Source: an uncultured Dokdonia sp.
GTDB lineage: Bacteria > Bacteroidota > Bacteroidia > Flavobacteriales > Flavobacteriaceae
Assembly (NCBI RefSeq): GCF_947492535.1
Contig: NZ_CANLNH010000009.1
Coordinates: 62,001 to 126,000 of the forward strand
Direction: 5' to 3'
DNA: 64,000 nucleotides
The position numbers and the translations under genes are program-made. The notes beneath the pieces were generated by a model. It ran no database searches. It had not been told where the DNA came from and saw only the letters and a program-made list of their open reading frames with translations. Positions 1 to 64,000 of this stretch are shown here, piece after piece. How positions within the stretch are numbered: position 1 is the stretch's first letter; the number at the start of each line of letters is the position of its first letter.

Positions 1-11
1 AATAGAAACAT

Positions 12-203
12 TTGAAGTGTCAAAAACATGCATGTAAAGTTCTTATTAGTAACCCAATTACTATAGTTTATTATGAAAACCTCATTCTTTACTACAAGAA
101 ATATTCTCTTTTAGTATCGTTGATTCTTATGAGTTGTAGTAATACTATTAATAGAACTAACCTTAGAAGAAACACAACATTTAAAATCTTATTTATTAAA
201 TAA
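12..203 (+). CDS. possible small lipoprotein-like ORF (doubtful)
   Basis: A 63-codon open frame whose middle (KKYSLLVSLILMSC) looks like a lipoprotein signal: two lysines, a hydrophobic run and a cysteine. The good part starts about 27 codons after the annotated ATG with no ATG in front of it, and only about 20 polar residues follow the cysteine. It ends 36 bases before the next gene. It could be a decayed lipoprotein gene or chance. No family is recognised. Confidence 0.2.
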   Translation: MKCQKHACKVLISNPITIVYYENLILYYKKYSLLVSLILMSCSNTINRTNLRRNTTFKILFIK

Positions 204-239
204 CCAATAGAGACGATCTCTCTAAGTAAATCAAAAATC

Positions 240-890
240 ATGAAAAATATCTTAACAACATTATCCGTAATTATTTTAAGTATCGTTTGCTTTTCTTGTG
301 CAACAGATGATACAGAATCACATAGTGCTGCCCAAGATTTGGGTTCTGATGCTCGTTTTATAAGTTTTATGCAAGATCAATCGACAGTTTTAGACAATGT
401 AAAAGACTTTAATGCATTCCAACCTTTTTTTGATAAAACGCATATAAGTGATGCAGATATTACTATTATATCAAGCCTATTAGGATATGACAGCAAAGCA
501 CAATATGAGAGTCATTTAAATAAACAAAATGAGACTATCAAAGCACTTAATGAACAGTACGATTTAAGTAAATATACACAAGCACAATTAACCCAGTTTG
601 CCTTAGATGCTCTAAATACTACTAAAAGAAATAGTGAAACCCCTGTAGATATAGACCCTATTGATGAACTAGAAAGATGCATAGTTCGTTGTCAAAGAGA
701 ACTCTTCTTTTGTACTACTGACTCGGCCATACAATTCTTTAATGATACATCATTATGTGATATAAATCATGTAAATGATCCAGCTGCTTTAAGAATCTGT
801 AAACTTACTGCTGAAATAGCCCATCTTGAGAGGCTAATTCAATGTCATACAACCGCTATAGAATGCTTAGAAGCTTGTGGAAATAATTAG
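240..890 (+). CDS. cysteine-rich secreted lipoprotein, unknown function
   Basis: A 216-residue protein starting with a lysine and a hydrophobic signal that ends in FSC near residue 20, so it is probably a lipoprotein; the lipobox is relaxed, which is common in Bacteroidota. Residues 21-140 are polar and helical with no cysteine. The last 70 residues carry eight cysteines, at 147, 151, 158, 173, 187, 202, 209 and 213. The gaps are 4, 7, 15, 14, 15, 7, 4, a mirror-symmetric pattern that suggests an antiparallel helical hairpin stapled by disulfides. I do not recognise the family. The gene stands alone and is followed by an inverted repeat at 909-961. The start is the only good ATG before the signal peptide. 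Confidence 0.75.
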   Translation: MKNILTTLSVIILSIVCFSCATDDTESHSAAQDLGSDARFISFMQDQSTVLDNVKDFNAFQPFFDKTHISDADITIISSLLGYDSKAQYESHLNKQNETIKALNEQYDLSKYTQAQLTQFALDALNTTKRNSETPVDIDPIDELERCIVRCQRELFFCTTDSAIQFFNDTSLCDINHVNDPAALRICKLTAEIAHLERLIQCHTTAIECLEACGNN

Positions 891-908
891 AAGACTTTCA
901 ATAACTAT

Positions 909-961
909 CATATTTCAAAAGGGTGATTTAGATTATTCGTAAAGTACCTTTTTGAAATATG
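909..961 (+). terminator. inverted repeat after the cysteine-rich lipoprotein gene
   Basis: The arms CATATTTCAAAAGGG (909-923) and CCTTTTTGAAATATG (947-961) pair over 15 bases with one mismatch, around a 23-base loop. It lies 19 bases past the stop codon. No clean T-tract follows, so it may protect the mRNA 3' end rather than terminate transcription. Confidence 0.45.
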
Positions 962-1136
962 TATTTATTCTCTTCTTTCCTATCATAGATGCTCTTTGTT
1001 TTTATACAATCTATAACAATGGGTAATAACATTACTTAAAGGCAAGTACACGAGGGATTTATACGAAACTTAATTTTAATTTCGAAGCAAGTCTCGAAGT
1101 AATAACAGTAACACCTTTGGAGGCGCCAATAAAAGT

Positions 1137-1169
1137 AAAAACCTCGACACAAAATTGCATCGAGGTTTT
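1137..1169 (-). terminator. terminator of the nqr operon
   Basis: On the minus strand AAAACCTCGA pairs with TCGAGGTTTT, a perfect 10-bp stem with a 13-base loop. A T-rich tract continues below 1137. It lies 35 bases after the nqrF stop, as expected for an intrinsic terminator. Confidence 0.75.
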
Positions 1170-1203
1170 ATATGATAAGATTCCCATTTACGTGGGAATG
1201 AAA

Positions 1204-2511
1204 TTATCCTCCAAAGTCATCAAATCGGATGTTCTCATCTGGAATACCAAAATCTTCTCCCATTTTCTGAACAGCGTTGTTCATTAATGGAGGTCCACAG
1301 AAGTATAATTCGATATCTTCAGGAGCTTCATGTTTGTTTAAATACTGATCTATCACTACTTGGTGAATAAATCCTACAAATCCGTCTCCTTCTCCTTCTG
1401 TAGTCTCTTTTACTTTCCAGTTATCTTCTTCTAATGGCTCAGAAAGTGCTAAGTAAAATTTAAAGTTTGGAAACTCTCTTTCTAATGCTCTAAAGTGTTC
1501 AAGATAGAATAACTCACGCTTAGAACGTCCTCCGTACCAATACGTGACTGTACGACCCGTTTTTAGCGTTTTGAATAGGTGGTATAAGTGTGAACGCATA
1601 GGTGCCATTCCTGCTCCTCCTCCTACATAAAGCATTTCTGCCTCAGACTCATTAATAAAGAATTCTCCATAAGGTCCAGAAATCACTACTTTATCTCCTG
1701 GTTTTTGAGCAAATATGTATGATGATGCAACACCTGGGTTTACATCCATCCATTGATTTTTAGCTCTATCCCATGGTGGCGTAGCAATACGCACATTTAA
1801 CATAATCTCACGACCTTCTGCTGGAAAAGAAGCCATAGAATAGGCTCTCTCTACAGTCTCATTATTTTTCATAGTAAGCGGCCATAAACCAAACTTATCC
1901 CATTCTGCTTGGAATTTATCTGGAGTATCATGCTCTTCTGGATGGGCTGTAATATCTATATCAGCATATTTAATTTCGCATTCAGGAATTTCAATTTGAA
2001 TATATCCTCCTGCTTTATATCCCATATCTTCAGGAATCTCAACAACAAATTCCTTAATAAAAGATGCTACATTATAATTACGAACAACAGTGGCATCCCA
2101 TTTTTTAATTCCAAATACTTCTTCTGGAATTGTAATATTCATGTTTTGCTTTACTTTCACTTGACAAGCCAAACGAGCTCCATGCGCTAATTCTTTACGG
2201 CTAAAGTGAGGTGTTTCTGTTGGTAACGCTTCTCCCCCACCTTCTAATACGTGGCACTCACATTGAATACACGTACCTCCACCTCCACAGGCAGATGGTA
2301 AAAATATTTTATTATTACCTAAGGTAGATAAAAGAGTACTTCCTGAAGCAACTTCTACTTCTTTATCGCCGTTAATCGTAATCGTAACGGGTCCTGAAGG
2401 AGATAGTTTTTGTTTTGTAAATAATAGTAGTCCCACTAACAATAGTGTAAGTACTAAAAAGGCAACAATCGTGGCGATTACAACGCCAGACATACTAGCA
2501 ACTAATAACAT
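1204..2511 (-). CDS. nqrF: Na+-translocating NADH:quinone reductase subunit F
   Basis: NqrF takes electrons from NADH into the sodium-pumping Na+-NQR complex of the inner membrane. The 435 residues show one N-terminal membrane helix (about 8-31). A 2Fe-2S ferredoxin domain follows, with cysteines at 75, 81, 84 and 116 (CGGGGTCIQC motif). Next come an FAD-binding domain with RAYSMAS and an NADH-binding domain with GGGAGMAP. The order and spacing match known NqrF proteins. It is the last gene of the operon, 4 bases after nqrE, and is followed by a clear terminator. Confidence 0.97.
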   Translation of the reverse strand: MLLVASMSGVVIATIVAFLVLTLLLVGLLLFTKQKLSPSGPVTITINGDKEVEVASGSTLLSTLGNNKIFLPSACGGGGTCIQCECHVLEGGGEALPTETPHFSRKELAHGARLACQVKVKQNMNITIPEEVFGIKKWDATVVRNYNVASFIKEFVVEIPEDMGYKAGGYIQIEIPECEIKYADIDITAHPEEHDTPDKFQAEWDKFGLWPLTMKNNETVERAYSMASFPAEGREIMLNVRIATPPWDRAKNQWMDVNPGVASSYIFAQKPGDKVVISGPYGEFFINESEAEMLYVGGGAGMAPMRSHLYHLFKTLKTGRTVTYWYGGRSKRELFYLEHFRALEREFPNFKFYLALSEPLEEDNWKVKETTEGEGDGFVGFIHQVVIDQYLNKHEAPEDIELYFCGPPLMNNAVQKMGEDFGIPDENIRFDDFGG

Positions 2512-2515
2512 ATGA

Positions 2516-3238
2516 TTATTCTTTTTCGTTTGTAGTTAAAACTAGCTCATCGCTAGCCTCTTTTGACATTTCTTTTACTGGAGCAACTTCTGCAACAGGT
2601 GTTGTTTCTTCTTCTTCATCTCCTCCAGTTAACATTCCTCCAAAACTCATGAATCCAATAGCCATAAGTCCTGTAATGATAAACGTGATCCCTAATCCTC
2701 TAAGTGGTGCAGGTACATTTGAATATCTGATTTTTTCTCTAATCGCTGCGATAGCAAGAATGGCTAAAAACCATCCTATTCCAGATCCAATTCCATATGT
2801 AGTCGCAAGACCTAATGTTTGAATATCCCTTGATTGCATAAATAAAGATCCTCCAAGAATCGCACAGTTTACAGCAATAAGTGGTAAGAAAATACCTAGT
2901 GAGTTATAAAGCGATGGAGAAAATTTCTCTACAACAATCTCTACTAGTTGTACCATGGTTGCAATAGTAGCAATAAATAGAATGAAGGATAAGAAACTTA
3001 AATCGTAATCTGCATATTCAGGTCCTAACCAAGCTAATGCTCCATCACGTAAGATATACTGATCTAGTAACCAGTTTAAGGGAACCGTTACTGCAAGTAC
3101 AAATATTACTGCGGCTCCAAGTCCCACAGCTGTACTTACTTTTTTAGATACTGCAAGGTATGAACACATTCCAAGGAACGTGGCAAATACCATGTTATCT
3201 ATAAATATCGATTTAAAAAATAATTCTAAATGTTCCAT
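2516..3238 (-). CDS. nqrE: Na+-NQR subunit E
   Basis: An integral membrane subunit of Na+-NQR, homologous to NqrD, that helps form the sodium path and a membrane iron site. The 240 residues contain six hydrophobic segments and the conserved stretch [11 protein letters not shown]. The protein is about 40 residues longer than typical NqrE. The extra part is a charged, acidic, proline-containing cytoplasmic tail after about residue 200. Upstream, a foreign four-helix-bundle gene separates it from nqrD, so its transcription must pass through or restart after that gene. Confidence 0.96.
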
Positions 3239-3277
3239 TTTTTATTAGTGTAAAGTGTAAAGTATCAAGTGTTAATT

Positions 3278-3643
3278 TTATTTTGACCCAAATTTTTCTG
3301 GATTCAAAATCATAAAATTTAACAACCTCGCTACTTCTTCACTATCATTATTTAATATTTTAAATTTTTTTTCAGTTATGTACTCACATGCATAAGCAAA
3401 TTCTAACCATGTTTGTGTTTCTCCATTTTCCGCATCACTATCAGTAAGTTTACTTACAAAGTGTTTTGGATATCTTCTTTTTCTATAAGCCTCGGAAAGA
3501 TTTGTGGTAACACTTCTTGATGATCTTCTAATTTGATCAGTAAGAGAATACTTTTCTTCTTTCGGAAACTCTTTTGATAATTCAAAGATTTTCATAGCAA
3601 GATCAAATGATCTTTGATACGCTAATAAATCTTGAACTTTCAT
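3278..3643 (-). CDS. four-helix-bundle protein (23S rRNA intervening-sequence protein family)
   Basis: A 121-residue, all-helical protein. It has the family's typical opening (MKVQDLLAYQRSFDLAMKIF), a central SLTDQIRRSSRSVTTNLSEA segment and a C-terminal LEFAYACEYI helix. The family was first seen as ORFs inside 23S rRNA intervening sequences and is widespread as lone genes in Bacteroidota; its function is not established. Here it interrupts the otherwise tight nqr operon between nqrD and nqrE on the same strand. Short related AT-rich words rich in AGTGT/ACACT flank it, at about 3246-3275 and 3685-3705, with a degenerate CGCGAAAGC repeat at 3667. It looks like an inserted cassette. Confidence 0.88.
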   Translation of the reverse strand: MKVQDLLAYQRSFDLAMKIFELSKEFPKEEKYSLTDQIRRSSRSVTTNLSEAYRKRRYPKHFVSKLTDSDAENGETQTWLEFAYACEYITEKKFKILNNDSEEVARLLNFMILNPEKFGSK

Positions 3644-3711
3644 ATTTTATTCAGAACATATATTTTCGCGAAAGCATAAAAACTAGACACTTTTCACTAA
3701 ATACTAAAACC

Positions 3712-4359
3712 CTAGTTTTCTTCGATTAATGCTTTATTGCGTGAACGTTGTACCCATATAATAAGTCCAACAACAATCAGTGCCATAGGTGATAATAACA
3801 TAAATCCATTATTCTCATATCCTGTAGCATATAATCCTGTTTTTTCTATTGGATCTCCTAATACTTTAAATCCAAGTAATGTACCTGAACCAAAAAGTTC
3901 TCTAAAGAATCCTACAATAATTAAGATCACTCCATACCCAAGTGCATTTCCTATTCCATCTAGGAAAGAACGCCATGGGCCATTTCCTAAAGCAAAGGCT
4001 TCAAAACGTCCCATAATAATACAGTTGGTAATAATAAGTCCTACGAATACTGAAAGCTCTTTACTTAAGGTATATGCATATGCTTTTAGTACTTGATCAA
4101 CAATAATTACAAGTGTTGCTACAACCACTAATTGTACAATAATTCTGATTTTTGAAGGAATGATGTTTCGCATAAGCGAGATCACTACATTTCCTATACC
4201 TAACACAAAAATTACAGATACTGCCATCACAATAGATGCCTTTAACTGTGCTGTAATTGCCAATGCAGAACAAATACCTAATACTTGTATTGTAATCGGG
4301 TTATCGTCTGCTAACGGATCAAGAATTAATTTTTGATCTTTTTTTGATAGTAATCCCAT
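3712..4359 (-). CDS. nqrD: Na+-NQR subunit D
   Basis: A six-helix membrane subunit of the sodium-pumping NADH:quinone reductase, 215 residues, the usual length. The conserved membrane stretch LIITNCIIMGRFEAFA holds the cysteine that, with its NqrE counterpart, is known to bind the intramembrane iron centre. It starts 4 bases from the end of nqrC, as in the standard operon. Downstream, instead of nqrE, comes a 68-base spacer and the four-helix-bundle gene. Confidence 0.96.
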   Translation of the reverse strand: MGLLSKKDQKLILDPLADDNPITIQVLGICSALAITAQLKASIVMAVSVIFVLGIGNVVISLMRNIIPSKIRIIVQLVVVATLVIIVDQVLKAYAYTLSKELSVFVGLIITNCIIMGRFEAFALGNGPWRSFLDGIGNALGYGVILIIVGFFRELFGSGTLLGFKVLGDPIEKTGLYATGYENNGFMLLSPMALIVVGLIIWVQRSRNKALIEEN

Positions 4360-4363
4360 AATA

Positions 4364-5101
4364 TTATTTCAAGTTTTGAATATGAGGAATATATGATTTT
4401 AATGTGCTCTTGAACATGGCAGTTACACCATCTCCTGTGATTGTTGCACCAGCTAAAGCATCAACTTCATTATCATCTTTAGTTTCATTTTTAGGATCAT
4501 TATTTCCTTTAGCAACTGTAATACCTGCATATTTGTTGCCGTTCATAATTTGTTCTCCTAAGAAATCATCCATAAAGTAACGCTCTTTGATATTGGCTCC
4601 TAATCCAGGTGTTTCTCCTTTATGATCAAAAATAGCACCTTGTACAATGAGTTTATCATCTAGGGCAACATATCCCCAGATAGCATCCCAAAGTCCTTTC
4701 CCGTACATAGGGATTACGTAAAACTTTTTACCGTCGCGTTCTCCTACAAACAATGGTAGTTTACGTTCACTCTTAGGCGTTTTACTTTGTTTCTTCATAT
4801 CTATTTTAAAAGCATCTTCTCCTTCAAGAACTTTTCCATTTTGAAAAACAAAACTTTCCTTGATGTAATTTGTATATGCTTCTTCTACTTTATCGGTAGC
4901 TATAAAATTTACAGAGCCTGTATCGTCTCCGTTTTCATGAACACCCATAGCGTATAGAATACTCTGTTGCTTTTCAAAACGTTCATTTTCTTTAATGGCA
5001 GGTTTAAGGCCTGTAGCAAGTGCTGCCAGAATACCTCCTACAACAAATACCATTACTGTTGCAAAACCTATTGTATATCCGTTTCCGTCTGTATTTGCCA
5101 T
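4364..5101 (-). CDS. nqrC: Na+-NQR subunit C, covalent FMN carrier
   Basis: NqrC passes electrons through a covalently bound FMN facing the periplasm. The 245-residue protein has one N-terminal membrane helix (about 10-32) and an FMN-binding domain. Near residue 215 the motif LAGATITG provides the threonine used for the phosphoester-linked FMN. The family's usual SGATxT has its first serine replaced by alanine here, but the acceptor threonine is present. It lies two bases from nqrB and four from nqrD. Confidence 0.95.
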   Translation of the reverse strand: MANTDGNGYTIGFATVMVFVVGGILAALATGLKPAIKENERFEKQQSILYAMGVHENGDDTGSVNFIATDKVEEAYTNYIKESFVFQNGKVLEGEDAFKIDMKKQSKTPKSERKLPLFVGERDGKKFYVIPMYGKGLWDAIWGYVALDDKLIVQGAIFDHKGETPGLGANIKERYFMDDFLGEQIMNGNKYAGITVAKGNNDPKNETKDDNEVDALAGATITGDGVTAMFKSTLKSYIPHIQNLK

Positions 5102-5103
5102 GA

Positions 5104-6321
5104 TTATGCTGTTTTAACTTTTAGACGTTTCATTCTTTTCTTCACATTCCCTTGAACCACATAATGGTCAATCGTAGGTGCAAACACATTCATTAATAGT
5201 ATAGCAAGGAATACTCCTTCTGGATATGCTGGATTAAATACACGAATCATAATAGCTATAAATCCAATAAAGAATCCATAAATCCATTTCCCTTTATTGG
5301 TTTGAGAAGCTGTTACAGGGTCTGTAGCCATATAGACTGCTCCAAATAAAATACTACCTATAATAAGGTGTTGCCAATAAGGAATACTCATTAATCCAAA
5401 GAATTTACTACTTTCATCTATCCAACCGGCTTCTACAACACCGTTAAATATAAGTCCCATAGCTACTGCTCCAACTACGGTACTAAGCATAATTCTCCAA
5501 CTTCCTATTTTAGAGAAAATCAAGAATAAAGCACCAATAATAATTAAAAACTTAGAAGTCTCTCCTACAGATCCTGGTATATATCCCCAGAACATATCAG
5601 CATAATCATATCCTAAACTACCTGCATTTTGAGCATAAGCACCTAAGAGTGTTTCACCAGATATCGCATCTGCAGTTCCTGCTCTATCAACAGCTTCTGC
5701 TACCCATACTTTATCGCCAGACATCCATGTTGGATATGCAAAGAATAAGAAAGCACGGATCGTAAGTGCAGGATTAAGAATATTCATTCCAGTTCCTCCA
5801 AATACTTCTTTTCCTATCACAACACCAAAAATCACTGCAACTGCAAGCATCCATAATGGAATATCAATTGGCACAATTAACGGCACTAACATTCCTGTTA
5901 CTAGGTATCCTTCTTCTACTTCATGGCCTTTGATCACTGCAAAAATAAATTCTACAAGAAGACCAACACCATAGGAAACAATAACAAGTGGGACTACTTT
6001 CCAAGCGCCTAAAGAAAAGTTTTCCCAAGTAATAAAGTTACCCCATATAGATAATTCTCTTGTAATCCCATTTGCAGCATCGACAGCTGCATAATGCTGA
6101 TATCCTGCATTAAAAATACCGAAGATTAAACATGGCACTAATGCCATAATCACGGTATTCATAGTACGTTTTAAGTCATCTACAGCTCTAATGTGCGAAC
6201 CACTATGAGTCGTCTCATTAGGACTATATAAAAAAGTATGAATTGCATTAAATGCGGGGGCCATTTTCTTGCCCTCATACTTCATTTTAATTTTATGTAA
6301 GTTTTGTTTTAATCCCATCAC
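5104..6321 (-). CDS. nqrB: Na+-NQR subunit B
   Basis: The largest membrane subunit of Na+-NQR, 405 residues with about ten hydrophobic segments. It carries a covalent FMN and is linked to quinone reduction and sodium transport. The region around ISGETLLG (about residue 225) corresponds to the family's SGAT-type FMN attachment site, with the acceptor threonine kept. Two adjacent ATG codons (6321 and 6318) are possible starts. The gene abuts the nqrA stop codon, implying translational coupling. Confidence 0.96.
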   Translation of the reverse strand: MMGLKQNLHKIKMKYEGKKMAPAFNAIHTFLYSPNETTHSGSHIRAVDDLKRTMNTVIMALVPCLIFGIFNAGYQHYAAVDAANGITRELSIWGNFITWENFSLGAWKVVPLVIVSYGVGLLVEFIFAVIKGHEVEEGYLVTGMLVPLIVPIDIPLWMLAVAVIFGVVIGKEVFGGTGMNILNPALTIRAFLFFAYPTWMSGDKVWVAEAVDRAGTADAISGETLLGAYAQNAGSLGYDYADMFWGYIPGSVGETSKFLIIIGALFLIFSKIGSWRIMLSTVVGAVAMGLIFNGVVEAGWIDESSKFFGLMSIPYWQHLIIGSILFGAVYMATDPVTASQTNKGKWIYGFFIGFIAIMIRVFNPAYPEGVFLAILLMNVFAPTIDHYVVQGNVKKRMKRLKVKTA

Positions 6322-7668
6322 TTATCCTATTTCATTATACATCAAGTCAAGACCTTCTCTGATAATGTCTTGGTGCGGTTGTTTTGACACACAAATAAAC
6401 TCTGTAAGTGCAAAATCTTCTGGTGCTACCTCATACATTCCTAACGCTTCCATTTCATCAAGATCTTTTACCATACAAGCTTTTAAAATCTGTAATGGAT
6501 AAATATCTAAAGGAAATACTTCTTCATAATTACCAGTAACTACAAAAGCACGGTGTTCTCCATTTGTATTGGTATCAAGGTCGTACTTCTTTTTAGGTTG
6601 CATCCATGAGAACGTTAATGCTCTAGAAGGTGATATTTTATTGAAAACTGGCTTATTCCATCCAAAGAATTCATAATCATCTCCTTCTGGAATAGCAACA
6701 AATTCGTTTGCGTAATATCCTAAAGCGCCGTCTGGCTTTATTTGATTACCAGTAAGCACGTTTCCTGAAATAAAACGATTGGTATCTCCATCTACTCCTG
6801 CATCATATGCAAACGTAGATACTTCAGCTCCAATAATCGTTTTATAATAAGAAGGTTTCTTAACTCCAGAACCAGCTACAGAAATAATGCGAGTTGCATT
6901 AAATGCGCCTGTAAGTAGTAGCTCTCCAATAATAACAAGATCCTGAGCAGCTACTGTCCAAACAGTTTCTCCTTTATTTACAGGATTTAATTTATTGATA
7001 AGTGTTCCTACATTTCCAGCTGGATGCGGTCCTTTTACTGTATGTGTCACCACATTATTCATTCCTGAAAATATAGAACTGCTAGATCCAACAGAAATAT
7101 GCACACCACCTGAAGTAAGTGCGTTTAATGCTGTTAATGCTGCCTGTAGTTCTGCTTCTTTCCCAGAAAGAACAAAATCTAAATCTGGTGCAAGTGGTGC
7201 TGTATTATGTCCAGAGATGAAAATTGCCTTTGGCTCATTTACTGGATTTGCAACCACATCATATGGACGTTGTTTGATAAACGGCCATAATCCGCTAGAT
7301 AAAAGCTTTTCTTTGATGTCTTCTGGAGATGCAGAAGCACTTAATTTTCCAAAATCTCTAGTCCCTCCTGAGTAATCTGCTTCAATCACAAGATCGGTGA
7401 TCACACGACGTGCACCACGCTTAATTTCTACGAGTGTTCCTGCTACAGGAGACACAAAACGTATTTGCTCTTGTGATTTTGAAAAGAATAACTCGTCGCC
7501 AACTTGAAGTTTTGCTCCTTCTTTGACAACCATTTTAGGAGTAACCAGATGAAAATCTGAAGGTCTGATAATTACAGTTCTTGATCGTGGCCCCTCAGAA
7601 ATACTCTTTTCTGCTTCGCCCACTAATCGTATATCAAGACCTTTTTTAATTCTAATGTCTTTTGACAT
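6322..7668 (-). CDS. nqrA: Na+-NQR subunit A
   Basis: The cytoplasmic subunit of Na+-NQR, 448 residues, with no membrane helices. The N-terminal part contains a biotinyl/Rnf-type barrel (VSPVAGTLVEIKRGARR near residue 75) and FISGHNTAPLAPD. The C-terminal part ends with an NqrA-type domain containing ICVSKQPHQDIIREGLDLM. It is the first gene of the operon. A TAnnTTTG-like -7 element (TAAATTTG, minus strand, 7716-7723) lies 48 bases upstream. Confidence 0.96.
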   Translation of the reverse strand: MSKDIRIKKGLDIRLVGEAEKSISEGPRSRTVIIRPSDFHLVTPKMVVKEGAKLQVGDELFFSKSQEQIRFVSPVAGTLVEIKRGARRVITDLVIEADYSGGTRDFGKLSASASPEDIKEKLLSSGLWPFIKQRPYDVVANPVNEPKAIFISGHNTAPLAPDLDFVLSGKEAELQAALTALNALTSGGVHISVGSSSSIFSGMNNVVTHTVKGPHPAGNVGTLINKLNPVNKGETVWTVAAQDLVIIGELLLTGAFNATRIISVAGSGVKKPSYYKTIIGAEVSTFAYDAGVDGDTNRFISGNVLTGNQIKPDGALGYYANEFVAIPEGDDYEFFGWNKPVFNKISPSRALTFSWMQPKKKYDLDTNTNGEHRAFVVTGNYEEVFPLDIYPLQILKACMVKDLDEMEALGMYEVAPEDFALTEFICVSKQPHQDIIREGLDLMYNEIG

Positions 7669-7715
7669 ATGTCAGTAGATTTTTGTTATCTAAAACCTTA
7701 CTATTTTAAGGTGTG

Positions 7716-7723
7716 CAAATTTA
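7716..7723 (-). promoter_or_regulatory. candidate -7 promoter element of the nqr operon
   Basis: On the minus strand the bases read TAAATTTG, matching the Bacteroidota -7 consensus TAnnTTTG, 48 bases before the nqrA start. No convincing -33 TTTG was found at the expected distance. Confidence 0.45.
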
Positions 7724-7888
7724 CAAATTTCTATACGTTTTTTCCACTCGGAAAATAGGGATCATATTATTTATAACTATTCTAAATAACTAAATTTAAA
7801 CATCCTTAAACAAATCACAAACATAAAGCGAGTCTAAAGGCGTTTATTAGTAACAAATTAACGAATCATATTGGGTTTGTTTAAGAGT

Positions 7889-7906
7889 ACGCTTTCGCGA
7901 AAGCGT
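7889..7906. repeat. TTTCGCGAAA palindrome, intergenic copy
   Basis: A perfect 18-bp palindrome, ACGCTTTCGCGAAAGCGT, 37 bases upstream of the -7 element of the DUF5103 gene. It belongs to the repeat family found throughout the window. Confidence 0.95.
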
Positions 7907-7942
7907 ATAAAGAATCATCCATTTCTCGGTATAGATTTTGAT

Positions 7943-7950
7943 TATATTTG
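7943..7950 (+). promoter_or_regulatory. candidate -7 promoter element of the DUF5103 gene
   Basis: TATATTTG matches TAnnTTTG and lies 20 bases before the ATG at 7971, implying a short leader. Confidence 0.5.
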
Positions 7951-7970
7951 ACCAATAACTATCATTACTT

Positions 7971-9230
7971 ATGAAATCATCTAAATTATTACTTCTCTTT
8001 TTTGTGGTTTTTGCTTACAATTTGTCTTTTGCTCAGATTGCTGTAGAAACTCCAGAACCTTCCTATATTAAATCTATTCAATTTAGAGGAGATACATTTT
8101 TAGGAGAACTTCCTACTATAAAATTAGGTGATCCACTACAGTTAAGTTTTGATGATATTATTGGAGATGAACATGATTACTATTATAAAATCACACATCA
8201 TGATGCAGATTGGTCTCCTAGTAAGTTAGCGCGTTCTGAATTTATGAGAGGCATGGATAATGTGCGTATTCTAGATATTGAAAATTCTGTCGCTACTTTA
8301 CAGTTATATTCTAATTACCATTTAAATATCCCTAATAAGTTCACACAAGGACTTACCAAAACTGGAAATTATTTAATGAGTATCTTTAATGAAGAAGGAG
8401 AATTAGTGTTTTCTAGAAAATTTATGATCTACAATCCGCAATTTGCAGTTGGTGTACAAATAAAAAGATCTAGAGATCTTAATTATGTAAACACAAAACA
8501 AGTAGTTCGCTTTTTTGTAAACGGAGGAGAGCAGCCTATCATTAATCCAAGGCAAAATGTAAAAGTGGTGATTTTACAAAACAACAATCTTAAAACTGCT
8601 ATTACGGGTGTCATACCTCAGTTTACAGTAGGTAATAAACTGGAATATCGTTATGATCAAGAGACTGCTTTTTGGGCAGGGAATGAATTTTTTAATTTTG
8701 AAAACAAAGATATACGTGGTGCAACAGCAGCTATACGCTATATAGAACTCAAAAAACTATACCATAATTATTTGTATACAAATCAAGTTCGTTCTGATAT
8801 TCCATATACATTTAACCCAGACATAAATGGAAACTTTGTCATTACTACCTTACAAGGTAGAACACCTAGATCTGAAGCTGAATATGCATGGATTCATTTT
8901 AGCCTAGATCACACAGAGGTAGAAGAAGGAAAAGAGATACATGTATATGGTAATTTTAATAATTATGTTACTAACAAATCTACTAAGTTAGTTTACAATC
9001 CAAAGACCTATAGATACGAACTGCCGATGCTTTTAAAACAAGGGTTTTATAATTACAAATATGTATTGGTAGAAGAAGATGGTACAATTAATAGAGAAAA
9101 AGCAATTAGCGGGAATTATTGGCAAACAGAAAACGACTATCAAGTATTAGTATATTATCGTCGTCCAGGTGGACGTTTTGATGAATTAGTAGGATTAGGA
9201 AGTAGTAACTCTTCTGTGATCACTAATTAA
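7971..9230 (+). CDS. DUF5103 domain secreted protein
   Basis: A 419-residue exported protein with a classical signal peptide ending FAYNLSFAQ (about residue 22). The rest is beta-rich and matches my recollection of DUF5103 proteins, found across Bacteroidota: KSIQFRGDTFLGELPTIKLG near the start, then HHDADWSPSKL, and a C-terminal half ending in a repeated Tyr-rich carbohydrate-binding-like fold (VYGNFNNYV, YNYKYVLVEEDG). Its function is not established. No sorting domain is seen. It is 23 bases upstream of the DUF3667 gene, probably co-transcribed with it and apaG. Confidence 0.85.
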   Translation: MKSSKLLLLFFVVFAYNLSFAQIAVETPEPSYIKSIQFRGDTFLGELPTIKLGDPLQLSFDDIIGDEHDYYYKITHHDADWSPSKLARSEFMRGMDNVRILDIENSVATLQLYSNYHLNIPNKFTQGLTKTGNYLMSIFNEEGELVFSRKFMIYNPQFAVGVQIKRSRDLNYVNTKQVVRFFVNGGEQPIINPRQNVKVVILQNNNLKTAITGVIPQFTVGNKLEYRYDQETAFWAGNEFFNFENKDIRGATAAIRYIELKKLYHNYLYTNQVRSDIPYTFNPDINGNFVITTLQGRTPRSEAEYAWIHFSLDHTEVEEGKEIHVYGNFNNYVTNKSTKLVYNPKTYRYELPMLLKQGFYNYKYVLVEEDGTINREKAISGNYWQTENDYQVLVYYRRPGGRFDELVGLGSSNSSVITN

Positions 9231-9253
9231 CACAAAACTCCTATATTTATGGC

Positions 9254-10423
9254 ATGGAGGAAACTTCGATAAAGCCAAATAGCCGCAAAGCCATCAAATA
9301 CCGCGGAGTTGAATGTCTCAACTGCGCGCACCCACTGGATCTTACTGATAGATTCTGCGCCTATTGTGGGCAACTTAACACAACCAAACGACTTACACTT
9401 AAAGATTTTATCGGCGAGTTTGTTTTAAGTGTATTTACCTACGACTCTCGTTTTAGACACACACTAAAAGATTTACTCTTTAAACCGGGAACGATTACAC
9501 GATATTATGTAGATGGAAAACGTTTTCATTATGCAAATCCTTTTCGATTCTTTTTAAGTGCCAGTATCTTTTACTTTATCATTCTAGGAGCTCTGTCATT
9601 TTTTAACAACGATTTCACTGATGATATTCCTGATTCACCCTTAGTGAATATAAATATGGATAATGAAAAAGCTATTGAAGCATTGGACATTGCGCTACAG
9701 GATTCTATCCCCGAAATTCAAGGAATTCCTACTCAATTTAATGAGAATATAAAAGCAGCTATAGAAGAAGCTAAAAAAGAAACAGAACGAAAAAAAGCTG
9801 AAAAAGCTAAAAAAGACTCTTTAGGCTACAAATATATAGCTCAAAAAGATATGGACACTTTAAATGATGTTGAGTCATTTGTAGAAAGATTCAAATTATT
9901 CAGGGATTTTTATCAAGCTACAGATATCTCTAGCGCTACTACAGCGCTAGACAGTCTCAAATATGATAGAACTAAAATAAATGTCTGGATGTATAATAAA
10001 AATGACGCCATAGAGAGAGTTCAAAAAGATCCTTTTCGCTTTGTAAATTACATGGCATCAAAAACTCCTTTCTTCCTGTTTTTCTTCGCTCCTTTTTACG
10101 CACTATTTTTCTGGCTCATTTACTCTAAAAAGCGAGCAAACTATATGGAACATTTGGTTTTTATCTTCCATATTTTTAGTTGGATTTTTGTGGTCTTATT
10201 AATTTCTTTAATTCCCGATTCCTTTATTCCTAATGATAGTATTGTAGCTCCTATCTTGCTTACGTTAATAGGTCCATTTTATTTTTATAAGGCCTTACGA
10301 AATTTTTATAAGCAAAATCGCGTTATCACATTAATAAAATTTGTATTTTTAAATATTGTTTTTATGATATCAACGTCCATTTTTGCGTTGATATTCTTTG
10401 CATTAACTGCAGCTTTTTATTAA
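9254..10423 (+). CDS. DUF3667 zinc-ribbon membrane protein
   Basis: A 389-residue protein. It has an N-terminal zinc ribbon (CLNCAHPLDLTDRFCAYCGQ, two CxxC pairs) and the DUF3667 signature around DFIGEFVLSVFTYDSRFRHT. One membrane segment follows near residue 105, then a charged helical loop rich in Glu/Lys (about 150-200), then three to four membrane helices at the C-terminus. The family is common in Flavobacteriia and of unknown role. The charged loop probably faces one side of the membrane as a coiled coil. The apaG gene starts 6 bases after its stop. Confidence 0.85.
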   Translation: MEETSIKPNSRKAIKYRGVECLNCAHPLDLTDRFCAYCGQLNTTKRLTLKDFIGEFVLSVFTYDSRFRHTLKDLLFKPGTITRYYVDGKRFHYANPFRFFLSASIFYFIILGALSFFNNDFTDDIPDSPLVNINMDNEKAIEALDIALQDSIPEIQGIPTQFNENIKAAIEEAKKETERKKAEKAKKDSLGYKYIAQKDMDTLNDVESFVERFKLFRDFYQATDISSATTALDSLKYDRTKINVWMYNKNDAIERVQKDPFRFVNYMASKTPFFLFFFAPFYALFFWLIYSKKRANYMEHLVFIFHIFSWIFVVLLISLIPDSFIPNDSIVAPILLTLIGPFYFYKALRNFYKQNRVITLIKFVFLNIVFMISTSIFALIFFALTAAFY

Positions 10424-10429
10424 AAAGAG

Positions 10430-10816
10430 ATGGTACAACAGGTCACAAGAGGCATAAAAATCTCGGTAGAAACTACCTTTGAAGGCACGTTTTATAAAAA
10501 TTATAAAATGCATTTTGCCTTTGGATATCGTGTGACTATTGAAAATCAAAGTAAAGATTCGGTTCAATTAATGGCTCGCCACTGGAAAATTTATGACTCA
10601 TTAAATTCTCCTGAAATTGTAGATGGTGAAGGTGTTATTGGAAAAAAACCTGTTTTAAAACCAGGAGAAAAGCATACATATAGTTCTGGATGTTTACTCA
10701 CCTCTCCTTTTGGAGCGATGGAAGGCTATTATCATATGGTTAATTTTACGACAACACGAAAGTTTAGAGTAAAAATTCCAACATTTAAACTAAGTGCTCC
10801 TTTTGCTTTGAATTAG
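10430..10816 (+). CDS. apaG: ApaG-family protein
   Basis: A 128-residue single-domain beta-sandwich protein of the ApaG/DUF525 family. Seen in the sequence: GYRVTIENQSKDSVQLMARHW, then a VIGKKPVLKPGE loop, then YSSGCLLTSPFGAMEGYY, the family's conserved core. ApaG was linked to Co2+/Mg2+ sensitivity in enterobacteria, but its biochemical role is unsettled. It is the third gene of a tight plus-strand run. Its last 32 bases overlap the end of the convergent DUF6695-like gene. Confidence 0.92.
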   Translation: MVQQVTRGIKISVETTFEGTFYKNYKMHFAFGYRVTIENQSKDSVQLMARHWKIYDSLNSPEIVDGEGVIGKKPVLKPGEKHTYSSGCLLTSPFGAMEGYYHMVNFTTTRKFRVKIPTFKLSAPFALN

Positions 10817-11801
10817 GCACTATTCCTATTTCTCTCTTAGTCAAATCAAAACGATACGATTTCCCTTCTTGTTCTAGTGTACAAAATGCACAATTGCTAT
10901 CATATACAAACGCGTAGTCTTTTGCAATATCAAAACCGTCAGGTATTTGAGCAACTCCTTTAAAATCAGGAATTCCTTTTTCTGTAAATCGTGTAATTAG
11001 CACTTGATTCTTAGTCTCTTTTTCTAAAAGAAACCAAGCACTACTGCCAATGCCGGTTAAAAGTTGTGCTCCCTCTGGCAATGCTACATCATCTTTTCCA
11101 TCTTGGAAATAAGATGCAGGTACTTTTTTATCAAAGTAATTGGTTAAGTTTTCTTTTAACGCTGTAGAATTATATTCAGAAATCACTCCATTGTAAATCT
11201 GGTATACCCTATTTGATGCACTTTTTTCTACATTTCCTACTGTACTAGGGGTAAATTTTTTGTTATGTTTAAGTGCTTTGATAATATGTTTCTCTTCTGT
11301 AGACGAAAGTATTGTTTCTGTCACAAATCGGGCACAATTACTACCTAAATTACCAAATGCCTTGTAAGGAACACTTCCTTGGTTTTGAAGACTCATTATA
11401 TATTCATGTGCCTTTTCATAATTGACATGCTCATTTAAAGAGGCTACGAGTCGTCCAGAACCATGTGTTTTTTCAGGATGTGCATCTAACCACACTAAAA
11501 ATTCATCTAAATTCTCAAGCGTATCATTGGTCACTATTGCTTTAAATGGAATTTCTAGCTCAGCATCTGTTTTTGCACCTCGCACTCTTCCCATCCCTTC
11601 GGGAGTGATGTAACGTCCAAAATCATAATAAAATGAATTTCCGGTAGCATTTTCTATAAGTACAAGCGCAGCATGCCCCGCTTTAATGTGCGTACGTGTA
11701 CCTAATCCTACAAGAGGTAATAGTTTACACATCAGCTCATCAGACATTTTTACAAAAGTGTCTGGAAAAGCTAAGACAATTATTTTACCATTGTATTTCA
11801 C
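10785..11801 (-). CDS. DUF6695-like protein with permuted papain-like active-site signature
   Basis: A 338-residue protein with no signal peptide. The first 165 residues resemble a circularly permuted NlpC/P60 (papain-fold) domain: His43 in IKAGHAALVLIE, a Tyr-rich YYDFGRY strand, and Cys156 in LGSNCARFVTE, so histidine precedes cysteine. This suggests a cysteine hydrolase or acyltransferase; that is inference. The C-terminal half (about 200-338) is separate and beta-rich. I believe the family is DUF6695, found in Bacteroidota. It overlaps the NRDE gene by 4 bases (ATGA), so the two proteins are translationally coupled. Confidence 0.7.
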   Translation of the reverse strand: MKYNGKIIVLAFPDTFVKMSDELMCKLLPLVGLGTRTHIKAGHAALVLIENATGNSFYYDFGRYITPEGMGRVRGAKTDAELEIPFKAIVTNDTLENLDEFLVWLDAHPEKTHGSGRLVASLNEHVNYEKAHEYIMSLQNQGSVPYKAFGNLGSNCARFVTETILSSTEEKHIIKALKHNKKFTPSTVGNVEKSASNRVYQIYNGVISEYNSTALKENLTNYFDKKVPASYFQDGKDDVALPEGAQLLTGIGSSAWFLLEKETKNQVLITRFTEKGIPDFKGVAQIPDGFDIAKDYAFVYDSNCAFCTLEQEGKSYRFDLTKREIGIVPNSKQKEHLV

Positions 11802-12514
11802 ACTGTTACTGTATCAAACTCGGCACGATGCACCTCATCTTTTTGCAAATCATAATATGTCATTGCACAGTTATCATCTATTTTTTCTACCTGTGTAACA
11901 CTTACAGTTTTAAGTAAACCTCTATCTAAAAGCACATCTACATTTTTATCTCCTTCTCCTGCTGTGGTATGAAAATGATGTAAATCACTAGCATCAAATT
12001 TATCTTCATTTGAAAACACTTCAAACCAATCACGACGTTTTTGTTTCATTCGTGTATCATACAGTGTAGAAGAAGACCAAATCTTTGGAGCATCTGGCAA
12101 TACCGTAATATGAGCCTTATATCCATCCCACACCAGTTCTGTTGCTTTTAATTCTGAACTCCAATCTATGGCTACAATCGTAAAAGGCTCAATGCCTTCA
12201 TAATTAAAAGTGTCAATTGCATCACTTAAATCATCTGCTTTTAAAAGTTCTTTTACAACCACGCCACGACTCATTTTATAGTTTTCTACCTTCACATGGT
12301 TTTCAAAACCACCATTCAGGAGACATATCATCGTGTTTTTTTCAGAGATTCCAATCCAAGAACCGCCAGCAACTGCATCTTTTGGAAATAGCATTTTCAC
12401 TCCATCTACATTATAAAAATCGGGAGGTAACGTAGTGCGGCCCACGGCTTCATCACGATTAGAAGTTAGAATAAAATTAGAATTTCCTTTAGGAATATAG
12501 GTTACTGTACACAT
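11798..12514 (-). CDS. NRDE (TANGO2-like) family protein
   Basis: A 238-residue protein opening MCTVTYIPKG and then SNRDE, the signature of the NRDE/TANGO2 family. The invariant Cys2 and the SNRDE box are typical; family members have been suggested to resemble N-terminal nucleophile hydrolases. A central GGSWIGIS and a C-terminal block support the call. The gene is first in a two-gene unit with the DUF6695-like protein (4-base overlap). The exact start at 12514 is fixed by the required MC beginning. Confidence 0.88.
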   Translation of the reverse strand: MCTVTYIPKGNSNFILTSNRDEAVGRTTLPPDFYNVDGVKMLFPKDAVAGGSWIGISEKNTMICLLNGGFENHVKVENYKMSRGVVVKELLKADDLSDAIDTFNYEGIEPFTIVAIDWSSELKATELVWDGYKAHITVLPDAPKIWSSSTLYDTRMKQKRRDWFEVFSNEDKFDASDLHHFHTTAGEGDKNVDVLLDRGLLKTVSVTQVEKIDDNCAMTYYDLQKDEVHRAEFDTVTV

Positions 12515-12598
12515 AAAAATTTGGTCAGAAAATTAGCACGCAACTTACAAAAAATTCTACGAATGCATATCACGATACGCTAATAGATTGAAGATGCG

Positions 12599-12696
12599 TA
12601 CGCTTTAACGTTCCACTCTCCCTTTGGTCGTGAATCTCGCAGGCTCGATTTCGTACTTCGATGAACTCAGTATAAACTTCGCTTTCGCGAAAGCGT
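12599..12696. repeat. composite element carrying a TTTCGCGAAA palindrome (copy a)
   Basis: A 98-bp element bounded by TACGCTTTAACGTT on one side and the palindrome CGCTTTCGCGAAAGCG (12680-12695) on the other. Read on the minus strand, its far part shares TTCACGACCAAAGG and GTTAAAGCGTA with copies at 21335 and 53031. Its near part, CTCAGTATAAACTTC, is shared with the copy at 58022. It fills most of the gap before pruA. Confidence 0.8.
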
Positions 12697-12707
12697 AAAC
12701 AATTTCG

Positions 12708-12715
12708 TACCTTCG
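12708..12715 (+). promoter_or_regulatory. candidate -7 promoter element of pruA
   Basis: TACCTTCG is one base away from TAnnTTTG and lies 30 bases before the pruA ATG. The composite repeat with its palindrome ends 11 bases upstream, covering the expected -33 region. Confidence 0.4.
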
Positions 12716-12745
12716 CAACTCTTAAAATTAAAAAACGAAACACCT

Positions 12746-14371
12746 ATGGGAAAAGGATTTTTTCAAGTACCAATTGCTGTCAATGAGCCTGTAAAAGGGT
12801 ATGCACCTGGTTCTCCAGAAAGAGAAGCAGTAGCGGCAGCTTATAAAACACTTTTTAATGCACATACAGAAGTACCGATGTACATCAATGGTCAAGAAGT
12901 GCGTACAGGAAATACAAGAACAATGTCACCTCCTCATGATCATAAACATATTGTAGGAGAGTATCATCTTGCTGAGAAGTCGCATATAGAAGATGCTATT
13001 TCGGGTGCACTTGAGGCAAGAACAGCGTGGGCTGAACTTCCTTGGGAACAACGTGCCGGTATATTTTTAAAAGCAGCCGAGCTTATCGCTGGACCATATC
13101 GTGCTCGTATTAATGCAGCAACGATGATTGCACAATCTAAAACAGTACATCAAGCTGAAATAGATGCTGCTTGTGAACTTATAGATTTCTTACGTTTTAA
13201 TGTACAGTTTATGACTGACATTTATAACGAGCAACCAGAATCTACTTCTGATGCTTGGAACCGTTTAGAATATCGTCCTTTAGAAGGATTTATCTATGCA
13301 ATTACACCATTTAACTTTACAGCAATTGCAGCAAATTTACCTGCAAGTTGTGCATTAATGGGAAATGTTGTGGTATGGAAACCTTCAGATAGTCAAATGC
13401 TTTCTGCTAAAATTATCTTAGATATTTTCCGTGAAGCGGGTGTTCCTGACGGCGTGATCCAAGTAGTGCACGGAGATCCCGTAATGATTACTGATACCGT
13501 ACTTGATAGTCCAGATTTTTCTGGATTACACTTTACAGGATCGACACACGTATTTAAAGATCTTTGGGCAAAAATTGGAACGAATATTCACAATTATAAA
13601 ACTTACCCTCGTATTGTTGGAGAAACTGGAGGAAAAGATTTTATCGTTGCTCATCCATCTGCAAAAGCAGACCAAGTAGCTACTGCTATAGTACGTGGTG
13701 CTTTTGAATTCCAAGGGCAAAAATGTAGTGCTGCAAGTCGTGCATATATTCCTGCTAGCTTATGGCCAGCTGTAAAAGAACAGGTAATTAAAGATGTGAA
13801 CTCATTTAAGATGGGGTCACCAGAAGATATGGGCAACTATATTACGGCAGTGATTCATGAAGGTTCGTTTGATAAATTAGCTTCATTTATAGATCAAGCA
13901 AAAGCAGATGCTGGTGCTGAGATTATCGTAGGTGGGGGTCATGATAAATCAAAAGGATACTTTATCGAGCCTACTGTTATTGTAGCAGAGGACCCAAAAT
14001 ACACAACGATGTGTACAGAGCTTTTTGGCCCTGTGATTACGATATACATTTATGAAGATGCCAATTGGAGCGCAACACTAGAATTGGTAGATCAAACTAG
14101 TGAATACGCCTTAACAGGTGCGGTGCTTTCTACCGATCGTTATGCGATACAAGAGGCAACAAAGGCACTTAAAAACGCGGCAGGTAACTTCTACATCAAT
14201 GATAAACCAACAGGTGCGGTGGTAGGACAACAACCTTTTGGAGGTGCAAGAGCATCAGGAACTAATGACAAAGCAGGTTCTGCTTTAAACTTATTACGTT
14301 GGGTGAGTCCTCGCATGATTAAAGAAACCTTTGTAACACCTACAGATTATAGATATCCATTTTTAGGGTAA
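12746..14371 (+). CDS. pruA: L-glutamate gamma-semialdehyde (1-pyrroline-5-carboxylate) dehydrogenase
   Basis: It oxidises glutamate semialdehyde, made from proline by proline dehydrogenase, to glutamate with NAD+. The 541-residue protein has the aldehyde dehydrogenase fold. Catalytic Glu lies in GETGGKDF (about residue 292) and catalytic Cys in FQGQKCSAASRAY (about 326). The NAD-binding FTGSTHVF and the C-terminal QQPFGGARASGTNDKAG are typical of the P5C dehydrogenase branch. It is monofunctional: the proline dehydrogenase domain of PutA is absent, and its gene is not in the window. A strong terminator follows. Confidence 0.96.
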   Translation: MGKGFFQVPIAVNEPVKGYAPGSPEREAVAAAYKTLFNAHTEVPMYINGQEVRTGNTRTMSPPHDHKHIVGEYHLAEKSHIEDAISGALEARTAWAELPWEQRAGIFLKAAELIAGPYRARINAATMIAQSKTVHQAEIDAACELIDFLRFNVQFMTDIYNEQPESTSDAWNRLEYRPLEGFIYAITPFNFTAIAANLPASCALMGNVVVWKPSDSQMLSAKIILDIFREAGVPDGVIQVVHGDPVMITDTVLDSPDFSGLHFTGSTHVFKDLWAKIGTNIHNYKTYPRIVGETGGKDFIVAHPSAKADQVATAIVRGAFEFQGQKCSAASRAYIPASLWPAVKEQVIKDVNSFKMGSPEDMGNYITAVIHEGSFDKLASFIDQAKADAGAEIIVGGGHDKSKGYFIEPTVIVAEDPKYTTMCTELFGPVITIYIYEDANWSATLELVDQTSEYALTGAVLSTDRYAIQEATKALKNAAGNFYINDKPTGAVVGQQPFGGARASGTNDKAGSALNLLRWVSPRMIKETFVTPTDYRYPFLG

Positions 14372-14375
14372 TTTC

Positions 14376-14395
14376 ATTCCCGCGAAGGCGGGAAT
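14376..14395. repeat. short hairpin repeat ATTCCCGC/GCGGGAAT
   Basis: A perfect 8-bp stem with a GAAG loop, 5 bases after the pruA stop. It resembles the short dispersed GGGAAT-type hairpins seen in many genomes. A weaker relative sits at about 1180-1199, again beside a terminator. Confidence 0.7.
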
Positions 14396-14405
14396 CTCAT
14401 CATAT

Positions 14406-14438
14406 AAAAAAACACTGCCTTCTAGGCGGTGTTTTTTT
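14406..14438 (+). terminator. terminator of pruA
   Basis: The stem AACACTGCC/GGCGGTGTT has a short TTCTA loop and is preceded by A5 and followed by T7. It is a strong intrinsic terminator for pruA and could also act on the minus strand. Confidence 0.88.
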
Positions 14439-14486
14439 GTTAAGAATATATCTCTTTCTATCACTCAAAAAGATCATACAACACAT

Positions 14487-14681
14487 TTAAAACTTCTTAC
14501 TTTCAAAATAACTTACTATTGCTAAACAAATCTTAGATATAGGTAAAGCATTAATTAACTGAACAATCCTTTTTACAACAATACCAGACTTCTTTGTTGG
14601 CATAATCCAAAACAGCAATATGACTATCAAGAAAAATAGCAACACGAGTAGTAAATTTAAATTGTAGAAATATTGTTCCAT
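14487..14681 (-). CDS. small single-helix membrane protein, unknown
   Basis: A 64-residue ORF. The hydrophobic stretch NLLLVLLFFLIVILLFWIM (residues 8-26) is followed by a basic segment with PTKKSG. No family is recognised. It lies 76 bases downstream of the RteC-like gene on the same strand and has a similarly AT-rich composition. The pairing suggests a small operon, but the ORF is short and may not be translated. Confidence 0.4.
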   Translation of the reverse strand: MEQYFYNLNLLLVLLFFLIVILLFWIMPTKKSGIVVKRIVQLINALPISKICLAIVSYFESKKF

Positions 14682-14757
14682 AAAAATTGTAATAATATGT
14701 TCAACAAAATAAAGTTTTAATAATCAAAAATCTCGTTCCTATGCGTTCCGGAACGGA

Positions 14758-15684
14758 TTAATTGACTAGTTTTATATTTGGCAAATGAAAATTTTCTTTT
14801 TCAAAAGTATTTTGGTTTTCTTCAAACTTACTATCTAAAGGATTTAAATATTTTCTTAATGTACCCTCTGAAACATCAACCTCAAAAAGTTGCTTAATTA
14901 ATCTAGCAAAAGCAGTGTAATTTACTTCTCCATTCTTTAGTTTAGGAGTTTCTATATAACCTTCTTGAGCTAGTTTACTAAAAACATATCCAATATGAGT
15001 TCTTTTACCTAACCATTTAATTTTGGGTGTTTCCTGATTCAAGGAACGGATTTCCCTTATTTTTTCTTCAATTCTGCTTAAGTCAATAATGAATCGACTA
15101 GCAATATGAAAAAGAGCAAAAGGTAAACGACTTAAGATTTTCATTCTATGATTATGAAATTCTATACTATAATAACTAAACACATGATCTAGCCCAGATA
15201 TGCTCGAATCTTTAAAAAGAGACTCATAAAATTCAACTATTGAACTATCTTTAAAATAACTTTCATAATTAACTTCTCTATTATTTATTATTTTTAGTTT
15301 ATTTACACCTAAATTATCTATTAGATTGGAATAATATCTAGATTGCTTACTATCAATATAAAAATCAGCTTTAATAGTTCTAAGACTAATTTTAACCGCT
15401 TCAATATTAAACCTAATAAATGATTCAAAAGTATCTGAATTAGAAGTAGCTAGCTTTAAAAAAATTTGTGATAAAGCATTTTCATATTCTTTTTTTAGAT
15501 CAATCAAAATTTCCTGTTGACGCAATTTTATTGACTCTATATCAACTTCATAATAATCTTTATTTTGATAATTCACAAGAACGTAATGTTTATCAAAAGC
15601 AACTAAATCAGAATTTGGGTCTACTAAGAATTCTAAATAATAATTTTCCCTTAAGGATTTGATTAAATTTTTAACACTTTTCAT
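14758..15684 (-). CDS. RteC-like protein
   Basis: A 308-residue, helix-rich soluble protein. The C-terminal 90 residues (KIKWLGKRTHIGYVFSKLAQEGYI, then INxxAFARLIKQLF and EGTLRKYLNPL) have the layout of RteC domains. RteC proteins are known from Bacteroides conjugative transposons, where one controls excision; chromosomal homologues of unknown role are common in Flavobacteriia. No integrase or transfer genes are nearby, so a mobile-element role is not shown. The gene is clearly more AT-rich than its neighbours, suggesting acquisition. It is followed by a 64-residue membrane ORF. Confidence 0.65.
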   Translation of the reverse strand: MKSVKNLIKSLRENYYLEFLVDPNSDLVAFDKHYVLVNYQNKDYYEVDIESIKLRQQEILIDLKKEYENALSQIFLKLATSNSDTFESFIRFNIEAVKISLRTIKADFYIDSKQSRYYSNLIDNLGVNKLKIINNREVNYESYFKDSSIVEFYESLFKDSSISGLDHVFSYYSIEFHNHRMKILSRLPFALFHIASRFIIDLSRIEEKIREIRSLNQETPKIKWLGKRTHIGYVFSKLAQEGYIETPKLKNGEVNYTAFARLIKQLFEVDVSEGTLRKYLNPLDSKFEENQNTFEKENFHLPNIKLVN

Positions 15685-15699
15685 TAAGTAAAAGTAACA

Positions 15700-17316
15700 T
15701 TAATTCTTCCTAAACAAATTCACCGTCACAGCAGCCAATTCAGAATTAGGAAACTTCTGCCCTAATCGTTTATCAGGGTGAAGCCCTGCTTCAGCAAGAA
15801 TTTTATAAAAGACTGGAACTTCTACAATATATTGATCTGAAAAACCATGTGTCGCATCATAAGCTGTTACTGCTGTTTTTCCAATATGTTGAGCTACAAT
15901 TTCTGGTTGCACCGTATGCAATTCAATAACTAATAATCCAAATGTAGACACATACGGAGCCCATTTTTCAATATGTTCTAATAAGGAGTCTTCCACTAGG
16001 TCATTAGACATACGTTCACCCTCAAAAACATAGGCTCCCGTAGAGTCACTTATGCGTTTTTCAGATCTAGGCTCAGGCATTTTCCAGATACGATTATGAT
16101 CTAAGAACGAACGTACATTTAATAGTTCGCCTAATGCAATTCCATAATTATCTTGAAGATCTTTTGCTAATTGGTCAGGATCTCCAATATCACCCCAGAC
16201 TACTTTCGCCCAAATTTCAGCTTGTACCAGATTTCCTTTCGTAATATGTAATGCTGCTTCGTTATAATCAACTCCCACTAAGATAAGTGGATGTTCATCT
16301 AGCATTCGACCCCGTAATGTTTGCTTTTCAATAACATTATATAAGTGAATTAAAAAAGCTCCATTTCCACATCCCATATCAAGGATTCCTTTCGGTTGCT
16401 CTTCTATAGGTTTATTAAATAAGTGAATGATAATCTCATCTACTACTTTAAAATAACTGGAATGTGCACCTCCACTCCCCCATACATTCATCGCTCTATC
16501 TACATGTCCTTCTTTATTTCCATCTCCTGCATCTTTGGCTGCTTTTGGGTTTCCAAAAAGCAATTCATCTAACCTTCTCAAGGTTGGAATGTACGATACC
16601 GTTACCCCATAAGCACTTGCACGCTTGGCATAAAAGAGTCCTTTTTCCGTAAACTGATAGGTGCCATTATGAGATGTAAACAAATCAAAATAACATAATA
16701 TATCGAGTAGCTCTTTAAAATGAGTAGCATCCTTATGAAATTCTTCAGGCTTGAAACTTGCTTGCATAAAGTACTTATGAAACATTCCTCCCATTGCGAG
16801 ATGTACTAAAGTTGGCCCTAAAATAATCCCTTCTATATGTTTTAATATTTGATGCTGAATAGTAGCTACATTTTCATCTTCTGCTATAGTGACTCCATAA
16901 TTCTTTTTAAAAGACATGAAGATGTTCTTTAGCATTTGAAAAGGTGCTGCTTCAAATTTTCGATCATGAAACTTTGCTGAAAATTTCTGTAAGTTGACTA
17001 CATCTTCATAAAGATGAAATAAGCCAAAAGCAATTTCACTAGAAGCAGTTGTACGATATAGTACATCACTACCATTATCTTGAATAGACTGTTGCAACCA
17101 ACCTTGAGAACACATGACTCGTAAAGCTACATTGAGATATCCTTCATTTGCATTATATGCACTTGTCAATTCTGATAACAAACAAGATTCATCTTTTAGT
17201 AATTGTGTGGTGATTCCTTTCGCATAAAGTTCATATGCAACTGGCGCTGTTACAATACCATCTAAATGTCTAAATAAATCGGATCGGTATTGTGTATTAT
17301 TCTTTTTTACAGTCAT
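15700..17316 (-). CDS. SAM-dependent class I methyltransferase with N-terminal winged-helix region
   Basis: A 538-residue protein. Residues about 10-80 look like the dimerisation winged helix of O-methyltransferases (LFRHLDGIVTAPVAYELYAKG). Residues about 280-400 form a Rossmann methyltransferase with motif I ILDMGCGNGAFLIHL and a later GVDYNEAALHI. The remainder is larger than in ordinary O-methyltransferases; the overall form may belong to the AprA-related methyltransferases known from natural-product enzymes. The substrate is unknown, and no biosynthetic genes adjoin it. It ends 15 bases before the RteC-like gene. Confidence 0.8.
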   Translation of the reverse strand: MTVKKNNTQYRSDLFRHLDGIVTAPVAYELYAKGITTQLLKDESCLLSELTSAYNANEGYLNVALRVMCSQGWLQQSIQDNGSDVLYRTTASSEIAFGLFHLYEDVVNLQKFSAKFHDRKFEAAPFQMLKNIFMSFKKNYGVTIAEDENVATIQHQILKHIEGIILGPTLVHLAMGGMFHKYFMQASFKPEEFHKDATHFKELLDILCYFDLFTSHNGTYQFTEKGLFYAKRASAYGVTVSYIPTLRRLDELLFGNPKAAKDAGDGNKEGHVDRAMNVWGSGGAHSSYFKVVDEIIIHLFNKPIEEQPKGILDMGCGNGAFLIHLYNVIEKQTLRGRMLDEHPLILVGVDYNEAALHITKGNLVQAEIWAKVVWGDIGDPDQLAKDLQDNYGIALGELLNVRSFLDHNRIWKMPEPRSEKRISDSTGAYVFEGERMSNDLVEDSLLEHIEKWAPYVSTFGLLVIELHTVQPEIVAQHIGKTAVTAYDATHGFSDQYIVEVPVFYKILAEAGLHPDKRLGQKFPNSELAAVTVNLFRKN

Positions 17317-17432
17317 ATGACTAAATATAGTAAAAATTGCTACATATCAAGTTACTAATTTCTTATAAGAACATTACCTCACTCAAAAGTAACGTTCACT
17401 CATTTATCATTTTAAAAGGCAGTTGCCTAGTC

Positions 17433-17440
17433 TACTTTTG
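17433..17440 (+). promoter_or_regulatory. candidate -7 promoter element of the T9SS cargo gene
   Basis: TACTTTTG fits TAnnTTTG exactly and lies 25 bases before the ATG at 17466. Confidence 0.45.
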
Positions 17441-17465
17441 ATATAAATAATCAAACAACCATCTC

Positions 17466-18104
17466 ATGAAAAAAATTACACTATTCGCTATCTTATTGTA
17501 TGCCTTCAACACTTTAAGTGCCCAAACAACCATTAAAGGTACTGTTACCGATGAGATAAGTGCATTAGAATGGGCCAATATTTATATTAAAAATAGCACC
17601 ATAGGAACTACCACAGATGCAAATGGAAACTTCAAATTACAAGTGCAAAAAGGAGACACACTTGCTATTTCCTATACAGGATATCAAACTAAAGAAATTG
17701 TCGTTAACACTCAGAAATTTATCCCTATTACTTTAGAAAATGAATCCCTTGATGAAGTGATTATAACTTCACAGTCTAGTCGAAGAGTTACCTGTAGCAC
17801 AAGGTGTTCTTGGACGGTAGTAACTGAGGAAGTTTCAGAAAATCTTTCAAATTCTTTTTCCACTCCATCCTTATATCCAAACCCGTCTTCCAATGGGATA
17901 TTCCATCTTACAATGTCAACTCCCTACAAAGAAGTACAAGTAACGGTTACTAACCTATTGGGACAGCAAGTACACTCCAAAAGGTATCAAAATACAAAGA
18001 CAAGTATCACACTAGATTTAGCTTCGGTTAGAACGGGAATTTATTTGATTAATATGATAGCAGATGGAGTGGGTCTCCCTACTCAAAAGGCAATTAGAAA
18101 ATAA
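17466..18104 (+). CDS. secreted protein with carboxypeptidase-regulatory-like domain and T9SS sorting domain
   Basis: A 212-residue exported protein. The signal peptide ends NTLSAQ (about residue 20). Residues 23-95 form a carboxypeptidase-D regulatory-like beta sandwich (IKGTVTDEISALEWANIYIK, then GTTTDANGNFKL). A short linker holds a CSTRCSW pair. The C-terminal 75 residues are a type A T9SS sorting domain (LYPNPSSNGIF, VTNLLGQQV, GIYLINM). The protein is therefore probably carried across the outer membrane by the type IX system and anchored. There is no catalytic domain, so it is likely an adhesin-like or structural surface protein. An S41 protease gene follows. Confidence 0.9.
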   Translation: MKKITLFAILLYAFNTLSAQTTIKGTVTDEISALEWANIYIKNSTIGTTTDANGNFKLQVQKGDTLAISYTGYQTKEIVVNTQKFIPITLENESLDEVIITSQSSRRVTCSTRCSWTVVTEEVSENLSNSFSTPSLYPNPSSNGIFHLTMSTPYKEVQVTVTNLLGQQVHSKRYQNTKTSITLDLASVRTGIYLINMIADGVGLPTQKAIRK

Positions 18105-18118
18105 TACAGCCACTACTT

Positions 18119-20272
18119 TTGGTATTGTATTTGTGTACGCTTTCGCGAAAGCGTATAAAGAAACAATCATATCATTTTTCTAAATGTGTTAGTTTTCTTA
18201 TCATTACGTTATCTTTAACAACCATTCTATTGAATAAAATTACACTACTTGTTTTTAGTATTTGTATTCTTTTTAGCAAGTCGCTATTAAGCCAAGATTT
18301 CTGCAAACAATGGAAATTACTACAAGACGTAGTCGCCACAAATCACTATAGTCCAAAATCTATAGATGATGAAATGTCTGAAGCTGTTTTCGATCTCATG
18401 ATCAATGCAATTAATGACACAGGATTTCATTTTTTAAAATCTGATTTTGATGCCTTTGAAAAAGACAAAACACAATTAGATGACTATCTATCAAATAAAG
18501 ATTGTTCCTTTCTCACTACGTATGTAACTACTTTTGAAAAAAGAATTCAAGAGTCTAAGAATATCATTTCTGAACTTTCTTCGGCTACACTTTCTTACGA
18601 TGGAAAAGATACTTTACATTTTACACGAAATAATGGCGACCTTTTTTATAAAAATATAGAAAATAAAAAAAGATACTGGCGTAAATCTATAAAGTATAGA
18701 ACCATCACAAAATATATCAATGAAGCTCCTGAAGAAAAACATATAGAAAACGATTTTCTTGCTGTAGAAAAAACATACCGCACACACGTTATAGAAAATG
18801 CTTTATGTCAACTTGATGAAATACTCAGTGTTAAGAATGGAATACAGCGTCAATTTGAAAATATTGTATTAGATGCATTTGTAAAATATCAAGACCCTCA
18901 TTCTTCATTTTTAGACACGCAAGACAAAACAGCATATGAAGCACAACTTGCCACCTCACAAGTCGCTACAGGTGTGCAAACCTATAAAAACAATGAAGGT
19001 GCTATTGAAGTTTCTTATATAACACCTGGAAGTAACGCTTTTAAAAATAGAAATATTACTGAAGGTGATATCATTGTTTCTGTAACCATAAAAGATACAA
19101 CCATTGATTTATCGTGTTTTTCAAACGATGAATTACAAAGACAAATACAAGATACATTTGTAGAAGAAGTAACTTTTAACATCAGAAAAAATGACGGTGT
19201 ATTAAAACAAATAACACTTGTAAAATCTAAAATAGAAGTGGAGGAAAATAATCTCACAGGATTTGTTATTACTGGAGAGAAACGCATAGGTTTTATAAGC
19301 ATCCCATCTTTTTATACAGATTACGAATCTCCAAATGGATTAGGAATGGCAAATGATGTGGCTAGAGAGTTATATAAATTACAGAAAATGAATATCGATG
19401 CATTAATCATTGATGTACGTGACAATGGAGGTGGTTCTATGAAAGAAGCTATTGATCTTTCTGGGCTTTTTATTGACAGAGGTCCAGTTGCTATTTTAAA
19501 AGATCAAGCAGGAGAAACAGCCACGTTACGAGATTCTAACAGAGGTGTTGCTTTTACAAAACCCCTAGCAATACTTGTAAATGAATATAGTGCCTCTGCC
19601 TCTGAGTTCTTTTCGGCAGCAATGCAAGATTATAATAGAGCATTAATTATTGGAGCTACTACGTATGGAAAATCATCTGCACAAGTGATGATTCCATTAC
19701 AGGAAGATGATGAAAATAGTGATTTTACAAAACTTACTTCAGAAGTGTTTTATAGAGCTACAGGAAAGAGCCATCAGGCGCAAGGGGTGATTCCAGATAT
19801 TACATTGCCTTCTATTTATACAGATATTGCCAGTAGTGAAGCTTCAGAAAAATACCCGCTTCCAAATGATGATGTAATCGTAAAACTTAAAGCTAGGCCG
19901 TTACCCGTTATTGCAAAAGAAGTTCTCTCTAAAAATAGTAAGGCAAGAATTCAGGGTAACAGCACATTTTCCAGTATTACTGACAGTAATAAAAAACTAG
20001 TTGCTATGTTACAGGAAAACGATCATATTCCAGTATCGTTTTCAAAAGTAAAAGAATATCTTTCCTTTAGAGATGAATTATGGGATAGTTTTAGAGATGC
20101 CTCTAGTCAGGAAGATGCTATACTTACGATAGAAAATACAATAACAACAACCGAAATAAATGGATATGATGCTACTGCCAAAAAAGCCAATGAACAATTG
20201 CTTTCCAATATGAGTACAGATCCCTATATTATTGAAGCATCTAATATCTTAAAAGACTATCTGAAAAATTAA
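18119..20272 (+). CDS. S41-family C-terminal processing protease (Prc/Ctp-like), start uncertain
   Basis: An exported serine protease. A PDZ-like region lies at about residues 290-380. The S41 catalytic domain follows: GGGSMKEAIDLSG, the nucleophile Ser in YSASASEFF and the general-base Lys in TYGKSSAQ. A long N-terminal Prc-type helical region contains QDPHSSFLD, and a C-terminal extension follows. The start is unclear. From ATG 18119 the frame reads through a TTTCGCGAAA palindrome (18137-18154, coding LSRKR). A TTG at 18230 gives a cleaner signal peptide (LNKITLLVFSICILFSKSLLSQ region). The gene is 14 bases after the T9SS cargo gene and 11 before a secreted helical protein gene. Confidence 0.88.
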   Translation: MVLYLCTLSRKRIKKQSYHFSKCVSFLIITLSLTTILLNKITLLVFSICILFSKSLLSQDFCKQWKLLQDVVATNHYSPKSIDDEMSEAVFDLMINAINDTGFHFLKSDFDAFEKDKTQLDDYLSNKDCSFLTTYVTTFEKRIQESKNIISELSSATLSYDGKDTLHFTRNNGDLFYKNIENKKRYWRKSIKYRTITKYINEAPEEKHIENDFLAVEKTYRTHVIENALCQLDEILSVKNGIQRQFENIVLDAFVKYQDPHSSFLDTQDKTAYEAQLATSQVATGVQTYKNNEGAIEVSYITPGSNAFKNRNITEGDIIVSVTIKDTTIDLSCFSNDELQRQIQDTFVEEVTFNIRKNDGVLKQITLVKSKIEVEENNLTGFVITGEKRIGFISIPSFYTDYESPNGLGMANDVARELYKLQKMNIDALIIDVRDNGGGSMKEAIDLSGLFIDRGPVAILKDQAGETATLRDSNRGVAFTKPLAILVNEYSASASEFFSAAMQDYNRALIIGATTYGKSSAQVMIPLQEDDENSDFTKLTSEVFYRATGKSHQAQGVIPDITLPSIYTDIASSEASEKYPLPNDDVIVKLKARPLPVIAKEVLSKNSKARIQGNSTFSSITDSNKKLVAMLQENDHIPVSFSKVKEYLSFRDELWDSFRDASSQEDAILTIENTITTTEINGYDATAKKANEQLLSNMSTDPYIIEASNILKDYLKN
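18137..18154. repeat. TTTCGCGAAA palindrome at the 5' end of the S41 ORF
   Basis: A perfect 18-bp palindrome, ACGCTTTCGCGAAAGCGT, lying between the T9SS cargo gene and the likely true start of the protease. Confidence 0.95.
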
Positions 20273-20283
20273 AATTACTATCT

Positions 20284-21324
20284 ATGTTTAAAAAATTACT
20301 CTTTCTTATTCCGTTTTTAATATTCGCTTCAGAATGTAATGCTCAAAAGTTTAGAACAGCATTAGATTATATGAACTTCATTTCCAGACAACAAGTACTT
20401 ATTGTAAAAAGTTCTTGGAGATATACACAAGCTATCGCTCATAGCAAAGATGATAGAACGATAGATAAAAAGCGTACCATTCTTATCCGATCTATTGATC
20501 GTGCTATCATGAAAATAACAAAAGCTCAAGGGTTTGAAGGAGAGACCGAGTATAAAGAAAAAGTACTTAGAAATCTTGAGATCAATAAAAGTTTACTTCT
20601 AGAAGACTATGCCGAAATTATTGATATGCAAGCCGTCGCAGAGCAATCCTATGATGCTATGGAAGCTTATATCCTCGCTCAAGAACTCGCAGATCAAAAA
20701 ATGGCTGAAGCACAAAAGGAGTACGAGGAAAACTTTTATGCATACGCAAAAAAGCATGATATAACAGTTTTTGAAGGACAGTCTGAATTGGGAAAAAAGA
20801 TGGAAATTAGCAATAAGGTATTTGATTATCATAATGACTTATATCTAATTTTCTTTAAAGTTCATTTTAACGAAAGTAACCTCTTAGATGCTATCAAAGA
20901 AAAAGATATCAGTGCGATACGCCAAAACATAAATGCACTCAAAATGGCTGTACAAGAAGGGTTAAAAGAAGTAGATAGTGTTCCCCTATATAAAAAAGAT
21001 GATCGCATTGTTAAAGCTGTAAAAGAAGTTTTTCAAATTCATTTAAATGAAACAAATAATACAATTCCGCAGATTTTAGATTACCTAGTCTTGCAAGAAG
21101 ACTTTGAAAAAATTCAAGCAGCTATTGAAAAAACTCCAGAAACAGATCGCACTAATGAACAAATAGACAATTACAATAACAAAGTTGATGTCTTAAATGA
21201 AAAAAGCGAACTCATTAATAAATTAATTGATAAACTTTTTAAAGAACGAAATAAAAAACTAGAACGACTTGATAGGGCTAATGCAAAGTTCTTAGATAAA
21301 CACGTACCTAAGTATACGATATAA
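20284..21324 (+). CDS. secreted helical protein, unknown (possibly LIC11966-like surface protein)
   Basis: A 346-residue protein with a signal peptide ending ASECNAQ (about residue 20) and otherwise almost entirely helical and charged. Two regions likely form coiled coils, around 120-160 and 270-335. There is no lipobox, membrane segment or catalytic motif. The opening FRTALDYMNFISRQQ recalls LIC11966-family surface proteins, but this is a weak impression. It is 11 bases after the S41 protease stop, so the two are likely co-transcribed and may act together in the periplasm. Confidence 0.7.
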   Translation: MFKKLLFLIPFLIFASECNAQKFRTALDYMNFISRQQVLIVKSSWRYTQAIAHSKDDRTIDKKRTILIRSIDRAIMKITKAQGFEGETEYKEKVLRNLEINKSLLLEDYAEIIDMQAVAEQSYDAMEAYILAQELADQKMAEAQKEYEENFYAYAKKHDITVFEGQSELGKKMEISNKVFDYHNDLYLIFFKVHFNESNLLDAIKEKDISAIRQNINALKMAVQEGLKEVDSVPLYKKDDRIVKAVKEVFQIHLNETNNTIPQILDYLVLQEDFEKIQAAIEKTPETDRTNEQIDNYNNKVDVLNEKSELINKLIDKLFKERNKKLERLDRANAKFLDKHVPKYTI

Positions 21325-21334
21325 ATGTTTTATA

Positions 21335-21415
21335 TACGCTTTCGCGAAATTGAGCTAGCGAGACTTGTCCGCAGGCGGGTTCATGACCAAAGGAAGAGTA
21401 AAACGTTAAAGCGTA
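21335..21415. repeat. composite element with split TTTCGCGAAA palindrome (copy b)
   Basis: An 81-bp element that begins TACGCTTTCGCGAA and ends GTTAAAGCGTA, so its two ends are the two halves of the palindrome. The interior includes GTTCATGACCAAAGG, shared with copies a and c. It looks like a palindrome opened by an internal insertion, or the converse. Confidence 0.75.
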
Positions 21416-21437
21416 CAAAGAAGTAAAATATACAGGG

Positions 21438-22289
21438 CTATTTGTATTTACCTAACAAATACGTTTCCTTAAACTTAGTAGGTGGTACGCCAGTATGAGA
21501 TTTGAAAAACTTGGAAAAATGTGCAGATTCCTTATAGCCTAGTTCATATCCTATTTCATCTACATTCTTTGAAGAAGACATTAACAGACGTTTAGCCTCA
21601 AGAATAATTCTCTTATTAATTATTTGCAAAGGTGAATCGTCACTTGTTTTTTTAAATACATTAGAGAGTGTTTTCGGTGATTTATTGAGTAATTCAGCAT
21701 ATGCTGCAACTTTATGTTTTTCTCTAAAATGATTTTCTACTAAAATATGAAACTTCCTTACAAGATCAATTTGAGGTTTAGAGACACTAGCATTAATAAC
21801 ATTGGCTGTGATTAAACGTGTAGACATAATAAGTAACCGTTTAAGGAGAACCCGAAGCATCTCTCCTTGTATATGATCCTTATTTCTAAACTCTTCTTTA
21901 AATATATGAAACATAGATTCAAAGCTTACAACTTCTGATGGGGCCAATGAAATTATAGGAAGAAAAGAAGATCCATAAAATAAGAGTCCTTGGCAAGACA
22001 CCTCATAATCGTGATCTCGTATACAATAAAACTCCCTATTAAAAACAACTGCTATAAGATCTGAATCTTTAGGAAGATCTAAAATATTTAAAGGCGTACA
22101 AAATATTACTTGATTTTTTTCGAGAAGAATTGAATAGGCATCAATAGTAATTGTTATTGCATGCTCTCCTTTATTCCACAAAACCTTATAATACCCTTTT
22201 TCTTTTAATAATTTCCTAGATGGGCTACACTTAAAATCGGCAAAAACAAAAGAGCTTTCTTCTCTTTTCCCTTGATACTGTAATCTCAT
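21438..22289 (-). CDS. AraC-family transcriptional regulator
   Basis: A 283-residue regulator. An N-terminal cupin-like sensing region (about 1-140) includes DFKCSPSRKLLKEKGYYKVLW. The C-terminal double helix-turn-helix spans residues about 180-275, with AAYAELLNKSPKTLSNVFKK in the first motif and VDEIGYELGYKESAHFSKFF in the second, the AraC signature. It is divergent from the small membrane protein gene at 22468, which it may control through the AT-rich 178-base region between them. The ligand is unknown. Confidence 0.92.
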   Translation of the reverse strand: MRLQYQGKREESSFVFADFKCSPSRKLLKEKGYYKVLWNKGEHAITITIDAYSILLEKNQVIFCTPLNILDLPKDSDLIAVVFNREFYCIRDHDYEVSCQGLLFYGSSFLPIISLAPSEVVSFESMFHIFKEEFRNKDHIQGEMLRVLLKRLLIMSTRLITANVINASVSKPQIDLVRKFHILVENHFREKHKVAAYAELLNKSPKTLSNVFKKTSDDSPLQIINKRIILEAKRLLMSSSKNVDEIGYELGYKESAHFSKFFKSHTGVPPTKFKETYLLGKYK

Positions 22290-22467
22290 ATGTAAAGTAA
22301 CAAAAAAAATATTTCTTACAAAAAAAGAAATATATATAATATATCAGGAAGTATATACAATAATAAATCACTTTGACAAGTACATTTCACTTATATCATA
22401 CGACCTACTATAAAAGCAATAAAATATATTTTCATTTAATCATATTTAATAATTAAAACTTAACACT

Positions 22468-22842
22468 ATGAAATTCGTAACAAAAACCATTCATGCTTAT
22501 TTAGATTACCCAGTAGCACTATCATTAATTGCCTTACCATTTTTACTTGGTTTAGGAAGTTCTAACCCGCTAGCCTTAACGATCTCTGTAGCGACAGGAG
22601 TTGCTGCTTTTATCTTAACCCTCTTAACAGATCATAAAACAGGTGCATTTCGAGTTATCCCATATAAAGTTCACTTACTTGTAGATTTTATGGTGGCTGT
22701 AGTATTTATTTTAGCACCATTTATTCTTTCTTTTGAGGGCTTAGACGCATATTATTACTTGACAATTGGTGCTACAGTGCTTGTCGTTGTAGGATTACAC
22801 AAACCAGAAACAACTGTAAATGAAGCTCCAGCAATGAGCTAA
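22468..22842 (+). CDS. small four-helix membrane protein (SPW-repeat-like)
   Basis: A 124-residue protein with four hydrophobic segments (about 14-30, 34-52, 67-88, 93-112) and short loops. The two halves have a similar layout (YPVALSLIALPFLLG and LLVDFMVAVVFILAPFIL), which suggests an internal repeat like that of SPW-family membrane proteins. Function unknown. It is transcribed divergently from the AraC regulator and ends at a strong bidirectional terminator. Confidence 0.7.
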   Translation: MKFVTKTIHAYLDYPVALSLIALPFLLGLGSSNPLALTISVATGVAAFILTLLTDHKTGAFRVIPYKVHLLVDFMVAVVFILAPFILSFEGLDAYYYLTIGATVLVVVGLHKPETTVNEAPAMS

Positions 22843-22864
22843 AAACATATCATAATAGAATTAA

Positions 22865-22900
22865 AAAAGGGTAAGCTGTGATATATAGCTTACCCTTTTT
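22865..22900. terminator. bidirectional terminator between the membrane protein gene and metF
   Basis: AAAAGGGTAAGCT pairs perfectly with AGCTTACCCTTTT over 13 bp around a 10-base loop. It has T5 on the plus side and a T-run on the minus side. It can end both the 22468 gene and the met operon. Confidence 0.9.
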
Positions 22901-22942
22901 AATTTATATAGTATAGTTATTACAATTACAACATACCTTTTT

Positions 22943-23908
22943 CTAAAAAACAGCCTTTGCGATTGCTTGAATATTATCACTTTTACCCATAGAATAATAA
23001 TGAAGAACTGGAACACCTGCTTCTTTTAATTCTTTACTTTGTTGGATACACCATTCTATTCCTACCTGACGAACGGCTGCTGCATCTTTAGACTTTACGA
23101 CTTCCATCACAAGTGCATCAGGAACATCTACACTAAAACGTTGCGGAATCATATTGAGCTGTTTTCTTGTAGATAATGGTTTTAATCCTGGAATAATAGG
23201 CTTTGTAATGCCGGCTGCACGACACTTAGCTACAAAATCAAAATACTTTTGATTGTCAAAAAACATTTGCGTGACTACATAACAAGCGCCCGCTTCTAAT
23301 TTTTTCTTTAAAAAATGAATATCACTTTCCAAACTAGGTGCTTCCAAATGTTTTTCAGGATAGCCAGCTACACCTACACAGAAATCCGTTTTAGAACTAT
23401 TTAAAAGATCTTCATCCAGATACTTACCATCATTCAAATCCATGATTTGCTCTACCAAATCTTGCGCATACATATTTCCATTTTTATTAGGTTTGAAATA
23501 AGTTTCGCTTTTTACAGCATCGCCTCGTAATGCCATGACATTTTCTATCCCTAAAAAGTCCATATCAATCAAGAAGTTCTCAGTATCTTCTTTAGTAAAC
23601 CCGCCACACAACACATGAGGTACAGCATCAACGCTATACTTGTTTTGTATAGCTGCACAAATACCCACAGTACCTGGGCGTTTACGAACTACTTTTTTCT
23701 CCAGTAATCCATCAGGGCGTTCTTTATAGATATATTCTTCTCTGTGATACGTCACATCAATAAATGGAGGTTTAAATTCCATTAACGGATCTATATTTGA
23801 AAAGATCGTGTCTATATTTTGCCCTTTAAGTGGAGGCAGTATTTCAAAAGAAAAAGCCGTTTTTTTCTTTTCTAATGCTTGGGCAATGTGGTCAATTACT
23901 TTAGTCAT
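22943..23908 (-). CDS. metF: 5,10-methylenetetrahydrofolate reductase
   Basis: A flavoprotein that reduces 5,10-methylene-THF to 5-methyl-THF, the methyl donor for MetH. The 321 residues form a TIM barrel. The family's FEFFPP start appears as FSFEILPPLKG, followed by DVTYH, HVLCGGFTKEDTENFLID, ALRGD and a flavin-binding stretch ACYVVTQMFFDNQKYFDF. The length is a little above the bacterial norm of about 300. It is last in the metH1-metH2-metF unit, with a hairpin repeat between metH2 and metF. Confidence 0.95.
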   Translation of the reverse strand: MTKVIDHIAQALEKKKTAFSFEILPPLKGQNIDTIFSNIDPLMEFKPPFIDVTYHREEYIYKERPDGLLEKKVVRKRPGTVGICAAIQNKYSVDAVPHVLCGGFTKEDTENFLIDMDFLGIENVMALRGDAVKSETYFKPNKNGNMYAQDLVEQIMDLNDGKYLDEDLLNSSKTDFCVGVAGYPEKHLEAPSLESDIHFLKKKLEAGACYVVTQMFFDNQKYFDFVAKCRAAGITKPIIPGLKPLSTRKQLNMIPQRFSVDVPDALVMEVVKSKDAAAVRQVGIEWCIQQSKELKEAGVPVLHYYSMGKSDNIQAIAKAVF

Positions 23909-23957
23909 ACTTCTTTCGTTAAACGCATTTTTAGTAGGATAAAAATTTCTTTATCTA

Positions 23958-24008
23958 TTCGAGCGCAGTCGAGAACTCTATATTTTAAACCTCTCGACTG
24001 CGCTCGAG
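23958..24008. repeat. hairpin repeat TTCGAGCGCAGTCGAGA between metH2 and metF
   Basis: Two 17-base arms (23958-23974 and 23992-24008) pair with one mismatch around a 17-base loop. The left 25 bases (23958-23982) recur exactly, inverted, inside the metH2 coding region at 24682-24706. It may act as an mRNA-stabilising or attenuating hairpin within the operon. Confidence 0.85.
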
Positions 24009-24024
24009 AAGACCGTATTATTTA

Positions 24025-26769
24025 TCAATCTGCAATATTGGGTGCTAACCATTTTTCTGCTTTTGCAAAAGCGATCTCTTTCCTATTTGCAAAATCTCGC
24101 ACCTGATCTTCTTTTATTTTACCTAATCCAAAATAACGTGCTTCTGGATGAGCAAAATAATACCCGCTTACACTAGCTGCTGGCCACATAGCCAAACTAT
24201 CTGTAAGCGTTACACCAATACTATCTTTTACTTGTAATAACTCCCAAATTGTTTCTTTTTCTAAATGATCTGGACACGCAGGATATCCTGGTGCTGGACG
24301 GATACCTCTATATTTTTCTTTAATCAATTCTTCATTTTTTAATACCTCATCAGTAGCATATCCCCAATATGTTGTTCGTACTTCTTTATGAAGGTATTCG
24401 GCAAAAGCTTCTGCCAGACGATCTGCTAACGCTTTAATCATAATCGCATTATAATCATCAAGTGCTTCTTCAAATTCGGCTGCTTTTTGAGCAGTCCCAA
24501 AGCCTGTTGTTACACAAAAAGCACCCATATAATCTTGTAATCCGCTTTCTTTGGGAGCAATAAAATCGGCGAGGGCTATATTCGGTTTTCCAGATGCTTT
24601 TTTAGATTGTTGACGGAGGGTTCTGAACCTCTTAACTTGCCCTTCGACAAGCTCATGGTGACAATTAGTAGCGTCATCTTGTATAGAGTTCTCGACTGCG
24701 CTCGAACCGACAAGAATATCATCATGATTAATGGTGTTTGCTTCAAAGAGACCAAAAGTAGCTTTGGCAGTGAGCCATTTTTCTTTAAAAATCTGCTGAA
24801 GCATCTCTTGGGCATCTGCAAAAAGCTCAGTTGCTTGTTTCCCCACAACTTCGTCTGTCAAGATATTTGGGTATCTCCCATGTAAATCCCAACTTCTAAA
24901 AAACGGACTCCAATCGATATAGTCTTCTAATTTTTGAAGATCAAAGTCTTCTATAACCTGAATCCCTAATTCTTTTGGCTTCATGATATCTTCAGCCTTC
25001 CAATCGATGGTATACTTATTAGCTCTTGCTTCTTCAATAGATAGGTATTCTTTTATACGTTGGCGTGAGTTAAAGCTTTCGCGAAAGCGTATATATTCTT
25101 CTTTCAACTCACTTTTAAAAGCTGTTTTGGTGTCCTTTTGCAATAAATCACCTACTACAGTCACTGCACGGGATGCGTCATTTACATGCACCACAGCATT
25201 TTTATACTCTGGATCTATCTTTACAGCCGTATGCGCTTTACTGGTTGTTGCACCTCCTATCAAAATAGGAATTTCAATATCCTGTCGTTGCAATTCTTTT
25301 GCGAGATAGACCATCTCATCTAGCGATGGAGTAATCAAGCCACTCAACCCTATGATATCTACATTATTTTCAATAGCTGAAGCAATAATTTTTTCTGGTG
25401 GCACCATGACACCTAAGTCTATAATTTCATAATTATTACAGGCTAAGACCACCGAAACAATATTTTTCCCAATGTCATGCACATCGCCTTTTACGGTAGC
25501 CATCAGGACTTTTCCTGCATTTTGGCTTTCTCCCGCGGTTCCGTTTTTAAGTTTTTCTTCTTCAATAAATGGTAAAAGATAAGCCACTGCTTTTTTCATC
25601 ACTCTGGCGCTTTTTACCACTTGAGGTAAAAACATTTTCCCACTTCCAAAAAGATCACCTACGACATTCATTCCTGTCATTAGATGCCCTTCAATAACAT
25701 GTATAGGTGCAGTAACAGATAGGCGTGCTTCTTCTACATCTTCTACTATATATTTGTCAATTCCTTTAACGAGAGCTCTGGTAATTCTACTTTGGATATC
25801 TCCTTCGCGCCAAGCTTCGGTTTCTTTTTCCGTAACTACTTTTTGTCCAACTGTTTCAGCAAAATCCAGTAAGCGTTCGGTAGCATCATCTCGTCTGTTA
25901 AGAATTACATCTTCTACATGTTCTAATAAGTCTTTTGGAATATCATCATAGACTTCGAGTAACGATGGATTTACAATTCCCATATTCATACCTGCTTCAA
26001 TAGCATGATATAAAAACACAGAATGCATGGCTTCACGTACAGTATTATTTCCGCGAAAGCTAAAAGACACATTACTCACTCCTCCACTCACACTACAATG
26101 CGGCAGATTATTTCGTACCCATCGCGTCCCTTCTATAAAATCAATAGCATTGCGTTTATGTTCATCCATTCCTGTAGCGACAGGAAATATGTTAAGATCA
26201 AAAATGATATCTTCTGGAGGAAAGTTTACTTCATTTACCAAAATATCATAGGATCGTTTTGCAATTTCTATACGTCTTTCATACGTATCTGCTTGTCCAA
26301 CTTCATCAAATGCCATCACAATCACAGCAGCTCCGTATCTTTTAATACGTTTTGCTTGTTGCTTGAATTGTTCTTCTCCTTCTTTAAGACTAATAGAGTT
26401 TACTACGCATTTTCCTTGTACTACTTGTAATCCTGCCTCAATAATGTCCCATTTGGAACTATCTATCATAATAGGGACACGTGCAATATCTGGCTCGGCA
26501 ATGACAAGGTTTAAAAAACGAACCATCGCTTCTTTCCCATCAATAAGCCCGTCGTCCATATTGATATCTATAATCTGCGCACCATTTTCTACTTGATCAC
26601 GTGCCACTGCCAAGGCTTCATCAAATTTTTCTTCTTTGACGAGACGTAAAAACTTTCTAGACCCAGCGACATTAGTACGCTCGCCTACGTTTATAAAATT
26701 ACTTTCTGGTGTAATAATTAAAGGTTCTAAACCAGAAAGTTTCAAATATCTTGGGGCTTCTTTTGTCAT
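24025..26769 (-). CDS. metH: cobalamin-dependent methionine synthase, folate/B12/activation half
   Basis: Transfers a methyl group from methyl-THF to homocysteine via cobalamin, together with the separate homocysteine-binding protein encoded just upstream. The 914 residues contain a pterin-binding domain ([14 protein letters not shown]), a B12 module with [10 protein letters not shown] (the His that ligates cobalt) and [11 protein letters not shown], and a C-terminal reactivation domain with [13 protein letters not shown] place the start at 26769 (MTKEAPRYL); longer versions would run into metH1. The ATG overlaps the metH1 TGA (ATGA). Around codon 710 the reading frame contains two dispersed repeats (24625-24712) coding SSAVEN and CHHELVEG. 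Confidence 0.95.
24625..24712. repeat. dispersed repeats inside the metH2 coding sequence
   Basis: Two unrelated repeats sit side by side. CCCTTCGACAAGCTCATGG (from 24640) is the well-known CHxELVEG-coding dispersed repeat. TTCTCGACTGCGCTCGAA (24689-24706) is part of a 25-base exact inverted copy of the metH2-metF intergenic repeat. The reading frame stays open, and the loop is about 15 residues longer than in typical MetH. Confidence 0.8.
25075..25088. repeat. TTTCGCGAAA palindrome inside metH2
   Basis: The 14-bp core GCTTTCGCGAAAGC lies in frame in metH2, read as FRESF on the minus strand. Confidence 0.93.
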
Positions 26770-27761
26770 ATCGTTACAGATCTTGGGGTTACTCCTTCTA
26801 CGATATTGGCGATTGCTTTGATATGTGCTGGAGTAGTCCCACAGCATCCGCCTACAATATTTACTAAATTTTTATCTACATAATTCTTAATCTGATCAGC
26901 CATTTCTTCGGGAGTTTCATCATATTCTCCAAAGGCATTTGGCAATCCTGCATTGGGGTGTGCAGATATTCCTGCTTGTGTTCTAGAAGCAATAGCTTCT
27001 AAATGGGGTTGAAGTTGTTTTGCCCCTAATGCACAATTAAACCCTACAGAAAGCAATGGAATATGCTGAATAGAGATTAAGAATGCTTCGGCAGTTTGTC
27101 CTGACAACGTTCTTCCAGAAGCATCTGTAATGGTACCGCTGATCATGACAGGAATATCAGTATCACGCTCTTCTTTTACTTCTTCTATAGCAAATAGTGC
27201 TGCTTTTGCATTTAGAGTATCAAAGACGGTTTCTACGAGTAGTATGTCTACACCTCCATCTATAAGCGCTTCAACTTGTTGTTTATATGCAATACGTAAT
27301 TCATCAAAAGAAATAGCGCGGAATCCTGGGTCATTTACATCTGGCGACATACTCGCAGTCTTATTCGTAGGACCAATACTGCCTGCTACAAAACGAGGTT
27401 TATAAGGTTCTTTTTGGGTAAAGGATTGTGCAACTTCTTTGGCAATTTTCGCGGAAGCGTAATTTAATTCATACACGACATCTTCTAGCTCATAATCTGC
27501 CATCGCAATAGTGGTCCCTGAAAATGTATTGGTTTCAACAATATCTGCTCCAGCTTCAAAGTATTTACGATGCACCTCTGCAATCGCATCAGGTTGTGTA
27601 ATACTTAATAGATCATTATTCCCTTTAAGCGGAATATGAAAATCTTTGAATCGCTCTCCTCTAAAATCTTCTTCAGAAAATTGATAGGCTTGCAACATGG
27701 TTCCCATAGCTCCATCTAGCACAAGGATACGTTCTTTAAGAGCATTATATATTGTATTCAT
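26766..27761 (-). CDS. methionine synthase, homocysteine-binding half
   Basis: A zinc-dependent homocysteine S-methyltransferase domain as a separate 331-residue protein. It has [20 protein letters not shown] at the start and the zinc cysteines in GFNCALG and GGCCGTTP. In most bacteria this is the N-terminal domain of MetH; in Bacteroidota the two-protein form is common. It is the first gene of the SAM-I-controlled unit, 116 bases after the aptamer. Its stop overlaps the next start, which should couple production of the two halves. Confidence 0.94.
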
Positions 27762-27876
27762 TCTTTTCTAGTCTTACAAACAAAACATTGAAAAGGGGTA
27801 GACGTGACATCTTTGTCAACTTACATCTACTATTTTTATATCAAGAATGAGTATAGGTTTATAAACCTATGTTTGG

Positions 27877-27978
27877 GTTATCTATTCCTACTAACGAGGA
27901 TAGAATGTAGCACCTTCTTTCAAGAGAAAGGGTTGCTAAGGTTTCACAGGGTCTATTCCCTCCACCTTTCTTGATAAC
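27877..27978 (-). ncRNA. SAM-I (S-box) riboswitch upstream of metH
   Basis: Read on the minus strand it shows the S-box core: P1 GTTATC (27978-27973) paired with GATAAC (27882-27877), then AAGAAAGGTGGAGGGA, GACCCTGTGAAACC, TAGCAACC and AAGGTGCTACATTC. A P4 stem CTATCCT/AGGAATAG follows. A perfect ATAGGTTT/AAACCTAT hairpin (27853-27870) lies just downstream. It lacks a T-tract, so how the switch acts is unclear. High SAM should lower metH1-metH2-metF expression. Confidence 0.95.
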
Positions 27979-28007
27979 TTTTCAAAATGTACTGAACTTT
28001 TATTACT

Positions 28008-28018
28008 GCAAATATTGC
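28008..28018 (-). promoter_or_regulatory. candidate promoter element of the metH riboswitch transcript
   Basis: GCAATATTTGC on the minus strand lies 30 bases before the aptamer. The same word sits 29 bases before the second SAM-I aptamer (45514-45525), so it is probably the shared promoter or an operator. Confidence 0.5.
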
Positions 28019-28178
28019 GATTCAAAATTGAAATATCCAAGCTTTATTAGATAAATTTTCTATAAAAATTAAATCACACACATAATTCTGAAAAATTTTC
28101 CTTTAATTATTGATATCGCAGAAAAAAGAAAAGTGTTTGCTACTTTAGTCCTAAAATTAAATTGATAATGCCTTTACT

Positions 28179-28931
28179 CTAAAACAAAAATTGCATTGCT
28201 TCAAAATATTGATTTGCAATTTTCTGAGCTCCTGATTCATTATAATGCACATCATCTGCATAATCTTCATCGGTTAAAATGGTTGTCATGTCTACAGTAA
28301 TAACACTTGAATCTGGTGTAGATCTAAGGATTGCTAATTCAGCTATTGCATTATTCAATCTAATATAATCTTCTTGTCCCATTATATTATTTTCCTGATA
28401 ATCTGTAGTTCCTGGCGCTATTTGCTCAATAAAAATTGTTATGGATTCATTAGCCTCCTGTAGCCTACTTATCATAAGATTAAGGTATCTCACAGAGACA
28501 TCGACTGGAACATCTTGTATTAAATCATTTCCTCCTAAACCAATCAGTGCTACATTACCAATCATTTCTGGAGTATTAGTGAGTAATGTATCTATTCTAG
28601 CAAAGGTTTGACCAACTACATCTCCTCCTTTTCCTTCATGGTTTATATCAAAAGGTATTTCTTGAAAATCCGGATAGATTCTTTCATCAATTCTACTTCC
28701 GAGAAAGTCTATTTCTTTATTATTCTCTTTTAACATCTTCCACAGTTCATATCTGTAACTTACAAAATCTGTTTGATGACCTTCTACTCTGGAATCTCCT
28801 ATTGCTAGAATTTCAAATGATTGTAAGGTCATTACAGAGTCATCTTCTTCTTCACAGCTTACTAGACCCAGAATACTAAGGGACAACAGATAAATAGGGA
28901 ATTTTAATTTTCTTTTTAATACTACATTCAT
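28179..28931 (-). CDS. SGNH/GDSL-family hydrolase, lipoprotein
   Basis: A predicted esterase or deacetylase on the cell envelope. The start at 28931 gives a basic, hydrophobic signal ending LSLSILGLVSC, a lipobox. The SGNH blocks are present: catalytic Ser in AIGDSRVEG (GDS box), block II Gly in GKGGDVVG, block III Asn in GLGGNDL, and block V Asp/His in DDVHYN. The substrate is unknown. It stands alone between the metH leader and cysM. Confidence 0.9.
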   Translation of the reverse strand: MNVVLKRKLKFPIYLLSLSILGLVSCEEEDDSVMTLQSFEILAIGDSRVEGHQTDFVSYRYELWKMLKENNKEIDFLGSRIDERIYPDFQEIPFDINHEGKGGDVVGQTFARIDTLLTNTPEMIGNVALIGLGGNDLIQDVPVDVSVRYLNLMISRLQEANESITIFIEQIAPGTTDYQENNIMGQEDYIRLNNAIAELAILRSTPDSSVITVDMTTILTDEDYADDVHYNESGAQKIANQYFEAMQFLF

Positions 28932-29229
28932 TGCACAAAAATTCATACTAACATAGTCAGTACTGTTACTACTTCATACTTACTTCAATAGAAATAAGTA
29001 CTATTAATAAATTATCTAATGTGAATAAAGAGTGTCTTATCAGTTAAAAAATATGACACTTATAGTACATGTGTGATTATAGTGAAGTTAGAGAAATAAA
29101 TCTATCCTTCTTTCAATATATTCAACTAAGTAATCATTATCGCACCACAGATAATAGTATGTGCAAATATTATACTTGCGATTGAAATACCCAAATAATT
29201 TTGCAGTAATTTTCTGATAAGACTGATAC

Positions 29230-30120
29230 TTATAAATTGTAGATTCCTGAAGAAAGGTATCTATCGCCTCGATCACAAATAATGGCCACAATCACTCCTT
29301 TATCTATTTGTGCGGCAACCTTCAAAGCAACTGCCACTGAACCTCCACTACTCATTCCTGCAAATATTCCTTCTTCTCTAGCGAGTCGTTGAGTCATTGC
29401 TGTAGCTTCTTTCTGGCTTACCTCTATAACTTGATCTACTTTACTTCGATCAAAAATACTAGGCACATATTCTGGCGACCATTTTCTGATGCCTGGGATT
29501 CTAGAACCATCTGTTGGCTGGCCTCCTACAATCGTAATATCAGGGTTTTTCTCTTTTAAATACGTAGATGTTCCCATAATCGTTCCTGTGGTTCCCATAG
29601 CTGAAACAAAATGTGTTATTTTGCCTTGTGTAGCGTTCCAAACCTCAGGTCCAGTCGTTGCATAATGTGCTTTCCAGTTATCATCATTTCCAAATTGATT
29701 GAGCATATAATACCCTTTTTCATCTCGATATTGATTTGCGATATCTCTTGAACCTTCTATCCCTCTGTCACCTCCTGTAAGCACGATCTCTGCTCCATAG
29801 GCAGCCATCGTTTGTACACGCTCCCCTGTTGCCGTTTCTGGCATAACAAGTGTAATTTTCAAATCCAATACAGAAGCTACCATAGCAAGTGCAATTCCAG
29901 TATTTCCACTGGTGGCTTCAACAAGATGATCTCCTTTTTTGATATCACCTCGTTCTAATGCTTTAGAGATCATATTAAAAGCAGCTCTATCTTTTACACT
30001 CCCTCCAGGGTTGTTGCCTTCTAGTTTTAAAAAAAGTTGTACCCCTTCTTTTTGTATTAATCGTTGTGGTGCTACTAATGGTGTATTTCCTATTTGTCCT
30101 GTTATGGGATTAACTTGCAT
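29230..30120 (-). CDS. cysM: cysteine synthase (O-acetylserine sulfhydrylase)
   Basis: A PLP enzyme that joins O-acetylserine and sulfide to give cysteine. The 296 residues carry the PLP lysine in GGSVKDRAAFN (about residue 41), the substrate loop EATSGNTG (about 68), and GTTGTIMGTSTYL. Features such as KWSPEYVPSIFDRSKVD fit the CysM branch. Its start overlaps the 3' end of cysE by 11 bases, coupling acetyltransferase and synthase, which in many bacteria form a complex. It is the last gene of the sulfur cluster. Confidence 0.94.
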   Translation of the reverse strand: MQVNPITGQIGNTPLVAPQRLIQKEGVQLFLKLEGNNPGGSVKDRAAFNMISKALERGDIKKGDHLVEATSGNTGIALAMVASVLDLKITLVMPETATGERVQTMAAYGAEIVLTGGDRGIEGSRDIANQYRDEKGYYMLNQFGNDDNWKAHYATTGPEVWNATQGKITHFVSAMGTTGTIMGTSTYLKEKNPDITIVGGQPTDGSRIPGIRKWSPEYVPSIFDRSKVDQVIEVSQKEATAMTQRLAREEGIFAGMSSGGSVAVALKVAAQIDKGVIVAIICDRGDRYLSSGIYNL

Positions 30121-30862
30121 AACTGTTTCTAATTTTTGTTTTAATTGAGCTTTGATGACTCACGATGGTATTAGCTGGAATAGATTCTGTGATCCATACA
30201 TTGGCACCAATAATACTATTTTCACCTATCACGATATCACCTCCTAAGATTGTTGCATTTGCATAAATAGTCACGTGATCTTCAATGGTAGGATGTCTTT
30301 TGGTGTTTGCAAGTTCTTTGCTCACTTGCACTCCTCCAAGGGTAACCCCCTGATAAATGGATACATTATTCTTGATTACTGATGTCTGCCCAATGACAAT
30401 TCCTGTTGCATGATCTATAAAAAAGGATTCTCCTATTTGAGCCCCTGGATGAATATCTGTACCTGTAACACCATGCGCATATTCACTCATCATACGAGGT
30501 AAGATTTGAACTCCCATATTTAATAACACATGGCTCATTCTATAAATAGCAATCGCATAAAACCCTGGGTATGCTAAGTATACTTCTTTTACACTCGTAG
30601 CTGCTGGGTCTTTATCAAAAGCTGCTTGAGCGTCTAATGCTAATTTTTTATGAATTTCAGGAAATTGTTTTATAAATAGTTCCCAGATATTTTCTACATC
30701 GGTATGATCTAATTGTTCAAGAATATCAACAAACTGTTTTTTAATCTTTTGTGATTGTTCACTTGCTACATTTGTAATTTCATAAAGACTATAAAACAAT
30801 TCTTTTGTAAATGCTTCTACTTTGCATTTAAGTCTGAGTGGCCAGTTATGTATTGAATCCAT
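30110..30862 (-). CDS. cysE: serine O-acetyltransferase
   Basis: Makes O-acetylserine, the acceptor of sulfide. The 250-residue protein has an N-terminal helical domain and a left-handed beta-helix with hexapeptide repeats. Landmarks are GTDIHPGAQIGESFFIDHATG, NVSIYQGVTLGG and RHPTIEDHVTIYANATILGG, including the catalytic Asp-His pair. The C-terminus, which docks into cysteine synthase in known complexes, ends SYAS rather than the common Ile. It overlaps cysM by 11 bases and follows the ferredoxin gene by 14. Confidence 0.94.
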   Translation of the reverse strand: MDSIHNWPLRLKCKVEAFTKELFYSLYEITNVASEQSQKIKKQFVDILEQLDHTDVENIWELFIKQFPEIHKKLALDAQAAFDKDPAATSVKEVYLAYPGFYAIAIYRMSHVLLNMGVQILPRMMSEYAHGVTGTDIHPGAQIGESFFIDHATGIVIGQTSVIKNNVSIYQGVTLGGVQVSKELANTKRHPTIEDHVTIYANATILGGDIVIGENSIIGANVWITESIPANTIVSHQSSIKTKIRNSYAS

Positions 30863-30876
30863 GTGAATATCTTATA

Positions 30877-31206
30877 TTAAACTTCTTGCGCTAGTGTTAG
30901 TTTTAATCCGTTGAGATGTTCTGTAATAGGAATCTGGCAACTTAATCTACTATTCTCTTGCACATGAAATGCTTCTGCAAGCATGGCATCTTCATCATAT
31001 TCCATTTCATTAAGTTGATGTTCAGATGTGATATAACATTGGCAGGAAGCACACATCGCCATACCACCACAAACACCAATGGTACCTTCTGGAGCTAGTT
31101 CATAAGAACGAACTACTTCCATAAGGTTCATGGCCATATCTGTAGGAGCTATGACTTCATGCTGCACGCCTTCTCTATCTGTGATATATAGGTTTACATC
31201 TTGCAT
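30877..31206 (-). CDS. 2Fe-2S ferredoxin
   Basis: A 109-residue adrenodoxin-type ferredoxin. The cluster ligands are in GVCGGMAMCASCQC (Cys-x5-Cys-x2-Cys, residues about 44-53) and RLSCQIPI (about 91). It has no signal peptide, so it is cytoplasmic. It sits directly between a ferredoxin-NADP reductase and cysE in the sulfate reduction cluster, making it the likely electron donor for the sulfite reductase (inference from context). Confidence 0.92.
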   Translation of the reverse strand: MQDVNLYITDREGVQHEVIAPTDMAMNLMEVVRSYELAPEGTIGVCGGMAMCASCQCYITSEHQLNEMEYDEDAMLAEAFHVQENSRLSCQIPITEHLNGLKLTLAQEV

Positions 31207-31218
31207 ATTTCGATCATC

Positions 31219-32274
31219 TTAGACGATTGCTTTTACAATTGCTTTCGGTGCTTGTTTCTTTGTTCCATCAAATCCTTCTACACCGCCCACTGTCGTGTAC
31301 TTCATCACATATTTTTTATCTGGAAAAATACGTTTATATGCACTTTGACACATTAAAGTTGCTTCGTGAAAACCACAAAGAATCAGCTTTAATTTACCTG
31401 GGTAGGTATTTACATCTCCAATGGCATAAATACCAGGAATATTGGTTTGATAATCTAATGTATTATCAACTTTAATAGCATTTTTTTCTATCTCTAATCC
31501 CCAGTCTCCAATAGGACCTAATTTTGGCGAAAGCCCAAATAATGGAATAAAATGATCTGTATCTACAATAAAGGGATCTTCTCCTTTCTTTTCAATAGCA
31601 ACTCCCGTTACATGTGTATCTCCAAGAATCCCTTTCACCTCGGCTGGGGTAATCAAATTGATCTTCCCTAGATTTTTCAATTCTTGTACTTTATCTACAG
31701 AGTCTAAAGCACCTCTAAACTCATTACGTCTATGTACTAAGGTTACTTCGCTTGCGATATCTGCCAAAAAGATACTCCAGTCTAATGCTGAGTCACCACC
31801 TCCAGCAATCACAACGCGTTTATCACGATATACTTCTGGGTCTTTAATAATATATTCAACGCCATTATCTTCAAATTTAGAAAGCTCTTCTAATTGTGGT
31901 TTACGAGGTTCAAAACTTCCCAATCCTCCTGCAATAGCAACCACAGGTGCATGATGTTTTGTTCCCTTATTTGTTGTCACGATAAAAGAACCATCTTCTA
32001 ATTTTGTAATGGTTTCTGCACGTTCTCCTAAAGTGAATGTTGGCTCAAACGGCTCAATTTGTTTCATCAGATTATCTACTAAATCACCTGCTAATACATC
32101 TGGAAATCCAGGAATATCATAGATAGGTTTTTTAGGATAAATCTCTGCACATTGCCCGCCCGGAATAGGAAGCGCATCAATAAGATGACATTTTAGTTTT
32201 AACAAACCTGCTTCAAACACTGTAAATAGTCCAGTAGGACCGGCTCCAATTATTAATATATCTGTTGTAATCAT
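31219..32274 (-). CDS. ferredoxin--NADP+ reductase, thioredoxin-reductase-like
   Basis: A 351-residue flavoprotein with FAD-binding GAGPTGLF near the N-terminus, a second dinucleotide site VVIAGGGDSALDW, and YAIGDVN near the C-terminus. The redox-active CxxC of thioredoxin reductases is absent, which together with the length fits the type-2 FNR family. It lies 12 bases before the ferredoxin gene, so NADPH to ferredoxin to sulfite reductase is the likely electron path. Confidence 0.9.
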   Translation of the reverse strand: MITTDILIIGAGPTGLFTVFEAGLLKLKCHLIDALPIPGGQCAEIYPKKPIYDIPGFPDVLAGDLVDNLMKQIEPFEPTFTLGERAETITKLEDGSFIVTTNKGTKHHAPVVAIAGGLGSFEPRKPQLEELSKFEDNGVEYIIKDPEVYRDKRVVIAGGGDSALDWSIFLADIASEVTLVHRRNEFRGALDSVDKVQELKNLGKINLITPAEVKGILGDTHVTGVAIEKKGEDPFIVDTDHFIPLFGLSPKLGPIGDWGLEIEKNAIKVDNTLDYQTNIPGIYAIGDVNTYPGKLKLILCGFHEATLMCQSAYKRIFPDKKYVMKYTTVGGVEGFDGTKKQAPKAIVKAIV

Positions 32275-32279
32275 TTCTT

Positions 32280-32894
32280 TTAAGCTTCTTTTTTTTCTAC
32301 TAATCCTTTGGTAAACTCATTTAAGGTTTCGACTTTTTCTTCAAAGTCCCCTTTAATAGTTTTCCTATATTCATTTAAATTTTGAACCAGATCATCTACT
32401 TTATCTGGTATTACTTCTTCAAAAAACTGACGTAATCGTTTGGCTGTTGTCGGCGATTGACCATTGGTAGAAATCGCTACTTTCACATGACCTTTGGTTA
32501 CAATGCCTCCCATATAAAAATCACAATACGGAGGGTTATCTGCTACATTTACGAGTTTATCTCGTTTTCTGCAGTGATTGTATACTTTGATATTTACTTT
32601 GGGTTTGTCTGTTGTGGCAATCACAATATGCTTCCCTTTCAATAATTTTTTATGGTATTTCCCATTAAGCATAGTTACCTGATGTTCTTCAGCAAGTTTA
32701 ATCGTTTCTTCACGGTACATTGGAGAAATCATGGTCACTTTTGCATCTGGACTTGACTTTAATAGGAAGCGTAATTTCTCTTCGGCTACATTTCCTCCTC
32801 CTACAATCAAGACGTGTAAGTTTCTAACTTTTAGAAAAACGGGATATAGTGTATTACGTTGTTCTCCTATCGGAGTTGTTTGTGAACTATGCAT
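32280..32894 (-). CDS. precorrin-2 dehydrogenase / sirohydrochlorin ferrochelatase (CysG N-terminal type)
   Basis: Oxidises precorrin-2 and inserts iron to make siroheme. The protein has a Rossmann NAD site (VLIVGGGNVAEEKL) and the CysG/Met8 middle domain with ADNPPYCDFYMG and ISTNGQSPTTAKRLR. I choose the ATG at 32894, which overlaps the cobA stop. Upstream ATGs at 32921 and 32969 would extend into cobA. Downstream of the N-terminal half of CysG the methylase is missing because it is encoded separately by cobA. Confidence 0.9.
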   Translation of the reverse strand: MHSSQTTPIGEQRNTLYPVFLKVRNLHVLIVGGGNVAEEKLRFLLKSSPDAKVTMISPMYREETIKLAEEHQVTMLNGKYHKKLLKGKHIVIATTDKPKVNIKVYNHCRKRDKLVNVADNPPYCDFYMGGIVTKGHVKVAISTNGQSPTTAKRLRQFFEEVIPDKVDDLVQNLNEYRKTIKGDFEEKVETLNEFTKGLVEKKEA

Positions 32895-33669
32895 ACCGTA
32901 ATTGCTTTTCTGTGTATTCATTTTCTTGAATAGCAGCGATTCTTTCAGACAGTACACTTCTATTTTCAACTACTTTTCCAATCACGATAATAGCAGGAGA
33001 TGTGAGCTTTTTTTCTGCTACTACTTTTTCGATAGTTTCGATGGTACCAAAGCCTGTTTTCTCATCCTCTCGTGTTCCGTTTTGGATGATGGCTACGGGT
33101 ATTTTTTCTTTACCCGCTTTCGCGAAAGCGGACACAATATCACCCAATTTACTCATCCCCATCAGGATGGCAACCGTTGCATTGGATTGTGCTGCTAGTG
33201 CTACATCTGTTGACATTTTATGAGATTTTGTCGTTCCAGTAATCACCCAAAAACTCTCTGCACTTCCGCGTTTCGTCAATGGAATTCCCTGATATGCAGG
33301 CACCGCTAATGCCGAAGAAATACCAGGCACCATCGCTGTTTCAATGGCATGTTCACGTACAATATCTAACTCCTCAGCGCCTCGTCCAAAGATAAAGGGA
33401 TCACCACCTTTTAAACGTACTACATGACCATGGCTAAAAGCACGACTTATAATCAAATCATTGATTTGCTCCTGCTGATAGGCATAACACCCTTTACGTT
33501 TGCCTACAAAAATCTTTTCGGCATTGGGAGCGTAATTTAGTAATACTGGATTTACCAATGCATCATAAAGAACCACATCTGCAGAAGCCAATGTTTTAAT
33601 AGCCTTGAGCGTAATTAAATCAGGATCACCTGGACCTGCACCCACTACAGTTAATTTTGCTTTTTTCAT
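32887..33669 (-). CDS. cobA: uroporphyrinogen-III C-methyltransferase
   Basis: Adds two methyl groups from SAM to uroporphyrinogen III, giving precorrin-2 for siroheme. The 260 residues show the start VVGAGPGDPDLITLKA, YDALVNP, RLKGGDPFIFGRGAEE and the GTREDEK C-terminal site. The central FAKAGKE is encoded by an 18-bp TTTCGCGAAA palindrome (33114-33131). It lies 6 bases after the sulfite reductase that uses the cofactor, and overlaps the next siroheme gene. Confidence 0.95.
   Translation of the reverse strand: MKKAKLTVVGAGPGDPDLITLKAIKTLASADVVLYDALVNPVLLNYAPNAEKIFVGKRKGCYAYQQEQINDLIISRAFSHGHVVRLKGGDPFIFGRGAEELDIVREHAIETAMVPGISSALAVPAYQGIPLTKRGSAESFWVITGTTKSHKMSTDVALAAQSNATVAILMGMSKLGDIVSAFAKAGKEKIPVAIIQNGTREDEKTGFGTIETIEKVVAEKKLTSPAIIVIGKVVENRSVLSERIAAIQENEYTEKQLRYA
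33114..33131. repeat. TTTCGCGAAA palindrome inside cobA
   Basis: A perfect 18-bp palindrome, CCGCTTTCGCGAAAGCGG, encoding AFAKAG in frame. Confidence 0.95.
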
Positions 33670-33674
33670 ACTCC

Positions 33675-35765
33675 TTATGATACCAGTTCTGCTACTCGGT
33701 ATGCTCTTGTTTTTTGCAGAAATTGTGCTGCGTTTTTAATATAACTGGTTGCAAACTCCTCGCTTGGAGCATATTCTTGAATTTGATATATCAAATCACT
33801 AAAGGAAGTTCCTAATACTATTTTTTCAGTATCTACGTACAACTCATCAAACTGTCTCACAATACTTGCCTGTGTATTAGTGCGTTGTCTATCTGAAATT
33901 AAGATTGCTTTGGCTGCATTAATCAGCGAACTATAGGCATAATAGATAGCATTAGAATACACTTTATTTTGTAATGCCTGCTCTGCATTTTCGATCTTTT
34001 CTTCACATTCTAAAAATAATGTTTCAATCAGATCAATTACGACACCCGCACATTCTCCAACACCAATTGCTTTTACATATTTTTCTTCTTCTCCCCAATC
34101 GATAAAGTCTTCTTGCGTAAGATTATCTACATTAGAAAGATCGGTTAAGAGTTCGTAGAAATACTTTTCACCTTGTAGTGCATAATATTCTTGAAACGTA
34201 GCGCCATTGGCATTTGTTTCAAAATCATTGAGAATTCTACGTAAGGCTTCAGGGCCTCTTCTACTGGGTACTTTCACTACTTTATCAGCAAATACCCCTT
34301 GACCGTTTCCATTATTACCTCCACCTAATAATACTTGAAGCGCAGGTGCTGTCAATTTATCTTTTGTACGCACAGACATTCCTTGAAAACCAATATTTGC
34401 CATATTGTGTTGTCCGCAAGCATTCATACATCCACTTATCTTAATCACTAAATCTTGATCTTCTAGATACTGTGGATACTCTGTTTTAAGAACACGTTCT
34501 AATTCTTCGGCAATTCCGGTACTACTTGCAATCCCTAAGTTGCATGTATCAGTACCGGGACATGCCGTAATATCTACTGCTTTATTATAGCCAACTTCTG
34601 TAAATCCAAGTTTCTTCAATTCTTGATAAAAGAACGGAAGAAGTGCTTCTTTCACATATGGAATCACAATGTTTTGACGCAATGTTAATCGCACTTCACT
34701 TGCAGCATATTGATCTACTAAATCGGCTAATAAGCGTGCTTTATCTGTATAAAAATCTCCTAAGAGTACTTTAACTCCTATAGCAACATATCCTTCTTGC
34801 TTCTGAGCGATGATATTTGTATTCTTCCAACGTTCAAATGCCTTTTGGTCTTCTATTTGCACTTCTGGAATCGTATTGATTTCTACAGGAACGGTAGGAG
34901 GATACGAAGTCACATCAATAGGCACTGTATGTTCTGAAAGTGCTTTTTGTTCTGCTTCTATTAATTCTTTAAATGCTTCTAACCCTATATCTTTTACTAG
35001 AAATTTTAAACGTGCTTTGGCTCTACTTCTGCGTTCTCCATGACGATCAAATACGCGTATTACACTCTCCATCAAAGGGATAATCTTATCTGATGACAAG
35101 AACTCATAAAACACATCAGCATGTCTAGGCTGAGATCCTAACCCTCCAGCGAGCATAATTTTAAACCCTCGCACACCGTCTTTTATTTTGGCGATAAAAC
35201 CAAGATCATGCATATAAGAAAGCCCTGTATCTTTATCTGACGAAGAAAAAGATACTTTGAACTTACGTCCTAACTCTTGACCGATTGGGTTTCTTAGGAA
35301 GAACTTAAAAATAGCATCTGCATACGGAGATACATTAAAAGGTTCTTCAGGATCAATCCCAGCAAGTTCAGAAGCGGTGACATTACGCACTGCATTTCCG
35401 CAAGCTTCTCTTAATGTAATATCATCTTTTTCTAACTGTGCCCATAACTCTGGTGTACGATCAAGATCTACATAATGTATTTGAATATCTTGACGTGTAG
35501 TAATATGCAAACGTCCTCTAGAGTATTCATCAGACACTTCACTAATTCTATGCAATTGTGCACTAGACACTTTTCCATAGGGAAGCTTAATACGTATCAT
35601 TTGTACGCCTGGCTGACGTTGTCCATATACACCTCTCGCTAGACGAAGACTTCTAAAACGCTCTTCGTCTATTTTTCCTTTATGAAAAAGTTCAATCTTA
35701 TCGGCAAGCTCGATAATATCTTTTTCTACTAAAGGGTTTTCTATTTCTGTTCTAAAACTTTGCAT
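33675..35765 (-). CDS. ferredoxin-type sulfite reductase fused to a C-terminal HEPN domain
   Basis: Six-electron reduction of sulfite to sulfide. Residues 1-550 are a siroheme/4Fe-4S reductase with the substrate-side basic motifs LHITTRQDIQIHYV and LTLRQNIVIPYV. The cluster ligands are Cys-x5-Cys in TACPGTDTC and Cys-x3-Cys in SGCMNACGQ. Residues about 575-690 form an added all-helical domain with YSNAIYYAYSSLINAAKAIL, typical of HEPN domains. It lacks the RNase Rx4-6H motif, so nuclease activity is unlikely. The context of cysN, cobA, FNR and ferredoxin favours sulfite over nitrite as substrate. Confidence 0.92.
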   Translation of the reverse strand: MQSFRTEIENPLVEKDIIELADKIELFHKGKIDEERFRSLRLARGVYGQRQPGVQMIRIKLPYGKVSSAQLHRISEVSDEYSRGRLHITTRQDIQIHYVDLDRTPELWAQLEKDDITLREACGNAVRNVTASELAGIDPEEPFNVSPYADAIFKFFLRNPIGQELGRKFKVSFSSSDKDTGLSYMHDLGFIAKIKDGVRGFKIMLAGGLGSQPRHADVFYEFLSSDKIIPLMESVIRVFDRHGERRSRAKARLKFLVKDIGLEAFKELIEAEQKALSEHTVPIDVTSYPPTVPVEINTIPEVQIEDQKAFERWKNTNIIAQKQEGYVAIGVKVLLGDFYTDKARLLADLVDQYAASEVRLTLRQNIVIPYVKEALLPFFYQELKKLGFTEVGYNKAVDITACPGTDTCNLGIASSTGIAEELERVLKTEYPQYLEDQDLVIKISGCMNACGQHNMANIGFQGMSVRTKDKLTAPALQVLLGGGNNGNGQGVFADKVVKVPSRRGPEALRRILNDFETNANGATFQEYYALQGEKYFYELLTDLSNVDNLTQEDFIDWGEEEKYVKAIGVGECAGVVIDLIETLFLECEEKIENAEQALQNKVYSNAIYYAYSSLINAAKAILISDRQRTNTQASIVRQFDELYVDTEKIVLGTSFSDLIYQIQEYAPSEEFATSYIKNAAQFLQKTRAYRVAELVS

Positions 35766-35842
35766 TCTTTTTCTTTTTTATAGCGCTTTCTTTCCCGAAA
35801 GACTGTTGCTTCTCATAGCATTGTGAAGCTTTTCTTATTATT

Positions 35843-37090
35843 TTATTGTACAAAGCCTACACCTGCTGTAGTATTTGTATGTGCATCTATTAATATAAAG
35901 GAGCCAGAAATTCTATTTTCCGTATAAGAATCGTATGCAAGAGGTCTACTCATCAAAATATTTACTTTCCCCACTTCATTTAGTTTTAAGGAATTTGCAG
36001 TCGTATCTTCACCAGAAAAGTCTGTATGTATCACGCCTGACACCTCTTTTATCTTCGCTAAAATTCTATTACTTCCGCTTTGTAAAAAATATTGTGTTCC
36101 CGCTTGTAACTCTTTGGTATCCATCCAACATACTTTTGCTTCTAATTGCTTACCTATATTGGGTCTTTCAGCGTTCTTGACAATCATATCGCCTCTACTG
36201 ATATTCAAATCATCTTCTAATGTGATTGTGCACGAACTTCCTCTGCCAGCTTTATCAAATTTTTGATCAAAAAAGTAAATCTCCTTAATACGAGATGTTG
36301 TTAGTGAAGGAAGTATTGTCACCTCATCTCCAACTTCAAGGTCATCTCCATAAATCTTACCTGCATATCCTCTAAAATCATGGAAATCGGTTTGTTTAGG
36401 ACGTATCACCATTTGTACTGGAAAACGCATTTGTGATTGCTCATATACATCTTGTGCTTCTAAGCTTTCTAAATGATCCAGTATTGTATTTCCTTGATAC
36501 CAAGGCATATTTTCAGAAGATGTCACTACATTATCTCCTAATAATGCGCTTACTGGAATAAAGGTGATGTTCTGTTCTTTATACTCACTTTGATCAATCA
36601 TTTTTTGAAAATCTGCTTTGATCTCTTCATAGACAGATTCTGAAAAATCTACCAAATCCATTTTATTCACTGCTACAATAATGTCTTTGACACGCAACAG
36701 ATTATTAATAAAAAAGTGTCTATGCGTTTGTTCTATAACTCCTTTACGAGCATCTACTAGAATAATAGATGCTTGAGACGTAGAAGCTCCCGTTACCATA
36801 TTACGTGTATATTCTATATGACCTGGGGTATCTGCAACGATATAACTTTTTGTCTTTGACGAAAAGTAAATATGCGCAACATCAATGGTGATGCCTTGCT
36901 CTCGCTCTGCTATAAGACCGTCTGTTGCCAATGAGAAGTCTAGATAATCAAATCCATTTGCTTTACTCTTTGCTTCGATTGCCTCTAATTTATCTGTAGT
37001 TAAGGATTGTGTATCATAAAGAATACGACCGATGAGTGTACTTTTCCCGTCATCTACACTTCCTGCTGTTGCTATTTTTAATACTTCCAT
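35843..37090 (-). CDS. cysN: sulfate adenylyltransferase subunit 1 (GTPase)
   Basis: GTPase subunit that drives ATP sulfurylase. The 415 residues contain G1 AGSVDDGKSTLIGR, G2/G3 REQGITIDVAH and VADTPGHIEYTRNM, and G4 NKMDL, followed by two beta-barrel domains. The length shows there is no CysC-type APS kinase domain fused at the C-terminus. It lies downstream of cysD, separated by 177 bases that hold palindromic repeats. Confidence 0.95.
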   Translation of the reverse strand: MEVLKIATAGSVDDGKSTLIGRILYDTQSLTTDKLEAIEAKSKANGFDYLDFSLATDGLIAEREQGITIDVAHIYFSSKTKSYIVADTPGHIEYTRNMVTGASTSQASIILVDARKGVIEQTHRHFFINNLLRVKDIIVAVNKMDLVDFSESVYEEIKADFQKMIDQSEYKEQNITFIPVSALLGDNVVTSSENMPWYQGNTILDHLESLEAQDVYEQSQMRFPVQMVIRPKQTDFHDFRGYAGKIYGDDLEVGDEVTILPSLTTSRIKEIYFFDQKFDKAGRGSSCTITLEDDLNISRGDMIVKNAERPNIGKQLEAKVCWMDTKELQAGTQYFLQSGSNRILAKIKEVSGVIHTDFSGEDTTANSLKLNEVGKVNILMSRPLAYDSYTENRISGSFILIDAHTNTTAGVGFVQ

Positions 37091-37173
37091 GGCTTGCCAC
37101 TTAATCTCCCAAAAGGAAAAATTTTCACTCCTGTGGTTTAGAGCTGTTTTTAATTAGTACTTTTTTATTCTTT

Positions 37174-37225
37174 ATACGCTTTCGTACTTTAATTTTCTTG
37201 CTGTAAATTCCGCTTTCGCGAAAGC
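37174..37225. repeat. short composite element with TTTCGCGAAA palindrome between cysD and cysN (copy e)
   Basis: TACGCTTTCGTACTTT at 37174 and a perfect GCTTTCGCGAAAGC core at 37212-37225 bracket about 25 AT-rich bases. Both ends belong to the same repeat family. Confidence 0.8.
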
Positions 37226-37267
37226 ATATACAATAATCATCTTATATTCCCTTCTGGGGTTAAGGAT

Positions 37268-38230
37268 TTAGAAATATCCTTGTTGTTTTCGTTTTTCCAT
37301 CGCAGCTTCAGATCGTTTATCGTCAATTCGCGCACCTCTTTCTGAAATTGTAGAAGCTCGTATTTCTTCTACTACTTTTTCTAAGGTCACAGCATCTGAG
37401 AGTACGGCTGCGGTACATGACATATCTCCTACAGTTCTAAAACGTACCAGACGATCTTCAACAACCTCATCCTCTTCTCTATATACGGCCTCATCTGCAG
37501 ACCAGATCATTCCATCTCTAACAAATGTCTTACGGATATGCGCAAAATAGATGGAAGGAATTTCTATCTTCTCTTTATTGATATAGCTCCATACATCTAG
37601 TTCTGTCCAATTACTTATAGGAAAAACACGTACATTTTGGCCTAAACTTATCTTCCCATTAAGGTGATCAAAAAGCTCTGGACGTTGATTTTTCTCGTCC
37701 CATTGCCCAAAATCATCACGGACAGAAAAAATACGTTCTTTCGCTCTTGCTTTTTCTTCATCTCTACGAGCACCTCCAATAGCAGCATCAAACTTAAACT
37801 CATCTAAAGCATCTAATAAGGTTGTAGTCTGAAGACTATTACGGCTGGCATATTTTCCTTTCTCCTCTACTACTTTTCCTTGATCTATTGAATCTTGCAC
37901 ATAGCGTACAATTAATTCTACGCCTAACTCTTCTACAAGTTTATCTCTAAAAGCAATCGTTTCCGGAAAGTTATGTCCCGTATCTATGTGCAATAATGGA
38001 AACGGGATTTTAGCTGGGTAAAATGCTTTTTGAGCAAGTCTTACCAATGTAATAGAGTCCTTTCCTCCAGAAAAAAGAAGCACCGGTTTTTCAAACTGAG
38101 CAACGACTTCTCTGAATATATAAATAGCCTCACTTTCTAACGGATTTATAGTTAGCGCTGCTGTGTTATTATGTGTTTCTATAGTTTCCAAGGGGTCTAT
38201 TGTCTTTCTATCTTTTGTTACTAATTCCAT
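37268..38230 (-). CDS. cysD: sulfate adenylyltransferase subunit 2
   Basis: Catalytic subunit of ATP sulfurylase, forming APS from sulfate and ATP. The 320 residues hold the PP-loop LLFSGGKDSITLVRLA, then LLHIDTGHNFPE, GGARRDEEKARAKER and FPISNWTELDVW. A polar N-terminal extension of about 25 residues precedes the usual start (LESEAIYIFRE). It is 17 bases after cysH and precedes cysN. Confidence 0.96.
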   Translation of the reverse strand: MELVTKDRKTIDPLETIETHNNTAALTINPLESEAIYIFREVVAQFEKPVLLFSGGKDSITLVRLAQKAFYPAKIPFPLLHIDTGHNFPETIAFRDKLVEELGVELIVRYVQDSIDQGKVVEEKGKYASRNSLQTTTLLDALDEFKFDAAIGGARRDEEKARAKERIFSVRDDFGQWDEKNQRPELFDHLNGKISLGQNVRVFPISNWTELDVWSYINKEKIEIPSIYFAHIRKTFVRDGMIWSADEAVYREEDEVVEDRLVRFRTVGDMSCTAAVLSDAVTLEKVVEEIRASTISERGARIDDKRSEAAMEKRKQQGYF

Positions 38231-38246
38231 GTGAATGTTTTAAAAC

Positions 38247-38867
38247 TTAATTACTGTGTAATCCACACTCACGGTGTTCTAACACTTTAGTTGGATCAAA
38301 ATAGTTAAACTCATTAGGGAGTGCATTTTCTTCTAGATACACATCTAATTCGGTATCGCTATAGTAATAGAATGGGCTCACCTTAATGACGCCGTTTTTA
38401 TCTAAACTTACAATGTCGAGACTATCACGTAAAGCGGTTTGGCCTTTTCGAAGGTTGGTAAACCATACATCTGGCTGTAGTTCATTCATTGCTCTCTTAA
38501 AAGGTTCTAGCTTCACCTGTTCTGTAAAAATCACATGTTTAGGATCATCTATCTCTGGAATACCTATTGTAATAGCACGATGTGCTACCGTTTGTTTAGG
38601 CACATATAATTGTATATTAAGTTGTAGTTTTTCTATAAGTGATTCTGCGTGCACATAAGTCGCAGGCGTATTATAACCAGAATCACACCACACCACAGGA
38701 ATTGTTGGGTTAGCATGTACACAAGCATATAAGATAGCTGCCTCATACGGTCTGAAATTGGTTGTTACGATAGCATTTTTACTATATGCAACTGCCCATT
38801 TACAAATCTCAAGTGGTGTTTTATCTCGTAATTGCTTATTAATCTCTATTAGTTCTTCTGTTATCAT
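38247..38867 (-). CDS. cysH: phosphoadenosine-phosphosulfate/APS reductase
   Basis: Reduces activated sulfate to sulfite with thioredoxin or similar. The 206 residues have the PAPS-reductase core: WCDSGYNTPATY, WFTNLRKGQTALRDSL and the C-terminal catalytic ECGLH. The two extra cysteine pairs that bind 4Fe-4S in most bacterial APS reductases are missing. Yet no APS kinase gene is present in this cluster, so it may use APS without an iron-sulfur cluster, or the kinase is elsewhere. It is 27 bases after the DUF2061 gene. Confidence 0.92.
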   Translation of the reverse strand: MITEELIEINKQLRDKTPLEICKWAVAYSKNAIVTTNFRPYEAAILYACVHANPTIPVVWCDSGYNTPATYVHAESLIEKLQLNIQLYVPKQTVAHRAITIGIPEIDDPKHVIFTEQVKLEPFKRAMNELQPDVWFTNLRKGQTALRDSLDIVSLDKNGVIKVSPFYYYSDTELDVYLEENALPNEFNYFDPTKVLEHRECGLHSN

Positions 38868-38893
38868 GTTCCTTTATTTCTAGGTGTGTTTAA

Positions 38894-39160
38894 CTATTTG
38901 CCCCATTTTATAAGATTCCAGATACGCTCATGGAAAAAGTATAAGATCATTTTTGTCACAAAATCTATAGAAGCTATCGATGTTGCAATACCAATTTCTC
39001 CTGTAAGCACATAAGACACAATTAGCGTATCTAATGTTCCTATAAATCGCCAACTCAATGCTTTTACAATGCTTCGAATTGGTTTTTCAGAAGATTTCAC
39101 CTCTTTATAAGAAGGCTCTTTTGATTTATTTTTTGTAAGAATGAATTGATCTAAAATCAT
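38894..39160 (-). CDS. DUF2061 small membrane protein
   Basis: An 88-residue protein with the DUF2061 block KALSWRFIGTLDTLIVSYVL, a second hydrophobic segment (IATSIASIDFVTKMILYFF) and the end HERIWNLIKWG, all typical. Members often sit beside sulfate assimilation genes. A transport or accessory role has been guessed but not shown. It is the first gene after the inverted repeat at 39178-39208, leading into cysH and cysD. Confidence 0.88.
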   Translation of the reverse strand: MILDQFILTKNKSKEPSYKEVKSSEKPIRSIVKALSWRFIGTLDTLIVSYVLTGEIGIATSIASIDFVTKMILYFFHERIWNLIKWGK

Positions 39161-39177
39161 ATATAAAATTTAAATAC

Positions 39178-39208
39178 CTATTATCCTATCGGATTACTAG
39201 GATAATAG
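39178..39208. promoter_or_regulatory. perfect inverted repeat upstream of DUF2061-cysH-cysD-cysN
   Basis: CTATTATCCTA (39178-39188) and TAGGATAATAG (39198-39208) are exact inverted copies around a 9-base centre, 18 bases before the DUF2061 start. No T-tract follows on the minus strand, so it reads as an operator or leader hairpin rather than a terminator. The size fits a dimeric repressor site. Confidence 0.6.
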
Positions 39209-39280
39209 ATTAGCAAATTTAAAATTTATAGTCATACACAACTCTTAAAACTTTCTTTTTTTATGTTAAAGTTTAAAAAA

Positions 39281-40453
39281 CTATATATTAACTAGTGCAT
39301 TTTCAATGTCTTGTATAATATCCTGAATATGTTCTAGACCCACAGAAATACGAATTAATCCATCAGTGATTCCTACATTTTGACGTTCTTCCACACTTAA
39401 TTTTCCATGTGTTGTACTTGCAGGATGACTCACAATCGTTCGTGTATCTCCTAAATTTGCTGTTAATGAACACATCTCAATCGCATTTAAAAATGTGCGT
39501 CCACTTGCTAAGCCTCCTTCTACTTCTATTGTGACAATATTTCCTCCAAATTTCATTTGTTTTTGTGCGAGTTCATATTGCGGGTGCGATGGCAAAAAAG
39601 GATAACGTACTTGTGTTACTTTAGGATGTTTTTCTAATCGTTGTGCTAATTGTAATGCATTTTCACAATGCTTTTCTACCCTCACAGCTAGGGTCTCTAA
39701 ACTTTTAGACAGTGTCCAAGCATTAAAAGGAGATAATGCAGGTCCCGTAATACGTGCAAAACGATAAATCGTATCTATTAAATCTGCAGATCCTACCGAA
39801 ACTCCTCCCATCACACGCCCTTGGCCATCTAGTAATTTTGTTGCCGAATGTATCACCACATCTGCGCCCCATTTGATAGGTTGTTGCAAATACGGTGTTG
39901 CAAAACAATTATCTACTATAAAAATCAGGTTATGCTTTCGCGAAAGCGTACCCAACCATTCTAAATCTACGATATCAGTTGCAGGGTTTGTAGGAGATTC
40001 TACATACAAGATTTTTGTTCCAGGACGTATGAGAGATTCTATACTAGCTATATCCTGAACATCAAAATACGTATGTGATATATTCCATTTAGGGAAGTAC
40101 TTTGTAAATAAGGTATGTGTATTTCCAAAAATAGAACGTGCAGAAAGTACGTGATCACCGCTATCCAAAAGCGCTGCGAATGTGCTAAAAATAGCCGACA
40201 TTCCCGTTGCAAAAGCATGACCAGCTTCTGCTCCTTCCAGTAGACACATTTTCTGTACGAATTCGTGATTATTCGGATTTGTATATCGGCTGTAAATGTT
40301 ACGTTGTTTTTCTTCGGCAAACGAAGCTCTCATTTCTTCGGCATCATCAAATACAAAACTAGATGTCAAGTACATTGGCACCGAATGTTCTTGATGTTGT
40401 GTACGTTCTGATTGGGTACGTATCGCTTGTGTTTCTGGGTGTATATAACTCAT
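39281..40453 (-). CDS. metZ: O-succinylhomoserine sulfhydrylase-type trans-sulfuration enzyme
   Basis: A PLP enzyme of the Cys/Met metabolism family, 390 residues. The PLP lysine is in HSATKLLDGQGRVMGG, and the DGQGR context is typical of MetZ rather than cystathionine gamma-synthase. YSRYTNPN and SHPASTTHGKL also fit. It probably joins activated homoserine and sulfide to give homocysteine. It overlaps functionally with MetY in the same cluster. A palindrome (39934-39947) is embedded in its frame, coding LSRKH. It lies 16 bases after thrA. Confidence 0.88.
   Translation of the reverse strand: MSYIHPETQAIRTQSERTQHQEHSVPMYLTSSFVFDDAEEMRASFAEEKQRNIYSRYTNPNNHEFVQKMCLLEGAEAGHAFATGMSAIFSTFAALLDSGDHVLSARSIFGNTHTLFTKYFPKWNISHTYFDVQDIASIESLIRPGTKILYVESPTNPATDIVDLEWLGTLSRKHNLIFIVDNCFATPYLQQPIKWGADVVIHSATKLLDGQGRVMGGVSVGSADLIDTIYRFARITGPALSPFNAWTLSKSLETLAVRVEKHCENALQLAQRLEKHPKVTQVRYPFLPSHPQYELAQKQMKFGGNIVTIEVEGGLASGRTFLNAIEMCSLTANLGDTRTIVSHPASTTHGKLSVEERQNVGITDGLIRISVGLEHIQDIIQDIENALVNI
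39934..39947. repeat. TTTCGCGAAA palindrome inside metZ
   Basis: The 14-bp core GCTTTCGCGAAAGC lies in frame, coding LSRK on the minus strand, a different frame from the FAKA copies. Confidence 0.93.
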
Positions 40454-40469
40454 TGAATATTTCTTATAA

Positions 40470-42887
40470 CTAATTATTGGATTGTGCTACTTTTAGGATG
40501 TCTCCAAAGACACCTCTAGCCGTTACAGCAGCACCTGCGCCCGCACCTTGAATAACCATAGGGTGATCACCATAGGATTCTGTATAAATTTCAAATATAG
40601 AATCTGAACCTTTTACTTGCCCAAGCGAACTATCTTCTGGCACAGATACTAATTGCACATCTAGAATTCCCTTCTCTTGTGATAAATCACCATGTAGATC
40701 ACCAATATAACGGAGTACATGTCCTTCAGGTTGTGCCACTTTAATCTTGGCAAAAACAGAATCAAATTCTTGTAGTTTACTTATAAATTCTTGTGGTGTT
40801 CCTTCCCGTAAATGTTCTGGAATAAGATTATGGATCGAAATATCTTCAAATTCATTTTTTAAGTCCAATTCTCTTGCAAGGATCAATAACTTCCTTCCTA
40901 CATCATTTCCACATAAATCTTCTCTAGGATCTGGTTCTGTAAATCCATTATTCATTGCTTCTTTGAGTACTTCACTAAAAGGTCTATCTTCTTTTGAAAA
41001 TGTATTAAACAGATAGCTCAACGACCCTGAGAATACGCCTTTTATTCTCGTAATATTCTCTCCTGAAAGGTGCAATAGTTTAATGGTTTCAATCAAAGGC
41101 AATCCTGCACCAACATTGGTCTCATACAAATATTGCTTTTGATGATTTTCTAAAGTTGACCTGAGAGATTTATAAAATGTAAAATCGACTGTATTTGCTA
41201 CTTTATTGGAAGACACCAAATCAAATCCATGTGCTATTAAGTGTTCATAATTAGATATGAACTCTTTACTAGCTGTATTATCTACAGCGATTACATTTTC
41301 TAAATGATGCGCATCTGCATAACGAATCACATCATCTATTGTATATGTTTCGCCATCGTTTTGCAATCTAGTTTTCCATTGCTTATCAACTCCATTTTTG
41401 GCAAATACTATTTTTTTTGAATTCGCTATTGCGAAAATGTTTAAATGAATATTTTTTCTTTTCTCTATTTCTTTGGTAGATGCCAGAATTTGATCTATTA
41501 ATGTTCCTCCTACTAAGCCATGTCCAAAAATAGCTACGTTGACCTTTTTCCGAACTCCATAAATCTCTCCATGAATCACATTTAATGCTTTATGTAGTTG
41601 TTTCTTAAGAATAACTAAACTTACATTTTTCCCTGTAGCTGTATTATTGACTAATAATGGTACAATCTGATTTTTAATCAGTCGATTGTAGGGTTTATGA
41701 AATGTACTTAAGTCTTGCCCAATAATAGAAACTACAGACACATCTTTTCTAATGGTTATAGCGCTTACATCTTTTTTATAGATATCTATTTTGAATTCTT
41801 CTTCCAGTACTCTTTTTGCTTTGGTTGCATTTGTACTATTCACGATTAATCCAATCTCTCTTTCTGAAGATCCTTGTGAAATAATACTGATGCTTATATT
41901 TTCATAAGCCAACGCTTGAAAAATACGTGCATCTATTCCCACGCTACCTAAAAGTCCTCTTCCTTCAAGACTAATCAGAGATACATTCTCTAGTACTGAA
42001 AGTTTTTTAATACCATCTTCGTTTTCTTCTGAAGTAATTAATGTACCCTCATTTTCAGAATCAAATGTATTTAAAATACGTAATGGTATTTTCTTTTCTA
42101 TGAGTGGAATAATGGTTTTAGCATGCAACACATTGGCTCCAAAGTGTGCTAATTCATTGGCTTCTGAAAAAGAGAGCTTTCTAATCTTTTTTGCATCTGC
42201 TACCAAATCTGGGTTTGCAGTATAAATTCCATCAACATGCGTGAAGTTTTGAAGCTCTTCTGCATCTAGAAAATTAGCTAGTAATGAGGCTGTATAATTA
42301 CTTCCATTTCTTCCTAAGGTTGTAGTTTCTTTATTCCTATTCGATGCAATAAACCCAGTAACTATATTTACTGTAGTACCATTATATTTTTTAAAATGTG
42401 CCTGTACTTTCTCCTTAGATACAGTATCTAAAGGTTGTGCATTTCCAAACTGGTCATCAGTTATGATTAAAGATCTACTATCTGTAAAATGAGCATTAAC
42501 TCCTTTTTCTTTTAATAATGCTGTAACTAATCGTGCAGAGAGTAATTCGCCATGTGATAAGACTTTGTCTTTGATTTTTTCACTGTAATCTCCCAATAAA
42601 GAAACTCCTTCAAAAAGTGTATCTAATGTATAAAACTCTTCTTGAGCATCTAAAGCTTCATATCCTTTAAGCTGATAGTTTTTAAACGCTTCTAGTTGTG
42701 CCTTATAGTTTTCGTTGTTAGCTGCCTTTTCAAGAATCTCTTCAAGCTCATCGGTAGACGTTCCTCTCGCTGAAAGCACTACTGTAATTGCTTCGCCTTT
42801 TTTGGCTCGCTTCTCAATAATATCTACAACAGTTTGAAGTCCTTTACCGTTAGCCAGCGATTTTCCTCCAAATTTTAAAATTTTCAT
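40470..42887 (-). CDS. thrA: bifunctional aspartate kinase / homoserine dehydrogenase
   Basis: Catalyses the first and third steps from aspartate to homoserine. Residues 1-290 form the kinase (KFGGKSLANGKGL, where the usual KFGGTS threonine is lysine, and LGRNGSNYTASLLA). Residues about 300-450 form two ACT domains. Residues about 455-805 form homoserine dehydrogenase (VAIFGHGLVGGTLIDQ, NVGAGLPLIETIK). The 805-residue length is normal for the fused enzyme. Its start lies 38 bases inside the end of metX, linking homoserine supply to homoserine acylation. Confidence 0.94.
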   Translation of the reverse strand: MKILKFGGKSLANGKGLQTVVDIIEKRAKKGEAITVVLSARGTSTDELEEILEKAANNENYKAQLEAFKNYQLKGYEALDAQEEFYTLDTLFEGVSLLGDYSEKIKDKVLSHGELLSARLVTALLKEKGVNAHFTDSRSLIITDDQFGNAQPLDTVSKEKVQAHFKKYNGTTVNIVTGFIASNRNKETTTLGRNGSNYTASLLANFLDAEELQNFTHVDGIYTANPDLVADAKKIRKLSFSEANELAHFGANVLHAKTIIPLIEKKIPLRILNTFDSENEGTLITSEENEDGIKKLSVLENVSLISLEGRGLLGSVGIDARIFQALAYENISISIISQGSSEREIGLIVNSTNATKAKRVLEEEFKIDIYKKDVSAITIRKDVSVVSIIGQDLSTFHKPYNRLIKNQIVPLLVNNTATGKNVSLVILKKQLHKALNVIHGEIYGVRKKVNVAIFGHGLVGGTLIDQILASTKEIEKRKNIHLNIFAIANSKKIVFAKNGVDKQWKTRLQNDGETYTIDDVIRYADAHHLENVIAVDNTASKEFISNYEHLIAHGFDLVSSNKVANTVDFTFYKSLRSTLENHQKQYLYETNVGAGLPLIETIKLLHLSGENITRIKGVFSGSLSYLFNTFSKEDRPFSEVLKEAMNNGFTEPDPREDLCGNDVGRKLLILARELDLKNEFEDISIHNLIPEHLREGTPQEFISKLQEFDSVFAKIKVAQPEGHVLRYIGDLHGDLSQEKGILDVQLVSVPEDSSLGQVKGSDSIFEIYTESYGDHPMVIQGAGAGAAVTARGVFGDILKVAQSNN

Positions 42888-43860
42888 CTTTATATTTTGT
42901 ATTAAAAATGGTTGTCAATATGTTGTTTAATTGATCATATTCTATGAGAAATGCATCATGTCCATGAATGGATGTGATCTCATGATAATGACTCTGCACT
43001 CCTACGCTTTTAAGTAATTGATGCGTATTATAAATAGGTTCAGGATAAAATAATCCATCAGAATCTATAGCTATGAGATATACTTTACTTTTTATCGTTT
43101 TTAGTAGATGATGTATTCCCCCTCTTTCTTTAGTAATAGAAGCAGATCCTAATAAGTGATTCATCAGTTTATACGTAGCCAACTCAAAACGTTCTTCCAA
43201 ACGTTTACCATGATGTAGCAACCAACTTTCTACATTATAGATTCCTTTTTCTTCATGTATAGATCTATTAAACTTTGCGGTAAAAGAGGATGCTGTTCTA
43301 TAAAAAGTCATCGCATGCATACGTGCATCATGAATAGGTTGAGTTGAATTACATAGTATTTGTTCTTGAATAGCGCATTGTGCGATCACCCAATCGGTCG
43401 CTTTCCAATCGGTGGCAATAGGAATAAGATGTGTTATCAACTCAGGAGCTTCGATGGCAAGCTCCCAAAGAATTTGCCCTCCTAGCGAACTTCCTATAGC
43501 GGCATACAGAGAGGTAATTTTTAATGCTCTTATTACTTTTAATTGTATTATTGCTATATCACGATTATGAAACTCTTTATAGTCTAAAAGTAAGTTTTCT
43601 GTTTTTCCATCAAAACCATTCCCTGGAATGTCTATAGCGAGTATGGTATATTCATTTGTATCAATAACTTGATTTGGACCTACTAATGTATTCCACCAAC
43701 CTTGTGATCCTGTCACCGTAGAATTTCCCGTAAGGGCATGCACTACTAATACGATAGGTGCCGTTCCTAAAGGTGGACCAAATAGTTGATAAGTAACTGT
43801 AAGATCACAGACATAACCTGTGTTTGTTTGAAAAGAAGGTATAAAAAGATTTTGTAGCAT
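42850..43860 (-). CDS. metX: homoserine O-acetyltransferase (MetX-like alpha/beta hydrolase)
   Basis: Activates homoserine for sulfur addition. The 336 residues have the alpha/beta-hydrolase fold: VVHALTGNS oxyanion region, nucleophile Ser in AAIGSSLGGQI, Asp in AIDSDGLFYP and His in IHGHDAFLIEY. Whether acetyl or succinyl is transferred cannot be read from sequence alone, since members differ at few positions. It overlaps thrA by 38 bases and lies 68 bases after metY. Confidence 0.9.
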   Translation of the reverse strand: MLQNLFIPSFQTNTGYVCDLTVTYQLFGPPLGTAPIVLVVHALTGNSTVTGSQGWWNTLVGPNQVIDTNEYTILAIDIPGNGFDGKTENLLLDYKEFHNRDIAIIQLKVIRALKITSLYAAIGSSLGGQILWELAIEAPELITHLIPIATDWKATDWVIAQCAIQEQILCNSTQPIHDARMHAMTFYRTASSFTAKFNRSIHEEKGIYNVESWLLHHGKRLEERFELATYKLMNHLLGSASITKERGGIHHLLKTIKSKVYLIAIDSDGLFYPEPIYNTHQLLKSVGVQSHYHEITSIHGHDAFLIEYDQLNNILTTIFNTKYKDENFKIWRKIAG

Positions 43861-43928
43861 AGCTTATGATCTGTATAAAGTGAGAACTCCTATTGAAAAG
43901 AAGCCCTCACTTTCCCAACGAATATTAA

Positions 43929-45221
43929 TTATACTAAGACTGTCTTATCTACTTTAGCAAAAGCAGCAATAAGATCTTCTTTTAAATCTTCTATATCTTC
44001 TAGCCCCACTGATAAACGAATCAAATCACTAGTTACTCCAGTGCTAGCTTGTTCATCTACACTCAATTGTTGATGTGTTGTACTAGCTGGATGAATGATG
44101 AGCGATTTACTATCTCCTATGTTAGCAAGTAATGAAAACAATTGTGTTTTATTAGCAATGGTTTTAGCACTTTCAAATCCTCCTTTTACACCAAAAGTGA
44201 CAATACCACTTTGTCCATTAGGGAGATATACATCTGCCAAATATTTATAAGCACTACTTTCTAATCCAGGATAATTCACCCATGCCACTTCATCTCGTGT
44301 TTGCAACCATTTAGCTAATGCCAATGCATTTTCAGAATGCTTTTTTACTCGAATCTCTAGAGTCTCTAATCCTTGTAAAATCTGAAACGCATTAAATGGA
44401 CTTAATGCAGCACCATGATCACGTAAACCTTCAATACGAGTTTTAGCAATAAATGCTGCGGGTCCTAAAACATCATGATACACTAGTCCATGATATCCTG
44501 CAGATGGTTCTGTAAATTCTGGAAATTTCCCATTACTCCAATCAAAATTTCCTGCATCTATAATAACTCCACCCAACGCTGTTCCATTACCATTTATATA
44601 TTTTGTAAGTGAATGAATCACAATGTTTGCGCCATATTCGATAGGATTTAATAATGCAGGAGTTGCTACCGTATTATCTACGATAAATGGTACTTTATAC
44701 GCTTTCGCGAAAGCGGAAATACCTTTTAAATCTAACACATCTAGTTTGGGATTCCCTAGGGATTCTACAAAGAAAGCTCTAGTGTTTTCTTGTGCTGCTT
44801 TTTCAAAATTTTCAGGATCTGAAGGATCTACAAATGTCGTTGTGATTCCAAATCGAGGAAGTGTTACATTTAATAAATTATAGGTCCCGCCATATAAACT
44901 GCTAGATGCAACGATATGATCGCCTTGCTTTAATAAGGTTAGTAACGTAGTATTGATAGCTGCTGTTCCTGATGCTGTGACTACTGCCGCAAGTCCTCCT
45001 TCAATTTCTGTGAGGCGTTTTTCAAGGATATCATTGGTAGGATTGTTAAGTCGCGTGTAAATAAATCCTGGTTCTGATAGATTGAACAAATTTGCTGCAT
45101 GATCTGCATCTTTAAAAACATAAGCTGTACTTTGATATATAGGTACTGCTCGGGTTCCTCCATTTGCTTCATAATCATGTCCTGCATGCAACGATTTTGT
45201 TGCTAATTTTTTTGTACTCAT
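43929..45221 (-). CDS. metY: O-acetylhomoserine sulfhydrylase (O-acetylhomoserine aminocarboxypropyltransferase)
   Basis: A PLP enzyme of 430 residues that makes homocysteine from O-acetylhomoserine and sulfide. It has AGHDYEANGGTRAVPIYQST at the start, FIYTRLNNPTND, the PLP lysine in HSLTKYINGNGTALGG and HPASTTHQQLS. The longer form and the N-terminus fit MetY. It is the first gene of the sulfur array, 147 bases after a SAM-I aptamer. A 16-bp palindrome (44700-44715) codes AFAKA in its frame. Confidence 0.93.
   Translation of the reverse strand: MSTKKLATKSLHAGHDYEANGGTRAVPIYQSTAYVFKDADHAANLFNLSEPGFIYTRLNNPTNDILEKRLTEIEGGLAAVVTASGTAAINTTLLTLLKQGDHIVASSSLYGGTYNLLNVTLPRFGITTTFVDPSDPENFEKAAQENTRAFFVESLGNPKLDVLDLKGISAFAKAYKVPFIVDNTVATPALLNPIEYGANIVIHSLTKYINGNGTALGGVIIDAGNFDWSNGKFPEFTEPSAGYHGLVYHDVLGPAAFIAKTRIEGLRDHGAALSPFNAFQILQGLETLEIRVKKHSENALALAKWLQTRDEVAWVNYPGLESSAYKYLADVYLPNGQSGIVTFGVKGGFESAKTIANKTQLFSLLANIGDSKSLIIHPASTTHQQLSVDEQASTGVTSDLIRLSVGLEDIEDLKEDLIAAFAKVDKTVLV
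44700..44715. repeat. TTTCGCGAAA palindrome inside metY
   Basis: The 16-bp CGCTTTCGCGAAAGCG, coding AFAKA in frame. Confidence 0.95.
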
Positions 45222-45294
45222 TTTTCTTTTTTTTTGAGTTTAATAATTGCCCAATCACTTCGTGTGAATGGATTAAAAACAAAAGCTTAACATT

Positions 45295-45310
45295 TCGCTT
45301 TCGCGAAATA
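45295..45310. repeat. degenerate TTTCGCGAAA repeat in the metY leader
   Basis: TTCGCTTTCGCGAAAT keeps one arm and the centre of the palindrome. On the minus strand it continues GCGAAATGTTAA, similar to the end of composite copy c at 53138. Confidence 0.7.
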
Positions 45311-45367
45311 CCTACAAGAAAAATATTATAAGAAAAAACATAAGCTACGCACTTGGCGTGTCTCGAT

Positions 45368-45485
45368 GTTATCTATCCTCAAGCTTCGGTAATGATCGAT
45401 TCTTGGGTAGAATGTAGCACCTTCTTTCTAAGTGAAAGGGTTGCTAAGGCGTCATAGGGTCATTCCCTCAACCTTTCTTGATAAC
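45368..45485 (-). ncRNA. SAM-I (S-box) riboswitch upstream of metY
   Basis: On the minus strand: P1 GTTATC (45485-45480) pairs with GATAAC (45373-45368). Between them are AAGAAAGGTTGAGGGA, GACCCTATGACGCC, TAGCAACC and AAGGTGCTACATTC, the S-box core. The P4 region is longer than in the metH copy. High SAM should reduce expression of metY and probably of the whole downstream array. Confidence 0.94.
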
Positions 45486-45513
45486 ATTTCAATAAGTTGT
45501 TGAACTTTGTGAA

Positions 45514-45525
45514 TGCAAATATTGC
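45514..45525 (-). promoter_or_regulatory. candidate promoter element of the metY riboswitch transcript
   Basis: GCAATATTTGCA on the minus strand, 29 bases before the aptamer, matches the element at 28008-28018 before the metH aptamer in both sequence and distance. Confidence 0.5.
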
Positions 45526-46038
45526 AACAGAAAAATGGACTTTCCAAATTTTAAATGAAAAATTTTCTAAAAAAATCAATTATTTCATTTTATTAAGACT
45601 TTTAATCTATTTAATTATCATTATGTAGATTTATTTTCTTTATTAAAATTGAATTATCATAGACGTCTATAAAGAATAACACCTATGACTAGTTGAGATG
45701 TTCGAATCTTTTTTGAGTATATAAAGGTTAGTCTTAGCCTAGTTTGGATATATAGTTTAGAACATCCTATCTATAAGTAGGAATGAAGCTATTGAATTGC
45801 CATATATCGCCACCATTACCCTATATAAATAATTGATAATCATACTATAACGATATATTTTTCGTTATATTTATAGTGTGATTACTAAAACAATAGCACT
45901 AAGGTACATTGTAAAACCGTATGTACTTATAGCTGATAATAAAATGTTATAAATCGTTAAGATTGTTTTTAAATCATATCAAACTGAAGAAGAAGTGATG
46001 ATTGAATTTAGTGAGAATACAATTTAAAGAATAGACAC

Positions 46039-46070
46039 AAACCTTGAGTGTCTTTAAATGATCAAGGTTT
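46039..46070 (+). terminator. terminator-like hairpin (possible attenuator) before the peptide gene
   Basis: AAACCTTGA and TCAAGGTTT pair perfectly around a 14-base loop and are followed by TTATTATTTTTT. It lies only 27 bases before the ATG of the cysteine-rich peptide gene, so it may attenuate that gene or end an upstream transcript. Confidence 0.6.
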
Positions 46071-46096
46071 TTATTATTTTTTAAATATTATGTATT

Positions 46097-46273
46097 ATGA
46101 AAAAATTAATTTCGAACATCGAAAAAGTTAGAGTTTTAAATAAGAAAGAGCAAAAATCAATTAATGGGTCAAGCCAATGTTATTTTGCCTGCCATAACAG
46201 TTGTCTTGCTAGTTCTAACGGATGTCGATCACATTACGCCGCTTGTATGGATGTTTGCACTCCTAATTGTTAG
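46097..46273 (+). CDS. bacteriocin-leader-type cysteine-rich peptide
   Basis: A 58-codon gene. The first 24 residues (LISNIEKVRVLNKKEQKSIN then G) match the leader type with LNKKExKxIxG found on Bacteroidota natural-product and bacteriocin precursors, which are normally cut after GG, here GS. The 34-residue remainder has seven cysteines at 28, 32, 36, 43, 50, 54 and 58. The gaps 4, 4, 7, 7, 4, 4 are perfectly symmetric. No modification enzyme, C39 peptidase transporter or immunity gene is seen nearby, so whether it is modified or only disulfide-bonded is unknown. A terminator-like hairpin lies just upstream and a large one downstream. Confidence 0.8.
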   Translation: MKKLISNIEKVRVLNKKEQKSINGSSQCYFACHNSCLASSNGCRSHYAACMDVCTPNC

Positions 46274-46591
46274 GATCATTAACATCTCAATAAGGCTGAA
46301 TAGTCTTTTAAAAATAAGTTCTGTCGCATTGAGTTAATATTCTCCAGAATTCCGTTAACTTTAAAAAGTAACATTTTATATCAATGTGACAGAACTCTTT
46401 TTGGTTGTATACATCTAACTCCTTATAATCAAAATCTGCTACTTTCAAAGCGCACTCCATTTTTGTCTTCTCTTTCAAATGCTTTTTTAAAGTTTTCACT
46501 CAAAATTAACTATGCTTATTTAGAATAAATAAAAATAATTGTTTTATTTTGACATTATAAGCTTTACTGCAAACTTATAATCATTAAGCAT
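46274..46591. other. intergenic region, peptide gene to nitroreductase
   Basis: 318 bases containing the 80-bp inverted-repeat element. The remainder is AT-rich and presumably holds the nitroreductase promoter; TATTTTGACATTATAAG around 46545-46561 is suggestive. A 63-codon minus-strand frame across the inverted repeat is not convincing. Confidence 0.5.
46317..46396. repeat. 80-bp inverted-repeat element downstream of the peptide gene
   Basis: AGTTCTGTCGCATTGA (46317-46332) and TCAATGTGACAGAACT (46381-46396) are inverted copies with one mismatch. The arms are flanked by A-rich and T-rich runs that extend the pairing. The 48-base centre has its own GTTAA/TTAAC pairing. It could be the peptide gene's terminator or a small non-autonomous mobile element. 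Confidence 0.7.
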
Positions 46592-47311
46592 ATGAAAAAA
46601 AAACATCTTACGGACATAGAGATCGTTGATCAGGCTATTGTTAACAGAAAGACACAAAAAGTACTAGCTGAAGCACCTTGGACTATTGATGATACTAAAA
46701 AAGAGACTCTAAAAGAGACCATTCAAGAGTTATTAAATTTAGCTCAATATGCTCCATACCATTATAAAATACAAGAGGACTATTATACGGATAGTAAACT
46801 TACTTCTTGTGTGCCATGGCGTTTTTATATTTTAGATACTGAAGCCTGTAGAAATTTACATATGTTCGTCAAAAATCCAACGGTAAAAAAAGATAAAATA
46901 CGAGATATGTTAGGTGCAGCAGATGCATTATTAATGGTTACATGGTTACCTCATCCTTCTAGAAAAGATGTAAAAAACACACATCAAGAAAGAGCTTACG
47001 AGCCTATTCCATTTGAAGGCAATGGTGTCAATATGGAGCATATTGCTGCTACTTCTTGTGCTATTCAAAATGTCCTTATTGGTGCTACAGCTAGAAAAAT
47101 ACCTAACTATTGGTCTTCTGGTGGAAAACTAAGAGATAAGAAAGTTAGAGACTATTTAGAAATCCCGCTAAACGAAATCTTATTAGGTGCTATTTTCTTA
47201 TTTCCCGAAGATGTAACAGAAAGGGAAGATGCGACCATCATTCCAGGAGCAAAAAGACATGAAGGAAAAGAAAAAAATACATGGAGCACATGGTTGAATT
47301 TAGAGCTCTAA
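46592..47311 (+). CDS. nitroreductase-family flavoprotein
   Basis: A 239-residue protein of the NADH oxidase/nitroreductase fold. The N-terminal IVDQAIVNRKTQKVL resembles the FMN phosphate-binding Arg region, followed by LAQYAPYHYK. The middle GVNMEHIAATSCAIQNVLIGAT is the typical helix near the flavin, and the end shows LGAIFLFPED. It is FMN-dependent and cytoplasmic; the substrate cannot be read. It is 61 bases upstream of a Fur-family regulator on the same strand. Confidence 0.85.
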   Translation: MKKKHLTDIEIVDQAIVNRKTQKVLAEAPWTIDDTKKETLKETIQELLNLAQYAPYHYKIQEDYYTDSKLTSCVPWRFYILDTEACRNLHMFVKNPTVKKDKIRDMLGAADALLMVTWLPHPSRKDVKNTHQERAYEPIPFEGNGVNMEHIAATSCAIQNVLIGATARKIPNYWSSGGKLRDKKVRDYLEIPLNEILLGAIFLFPEDVTEREDATIIPGAKRHEGKEKNTWSTWLNLEL

Positions 47312-47372
47312 AACTAACTATTGCTATCCAACAAATACCAAATAAAACACACTAATTTATTTTACATATCGT

Positions 47373-47852
47373 ATGACATGTTTCAGCAGTTTCAACATTG
47401 TTAAAGGAATACTTACTAAATTTTTAGAAGAGAAAGGGCATAGAAAAACGCCAGAGCGATACGCCATTCTAGAAGAAATTTATGATTGTGATGAGCATCT
47501 TGATATAGATTCCTTGTATGTGAGAATGAAGAATAAAAATTATAGGGTAAGTCGTGCTACACTCTACAATACAATGGATTTATTGATAGAATCCCGTCTT
47601 GTTCGTAAACATCAATTTAATGATCATGTTGCACAATTTGAAAAATGTTTCTTCCATGGAAAACATGATCATGTTATCTTAACAGACACAGGTGAAGTAT
47701 TAGAATTTACAAATCCTATTATTGATGAAATCAAGAAAACAATAGAAGAAATGCTAGATGTAGAAATTGATCATCATTCTTTATATTTTTATGGTACTCG
47801 GAATAAAAAATCGGATGCCGATACAGAAATTAACAATGCAAAAAGTATATAA
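47373..47852 (+). CDS. Fur-family transcriptional regulator
   Basis: A 159-residue metal- or redox-responsive repressor. The winged helix spans about residues 12-85 ([17 protein letters not shown], then [20 protein letters not shown]). A dimerisation/metal domain follows with [19 protein letters not shown] and a C-terminal DHHSLYFYG. The CxxC pairs that bind structural zinc in many Fur and PerR proteins are absent, as in other Bacteroidota members. It may control the nitroreductase gene in front of it. The metal is unknown. Confidence 0.92.
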
Positions 47853-48310
47853 AAACTATTTATCATCTTTAGAAATACATTTACACAACAATATACAGGT
47901 ATGCATATCAATTAAGAATTTTCACATTCTTAAGATTTGAAAATACAAGCAACATAGTTACAAAGGTTTTTTTGTAGCTTTTGGCACAAAAAAGATTTTT
48001 ACTTACATCCTCGTTAACAGGTTCATCTAGGATAGATTTGTACTGTAAAACATGGACAAGCATCCTATTATTTTATGCTTTGCATTTTACAAAATAATAG
48101 TGTGCTTCACCTCCTCGTTAAGAGATTACTAATCGTATTGCTAATTTTAAAAGTTTACTTACATTTGCATCTGAAATAATGAGGATAGATTTGACCGCTT
48201 GCAACCTCTGAAAAAAATGCCTAAATAATTACAGTTGAATCTTCAACTTCGGTGTAATTTTCCTAGGAAGCTTTCGTCAAATCGACTTCAAAACATCAAA
48301 CAAACAACTA
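47853..48310. other. metK leader region with duplicated motif and SAM-II-like aptamer
   Basis: This 458-base region has two imperfect copies of a unit that begins ACTTACAT and ends GGATAGATTTG (48001-48040 and 48158-48193), each associated with a CCTCGTTAA word. A 10-bp hairpin CTATTATTTT/AAAATAATAG lies at 48065-48100. The SAM-II-like motif is at 48181-48229. The TAGATTTG words also fit the -7 promoter consensus. Confidence 0.6.
48181..48229 (+). ncRNA. SAM-II-like riboswitch candidate upstream of metK
   Basis: GAGG pairs with CCTC as a P1 stem enclosing ATAGATTTGACCGCTTGCAA, close to the SAM-II loop GAUUUnACCGnnUUGCA. It is followed by TGAAAAAAATGCCTAAA, which resembles the conserved A-rich tail and GCUAAA of SAM-II. 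The pseudoknot pairing is weak by eye. Against it, TTTG (48164-48167), 18 bases and TAGATTTG (48186-48193) read as a Bacteroidota promoter, which would place the transcription start inside the motif. Position before metK favours SAM sensing. Confidence 0.5.
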
Positions 48311-49564
48311 ATGGCATATTTATTTACTTCGGAAAGTGTATCTGAAGGACATCCAGATAAAGTAGCAGATCAAATTTCTGACGCGCTTATTGATAATTTC
48401 TTGGCTTTTGATCCTGAATCAAAAGTAGCCTGTGAAACACTTGTCACAACTGGACAAGTAGTACTTGCAGGAGAAGTAAAAAGTAACACCTATCTAGACG
48501 TTCAGAAAATTGCGCGTAATACCATTAATAAAATTGGATATACCAAAGGAGAGTATATGTTTGATGGGAATTCATGTGGTGTTCTTTCTGCTATACATGA
48601 ACAATCTGACGATATTAATCGTGGAGTAGATCGTGCTTCAAAAGAAGAACAAGGAGCCGGAGATCAAGGAATGATGTTTGGCTATGCAACCAAAGAAACA
48701 GAAGATCTAATGCCACTAGCCTTAGACTTATCTCATAAAATTCTTATTGAGCTTGCAGAATTACGTCGTGAAGAAAAAGAAATTACTTATTTACGTCCTG
48801 ATTCAAAAAGTCAGGTAACAATAGAATATAGTGATGATAATGTACCGCAACGTATTGATGCAATTGTAGTATCTACACAACATGACGACTTTGATGAAGA
48901 CGAAGCTATGCTTGCTAAAATTCGCAAAGACATCGTAGATATATTAATCCCTAGACTCGTAGCGAAACTTCCTGCACATGTAGCTGGATTATTTAATAGT
49001 GACATCAAATATCACATTAATCCAACAGGAAAATTTGTCATAGGAGGTCCTCATGGAGATACAGGACTTACAGGACGTAAGATTATTGTAGATACGTATG
49101 GAGGAAAAGGAGCGCATGGGGGTGGTGCTTTCTCAGGAAAAGACCCGTCAAAAGTAGACCGCAGTGCAGCTTATGCAACACGCCATATCGCAAAAAATCT
49201 TGTTGCTGCTGGCGTAGCCGATGAGATTTTAGTACAAGTATCATATGCGATTGGAGTTGTTGAACCTATGGGAATTTTTGTAGATACCTATGGGACGTCA
49301 AACCTAAATATGACTGATGGTGAAATTGCACAGAAAGTCACTGAAATTTTTGACATGAGACCCGCTGCTATTGAGTCACGTCTTAAATTACGCTCTCCAA
49401 TGTATAGCGAAACTGCTGCTTATGGACATATGGGGCGTAAAAATGAAACAGTTACCAAAACTTTTGAGCGTATTGATGGCACCACAAAAGATGTAGAAGT
49501 AGAACTTTTTACATGGGAAAAATTAGATTATGTTGACAAAGTAAAAACAGCTTTCGGTTTTTAG
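48311..49564 (+). CDS. metK: S-adenosylmethionine synthetase
   Basis: Makes SAM from methionine and ATP, closing the methionine pathway encoded to its left. The 417 residues carry [19 protein letters not shown], the signature [12 protein letters not shown] (about residue 117) and the second signature [15 protein letters not shown]. An extended region near residues 150-190 is about 30 residues longer than in E. coli MetK. Its product is the ligand of the riboswitches upstream of metH and metY. A clean terminator follows. Confidence 0.97.
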
Positions 49565-49594
49565 AATATAATGATCATATCTTTTTGAAGAAAT

Positions 49595-49616
49595 ATAGGG
49601 AGCTTTTGCTCCCTAT
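49595..49616 (+). terminator. terminator of metK
   Basis: ATAGGGAGC/GCTCCCTAT, a 9-bp perfect stem with a TTTT loop, followed by TTATTTTAAT, 30 bases after the metK stop. Confidence 0.85.
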
Positions 49617-49793
49617 TTATTTTAATAACATTTATGTGAAATACAATGCTGCTTGTCTAATTATGAGTTAAACCTTCCTGATAAGCCTTCAATATACTAC
49701 GAAAAGACATTCTATATGTTTATAAGATACTTCTAATATATTATAGCTATAATACGTTTTCTAATGAAGAATGGAATAATTAACTTATAAATA

Positions 49794-49834
49794 AAAATGC
49801 TTTTACTCAACAAGTATTTGAGCAAAAGCATTTT
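49794..49834 (-). terminator. terminator of the ASP-box protein operon
   Basis: AAAATGCTTTT and AAAAGCATTTT are perfect 11-base inverted copies, with an inner CTCAA/TTGAG pairing. It lies 22 bases past the stop of the minus-strand gene. Confidence 0.75.
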
Positions 49835-49855
49835 CTTATGTGCGTATTCTTTATT

Positions 49856-52453
49856 TTATCCTTTTATTACTTTGTAAACTCCTTTCTGACCATTTGACAT
49901 TACTTGCATGATATATACTCCTTTGGTTAGGTTTGATATATCAAGGTCTGAGCGCATAGCATTAATCTCTTTTCTAAGTACCTCCTGTCCTATAATATTA
50001 ACAAGAGAAACTTCTTGAATCTCTGCCTGTGGATTACTTATTGTTAAAATATCACTACTTGGATTAGGGAAAAAGCTAAATTCTTGTAAAAAAGATTCAT
50101 CAACAGATAATAACTCAGGAACAGTTGCAGTCCATATACCTCTTCCATGTGTTGCCATTAGCACTTGATCATTAACAATTTTCATTTCCCAAATAGATAC
50201 CGCCGGAATACTAGTTATTATTTCCCAGTTTGCTCCTCCATCTAATGTTTGAAATACACCAATATCGGTTCCTGCCCAGATAATGTCAGTATCAAAAGGC
50301 ATTTCTAACGCACTATGTACTGGAACATCAGGAAAACCTCGATCTTCGTTCTGCGAAAATCCAGTAATATCTTCCCAAGTAGCCCCTAAGTCAGTAGTAC
50401 GTAAGATTTTTGCTAATCCTTGTACGCCAAAAAGACTATAAGCAGTATTATCATTTACGTAAGAGCTTTCAATTCCTGTGATTATTGCATCATGAGTTAT
50501 TCCTGCTCTTGGGTCGTCAAAGACACCTGCCACTGGGTTAAAAGTAAGACCATTATCTGTAGAGATTTGAGGTCTAAAACCTCCAGATTCTAGCATTGCG
50601 GTTCCTGCCCATACAATATCAGGGTTTGCATTAGATACATTTACATCTAAACTAAAAGTAGTAGCTGCATAACTAGGATCAGTAATGGGAGTTAAATTCC
50701 AATTAGTCCCAAAATCAGTACTTCTCCAAACCCCAGAAGTAGTTAATGTAAATATGGTATTTGGATTTGAACTGGCATTAGATAATCTTGTAAAAAATGT
50801 ATTAATGTTATTATCTCCAGATTCTGGGTGGTCTATAATTTGAAAAGAAGCACCTCTGTTTAAAGTCCTATCAAACAGTCCAAATTGAGTAGTTACTATA
50901 AATTGATCTGTATTAGTAGGATGCCATATGGTTTCAAATCCATCGCCACCTGGCAATCTAATATAGTCAGTATTTTCATCAGTACTGCCATTGTTTGAAA
51001 ACCAATTGGCATTGTCTTGTGTTCCTCCTATATAATTATCTATTTCATTTTCTTTATCAACTCCATAAAACTGTGTACTTCGTAATCCAAAAACACTTCC
51101 AGATGCAAAATCATCTGGAGAAATACCAGGTTCTGCTAAGAAATCTGTAAAAAACACACCTCCATCTGTGTTAAGTATTAATCTAAAGTCTTCAGAACCA
51201 TCATTTGTAGCAAATGTAATACCATGGTGATCTGGATGTACATTCAATCCAAAAATAGGGCCAGCAAAAGTTGTAGTATCATAGTCAAACGAAGTTCCAC
51301 TATTTGTAATTCGCACTCTAAAACCAGTAACTGCTCCAAAATATGCAATATTAGGATCAAAAGGGTGCGCTCTAATTACATTATCATACCATCCCTGACC
51401 ACTTACAATATCTGGGTTATTCGATCCAGAATATGTTAGCGAAGTAAAACTATCGCCTCCATCATCCGAAAGAAACATAGAAGTATTTGCAGCAACATCC
51501 CCACCACCAAAAGAATGCGTCGACACAAAAATACGGTCTGGGTTTGCAGGAGATACATCTAACTCAAAACGGTTTAGATCAGATCTATTTAGTACTATTT
51601 GCCAAGTCATACCTGCATCATTACTTCTGATGATTCCTAACCCCTGAACACCTCCATATAAGGTTGAAAAATCTGTTGGATCTGGGTTAAGGTCTTGTAC
51701 ATTTCCTCCTGTAAATGTTTGTGTCCAAGTAGTCCCTCCATCTAAAGTAACATATACTCCAGATGCAGATGCAACTATAAGATTATCAGGATCATTAGGA
51801 TTTAAAGTCATTCTCCCTACATCTCCAAAACCCGTAGTGTTTTCAAGATATTCCCAAGTATTTCCTCCATCTGTTGTTTTTAATAATCCTATCCCAACAA
51901 TAGCATTCCCATTACCGAATGGTTCTCCTGATCCAATATAAATAATATCCGAATTACCTTCATACACAGCTGCTGCAGATATTGATAGGGTTGGTGTATT
52001 AAAGTCGGTTAAATTTTCCCAAGTACTTCCCGCATCTCTAGTTACCCAAAAACCTCCTCCAGCTGTAGTCACAAACCATGTGTTATTATCTGAAGGATCT
52101 ACTATGATTTCCCTTCCTCTACCTGGTACGTTATTAGGACCACGCTCTGTCATTACCACTTCATTAATATCAAAGGAGTCTGATTCCAAAAACCCTTGAG
52201 TAGATAAGCGCTGCATTGCAGATTCATAGGCTATATACCTATATCCTATTGGATATGTTGATTCTTCTGTCCCTAAAGGTTTTTGAATTGCTTCTAGATA
52301 CTCATCAAGATGCCCAGGAACATTTTTCTTTCCTTCTGTTTTTTCAAATCGTTCTCTTCTAGAATCAGAAGTTTCTTTTTGGCAGGAGATTACCAAAAAA
52401 AATAGGGCTAGTAAAATAGCACAGAAAGTTTCATTAAAATAGTGTTTTTTCAT
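49856..52453 (-). CDS. surface protein with ASP-box (BNR/sortilin-type) propeller and T9SS sorting domain
   Basis: An 865-residue exported protein. The signal ends LALFFLVISC with cysteine, a lipobox. The body has at least ten ASP-box motifs of the form SxDxGxTW (for example TRDAGSTW, TTDGGNTW, TLDGGTTW, TTDLGATW), as in sortilin/VPS10-like beta propellers. The last 75 residues form a type A T9SS sorting domain (FFPNPSSDIL, VNIIGQEVL, GVYIMQV). A lipobox together with a T9SS tail is an unusual combination. There is no catalytic residue set for a sialidase. It overlaps the upstream small lipoprotein gene by 4 bases. Confidence 0.9.
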   Translation of the reverse strand: MKKHYFNETFCAILLALFFLVISCQKETSDSRRERFEKTEGKKNVPGHLDEYLEAIQKPLGTEESTYPIGYRYIAYESAMQRLSTQGFLESDSFDINEVVMTERGPNNVPGRGREIIVDPSDNNTWFVTTAGGGFWVTRDAGSTWENLTDFNTPTLSISAAAVYEGNSDIIYIGSGEPFGNGNAIVGIGLLKTTDGGNTWEYLENTTGFGDVGRMTLNPNDPDNLIVASASGVYVTLDGGTTWTQTFTGGNVQDLNPDPTDFSTLYGGVQGLGIIRSNDAGMTWQIVLNRSDLNRFELDVSPANPDRIFVSTHSFGGGDVAANTSMFLSDDGGDSFTSLTYSGSNNPDIVSGQGWYDNVIRAHPFDPNIAYFGAVTGFRVRITNSGTSFDYDTTTFAGPIFGLNVHPDHHGITFATNDGSEDFRLILNTDGGVFFTDFLAEPGISPDDFASGSVFGLRSTQFYGVDKENEIDNYIGGTQDNANWFSNNGSTDENTDYIRLPGGDGFETIWHPTNTDQFIVTTQFGLFDRTLNRGASFQIIDHPESGDNNINTFFTRLSNASSNPNTIFTLTTSGVWRSTDFGTNWNLTPITDPSYAATTFSLDVNVSNANPDIVWAGTAMLESGGFRPQISTDNGLTFNPVAGVFDDPRAGITHDAIITGIESSYVNDNTAYSLFGVQGLAKILRTTDLGATWEDITGFSQNEDRGFPDVPVHSALEMPFDTDIIWAGTDIGVFQTLDGGANWEIITSIPAVSIWEMKIVNDQVLMATHGRGIWTATVPELLSVDESFLQEFSFFPNPSSDILTISNPQAEIQEVSLVNIIGQEVLRKEINAMRSDLDISNLTKGVYIMQVMSNGQKGVYKVIKG

Positions 52454-52884
52454 AATGATTTTTTTAAAATTAATATTCTATGTTCTCCTTCTGAATTTTG
52501 GTTTGGTATATTATCTAAAGTCCCTTGAGGAACGATTCCTTTATAAGGATATATTTTTAAAGAGGTGTTATCATTCCATACAACACTTCCTCCATCAAAT
52601 TTTGATTCTTCAATAATGTTTCTAGTTTCAAAATCATAAACTACAAAATGAATTTTATTTGCAGAGCCAGATCGCATAGATTGCCTACTATATAGTAATA
52701 CCATCGTTTTTGAGGTATTATACACTTTCTGAAAAGAAACATTTTCAAAAACTTCTACTCCTATTTTAGAAACCAACACTTCTTTTTCTTCCATACTGAT
52801 TTTTTTTCCTGAAGTACATTGAATGAAAATCATGTTTATCAAACAAAAAAGTATACCTATAAATATTCTAGAAGCATTATTCAT
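52450..52884 (-). CDS. small lipoprotein, unknown
   Basis: A 144-residue lipoprotein with signal FIGILFCLINMIFIQC. The rest is beta-rich (KTMVLLYSRQSMRSG, HFVVYDFETRNIIEESKFDGG). No family is recognised. It is the first of two genes, with ATGA overlap to the ASP-box surface protein, so its product may help that protein's export or anchoring. Confidence 0.7.
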   Translation of the reverse strand: MNNASRIFIGILFCLINMIFIQCTSGKKISMEEKEVLVSKIGVEVFENVSFQKVYNTSKTMVLLYSRQSMRSGSANKIHFVVYDFETRNIIEESKFDGGSVVWNDNTSLKIYPYKGIVPQGTLDNIPNQNSEGEHRILILKKSL

Positions 52885-53232
52885 TTTGCTAGTCAGTTTT
52901 TATTAATAAAACTAAACAAAGGTACTAAATCGAAAACAGTACATTTGTTTATGTATTGTTAAAACAATTTTCTAAAGGAATATCCTACTTAGTTTATAGA
53001 CTTTAACAAAATATATTTGAATAGATGTAAACGCTTTCAAGGAATTTATGATGTAGAAGTTTATACTGAGCATGGCGAAGTGCAAAATCGAACTTGTAAG
53101 ACCAGCAGGCAGGCAGGTTCACGACCTTAGGAAAAGCGAAATGTTAAAGCACATAAAAAAATTACATCTACGTTACTGTAACCAATTCCTATAGTTGATC
53201 GTCTTATAACTAATCAATCGAAAAATCACCTC
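52885..53232. other. divergent intergenic region with composite repeat
   Basis: 348 bases between the divergent lipoprotein and serine hydrolase genes. The composite element copy c occupies 53031-53153. The rest is AT-rich; no clear promoter match was found. Confidence 0.6.
53031..53153. repeat. composite repeat element (copy c)
   Basis: A 123-bp element with a decayed palindrome at the left (ACGCTTTCAAGG) and the words GAAGTTTATACTGAG, GTTCACGACC and GTTAAAGC to the right, shared with copies a, b and d. It is the most complete but also the most diverged copy. Confidence 0.7.
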
Positions 53233-54864
53233 ATGAAAATTTTTAAAATACTATTCATATTACTTTTTGTCACCTCATTAAGTGCACAGAATGTTACATC
53301 AACTTTTGATCAGCTATTCCAAAAAAAGTATCCTAGTGATGGACCTGGAGCCACTGTTTTAGTTACAAAAAAAGGCAAAGTCCTTTATAGAAATGCTTTT
53401 GGAAAAGCAAATCTAGAAAACAACATTGTGATGCATCCAGATCATGTTTTTGAAATAGGTTCTATTACAAAACAATTTACAGCAGTTTCCATCTTAATGC
53501 TTGAAGAAGAAGGTAAACTGAACGTTCAAGACAAACTCTCAAAATACCTTCCTAACTATCCAAATGGAGATCAAATAACGATACACCAACTATTAAACCA
53601 TACTTCAGGCATTAAGAGTTACACTGCCATGGAAGGACTCAATGCGTTTGGGAAAATTGATAAAAGCCCCATTGAAATCATAGATTATTTTAAAGACGAA
53701 CCTGTAGATTTCCAACCTGGAGAACAATGGGAGTATAACAATTCTGGATATATTGTATTGGGGTATATTATCGAAAAAGTAACTGGAAAGACCTATGAAG
53801 ATTTTATTCAGCAACGTATTTTTGATGTGCTTGGAATGAAAAATTCGTATTACGGAGATAAAGCAAGAATTATTAAAAACAGAGCTTCTGGATATCAACC
53901 TACAGCCCAAGGATTTCGTAATGCGATGCAAATAAGCATGACCATACCCTATGCTGCCGGGTCTTTAATGTCTTGTGTAGATGATATGTTTTTATGGCAT
54001 AAAGCAATAATAGACAACACATTAATTAGTGCAAAAAGTAAAGCTAAAGCACATACAAACACCTTCCTTAACAATGGAAAACCTACCAATTATGGGTACG
54101 GTTGGCAAATTAATGAGCTAAACGGAAAACAAAGTATCGAACATGGAGGTGGGATTTTTGGTTTTGTCACTCAAGGTGTATATGTTCCAGATGAAGATAT
54201 TTATGTCATTGTACTTACAAATGCTAATGGCAACTCTCCACAAGATATCACCTTAAAACTTGCGAGCATGGTGATGGATACTCCTATGTTTACAAATACG
54301 ACTTCAGTGAATCTTTCTCAGAAACAATTACAAAAATGGACAGGTACCTATGAGTTTGAAAATGATGTATTACGATTTGTAACCCTAGAGGGAGACCAGT
54401 TGTATAGTCAACGAGAAGGGAGTGAAAAAATCTCTATTTCTCCTTTAGATGATCATACTTTTATTTTTGAAGATAGTTTTACCACCTATATTTTTTCTAA
54501 AGAAAATGGAAAGAAAAAAGCTGTTTTCAAAAATCGTATTGATGAAGAAGTAGGTGTAGAAAGCACTAAAAAAGCTACTGCTGACAAAGAAGGTATCTCG
54601 CTTGATCCAAATGCAATTAAAGACTATATAGGAACCTATAAATTAAATCCTAATTTCAGTATTGAAATCACAACAGCAGGGAATCAAATCTTTGCAGAAG
54701 CTACAGGACAATCAAAAATTGAAATCTTTGGCGAAGACACCGATGCCTTTTTCCTAAAAGTAGTCCCTGCTAAATTAATCTTTACACGTGATGCCTCAAA
54801 AAATGTAACCCATGTAACGCTTTATCAAGGAGGACAGGAGATGAAAGGTATTAAAGTGAATTAA
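53233..54864 (+). CDS. serine hydrolase, beta-lactamase class C / penicillin-binding-protein-like
   Basis: A 543-residue exported enzyme. The signal peptide ends TSLSAQ. The catalytic domain (about 25-370) has SxxK in GSITKQF, YxN in YNNSGY and HGG in EHGGGIFG in place of KTG. This fits the broad beta-lactamase/D-alanyl-D-alanine peptidase/esterase family. Residues about 375-543 form one or two beta-rich tail domains (WTGTYEFENDVLRF and YIGTYKLNPNFSI are repeats of one type). The role is probably peptidase or esterase; a resistance role is not indicated. Confidence 0.9.
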   Translation: MKIFKILFILLFVTSLSAQNVTSTFDQLFQKKYPSDGPGATVLVTKKGKVLYRNAFGKANLENNIVMHPDHVFEIGSITKQFTAVSILMLEEEGKLNVQDKLSKYLPNYPNGDQITIHQLLNHTSGIKSYTAMEGLNAFGKIDKSPIEIIDYFKDEPVDFQPGEQWEYNNSGYIVLGYIIEKVTGKTYEDFIQQRIFDVLGMKNSYYGDKARIIKNRASGYQPTAQGFRNAMQISMTIPYAAGSLMSCVDDMFLWHKAIIDNTLISAKSKAKAHTNTFLNNGKPTNYGYGWQINELNGKQSIEHGGGIFGFVTQGVYVPDEDIYVIVLTNANGNSPQDITLKLASMVMDTPMFTNTTSVNLSQKQLQKWTGTYEFENDVLRFVTLEGDQLYSQREGSEKISISPLDDHTFIFEDSFTTYIFSKENGKKKAVFKNRIDEEVGVESTKKATADKEGISLDPNAIKDYIGTYKLNPNFSIEITTAGNQIFAEATGQSKIEIFGEDTDAFFLKVVPAKLIFTRDASKNVTHVTLYQGGQEMKGIKVN

Positions 54865-54884
54865 TAGCGCAATAAGATATTATT

Positions 54885-55018
54885 AAAAGAGTGTTTGAAA
54901 AGATTTTTTTTCGTCAAGCTGAACTTGTTTCAGCTTCTCACAAAATTAAGAACTAATACAATGAGATTCTGAAATGAATTCAGAATGACGTTTTTGACTA
55001 CTTTTCAGACACTCTTTT
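54885..55018. repeat. 134-bp hairpin element downstream of the serine hydrolase gene
   Basis: Outer arms AAAGAGTGTTTGAAAAG and CTTTTCAGACACTCTTT (one mismatch) enclose inner arms that pair again: GTCAAGCTGAAC...CAGCTTCTCA against TGAGATTCTG...CAGAATGACG. The whole element folds into one long stem. It resembles small Bacteroidota dispersed hairpin elements. Confidence 0.75.
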
Positions 55019-55049
55019 TCATTTCTATCATAAATATATGCTTTAACAA

Positions 55050-55073
55050 AAACCCATCTTTTTAGATGGGTTT
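55050..55073 (+). terminator. intrinsic terminator
   Basis: AAACCCATCT/AGATGGGTTT, a 10-bp perfect stem with a TTTT loop, then CTTTTTT. It lies 185 bases past the serine hydrolase stop, beyond the hairpin element. Confidence 0.8.
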
Positions 55074-55090
55074 CTTTTTTGTTACTAATT

Positions 55091-55108
55091 ACGCTTTCGC
55101 GAAAGCGT
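55091..55108. repeat. TTTCGCGAAA palindrome, intergenic copy
   Basis: A perfect 18-bp ACGCTTTCGCGAAAGCGT, 23 bases past the 3' end of the convergent TMEM175-like gene. Confidence 0.95.
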
Positions 55109-55131
55109 ATAAACCATTTATTTAATAGGCC

Positions 55132-55746
55132 CTATCCCTTTATTTTCTTCTTAAAACGACGGTCTATGAAAAATTGAAATACAAATAATAATAAGAATAT
55201 CAATCGAGATCCTAAAGGCAGCATGGAAGCTATAAGTGATGCGACTATCCAGATGACCATTACATTTAAACCACGAGCACGATACCACCGATAGTATAGT
55301 CTCGTAAAACCTGTTTTCTGCTTCTCTTGGTAGTATACATGGCGTAACATCCATAAATTAAAAAATCCAATAACAGCAAGATTAATACAATAAAACACAA
55401 AAGGGCCTGTATGATTAAACCCGTTTACATACATCGCTGTTGAAAAAGGTAATATTACGATAGCCAATAAAAAGAAAATATTGAGCCATAATAGTTTTCC
55501 TTTAACGACACTTACGTACTTCATTAATCGTATATGACCTATCCAATAAAGTGCACTCACCAAAAAACTAACAATTAATCCAATAAAATCTGGAATTCTA
55601 TTAGATAGTAAGGTGGTGAATTTTGTGGTGCTAATTGCACTTGCAGAAGGTACTGCAACTTCTAATATAAGAAGTGTCATGACTATAGAGAATACCGCAT
55701 CACTAAAATTAATGACCCGATTTTTATCATAGGTAATTTCTTTCAT
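55132..55746 (-). CDS. TMEM175-family (DUF1211) membrane protein, putative potassium channel
   Basis: A 204-residue protein with about six hydrophobic segments. The family's signature appears at the N-terminus in RVINFSDAVFSIVMTLLILE (R..FSD in helix 1). Bacterial TMEM175 proteins are tetrameric potassium channels lacking the usual selectivity filter. The family membership is clear; ion selectivity is inference. It is monocistronic and divergent from the 119-residue protein gene. Confidence 0.85.
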   Translation of the reverse strand: MKEITYDKNRVINFSDAVFSIVMTLLILEVAVPSASAISTTKFTTLLSNRIPDFIGLIVSFLVSALYWIGHIRLMKYVSVVKGKLLWLNIFFLLAIVILPFSTAMYVNGFNHTGPFVFYCINLAVIGFFNLWMLRHVYYQEKQKTGFTRLYYRWYRARGLNVMVIWIVASLIASMLPLGSRLIFLLLFVFQFFIDRRFKKKIKG

Positions 55747-55825
55747 AGAATATCAATAGTTAGTTACAGAAAAGATATGGCTTTATTTTTGATTACATTC
55801 AATCACTAATAAAAACAATATTCTT

Positions 55826-56185
55826 ATGAAAACCGATCTATACACAAAAAGTATTCTTACTGTTATTGCTATCGCACTATCTATTATTGTATTAAAAGAT
55901 ATTTCTATAATTCCAGAAGCGCATGCTACCTCAGCAAACAGTGATATACCTGTTGTAAATAGCAGTTATGGTCTTATTCCTGTAAATGAAGATGGATCTA
56001 TTAATGTACGTTTAGTAAGTACTGAACAACTAGATGTGAATATTAAAAATATTGACACCTATGATGAGTTAAGAGTAGATTTACGTCGTATTAACACCAG
56101 TGATGAACTGGATATTAATATAGATGAGATAGGTGGCGGATGGATCTCTAGCGGCGGACCTATTCCTGTTAAAATAAAGCAGTAA
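55826..56185 (+). CDS. small exported protein with internal repeats, unknown
   Basis: A 119-residue protein with an N-terminal hydrophobic segment (about 9-25) ending near EAHA, a possible signal-peptidase site. The mature part is built of short repeats: QLDVNIKNIDTY, ELRVDLRRINTS, ELDINIDEIGG, each about 12-13 residues, suggesting a beta solenoid or hairpin array. No family recognised. It is divergent from the TMEM175 gene and converges on the DinB-like gene. Confidence 0.7.
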   Translation: MKTDLYTKSILTVIAIALSIIVLKDISIIPEAHATSANSDIPVVNSSYGLIPVNEDGSINVRLVSTEQLDVNIKNIDTYDELRVDLRRINTSDELDINIDEIGGGWISSGGPIPVKIKQ

Positions 56186-56186
56186 T

Positions 56187-56633
56187 TTACTTATCAAGTA
56201 ATCGTCTGTGGTAATTAATTTGTCCTAAGTGATACGTAAGATGTGACGATAAGTGTATTAAAAAGAACTCATACGTCATCTTTTCTTTAAACACTTGAAT
56301 CGGATATTCTGATGCAAGCATCTCTTGATCTACCAGCGTCAATGCTTCATGTACAACATGTATTGTTTCATCTATTTGCTGTACGAGTGTTGCTACGGGA
56401 ACATCTTTGCCAGCAAATTCAAACGCGCGATCACGTACATAGTTTGTATTACCCATTTTTGCACCAATAAATGCATTGAGGTTTCCTAACAAGTGTAGAC
56501 AAAGATTTCCTCCAGAATTTGCTATAGTGCCATCAATGATCCATAGGTTTTCTTCTTTGGTATATGAAGTGATTTCTGTTTTAAGCCTTGTGAGATCTCT
56601 TTTATAAAGTTGTTGAAGTGTTGTTATGGGCAT
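56187..56633 (-). CDS. DinB-family protein (DUF1572-like)
   Basis: A 148-residue four-helix bundle. The likely metal-binding histidines are in LCLHLLGNL (about 46) and LSSHLTYHLGQINYHRR (about 130). DinB-like proteins often act as thiol-dependent transferases; the specific reaction is unknown. It lies 6 bases after the CIA30 gene, so the two are likely co-transcribed. Confidence 0.85.
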   Translation of the reverse strand: MPITTLQQLYKRDLTRLKTEITSYTKEENLWIIDGTIANSGGNLCLHLLGNLNAFIGAKMGNTNYVRDRAFEFAGKDVPVATLVQQIDETIHVVHEALTLVDQEMLASEYPIQVFKEKMTYEFFLIHLSSHLTYHLGQINYHRRLLDK

Positions 56634-56639
56634 TTTAAA

Positions 56640-57179
56640 TTATTTAAAACGAATATAGTCGATCTCAATGATAAAAGCACTTGCCTTTTCATCATTAGAA
56701 ATAAGACCTAATCGAATGATACTTGCTAACTCTTCTTCAGATGGATTTCCTGAAAGTTGATTCCCTAGTCGATATTTTTTAAAATTTCGTAATGGAAGTT
56801 TTATTTCTCTCCACATTCCATTAGTAACAGGTAATTCATGTTTAAAACTAGGTTTATAGAACCTTTGATAATTGTTTAATGTAAATGCAAAATTCTGTCC
56901 TGTAGATTTGTATCTAATCTCAACTTCTGTAAATTTTGATAGATCATACTCCCCATACGCACTTCGATACGATGCAAAACCCCCATTGTTTTCAAGTGAT
57001 ATTTCGCCCGTAAAAACAACACTATCTTCAGTCTCTACAACGGTGCCTTTAGAGCGTCCTCCCATCACACCATCTACCACTACAAACCAGTCACAAGTAT
57101 CACAAGAAGTCCCAAAATCTATCATGTACATAGATGAGTTCATAAAAAATAATGCAATTGTAATTAGGATTGCTCTCAT
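56640..57179 (-). CDS. CIA30-family exported protein
   Basis: A 179-residue protein with a short hydrophobic N-terminus and a jelly-roll CIA30-type domain: WFVVVDGVMGGRSKG, then TGEISLENNGGFASYRS and IRYKSTGQNFAF. The mitochondrial relative CIA30/NDUFAF1 is a complex I assembly factor; bacterial members are of unknown role. The window carries Na+-NQR, but no link is shown. It is followed by the DinB-like gene. Confidence 0.85.
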   Translation of the reverse strand: MRAILITIALFFMNSSMYMIDFGTSCDTCDWFVVVDGVMGGRSKGTVVETEDSVVFTGEISLENNGGFASYRSAYGEYDLSKFTEVEIRYKSTGQNFAFTLNNYQRFYKPSFKHELPVTNGMWREIKLPLRNFKKYRLGNQLSGNPSEEELASIIRLGLISNDEKASAFIIEIDYIRFK

Positions 57180-57209
57180 ATTGTAAAGAACTTCTTGCCG
57201 TTAATCACA

Positions 57210-57989
57210 TTATAACAAGTTTTCTATATTTTCTTTTATAGTTTCGGCAATACCCGAAACAAATCCGGTTCTCAGGAAGGTTATATTTCCTTCTTGATCT
57301 ACAACTATATTGGTAGGATATCCAGTGATTCCATTTTGCATAGCATATGATTGACTATCAGGAACAATACGATAATCAAAACTGTGTTTTTCAAAAAACG
57401 AAGGCAAACGGTCTTTTGCGGTTGTAGAAAATCCTATGAATTGCACACTAGGATTGTCTTTATATGTTGCTACCAATTCATTAAGCTCTGGCATTTCATG
57501 AATACAAGGTTTACATTCTTTAAACCAAAAATTTACTACCGTTACTTTCCCTTTTAATTCTTCTGAAGTTATTTGCTTCCCTTCATAATCTACAAGATCA
57601 AATTTTGGAAGTGGCTGTCCAACACTTTCTTGAAGCTTTGCTTCTTGTTCTTCAAACTGAGCCATCATTTTCATCATCTCCGCTTTTTGCTCCTCACTTG
57701 GAGGTGCAAGTATTCCTACTGAAACTTCTCCATCTTCATTCTTATATAGTTTAGGAAAAGAACCTCCATTAAGATACTCCATTGCCTCATCTTGTGTTAA
57801 AGAGTCTCCTTCTGCATTATAAAATGTTACGTCTTCAATCTCAAAACTAAGACTTTCCATCTCTTCATTTGGAATTTCTGTCAGCCCATCTAAAAAAGAA
57901 GTTTTATTTGTTGTCGTTTCGTTTTTGCAGGATACTAATATGAATAACATACATAAACAGACAGTTTGTAGGATTGTTTTCACTTTCAT
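57210..57989 (-). CDS. TlpA-type thioredoxin-like lipoprotein
   Basis: A 259-residue envelope protein. The signal ends LFILVSC (lipobox). An acidic, helical middle segment precedes a thioredoxin-like domain (about 120-255) with the redox motif FKECKPCIHEMPE (CxxC) and cis-Pro loop GYPTNIVVD. It probably reduces or transfers disulfides in the periplasm, as TlpA/ResA proteins do. It ends 30 bases before the CIA30 gene. Confidence 0.9.
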   Translation of the reverse strand: MKVKTILQTVCLCMLFILVSCKNETTTNKTSFLDGLTEIPNEEMESLSFEIEDVTFYNAEGDSLTQDEAMEYLNGGSFPKLYKNEDGEVSVGILAPPSEEQKAEMMKMMAQFEEQEAKLQESVGQPLPKFDLVDYEGKQITSEELKGKVTVVNFWFKECKPCIHEMPELNELVATYKDNPSVQFIGFSTTAKDRLPSFFEKHSFDYRIVPDSQSYAMQNGITGYPTNIVVDQEGNITFLRTGFVSGIAETIKENIENLL

Positions 57990-58021
57990 AATGTAGTTTA
58001 ATTAAATGGTTAGTTTTCTAT

Positions 58022-58105
58022 ATACGCTCTTACTGTATACACCCGTACTTCGGCTTTGCTCAGTATAAACTTCTTCAAAGCTTTTATACGCTTTCGCGAA
58101 AGCAT
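58022..58105. repeat. composite repeat element (copy d) with TTTCGCGAAA palindrome
   Basis: Begins ATACGCTCTTACTG, contains GTACTTCGGCTTTG and CTCAGTATAAACTTC as in copy a, and ends with a perfect GCTTTCGCGAAAGC core (58090-58103). It lies just after the TonB-receptor gene on the minus strand. Confidence 0.75.
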
Positions 58106-58115
58106 AAAAAGCATA

Positions 58116-60884
58116 TTACAAATTATACTTTACTGTAAAGATAACATAACGCGGCTGAACGAAATATTCTGTGTTTGAAATCAAGATATCATTCACATTA
58201 TTATTACTAATAACATCTACATCTAATAAGTTAGTTGCTTGTACTCTAAACTCCCATTTACTTTCAGGTTTTTGGTAATACAAGTTGGCTTCTAAAAACT
58301 GATATGTATTACTTAAATCTGTACTGTCATCATTATCATCATAGTCATAATAACTCCAATCTGCAGCAAATGTAAATCCTTTTAAGAAGTTTACTTCCAT
58401 GTTTGCAAAAGGTCTATTGGTAATAAAAGTACGATCGGTAAATCCATTATCAGAGCGTGTACTTGTGTAGTTATACCCTACTTCAAAATTAGGCGCTTCT
58501 TTAAAATTGGTCTCCAAACTTGTTTGATAATTCTGTGTAAAATTCTTCGTGTTACGATCTTGACCATTAATTACATTGTTAAGATCGCTCCAAGAGACAT
58601 TTCCTCGTACATTCCACTTGAATTTTTTGAATGTTTTAGAGAAACGCGCATTCCCTCCATAGGTCTCATCTACAAAATTTGTATTGTTTATAGGCGATGA
58701 GATTTGATCAATTCCTTGAAATACGCCTGCCGTTTTTACAGGATCTATACGTCTGCTATAATTTACGCCTCCAAAAATACTTGTGAAATTAAACATACTA
58801 AAGCTGAAATAGTTTAAGTTCACATTATGGAAGAGTGCATTCTCTAAGTTGCGATTTCCTCTAAACAAACGGTTAAAATTATTAAACACAAGCCCCTCAG
58901 CATAATTACTCACATCTGTGTATTGAGCCGTTACTTGGTAGTTTAATTGCAATCTTTTACTCTGTGCAAATTGAGCTATGGCAAAGAAATCTGGCAATAC
59001 TAACCACTGATTATCTTCTGTAATACTTCCAGCTTGATCACTTTTAATCCCATATCTATGTAATGTAAGTCCTGGCGTAAAGGTGTAAATACCTGTTTTA
59101 AACTTATAGTGTGCTCCTAAAAACCAATCACTAAAATTAAATTGCACATCATTTCCTAGTGATGCAACCTCTCCTGTGTCAGGATCAGGTAGTGAATTAT
59201 CAAAATCTTCACGTCCATTACCTTCTAAAATCTGAAAAATATTAGAGTTAAAATCCTGTCTACTTAATGTACTTCCAAGTGTCAAGTTAATATTACTCTT
59301 ATTATTGATTACATAGTAGTAATCTACTTTTGCATCTAGTTTATTAGATCGTATCGTTTTATCTTGACTTACATTAAAAAGATCTTGTCCTTCTGTCGTT
59401 AATGGTAATACAGATTGAAAAGGTTGCTGACTTACCAATGCGTTATAAAAAGGGTCTTCCTCTTGAAAAAGGTGTTGCGCTGTAGCGGCAAAAATGTTGT
59501 TCTCATTTAGAGTATAATACACATTTAAATTCTGGTTCACAGAAAACGGGCTGTTTTCTTTACGTTGATCTACGTTGTCTATTTGCTCTACAAAGTTCCC
59601 ATCAGGATCTGTAAAACGTTCTATAGAAGTACCATCAGAAAACTCTGTTTGTTTAGATAATTTAGCTAATACATCATAATCTACCTGAAGATTTGTACTT
59701 GGTTTATGTACAGCGCTAAATTTTACCATTCCTAATTGATTACGCTGGTCACTTACTTCGTTAAATTCTTGAGACACCCCTCCGTTTATAAACGTATTTA
59801 ATGAGTTATTTATAAAATTAGTACGGCCATCATTCAAAATTGTAAATCCGCTAAGATCCCACGTTTTTGAAGGGCTATAGGTAAAGTTAGCTCCAATAAA
59901 ATCAGATTCTATCTCATTGGCTCTATTGTTTTGTGTTGTTAGGAAGCCTAATCCTCCATCAGAAATATTAAAAGAGGTTCCTCCTCGTCGATTAAAGCCT
60001 CTAAATCCTCCTGTAAAATTAAAGTAGTCTCTAAACGTGAAAGGGACTTCTCCCGTGTTATTAAAATTCCCAATGACATTAATACTCCCTTTGGGACTAT
60101 AGTAAAACAATTTAGGTTTTACAGTATATCTAAATTCATCACCACCTTCTCCGGCTCCTGTTGTAATATCACCAAACCAAAAATTCTTCTTTCCTTCTTT
60201 AAGTTTAAGGTTAATGGCTATATTATCTTGATCATTTCCTAAACCTCGCATTTGAGATACTTCATTATAATTTTTGAGAACTTCTACTTTTTTGAGGGCA
60301 TCTGCAGGAATATTCTGTGTCGCTAATTTACTATCGCCATCAAAAAAGTCTTTCCCTTCTATCATTACTTTAGAAACTTTTTGGCCATCTACCTCTATTT
60401 CCCCATCATCTGTCACCTCAACACCAGGAAGTTTCTTTAGTACATCCCCTAGCTTCTTTTCGTTTCCATTGGTAAAACTATCGGTATTATATACAATAGT
60501 ATCTCCTTTTACCGTTACAGGCATTTCATATACGAGTTCTACATTATCTAATTGATTAGGATCTGAAACTAAGGTAAAATCTTTTGTGTCATCTGCTCCA
60601 TTTTCTGGAACCGTATAATCTACAACTTCTGATTTTAATCCTAGAAAACTCACCTTAAGTTCGTAGGTCGTATTTACAGCTAATTCTAATTTATATCGAC
60701 CTTGAGCATCTGTTATTCCGTAAGATTCTAAGGTGCCTTCTGCTTTATTTGTAGCAATGATATTGGCTAGCTCTAAAGGGTTTCCTATACTGTCTTTTAC
60801 AGTACCTCTAAGTTCTATACTTTGGGCAAAGAGACTCAAGGGCATTGCAAAGAGCAACACCAACATACTAGTTTTTAAACGCAT
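58116..60884 (-). CDS. TonB-dependent outer-membrane beta-barrel receptor
   Basis: A roughly 920-residue outer-membrane transporter. I start it at 60884 (MRLKTSMLVLLF), giving a signal peptide ending PLSLFAQ. A carboxypeptidase-regulatory-like domain follows (IELRGTVKDSIGNPLELANI), then a plug (KKLGDVLKKLPGVEVTDDGE, KVMIEGKDFFDGD), then a long beta barrel ending YVIFTVKYNL. The type matches the outer membrane family often found with GLPGLI proteins. The substrate is unknown. It follows two GLPGLI genes in one unit. Confidence 0.9.
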   Translation of the reverse strand: MRLKTSMLVLLFAMPLSLFAQSIELRGTVKDSIGNPLELANIIATNKAEGTLESYGITDAQGRYKLELAVNTTYELKVSFLGLKSEVVDYTVPENGADDTKDFTLVSDPNQLDNVELVYEMPVTVKGDTIVYNTDSFTNGNEKKLGDVLKKLPGVEVTDDGEIEVDGQKVSKVMIEGKDFFDGDSKLATQNIPADALKKVEVLKNYNEVSQMRGLGNDQDNIAINLKLKEGKKNFWFGDITTGAGEGGDEFRYTVKPKLFYYSPKGSINVIGNFNNTGEVPFTFRDYFNFTGGFRGFNRRGGTSFNISDGGLGFLTTQNNRANEIESDFIGANFTYSPSKTWDLSGFTILNDGRTNFINNSLNTFINGGVSQEFNEVSDQRNQLGMVKFSAVHKPSTNLQVDYDVLAKLSKQTEFSDGTSIERFTDPDGNFVEQIDNVDQRKENSPFSVNQNLNVYYTLNENNIFAATAQHLFQEEDPFYNALVSQQPFQSVLPLTTEGQDLFNVSQDKTIRSNKLDAKVDYYYVINNKSNINLTLGSTLSRQDFNSNIFQILEGNGREDFDNSLPDPDTGEVASLGNDVQFNFSDWFLGAHYKFKTGIYTFTPGLTLHRYGIKSDQAGSITEDNQWLVLPDFFAIAQFAQSKRLQLNYQVTAQYTDVSNYAEGLVFNNFNRLFRGNRNLENALFHNVNLNYFSFSMFNFTSIFGGVNYSRRIDPVKTAGVFQGIDQISSPINNTNFVDETYGGNARFSKTFKKFKWNVRGNVSWSDLNNVINGQDRNTKNFTQNYQTSLETNFKEAPNFEVGYNYTSTRSDNGFTDRTFITNRPFANMEVNFLKGFTFAADWSYYDYDDNDDSTDLSNTYQFLEANLYYQKPESKWEFRVQATNLLDVDVISNNNVNDILISNTEYFVQPRYVIFTVKYNL

Positions 60885-60965
60885 TTTGATTGTGTGTATT
60901 GGTTCGTTATTCAAGAGTATATATTCTTGAATTTCTATTGTTTATATATGATGATTGTAGTATGA

Positions 60966-61859
60966 TTATCCGCCAAATCGACCGCCTCTTCTACCACCGC
61001 CTCCGCGACGGTTACCGCCTCCATAACGTTCAGACATCTCCTTTGCTTTTTCATCTACAATTTTTCGGTACTCTTCTCGTGTTACCTCTTTTCCTTTTTC
61101 AGGAACTTCAATCACAATTTCTTCTTTAGGGTTTAGTACTACCTTTGTACATAACATGGTGGTATTATTAGTACTTAGTTCTAAGATAAGTCCTGGAAGT
61201 CCTCCAAAATCGTCAGGTCCGTGGCTTGCAGGAATCATAGGTGTATACCATGCAACAATGGTTTCTGTTTTAGGTTCTGGTTTTTCAGCAACTTTATCTT
61301 CTGTACTTGCTGTCTTGAGCGTATCATCTTCCTTTTCTCTTGCCTTTTGAGCATTTCTTGCACGACGTCCCATTCTACTCCAAATGTTCTGCTCAATATC
61401 TCTTGTTGCTACCGCTTTAAAAACAGGATACTGTCCTATCATCTTACTCTCTTTTACGAGTTCCCATTCTAGATGATTAATCGTATCCTTGATTAAAAAG
61501 ACTTTCCCAAACATATTGTTTTCTCTTGCATACGCATTTTGATCTACATTTTTATAGATTCCTCCTTGCGTAAAACCGCCTCCAAAACGACCACCACCTT
61601 GTCCGGGTGTTGCTAGTTTTTCTTCTTCTTTGTAAAAAGATTCCGTATTGGTGAATGTAAGCGTAAACTCTTTTTCCAAAAAGTTTTTCATACGCTCCAT
61701 AATTTGCTTTTTACGTTGCTCAGACATTTGTTGCCCATCTCTTGTAAAACGTGACATATCTATTGTTGTCTTTGTTTGATACGTAGCAACTCCTTGTACA
61801 TTTTGAGCATACGTAGTAAGTGCAAACAAGCTTATAAATAGCATGATAACACTTCGCAT
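60966..61859 (-). CDS. GLPGLI-family protein (second copy)
   Basis: An exported protein of about 297 residues. The start at 61859 gives the signal peptide MRSVIMLFISLFALTTYAQ. The family hallmark is in DDFGGLPGLILELS (about residue 230), after TIVAWYTPMIPASHGP. The C-terminal end is a glycine-arginine-rich tail (GGGNRRGGGGRRGG). GLPGLI proteins commonly accompany TonB receptors in Bacteroidota; their role is unknown. It is paralogous to the next gene upstream. Confidence 0.9.
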   Translation of the reverse strand: MRSVIMLFISLFALTTYAQNVQGVATYQTKTTIDMSRFTRDGQQMSEQRKKQIMERMKNFLEKEFTLTFTNTESFYKEEEKLATPGQGGGRFGGGFTQGGIYKNVDQNAYARENNMFGKVFLIKDTINHLEWELVKESKMIGQYPVFKAVATRDIEQNIWSRMGRRARNAQKAREKEDDTLKTASTEDKVAEKPEPKTETIVAWYTPMIPASHGPDDFGGLPGLILELSTNNTTMLCTKVVLNPKEEIVIEVPEKGKEVTREEYRKIVDEKAKEMSERYGGGNRRGGGGRRGGRFGG

Positions 61860-61969
61860 ATTTTTGAGAACCATAGTGTAATTTGTTTAGTTCGTTAGAC
61901 TATAAAATTAAACCAAAGTTTAGGCGACTTCTTTTTTTTAAGAATACTTTATGATTTCAGCAAGGTTAC

Positions 61970-62800
61970 TTACCCTCCTATTTTGATAGAAAACGTATTT
62001 CCATTTTCTTTTTTACGTCCTCCCCCATCATAGCGTTCCATCATTTCTTTTGCTTTTTCTTCAGAAATTTCTTGATATTCTGCCTCACTCACCTTCTTTC
62101 CTTTTGTAGGAATCTCCAGTGTAACCCCATCTTTAGGATTAATAACAACTTGAGTACACATCATGGCCATCTTACCATCGCTCACTTCAAGTATAAGACC
62201 TGGCAATCCCCAAAAATCATCTGGACCATGTTGCACTGGGATATCAAGTGTATACCACGCTGTGGTTACTTTTTCTACCTTTTTTACTTCTTCTTCTCCT
62301 TCTCCATTTATTTTATGAAAAGATCGCTGTTCTACTTCTTTAGTCCAGGTAGCTTTAAAACACGTGTACTGTCCTATATTTTTTGTTTCTTTTTCAAGTT
62401 TCCACTCAGGTTTTTCAAGTTTATCTTCTATAAGAAACTGTTTCCCCATCAAATCACTTTGTTGCGTATACGTTTGATCTTTGATATTTTGATATAAAAC
62501 ATCACTATTCCCACTTAGTACGATACTAATTCCTCCACTTGGTGGAGCTTGTGGTTTATCAAGGGTTGCTTCTTCTTTCCAGGTAGCTGCTGCTTCATTA
62601 AAAGACAAGGTATATTCTTTCTGAAACTGCTTGCGTAATTGCTCTTGGATTGACTTCTGCATTTCATCATTCATCCCAGAAGTGCTGTCCATTTTAATAT
62701 CAACATGACGTTGGGTTTGATAGGTGGCTACTCCTTGAATGCTTTGTGAGTTCGCTTTCGCGAAAGCGAATACTAAAATAAATAAGATGATATTTTTCAT
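61970..62800 (-). CDS. GLPGLI-family protein (first copy)
   Basis: A 276-residue exported protein with signal FAFAKANSQ, whose AFAKA is coded by a 20-bp TTTCGCGAAA palindrome (62751-62770). It has DDFWGLPGLILEVSDG and TAWYTLDIPVQHGP, plus VQGVATYQT-type start sequence shared with the neighbour, showing a tandem duplication. The tail lacks the Gly-Arg repeats of the second copy. It is 24 bases after the small helical protein gene. Confidence 0.9.
   Translation of the reverse strand: MKNIILFILVFAFAKANSQSIQGVATYQTQRHVDIKMDSTSGMNDEMQKSIQEQLRKQFQKEYTLSFNEAAATWKEEATLDKPQAPPSGGISIVLSGNSDVLYQNIKDQTYTQQSDLMGKQFLIEDKLEKPEWKLEKETKNIGQYTCFKATWTKEVEQRSFHKINGEGEEEVKKVEKVTTAWYTLDIPVQHGPDDFWGLPGLILEVSDGKMAMMCTQVVINPKDGVTLEIPTKGKKVSEAEYQEISEEKAKEMMERYDGGGRKKENGNTFSIKIGG
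62751..62770. repeat. TTTCGCGAAA palindrome inside a GLPGLI signal peptide
   Basis: A perfect 20-bp palindrome, TTCGCTTTCGCGAAAGCGAA, coding FAFAKA in the signal peptide, the longest copy in the window. Confidence 0.95.
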
Positions 62801-62823
62801 AATCTAGTAAAGTTATATAGTTT

Positions 62824-63339
62824 TTAGTGTTTTGACTTCTCTTCTTTTTCTTCAATCTCTTTTACAATAACGGCATGCTTCTCTTTAAGTTTTTTAGCGA
62901 GTAATTTTAAAGCATCACTATCATTTATTGATATCGATAATTCCGTTAGTTTTTCTTTTAAATCATCAAGATTTAATGCTTCTAATCCATCTAATATAGT
63001 TACTTCTTCATCAGCATCTAGAGTAAAAGCATATGAAATAGACGTGTTATTTGAATCATCACTTGATTTTATGATAATCTTTTTACGTACATCATCTATG
63101 TTATTAGTATGGTCTATTTTTTCTAATAATTCTTTTAAAGACGTAATGTCATTTTTACTCCATGTTTCTTTTTCTTTTAATGATGCTTGTAATTTTTCAG
63201 AAAGTTCTGTGATTACATTTTGTATTCTTTCTTTTTCTTGATCACTTATCTCAATGATTGCTTCTTTTTTGATAACCGTTTGTGCAAATGTTGTTGTGGT
63301 TATACATAAGGCTGCGATAATAGTTAGTAACGTTTTCAT
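62824..63339 (-). CDS. exported helical protein, unknown
   Basis: A protein of about 171 residues. The start at 63339 gives the signal peptide MKTLLTIIAALCITTTTFAQ. The rest is charged and helical with several likely coiled-coil stretches (KEAIIEISDQEKERIQNVIT, then EEKSKH at the end). No family recognised. It is the first gene of the unit leading to the GLPGLI pair and the TonB receptor, and is divergent from the sensor-kinase-like gene. Confidence 0.75.
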   Translation of the reverse strand: MKTLLTIIAALCITTTTFAQTVIKKEAIIEISDQEKERIQNVITELSEKLQASLKEKETWSKNDITSLKELLEKIDHTNNIDDVRKKIIIKSSDDSNNTSISYAFTLDADEEVTILDGLEALNLDDLKEKLTELSISINDSDALKLLAKKLKEKHAVIVKEIEEKEEKSKH

Positions 63340-63407
63340 GTGTATTATGATTTTATGGTTATACATTTTGAACACTACAAATTTGCATATCTTGAATCTA
63401 TATTTAC

Positions 63408-63433
63408 GTTAACCAACGTTAACGAGTGTTAAC
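63408..63433. promoter_or_regulatory. three phased GTTAAC direct repeats between divergent genes
   Basis: GTTAAC occurs at 63408, 63418 and 63428, exactly 10 bases apart, so all three face the same side of the helix. They lie 69 bases before the start of the minus-strand unit and 40 before the plus-strand gene. Such phased repeats are typical response-regulator operators. Confidence 0.7.
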
Positions 63434-63472
63434 CGATTTTTTTACAAGGGATGAACCTCCTACTTTTGGGGT

Positions 63473-64000
63473 ATGCAAGAAAGAAATTATAAAACCATTA
63501 TATACTTTATAAGTAGTGTGATCTTGATTACACTCGCTATACAAGTATATTGGAATTACAAAAATTATCAAGCAGGAAAGCAACAGCTTGTTAATGACGT
63601 ACAAGCAAGCTTGGATAATGCTGTTAGTATTTATTATGAAAACAAAGCGGCTCAAAACACTTTAGGTTTTTTTAGCAATGAAAAATATCCTAAAGATTTT
63701 TTTAAATCAGATCGTTTCAAAAATTTTACAGACCGTACGGCAAATGGCTTTAGTAGAAATTCAGCATCAGTTATTATTACTGATTCTATTTTTTCTGGTG
63801 ATTATCTTACCATTGAGGGTGCTACGTCTGAAGAAATAGATTCTATCATACAAAACTCTACGAAGTCTTTAACTTCTTTTCGAAAAAGTAGCTATAAAAA
63901 AGATTCCCTTAAGCCCAAAAGTTCATTTACTATAAAAAGTACAAATGGAAAAAGCATAGATACTATCTTTAGAAGATTTAACAGTCGTACACATAATGAC
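63473..64000 (+). CDS. sensor histidine kinase-like protein, N-terminal part (runs off the window)
   Basis: An open frame of 176 codons from ATG 63473 to the window edge. It begins MQERNYKTIIYFISSVILI, with one membrane helix (about 9-27), followed by a long periplasmic-looking region (YQAGKQQLVNDVQASLDNAV, then polar). This layout is common at the start of Bacteroidota sensor kinases, but the kinase core is beyond the window, so the call is inference. It is divergent from the GLPGLI/TonB unit and shares the GTTAAC repeat region with it. Confidence 0.6.
   Translation, partial: MQERNYKTIIYFISSVILITLAIQVYWNYKNYQAGKQQLVNDVQASLDNAVSIYYENKAAQNTLGFFSNEKYPKDFFKSDRFKNFTDRTANGFSRNSASVIITDSIFSGDYLTIEGATSEEIDSIIQNSTKSLTSFRKSSYKKDSLKPKSSFTIKSTNGKSIDTIFRRFNSRTHND

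Follow-up and report, generated by a model that had tools for sequence, protein, structure and literature searches.

Chi is a short, directional sequence found about once per few kilobases of self DNA. Noc sites, parS, and matS are palindromic sites of a chromosome-wide protein, present in far fewer copies and with a regional bias, and the sequence preferences of gyrase are degenerate. The cyanobacterial palindrome HIP1 and alternate HIPs are associated with methyltransferases, according to a passage in PMC4390886. Passages in PMC1939737, PMC7811141, PMC7965970, and PMC8459023 concern DNA uptake; as described there, the known uptake sequences are not palindromes, and the H. influenzae USS has 1,471 perfect but only 764 singly mismatched copies, lies in ORFs in 65% of cases, and is significantly evenly spaced. 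The same passages report that uptake sequences are underrepresented in newly acquired segments, that drive suffices in models, and that Riemerella columbina favors its own DNA, a preference reported in the Riemerella passages without a known sequence. Within the open-licensed PMC literature, a scope beyond which most subscription papers and preprints lie, we found no paper on the motif described below in the bacteria that carry it.

The 64-kb stretch of Dokdonia DNA analyzed here (the window) contains, by exact count, 11 perfect copies of the palindrome GCTTTCGCGAAAGC (Table 1), the number given in the original prediction; eight of the predicted starts are exact, and three were off by one and are corrected to 7891, 18139, and 55093. 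The five degenerate copies that had been proposed are all present (3662, 21338, 26047, 27445, and 45297), and beyond them lies a two-mismatch form, GCTTTTGCAAAAGC, at 24059. With up to three mismatches allowed, the window holds 22 matches against 1.36 expected, a number reached by none of 100 shuffles. The gene contexts hold as well: the copies at 25075, 33116, 44701, and 62754 belong to genes for MetH, CobA, O-acetylhomoserine sulfhydrylase, and a GLPGLI protein, respectively. The product of the gene containing the 39934 copy is O-succinylhomoserine sulfhydrylase-like, just below the family cut-off, and the 18139 copy probably lies upstream from the true start of its C-terminal-processing-peptidase-like gene.

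Table 1. Copies of the palindrome and related forms in the window, with their state in related genomes.
Feature	Coordinates	Strand	Remarks
Perfect palindrome, intergenic	7891..7904	.	Intact in G281, G295, G292; constrained flanks ~18 bp further each side
Perfect palindrome, intergenic	12681..12694	.	Intact in G292; in G281 split by short repeat, core kept
Perfect palindrome near C-terminal-processing-peptidase-like ORF	18139..18152	.	Just downstream from opening TTG; no alignable relative
Perfect palindrome inside metH	25075..25088	.	Intact in G281, G295, G292, G206
Perfect palindrome inside cobA	33116..33129	.	Intact in G281, G295, G292
Perfect palindrome, intergenic	37212..37225	.	Intact in G281, G295
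Perfect palindrome inside sulfhydrylase-like gene	39934..39947	.	Intact in G281, G292; one outer end altered in G295, G206
Perfect palindrome inside O-acetylhomoserine sulfhydrylase gene	44701..44714	.	Intact in G281, G292, G206; lost in G295
Perfect palindrome, intergenic	55093..55106	.	Intact in G281
Perfect palindrome, intergenic	58090..58103	.	Intact in G281
Perfect palindrome close to GLPGLI gene start	62754..62767	.	Intact in G281, G206
TTTCGCGAAA core, GC on one side only	3662..3675	.	
TTTCGCGAAA core, GC on one side only	45297..45310	.	G281 has same form
Lost site GCTTTTGCAAAAGC inside metH	24059..24072	.	Perfect at equivalent place in G281, G295, G292, G206
Palindrome interrupted by ~60-bp repeat	21338..21416	+	Repeat also interrupts copies elsewhere in genome
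Extra half-site CGCTTTCG and spacer before the 37212 copy	37177..37211	+	Absent from G281, G295

The abundance is not confined to the window: the genome from which it comes has 827 copies in 4,863,283 bases, and the reversed control sequence has none. Counted genomes of Dokdonia and Nonlabens carry 288 to 905 copies each and one genome of a further genus carries 408, compared with 0 to 17 in the remaining Flavobacteriaceae sampled; site density is about 1 per ~3 to 6 kb, with G280 the densest genome sampled. Stray copies elsewhere may mark DNA that left the motif-bearing genera. A pair exactly 933 bp apart was seen in five other Flavobacteriaceae genomes, one of which has the pair inside an outer-membrane efflux gene. 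Neither MetH nor EF-G gave a usable ranking of kinship among the carriers; both Nonlabens genomes of the MetH sample were without a full match, and the EF-G of the window's genome was nearer to those of other genera than to that of D. sinensis.

The 14-mer is the core of an element of ~50 bp. In Dokdonia its form is TAC-GCTTTCGCGAAAGC-GTA, followed on each side by ~18 bp that are nearly free of G when read outward, so that the flank extension noted at the outset was right but understated. The flank letters differ by genus (GTA in Dokdonia, G-purine-A-A in Nonlabens), and the outward flank is rich in A, C, and T, A being the favored letter at +3, +7, and +10. A triplet periodicity, as in a RecA- or DnaA-like idea, was suggested by outward A in Dokdonia at +7, +10, +13, and +16 and was dropped because the Nonlabens peaks fall at +4, +10, and +12 to +14. 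The core is strict: 129 perfect versus 6 single-mismatch copies were counted in 400 kb of G280, and 95 versus 13 in 551 kb of G000. Such scarcity of one-mismatch forms, together with the 827 copies, is the overrepresentation and strictness of DNA uptake sequences. In 464 kb of the window's genome, 106 of 124 occurrences of TCGCGA lie in TTTCGCGAAA.

Copies avoid one another and are spread evenly. Gaps of <1 kb numbered 1 of 98 in G000 (15 expected), 6 of 109 in G280 (32.0 expected; minimum 18 in 2,000 simulations), and 0 of 43 in Nonlabens (8.7 expected), and there are 3 to 9 sites per 20 kb, with a variance/mean ratio of 0.30. On a complete chromosome, that of G280, sites are uniform all round and no origin or terminus trend was seen. 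By crude ORF calls, 44 of the 79 copies in the 464 kb lie inside ORFs, and the expectation that coding copies would be read in more than one frame was borne out, all three being used (21/13/10), mostly as AFAKA, LSRK, or FRES. Copies favor intergenic DNA, a preference that is weak in G190, since 5 of 24 sampled sites there are intergenic versus 14% of the DNA. Even spacing, presence in genes, and preference for the DNA between genes are again the pattern of uptake sequences. A mobile repeat of the REP/MITE type was rejected on the ORF copies and on the preservation of positions between species, and an intrinsic terminator on the same ORF copies and on the outward flank, which has no T run.

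Individual sites are kept between species, with 18 of 21 intact versus 19 of 123 nearby control 14-mers. Losses are at most weakly tied to close neighbors: the median distance was 2,468 bp versus 2,816 bp, a value as low in 267 of 5,000 label shuffles. Two Nonlabens phages have no copies in 71 kb, one phage-like contig has three in 23 kb, and 29 of 132 sites on viral contigs have host-like flanks. Density in DNA without a G281 counterpart was 0.046 versus 0.208 per kb in one comparison and 0.166 versus 0.206 per kb in another; the longest site-free stretch examined carries arginine-synthesis genes and is not obvious foreign DNA. The counts, strictness, spacing, site conservation, and use of all frames support the view that the palindrome is a signal at the level of DNA, maintained by selection or drive, and strongly support the original claim that it is conserved as DNA and not as protein.

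As the likeliest mechanism we tentatively propose that the element is a sequence for DNA uptake or self-recognition, which, as a palindrome and in Bacteroidota, would be a novelty. In this model, DNA bearing the element would be preferred by a receptor of the transformation apparatus and, once imported, would replace its homologous counterpart, so that alleles containing a perfect site would spread. Sites would thereby build up about once per uptake fragment, shun one another, and regain intactness after mutation, and a palindrome would present an identical signal whichever strand is handled. Among the 24 genomes tested from the motif-bearing groups, all have ComEC and 23 have DprA; this is only a necessary condition for uptake, and nothing uptake-specific follows the motif, because motif-free genera have each of the two just as often (35 of 36 genomes). 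No link to the pilus ATPase was found: PF00437 scores above its cut-off in 7 of the 24 motif-bearing genomes, compared with 9 of 36 others, and the densest genome, G280, lacks it. The absence of copies from the two Nonlabens phages suits the uptake model; the viral sites with host-like flanks, the arginine-synthesis genes in the longest site-free stretch examined, the palindromic form, and a strictness above that of USS count against it.

The main rival, somewhat unlikely in our view, is a site for a dedicated chromosome-organizing protein, such as a nucleoid-associated protein, a bridging factor, or an SMC loader, of which a dimer would read the palindrome and extended contacts the flanks; a site would be required every few kilobases, so selection would keep each. 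The palindromic core and ~50-bp footprint fit a dimeric or tetrameric binder, the even coverage of the chromosome is as such a role would have it, and strictness and site conservation fit purifying selection. Against this, each of hundreds of redundant sites would have to matter; losses show at most the weak tie to close neighbors given above, and no reader was found among the families searched: C5-methyltransferases, extra ParB/Noc proteins, RecC, and pilus ATPases do not track the motif. ParB_N gives an ordinary ParB of ~300 amino acids in 60 of 60 genomes, with no additional member peculiar to carriers. In the one Dokdonia ParB compared, that of G280, the recognition region departs at one residue from those of two other genera.

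A Chi-like bidirectional signal for recombination or repair, which would stop or redirect an end-processing nuclease arriving from either side, appears distinctly unlikely. The site density resembles that of Chi in E. coli, and those phage-like contigs that carry copies would gain protection, but RecC (PF04257), which the E. coli control recovered, is absent from all 60 genomes, excluding a RecBCD Chi, and half-sites hardly occur outside the palindrome (of 100 copies of GCGAAAGC in the 464 kb, 79 are in perfect copies). GCGAAAGC is an extra-stable DNA mini-hairpin and, as RNA, a GNRA-type hairpin, which would suit a signal that is read as a hairpin in single-stranded DNA or in RNA; it would also suit such a signal that the core stem stays paired more often with real than with random outer flanks (0.71 versus 0.59 as DNA and 0.55 versus 0.45 as RNA; n = 224). 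Little changes, however, when the strand asymmetry of these flanks is reversed (0.64 and 0.49), so pairing fails to explain the G-poor flanks; apart from positions 2 and 3, in the TAC/GTA extension, and position 13, where pairing is in excess, the flanks show no stem covariation, which led us to reject an RNA stem, and within genes both flanks keep their asymmetry whichever strand codes. We consider a hairpin quite improbable. That a type II topoisomerase preferentially cleaves at the element could be argued, by inference, from the symmetric core, wide flanks, and even spacing, but known gyrase preferences are degenerate and nearly all 14 letters are fixed here, making this explanation very improbable. 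Least credible is a HIP1-like role, in which the motif would be the target or a by-product of a DNA methyltransferase, a methylation target comparable with HIP1 having been among the roles first proposed. Such a role would fit an iterated palindrome with TCGCGA inside and the methyltransferases that accompany HIP1 and alternate HIPs (passage in PMC4390886). For cytosine-5 methylation it is contradicted by inner words hardly iterated outside the element and by the absence of PF00145 from 13 of the 24 genomes tested in the motif-bearing groups (the window's own genome is one of the 13, and 7 of the 14 with genome-wide motif counts lack the family). The 14 strict positions and the flanks constrained to ~50 bp also exceed the HIP word length.

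That each genome keeps hundreds of individual 14-bp sites implies that the DNA itself is under a strong selective or driving force. We think it rather probable that Dokdonia, Nonlabens, and at least one other genus share a new DNA code that spans the chromosome and is read by a dedicated protein with a palindromic footprint of ~50 bp. The code would be either a signal for the uptake of self DNA, in that case the first that is palindromic and independent of pili as well as the first in Bacteroidota, or a new system organizing the whole chromosome. If the former is true, it shows how some flavobacteria could distinguish their own from foreign DNA; if the latter, it reveals a new mode of bacterial chromosome organization. 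Under either reading, one bait sequence may suffice to fish out the reader, and the motif-bearing marine group has cultured members.

Among described systems, HIP1 and the alternate HIPs are likewise highly iterated palindromes across coding and noncoding DNA, but HIP1 is 8 bp long and accompanies methyltransferases, whereas the present element has 14 bp plus flanks, and no C5-methyltransferase tracks it across genomes. Chi shares the density of about one site per few kilobases; the motif here is palindromic, long, and limited to a few genera, in which RecC is absent. Noc sites, parS, and matS are also palindromic, but the sites here are uniform in G280 and have no extra ParB family member. 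The USS of Pasteurellaceae and the DUS of Neisseriaceae share hundreds or more copies, a strict consensus from which few copies deviate by one letter, even spacing, presence in genes with a preference for the DNA between them, weaker long flanks, and lineage dialects. They differ in being nonpalindromic and 9 to 12 bp long. The present motif is a 14-bp palindrome whose flanks are symmetric; it occurs in Bacteroidota, has no pilus-ATPase link, is a candidate uptake signal, and is stricter than USS (6 one-mismatch to 129 perfect copies in G280).

GCTTTCGCGAAAGC is indeed repeated in the window, as the original prediction had it, with 11 perfect copies confirmed within 64 kb; up to three mismatches allowed, there were 22 matches against 1.36 expected, and none of 100 shuffles yielded as many. 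The proposed genome-wide count gave 827 copies in the 4.86-Mb genome of the window (G000) and none of the reversed control word, and the count in relatives gave hundreds of copies in the Dokdonia and Nonlabens genomes counted. Among 249 Flavobacteriaceae genomes, that of the window included, five carried 408 to 857 copies (two from the window's genus, with 857 in G206, whose copy number and first positions coincide with those of G258, a Dokdonia sinensis genome; two from Nonlabens, g11; one from a third genus, g191), 48 carried 1 to 17 and 196 carried none; the control word matched in none of the 249. In a second set of 31 named genomes, each picked for having at least one match, 22 held 288 to 905 copies (10 labelled Dokdonia, 10 labelled Nonlabens, strain BBFL7 and MAG SAT149), MAG SAT51 held 89 and eight held 1 to 10. 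Copy number bore no simple relation to genome size, as 5.5-, 3.3- and 4.3-Mb genomes with 903, 905 and 570 copies illustrate. Both MAGs are labelled Cytophagaceae; SAT149 (record PAUP01; 369 copies) appears to be Dokdonia, and SAT51 (record PALD01; 5.0 Mb) is perhaps a mixed bin. No 12-bp palindrome was present more than twice in ten other genera sampled at 40 kb each.

Perfect, one-mismatch and two-mismatch forms numbered 95, 13 and 23 in 551 kb of the window's genome; 129, 6 and 18 in 400 kb of G280, a Dokdonia with a complete chromosome; 44, 5 and 1 in 200 kb of the Nonlabens genome G242; 24, 9 and 11 in 200 kb of G190, a carrier apart from both genera; and 0, 0 and 3 in 400 kb from ten other genera together. 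Of 346 instances of the 10-bp core TTTCGCGAAA in four carriers, 344 had GC next to at least one end (123/125 in G000; 141/141, 48/48 and 32/32 in the others). Reading outward from each palindrome end, the preferred letters were GTA in Dokdonia and G, purine, A, A in Nonlabens, beyond which G was nearly excluded out to about +18: its share over +2 to +18 was 7 to 8% in G000, G280 and G242, 17% in G190, which has a higher G+C content, and 22% around 25 stray copies, whose host genomes are mostly more G+C-rich. For Dokdonia and Nonlabens, these G-poor flanks imply a footprint of roughly 50 bp. G190 follows the flank rule weakly, has more frequent mismatch forms and places only 5 of 24 sites between genes, so the palindrome may be younger there, decaying or less strictly read.

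By crude ORF calls on 464 kb of G000, 88% of which is ORF, 35 of 79 sites were intergenic and the coding copies occupied all frames, in line with the prediction that they are read in more than one. Conservation of individual sites was followed across 151 kb of G000, which contains 27 of them, with 14-mers 60 to 120 bp away as controls. In the relative G281, 18 of 21 alignable sites were intact against 19 of 123 controls, the three misses being a gap-placement artefact at 37212 (again seen in G295), a site at 12681 split by an inserted repeat and one changed end letter. Intact sites and controls were 6/6 and 2/36 in G292 (21 sites not aligned), 8/13 and 2/74 in G295 (14 not aligned) and 4/7 and 0/41 in G206 (20 not aligned). 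The core was retained in 156 of 192 observations over all ordered genome pairs, which are not independent. A site lost from the window at 24059, which four relatives retain in perfect form, carries a C-to-T change on each strand; the substitution is symmetrical and leaves a palindrome (GCTTTTGCAAAAGC). Proximity to the next site was at most weakly associated with loss: 267 of 5,000 label shuffles gave a value as low. Maintenance of the sites at the DNA level is secure; among the roles first proposed, a methylation target was not upheld in its C5 form.

Short repeats of two types, about 27 to 85 bp, interrupt or adjoin the palindrome at one constant position, a pattern that small mobile elements targeting it would produce; at 12681 the insert is present in G281 and the window's site is intact.

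Coordinates of features associated with the palindrome and of side observations
Feature	Sequence	Position
Palindrome interrupted or abutted by repeat	Window	21338-21416
Palindrome interrupted or abutted by repeat	Window	37177-37225
Palindrome interrupted or abutted by repeat	G000:C1 (contig of the window's genome)	near 158496
Palindrome interrupted or abutted by repeat	G000:C1	near 199346
Palindrome interrupted or abutted by repeat	G000:C1	near 389472
Palindrome interrupted or abutted by repeat	Locus L461	near 2944
Palindrome interrupted or abutted by repeat	G281 stretches	
Lost site	Window	24059-24072
Perfect copies	Viral contig L484 (IMGVR_UViG_2617271332_000001)	2526, 5630, 9271
933-bp pair	Locus L070 (Aquimarina)	157-1103
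EF-G gene	G000:C1 (L154)	338450-339997

Host-like flanks, defined as at most four G in 34 letters and present at 60 of 68 Dokdonia sites, surrounded 29 of 132 viral-contig sites among the matches listed, counter to a simple phage-avoidance rule. L484, a phage-like contig with a prohead-protease-like S49 peptidase gene, has three perfect copies in 23 kb, one with host-like flanks; their host-like spacing indicates that the motif is not avoided by all phages of such hosts. Not even the core was found in two Nonlabens phages (71 kb). Site density in G000 DNA without a G281 counterpart was 0.046 per kb in one part (versus 0.208) and 0.166 per kb in a second (versus 0.206), a weak signal taken together. 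Stray copies in other genera tended to cluster, and a pair exactly 933 bp apart recurred in five other-genus Flavobacteriaceae genomes (G101, G078, G215, G087, G269), which suggests a transferred segment; in Aquimarina it lies inside an outer-membrane efflux (OEP) gene, identified in one genome. Separately, EF-G from the window's genome shares 93 to 95% identity with its counterparts in other genera but only 90% with that of D. sinensis, of the same genus, and on this sequence comparison may have been transferred. CTTTCAATTCCG recurs some 20 times within 40 kb of G113 (L429 and L430), probably as a CRISPR array.

The 24 genomes treated as motif-bearing in protein-family searches were assigned from their genus or from prior counts: 14 have been counted across the whole genome (G000, G206, G010, G242, G190, G249, G250, G252, G256, G259, G263, G266, G274, probably the incomplete SAT149, and G277), the palindrome was seen in stretches of four (G280, G281, G292, G295), and carrier status was assumed from genus for six Dokdonia (G282, G283, G285, G286, G288, G294). 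The 36 comparison genomes were mostly single-contig assemblies with 0 to 9 copies. G281, G292, G263, G274 and several other genera, scattered within and outside motif-bearing groups, encode an additional ParB_N protein, some 600 aa long except in G274, where it is shorter. The single-contig Flavobacteriaceae genome G142 had no match to ComEC or DprA.

On 592 kb of C1, 1 of 98 gaps between sites was shorter than 1 kb (15 expected), and the gap coefficient of variation was 0.71, where random placement gave 0.985 and none of 5,000 random sets reached so low a value; gaps under 1 kb numbered 6 of 109 in G280 (32.0 expected) and 0 of 43 in Nonlabens (8.7 expected). The G280 chromosome, sampled at regular intervals in twenty 20-kb segments, had 3 to 9 sites per segment (variance/mean 0.30), and the proposed check against origin and terminus revealed no visible trend across them. 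The longest site-free stretch examined, 25.6 kb of C1, contains three half-altered cores and arginine-synthesis genes. That a chromosome-organising protein recognises the palindrome seems rather unlikely to us; the evenness of sites, which is strong here, speaks for it, and because uptake sequences are, according to part of the literature, less even than a compaction signal should be, this architectural explanation is a close rival. Comparison with known classes of element spoke against a Noc-type site and RecBCD Chi, on protein-family searches of these 60 genomes, and against a mobile repeat and a terminator as the identity of the palindrome.

Our tentative preference is that the palindrome is a DNA uptake sequence; biased uptake of element-bearing DNA, followed by replacement, would then maintain the sites, a behaviour that part of the literature describes for uptake sequences. 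Transformation with a preference for own DNA has been reported for Riemerella, which belongs to the same wider group. The even spacing, strictness, dispersed placement and genus-specific flanks of the palindrome, together with the positional stability of its sites, resemble the behaviour of known uptake sequences.
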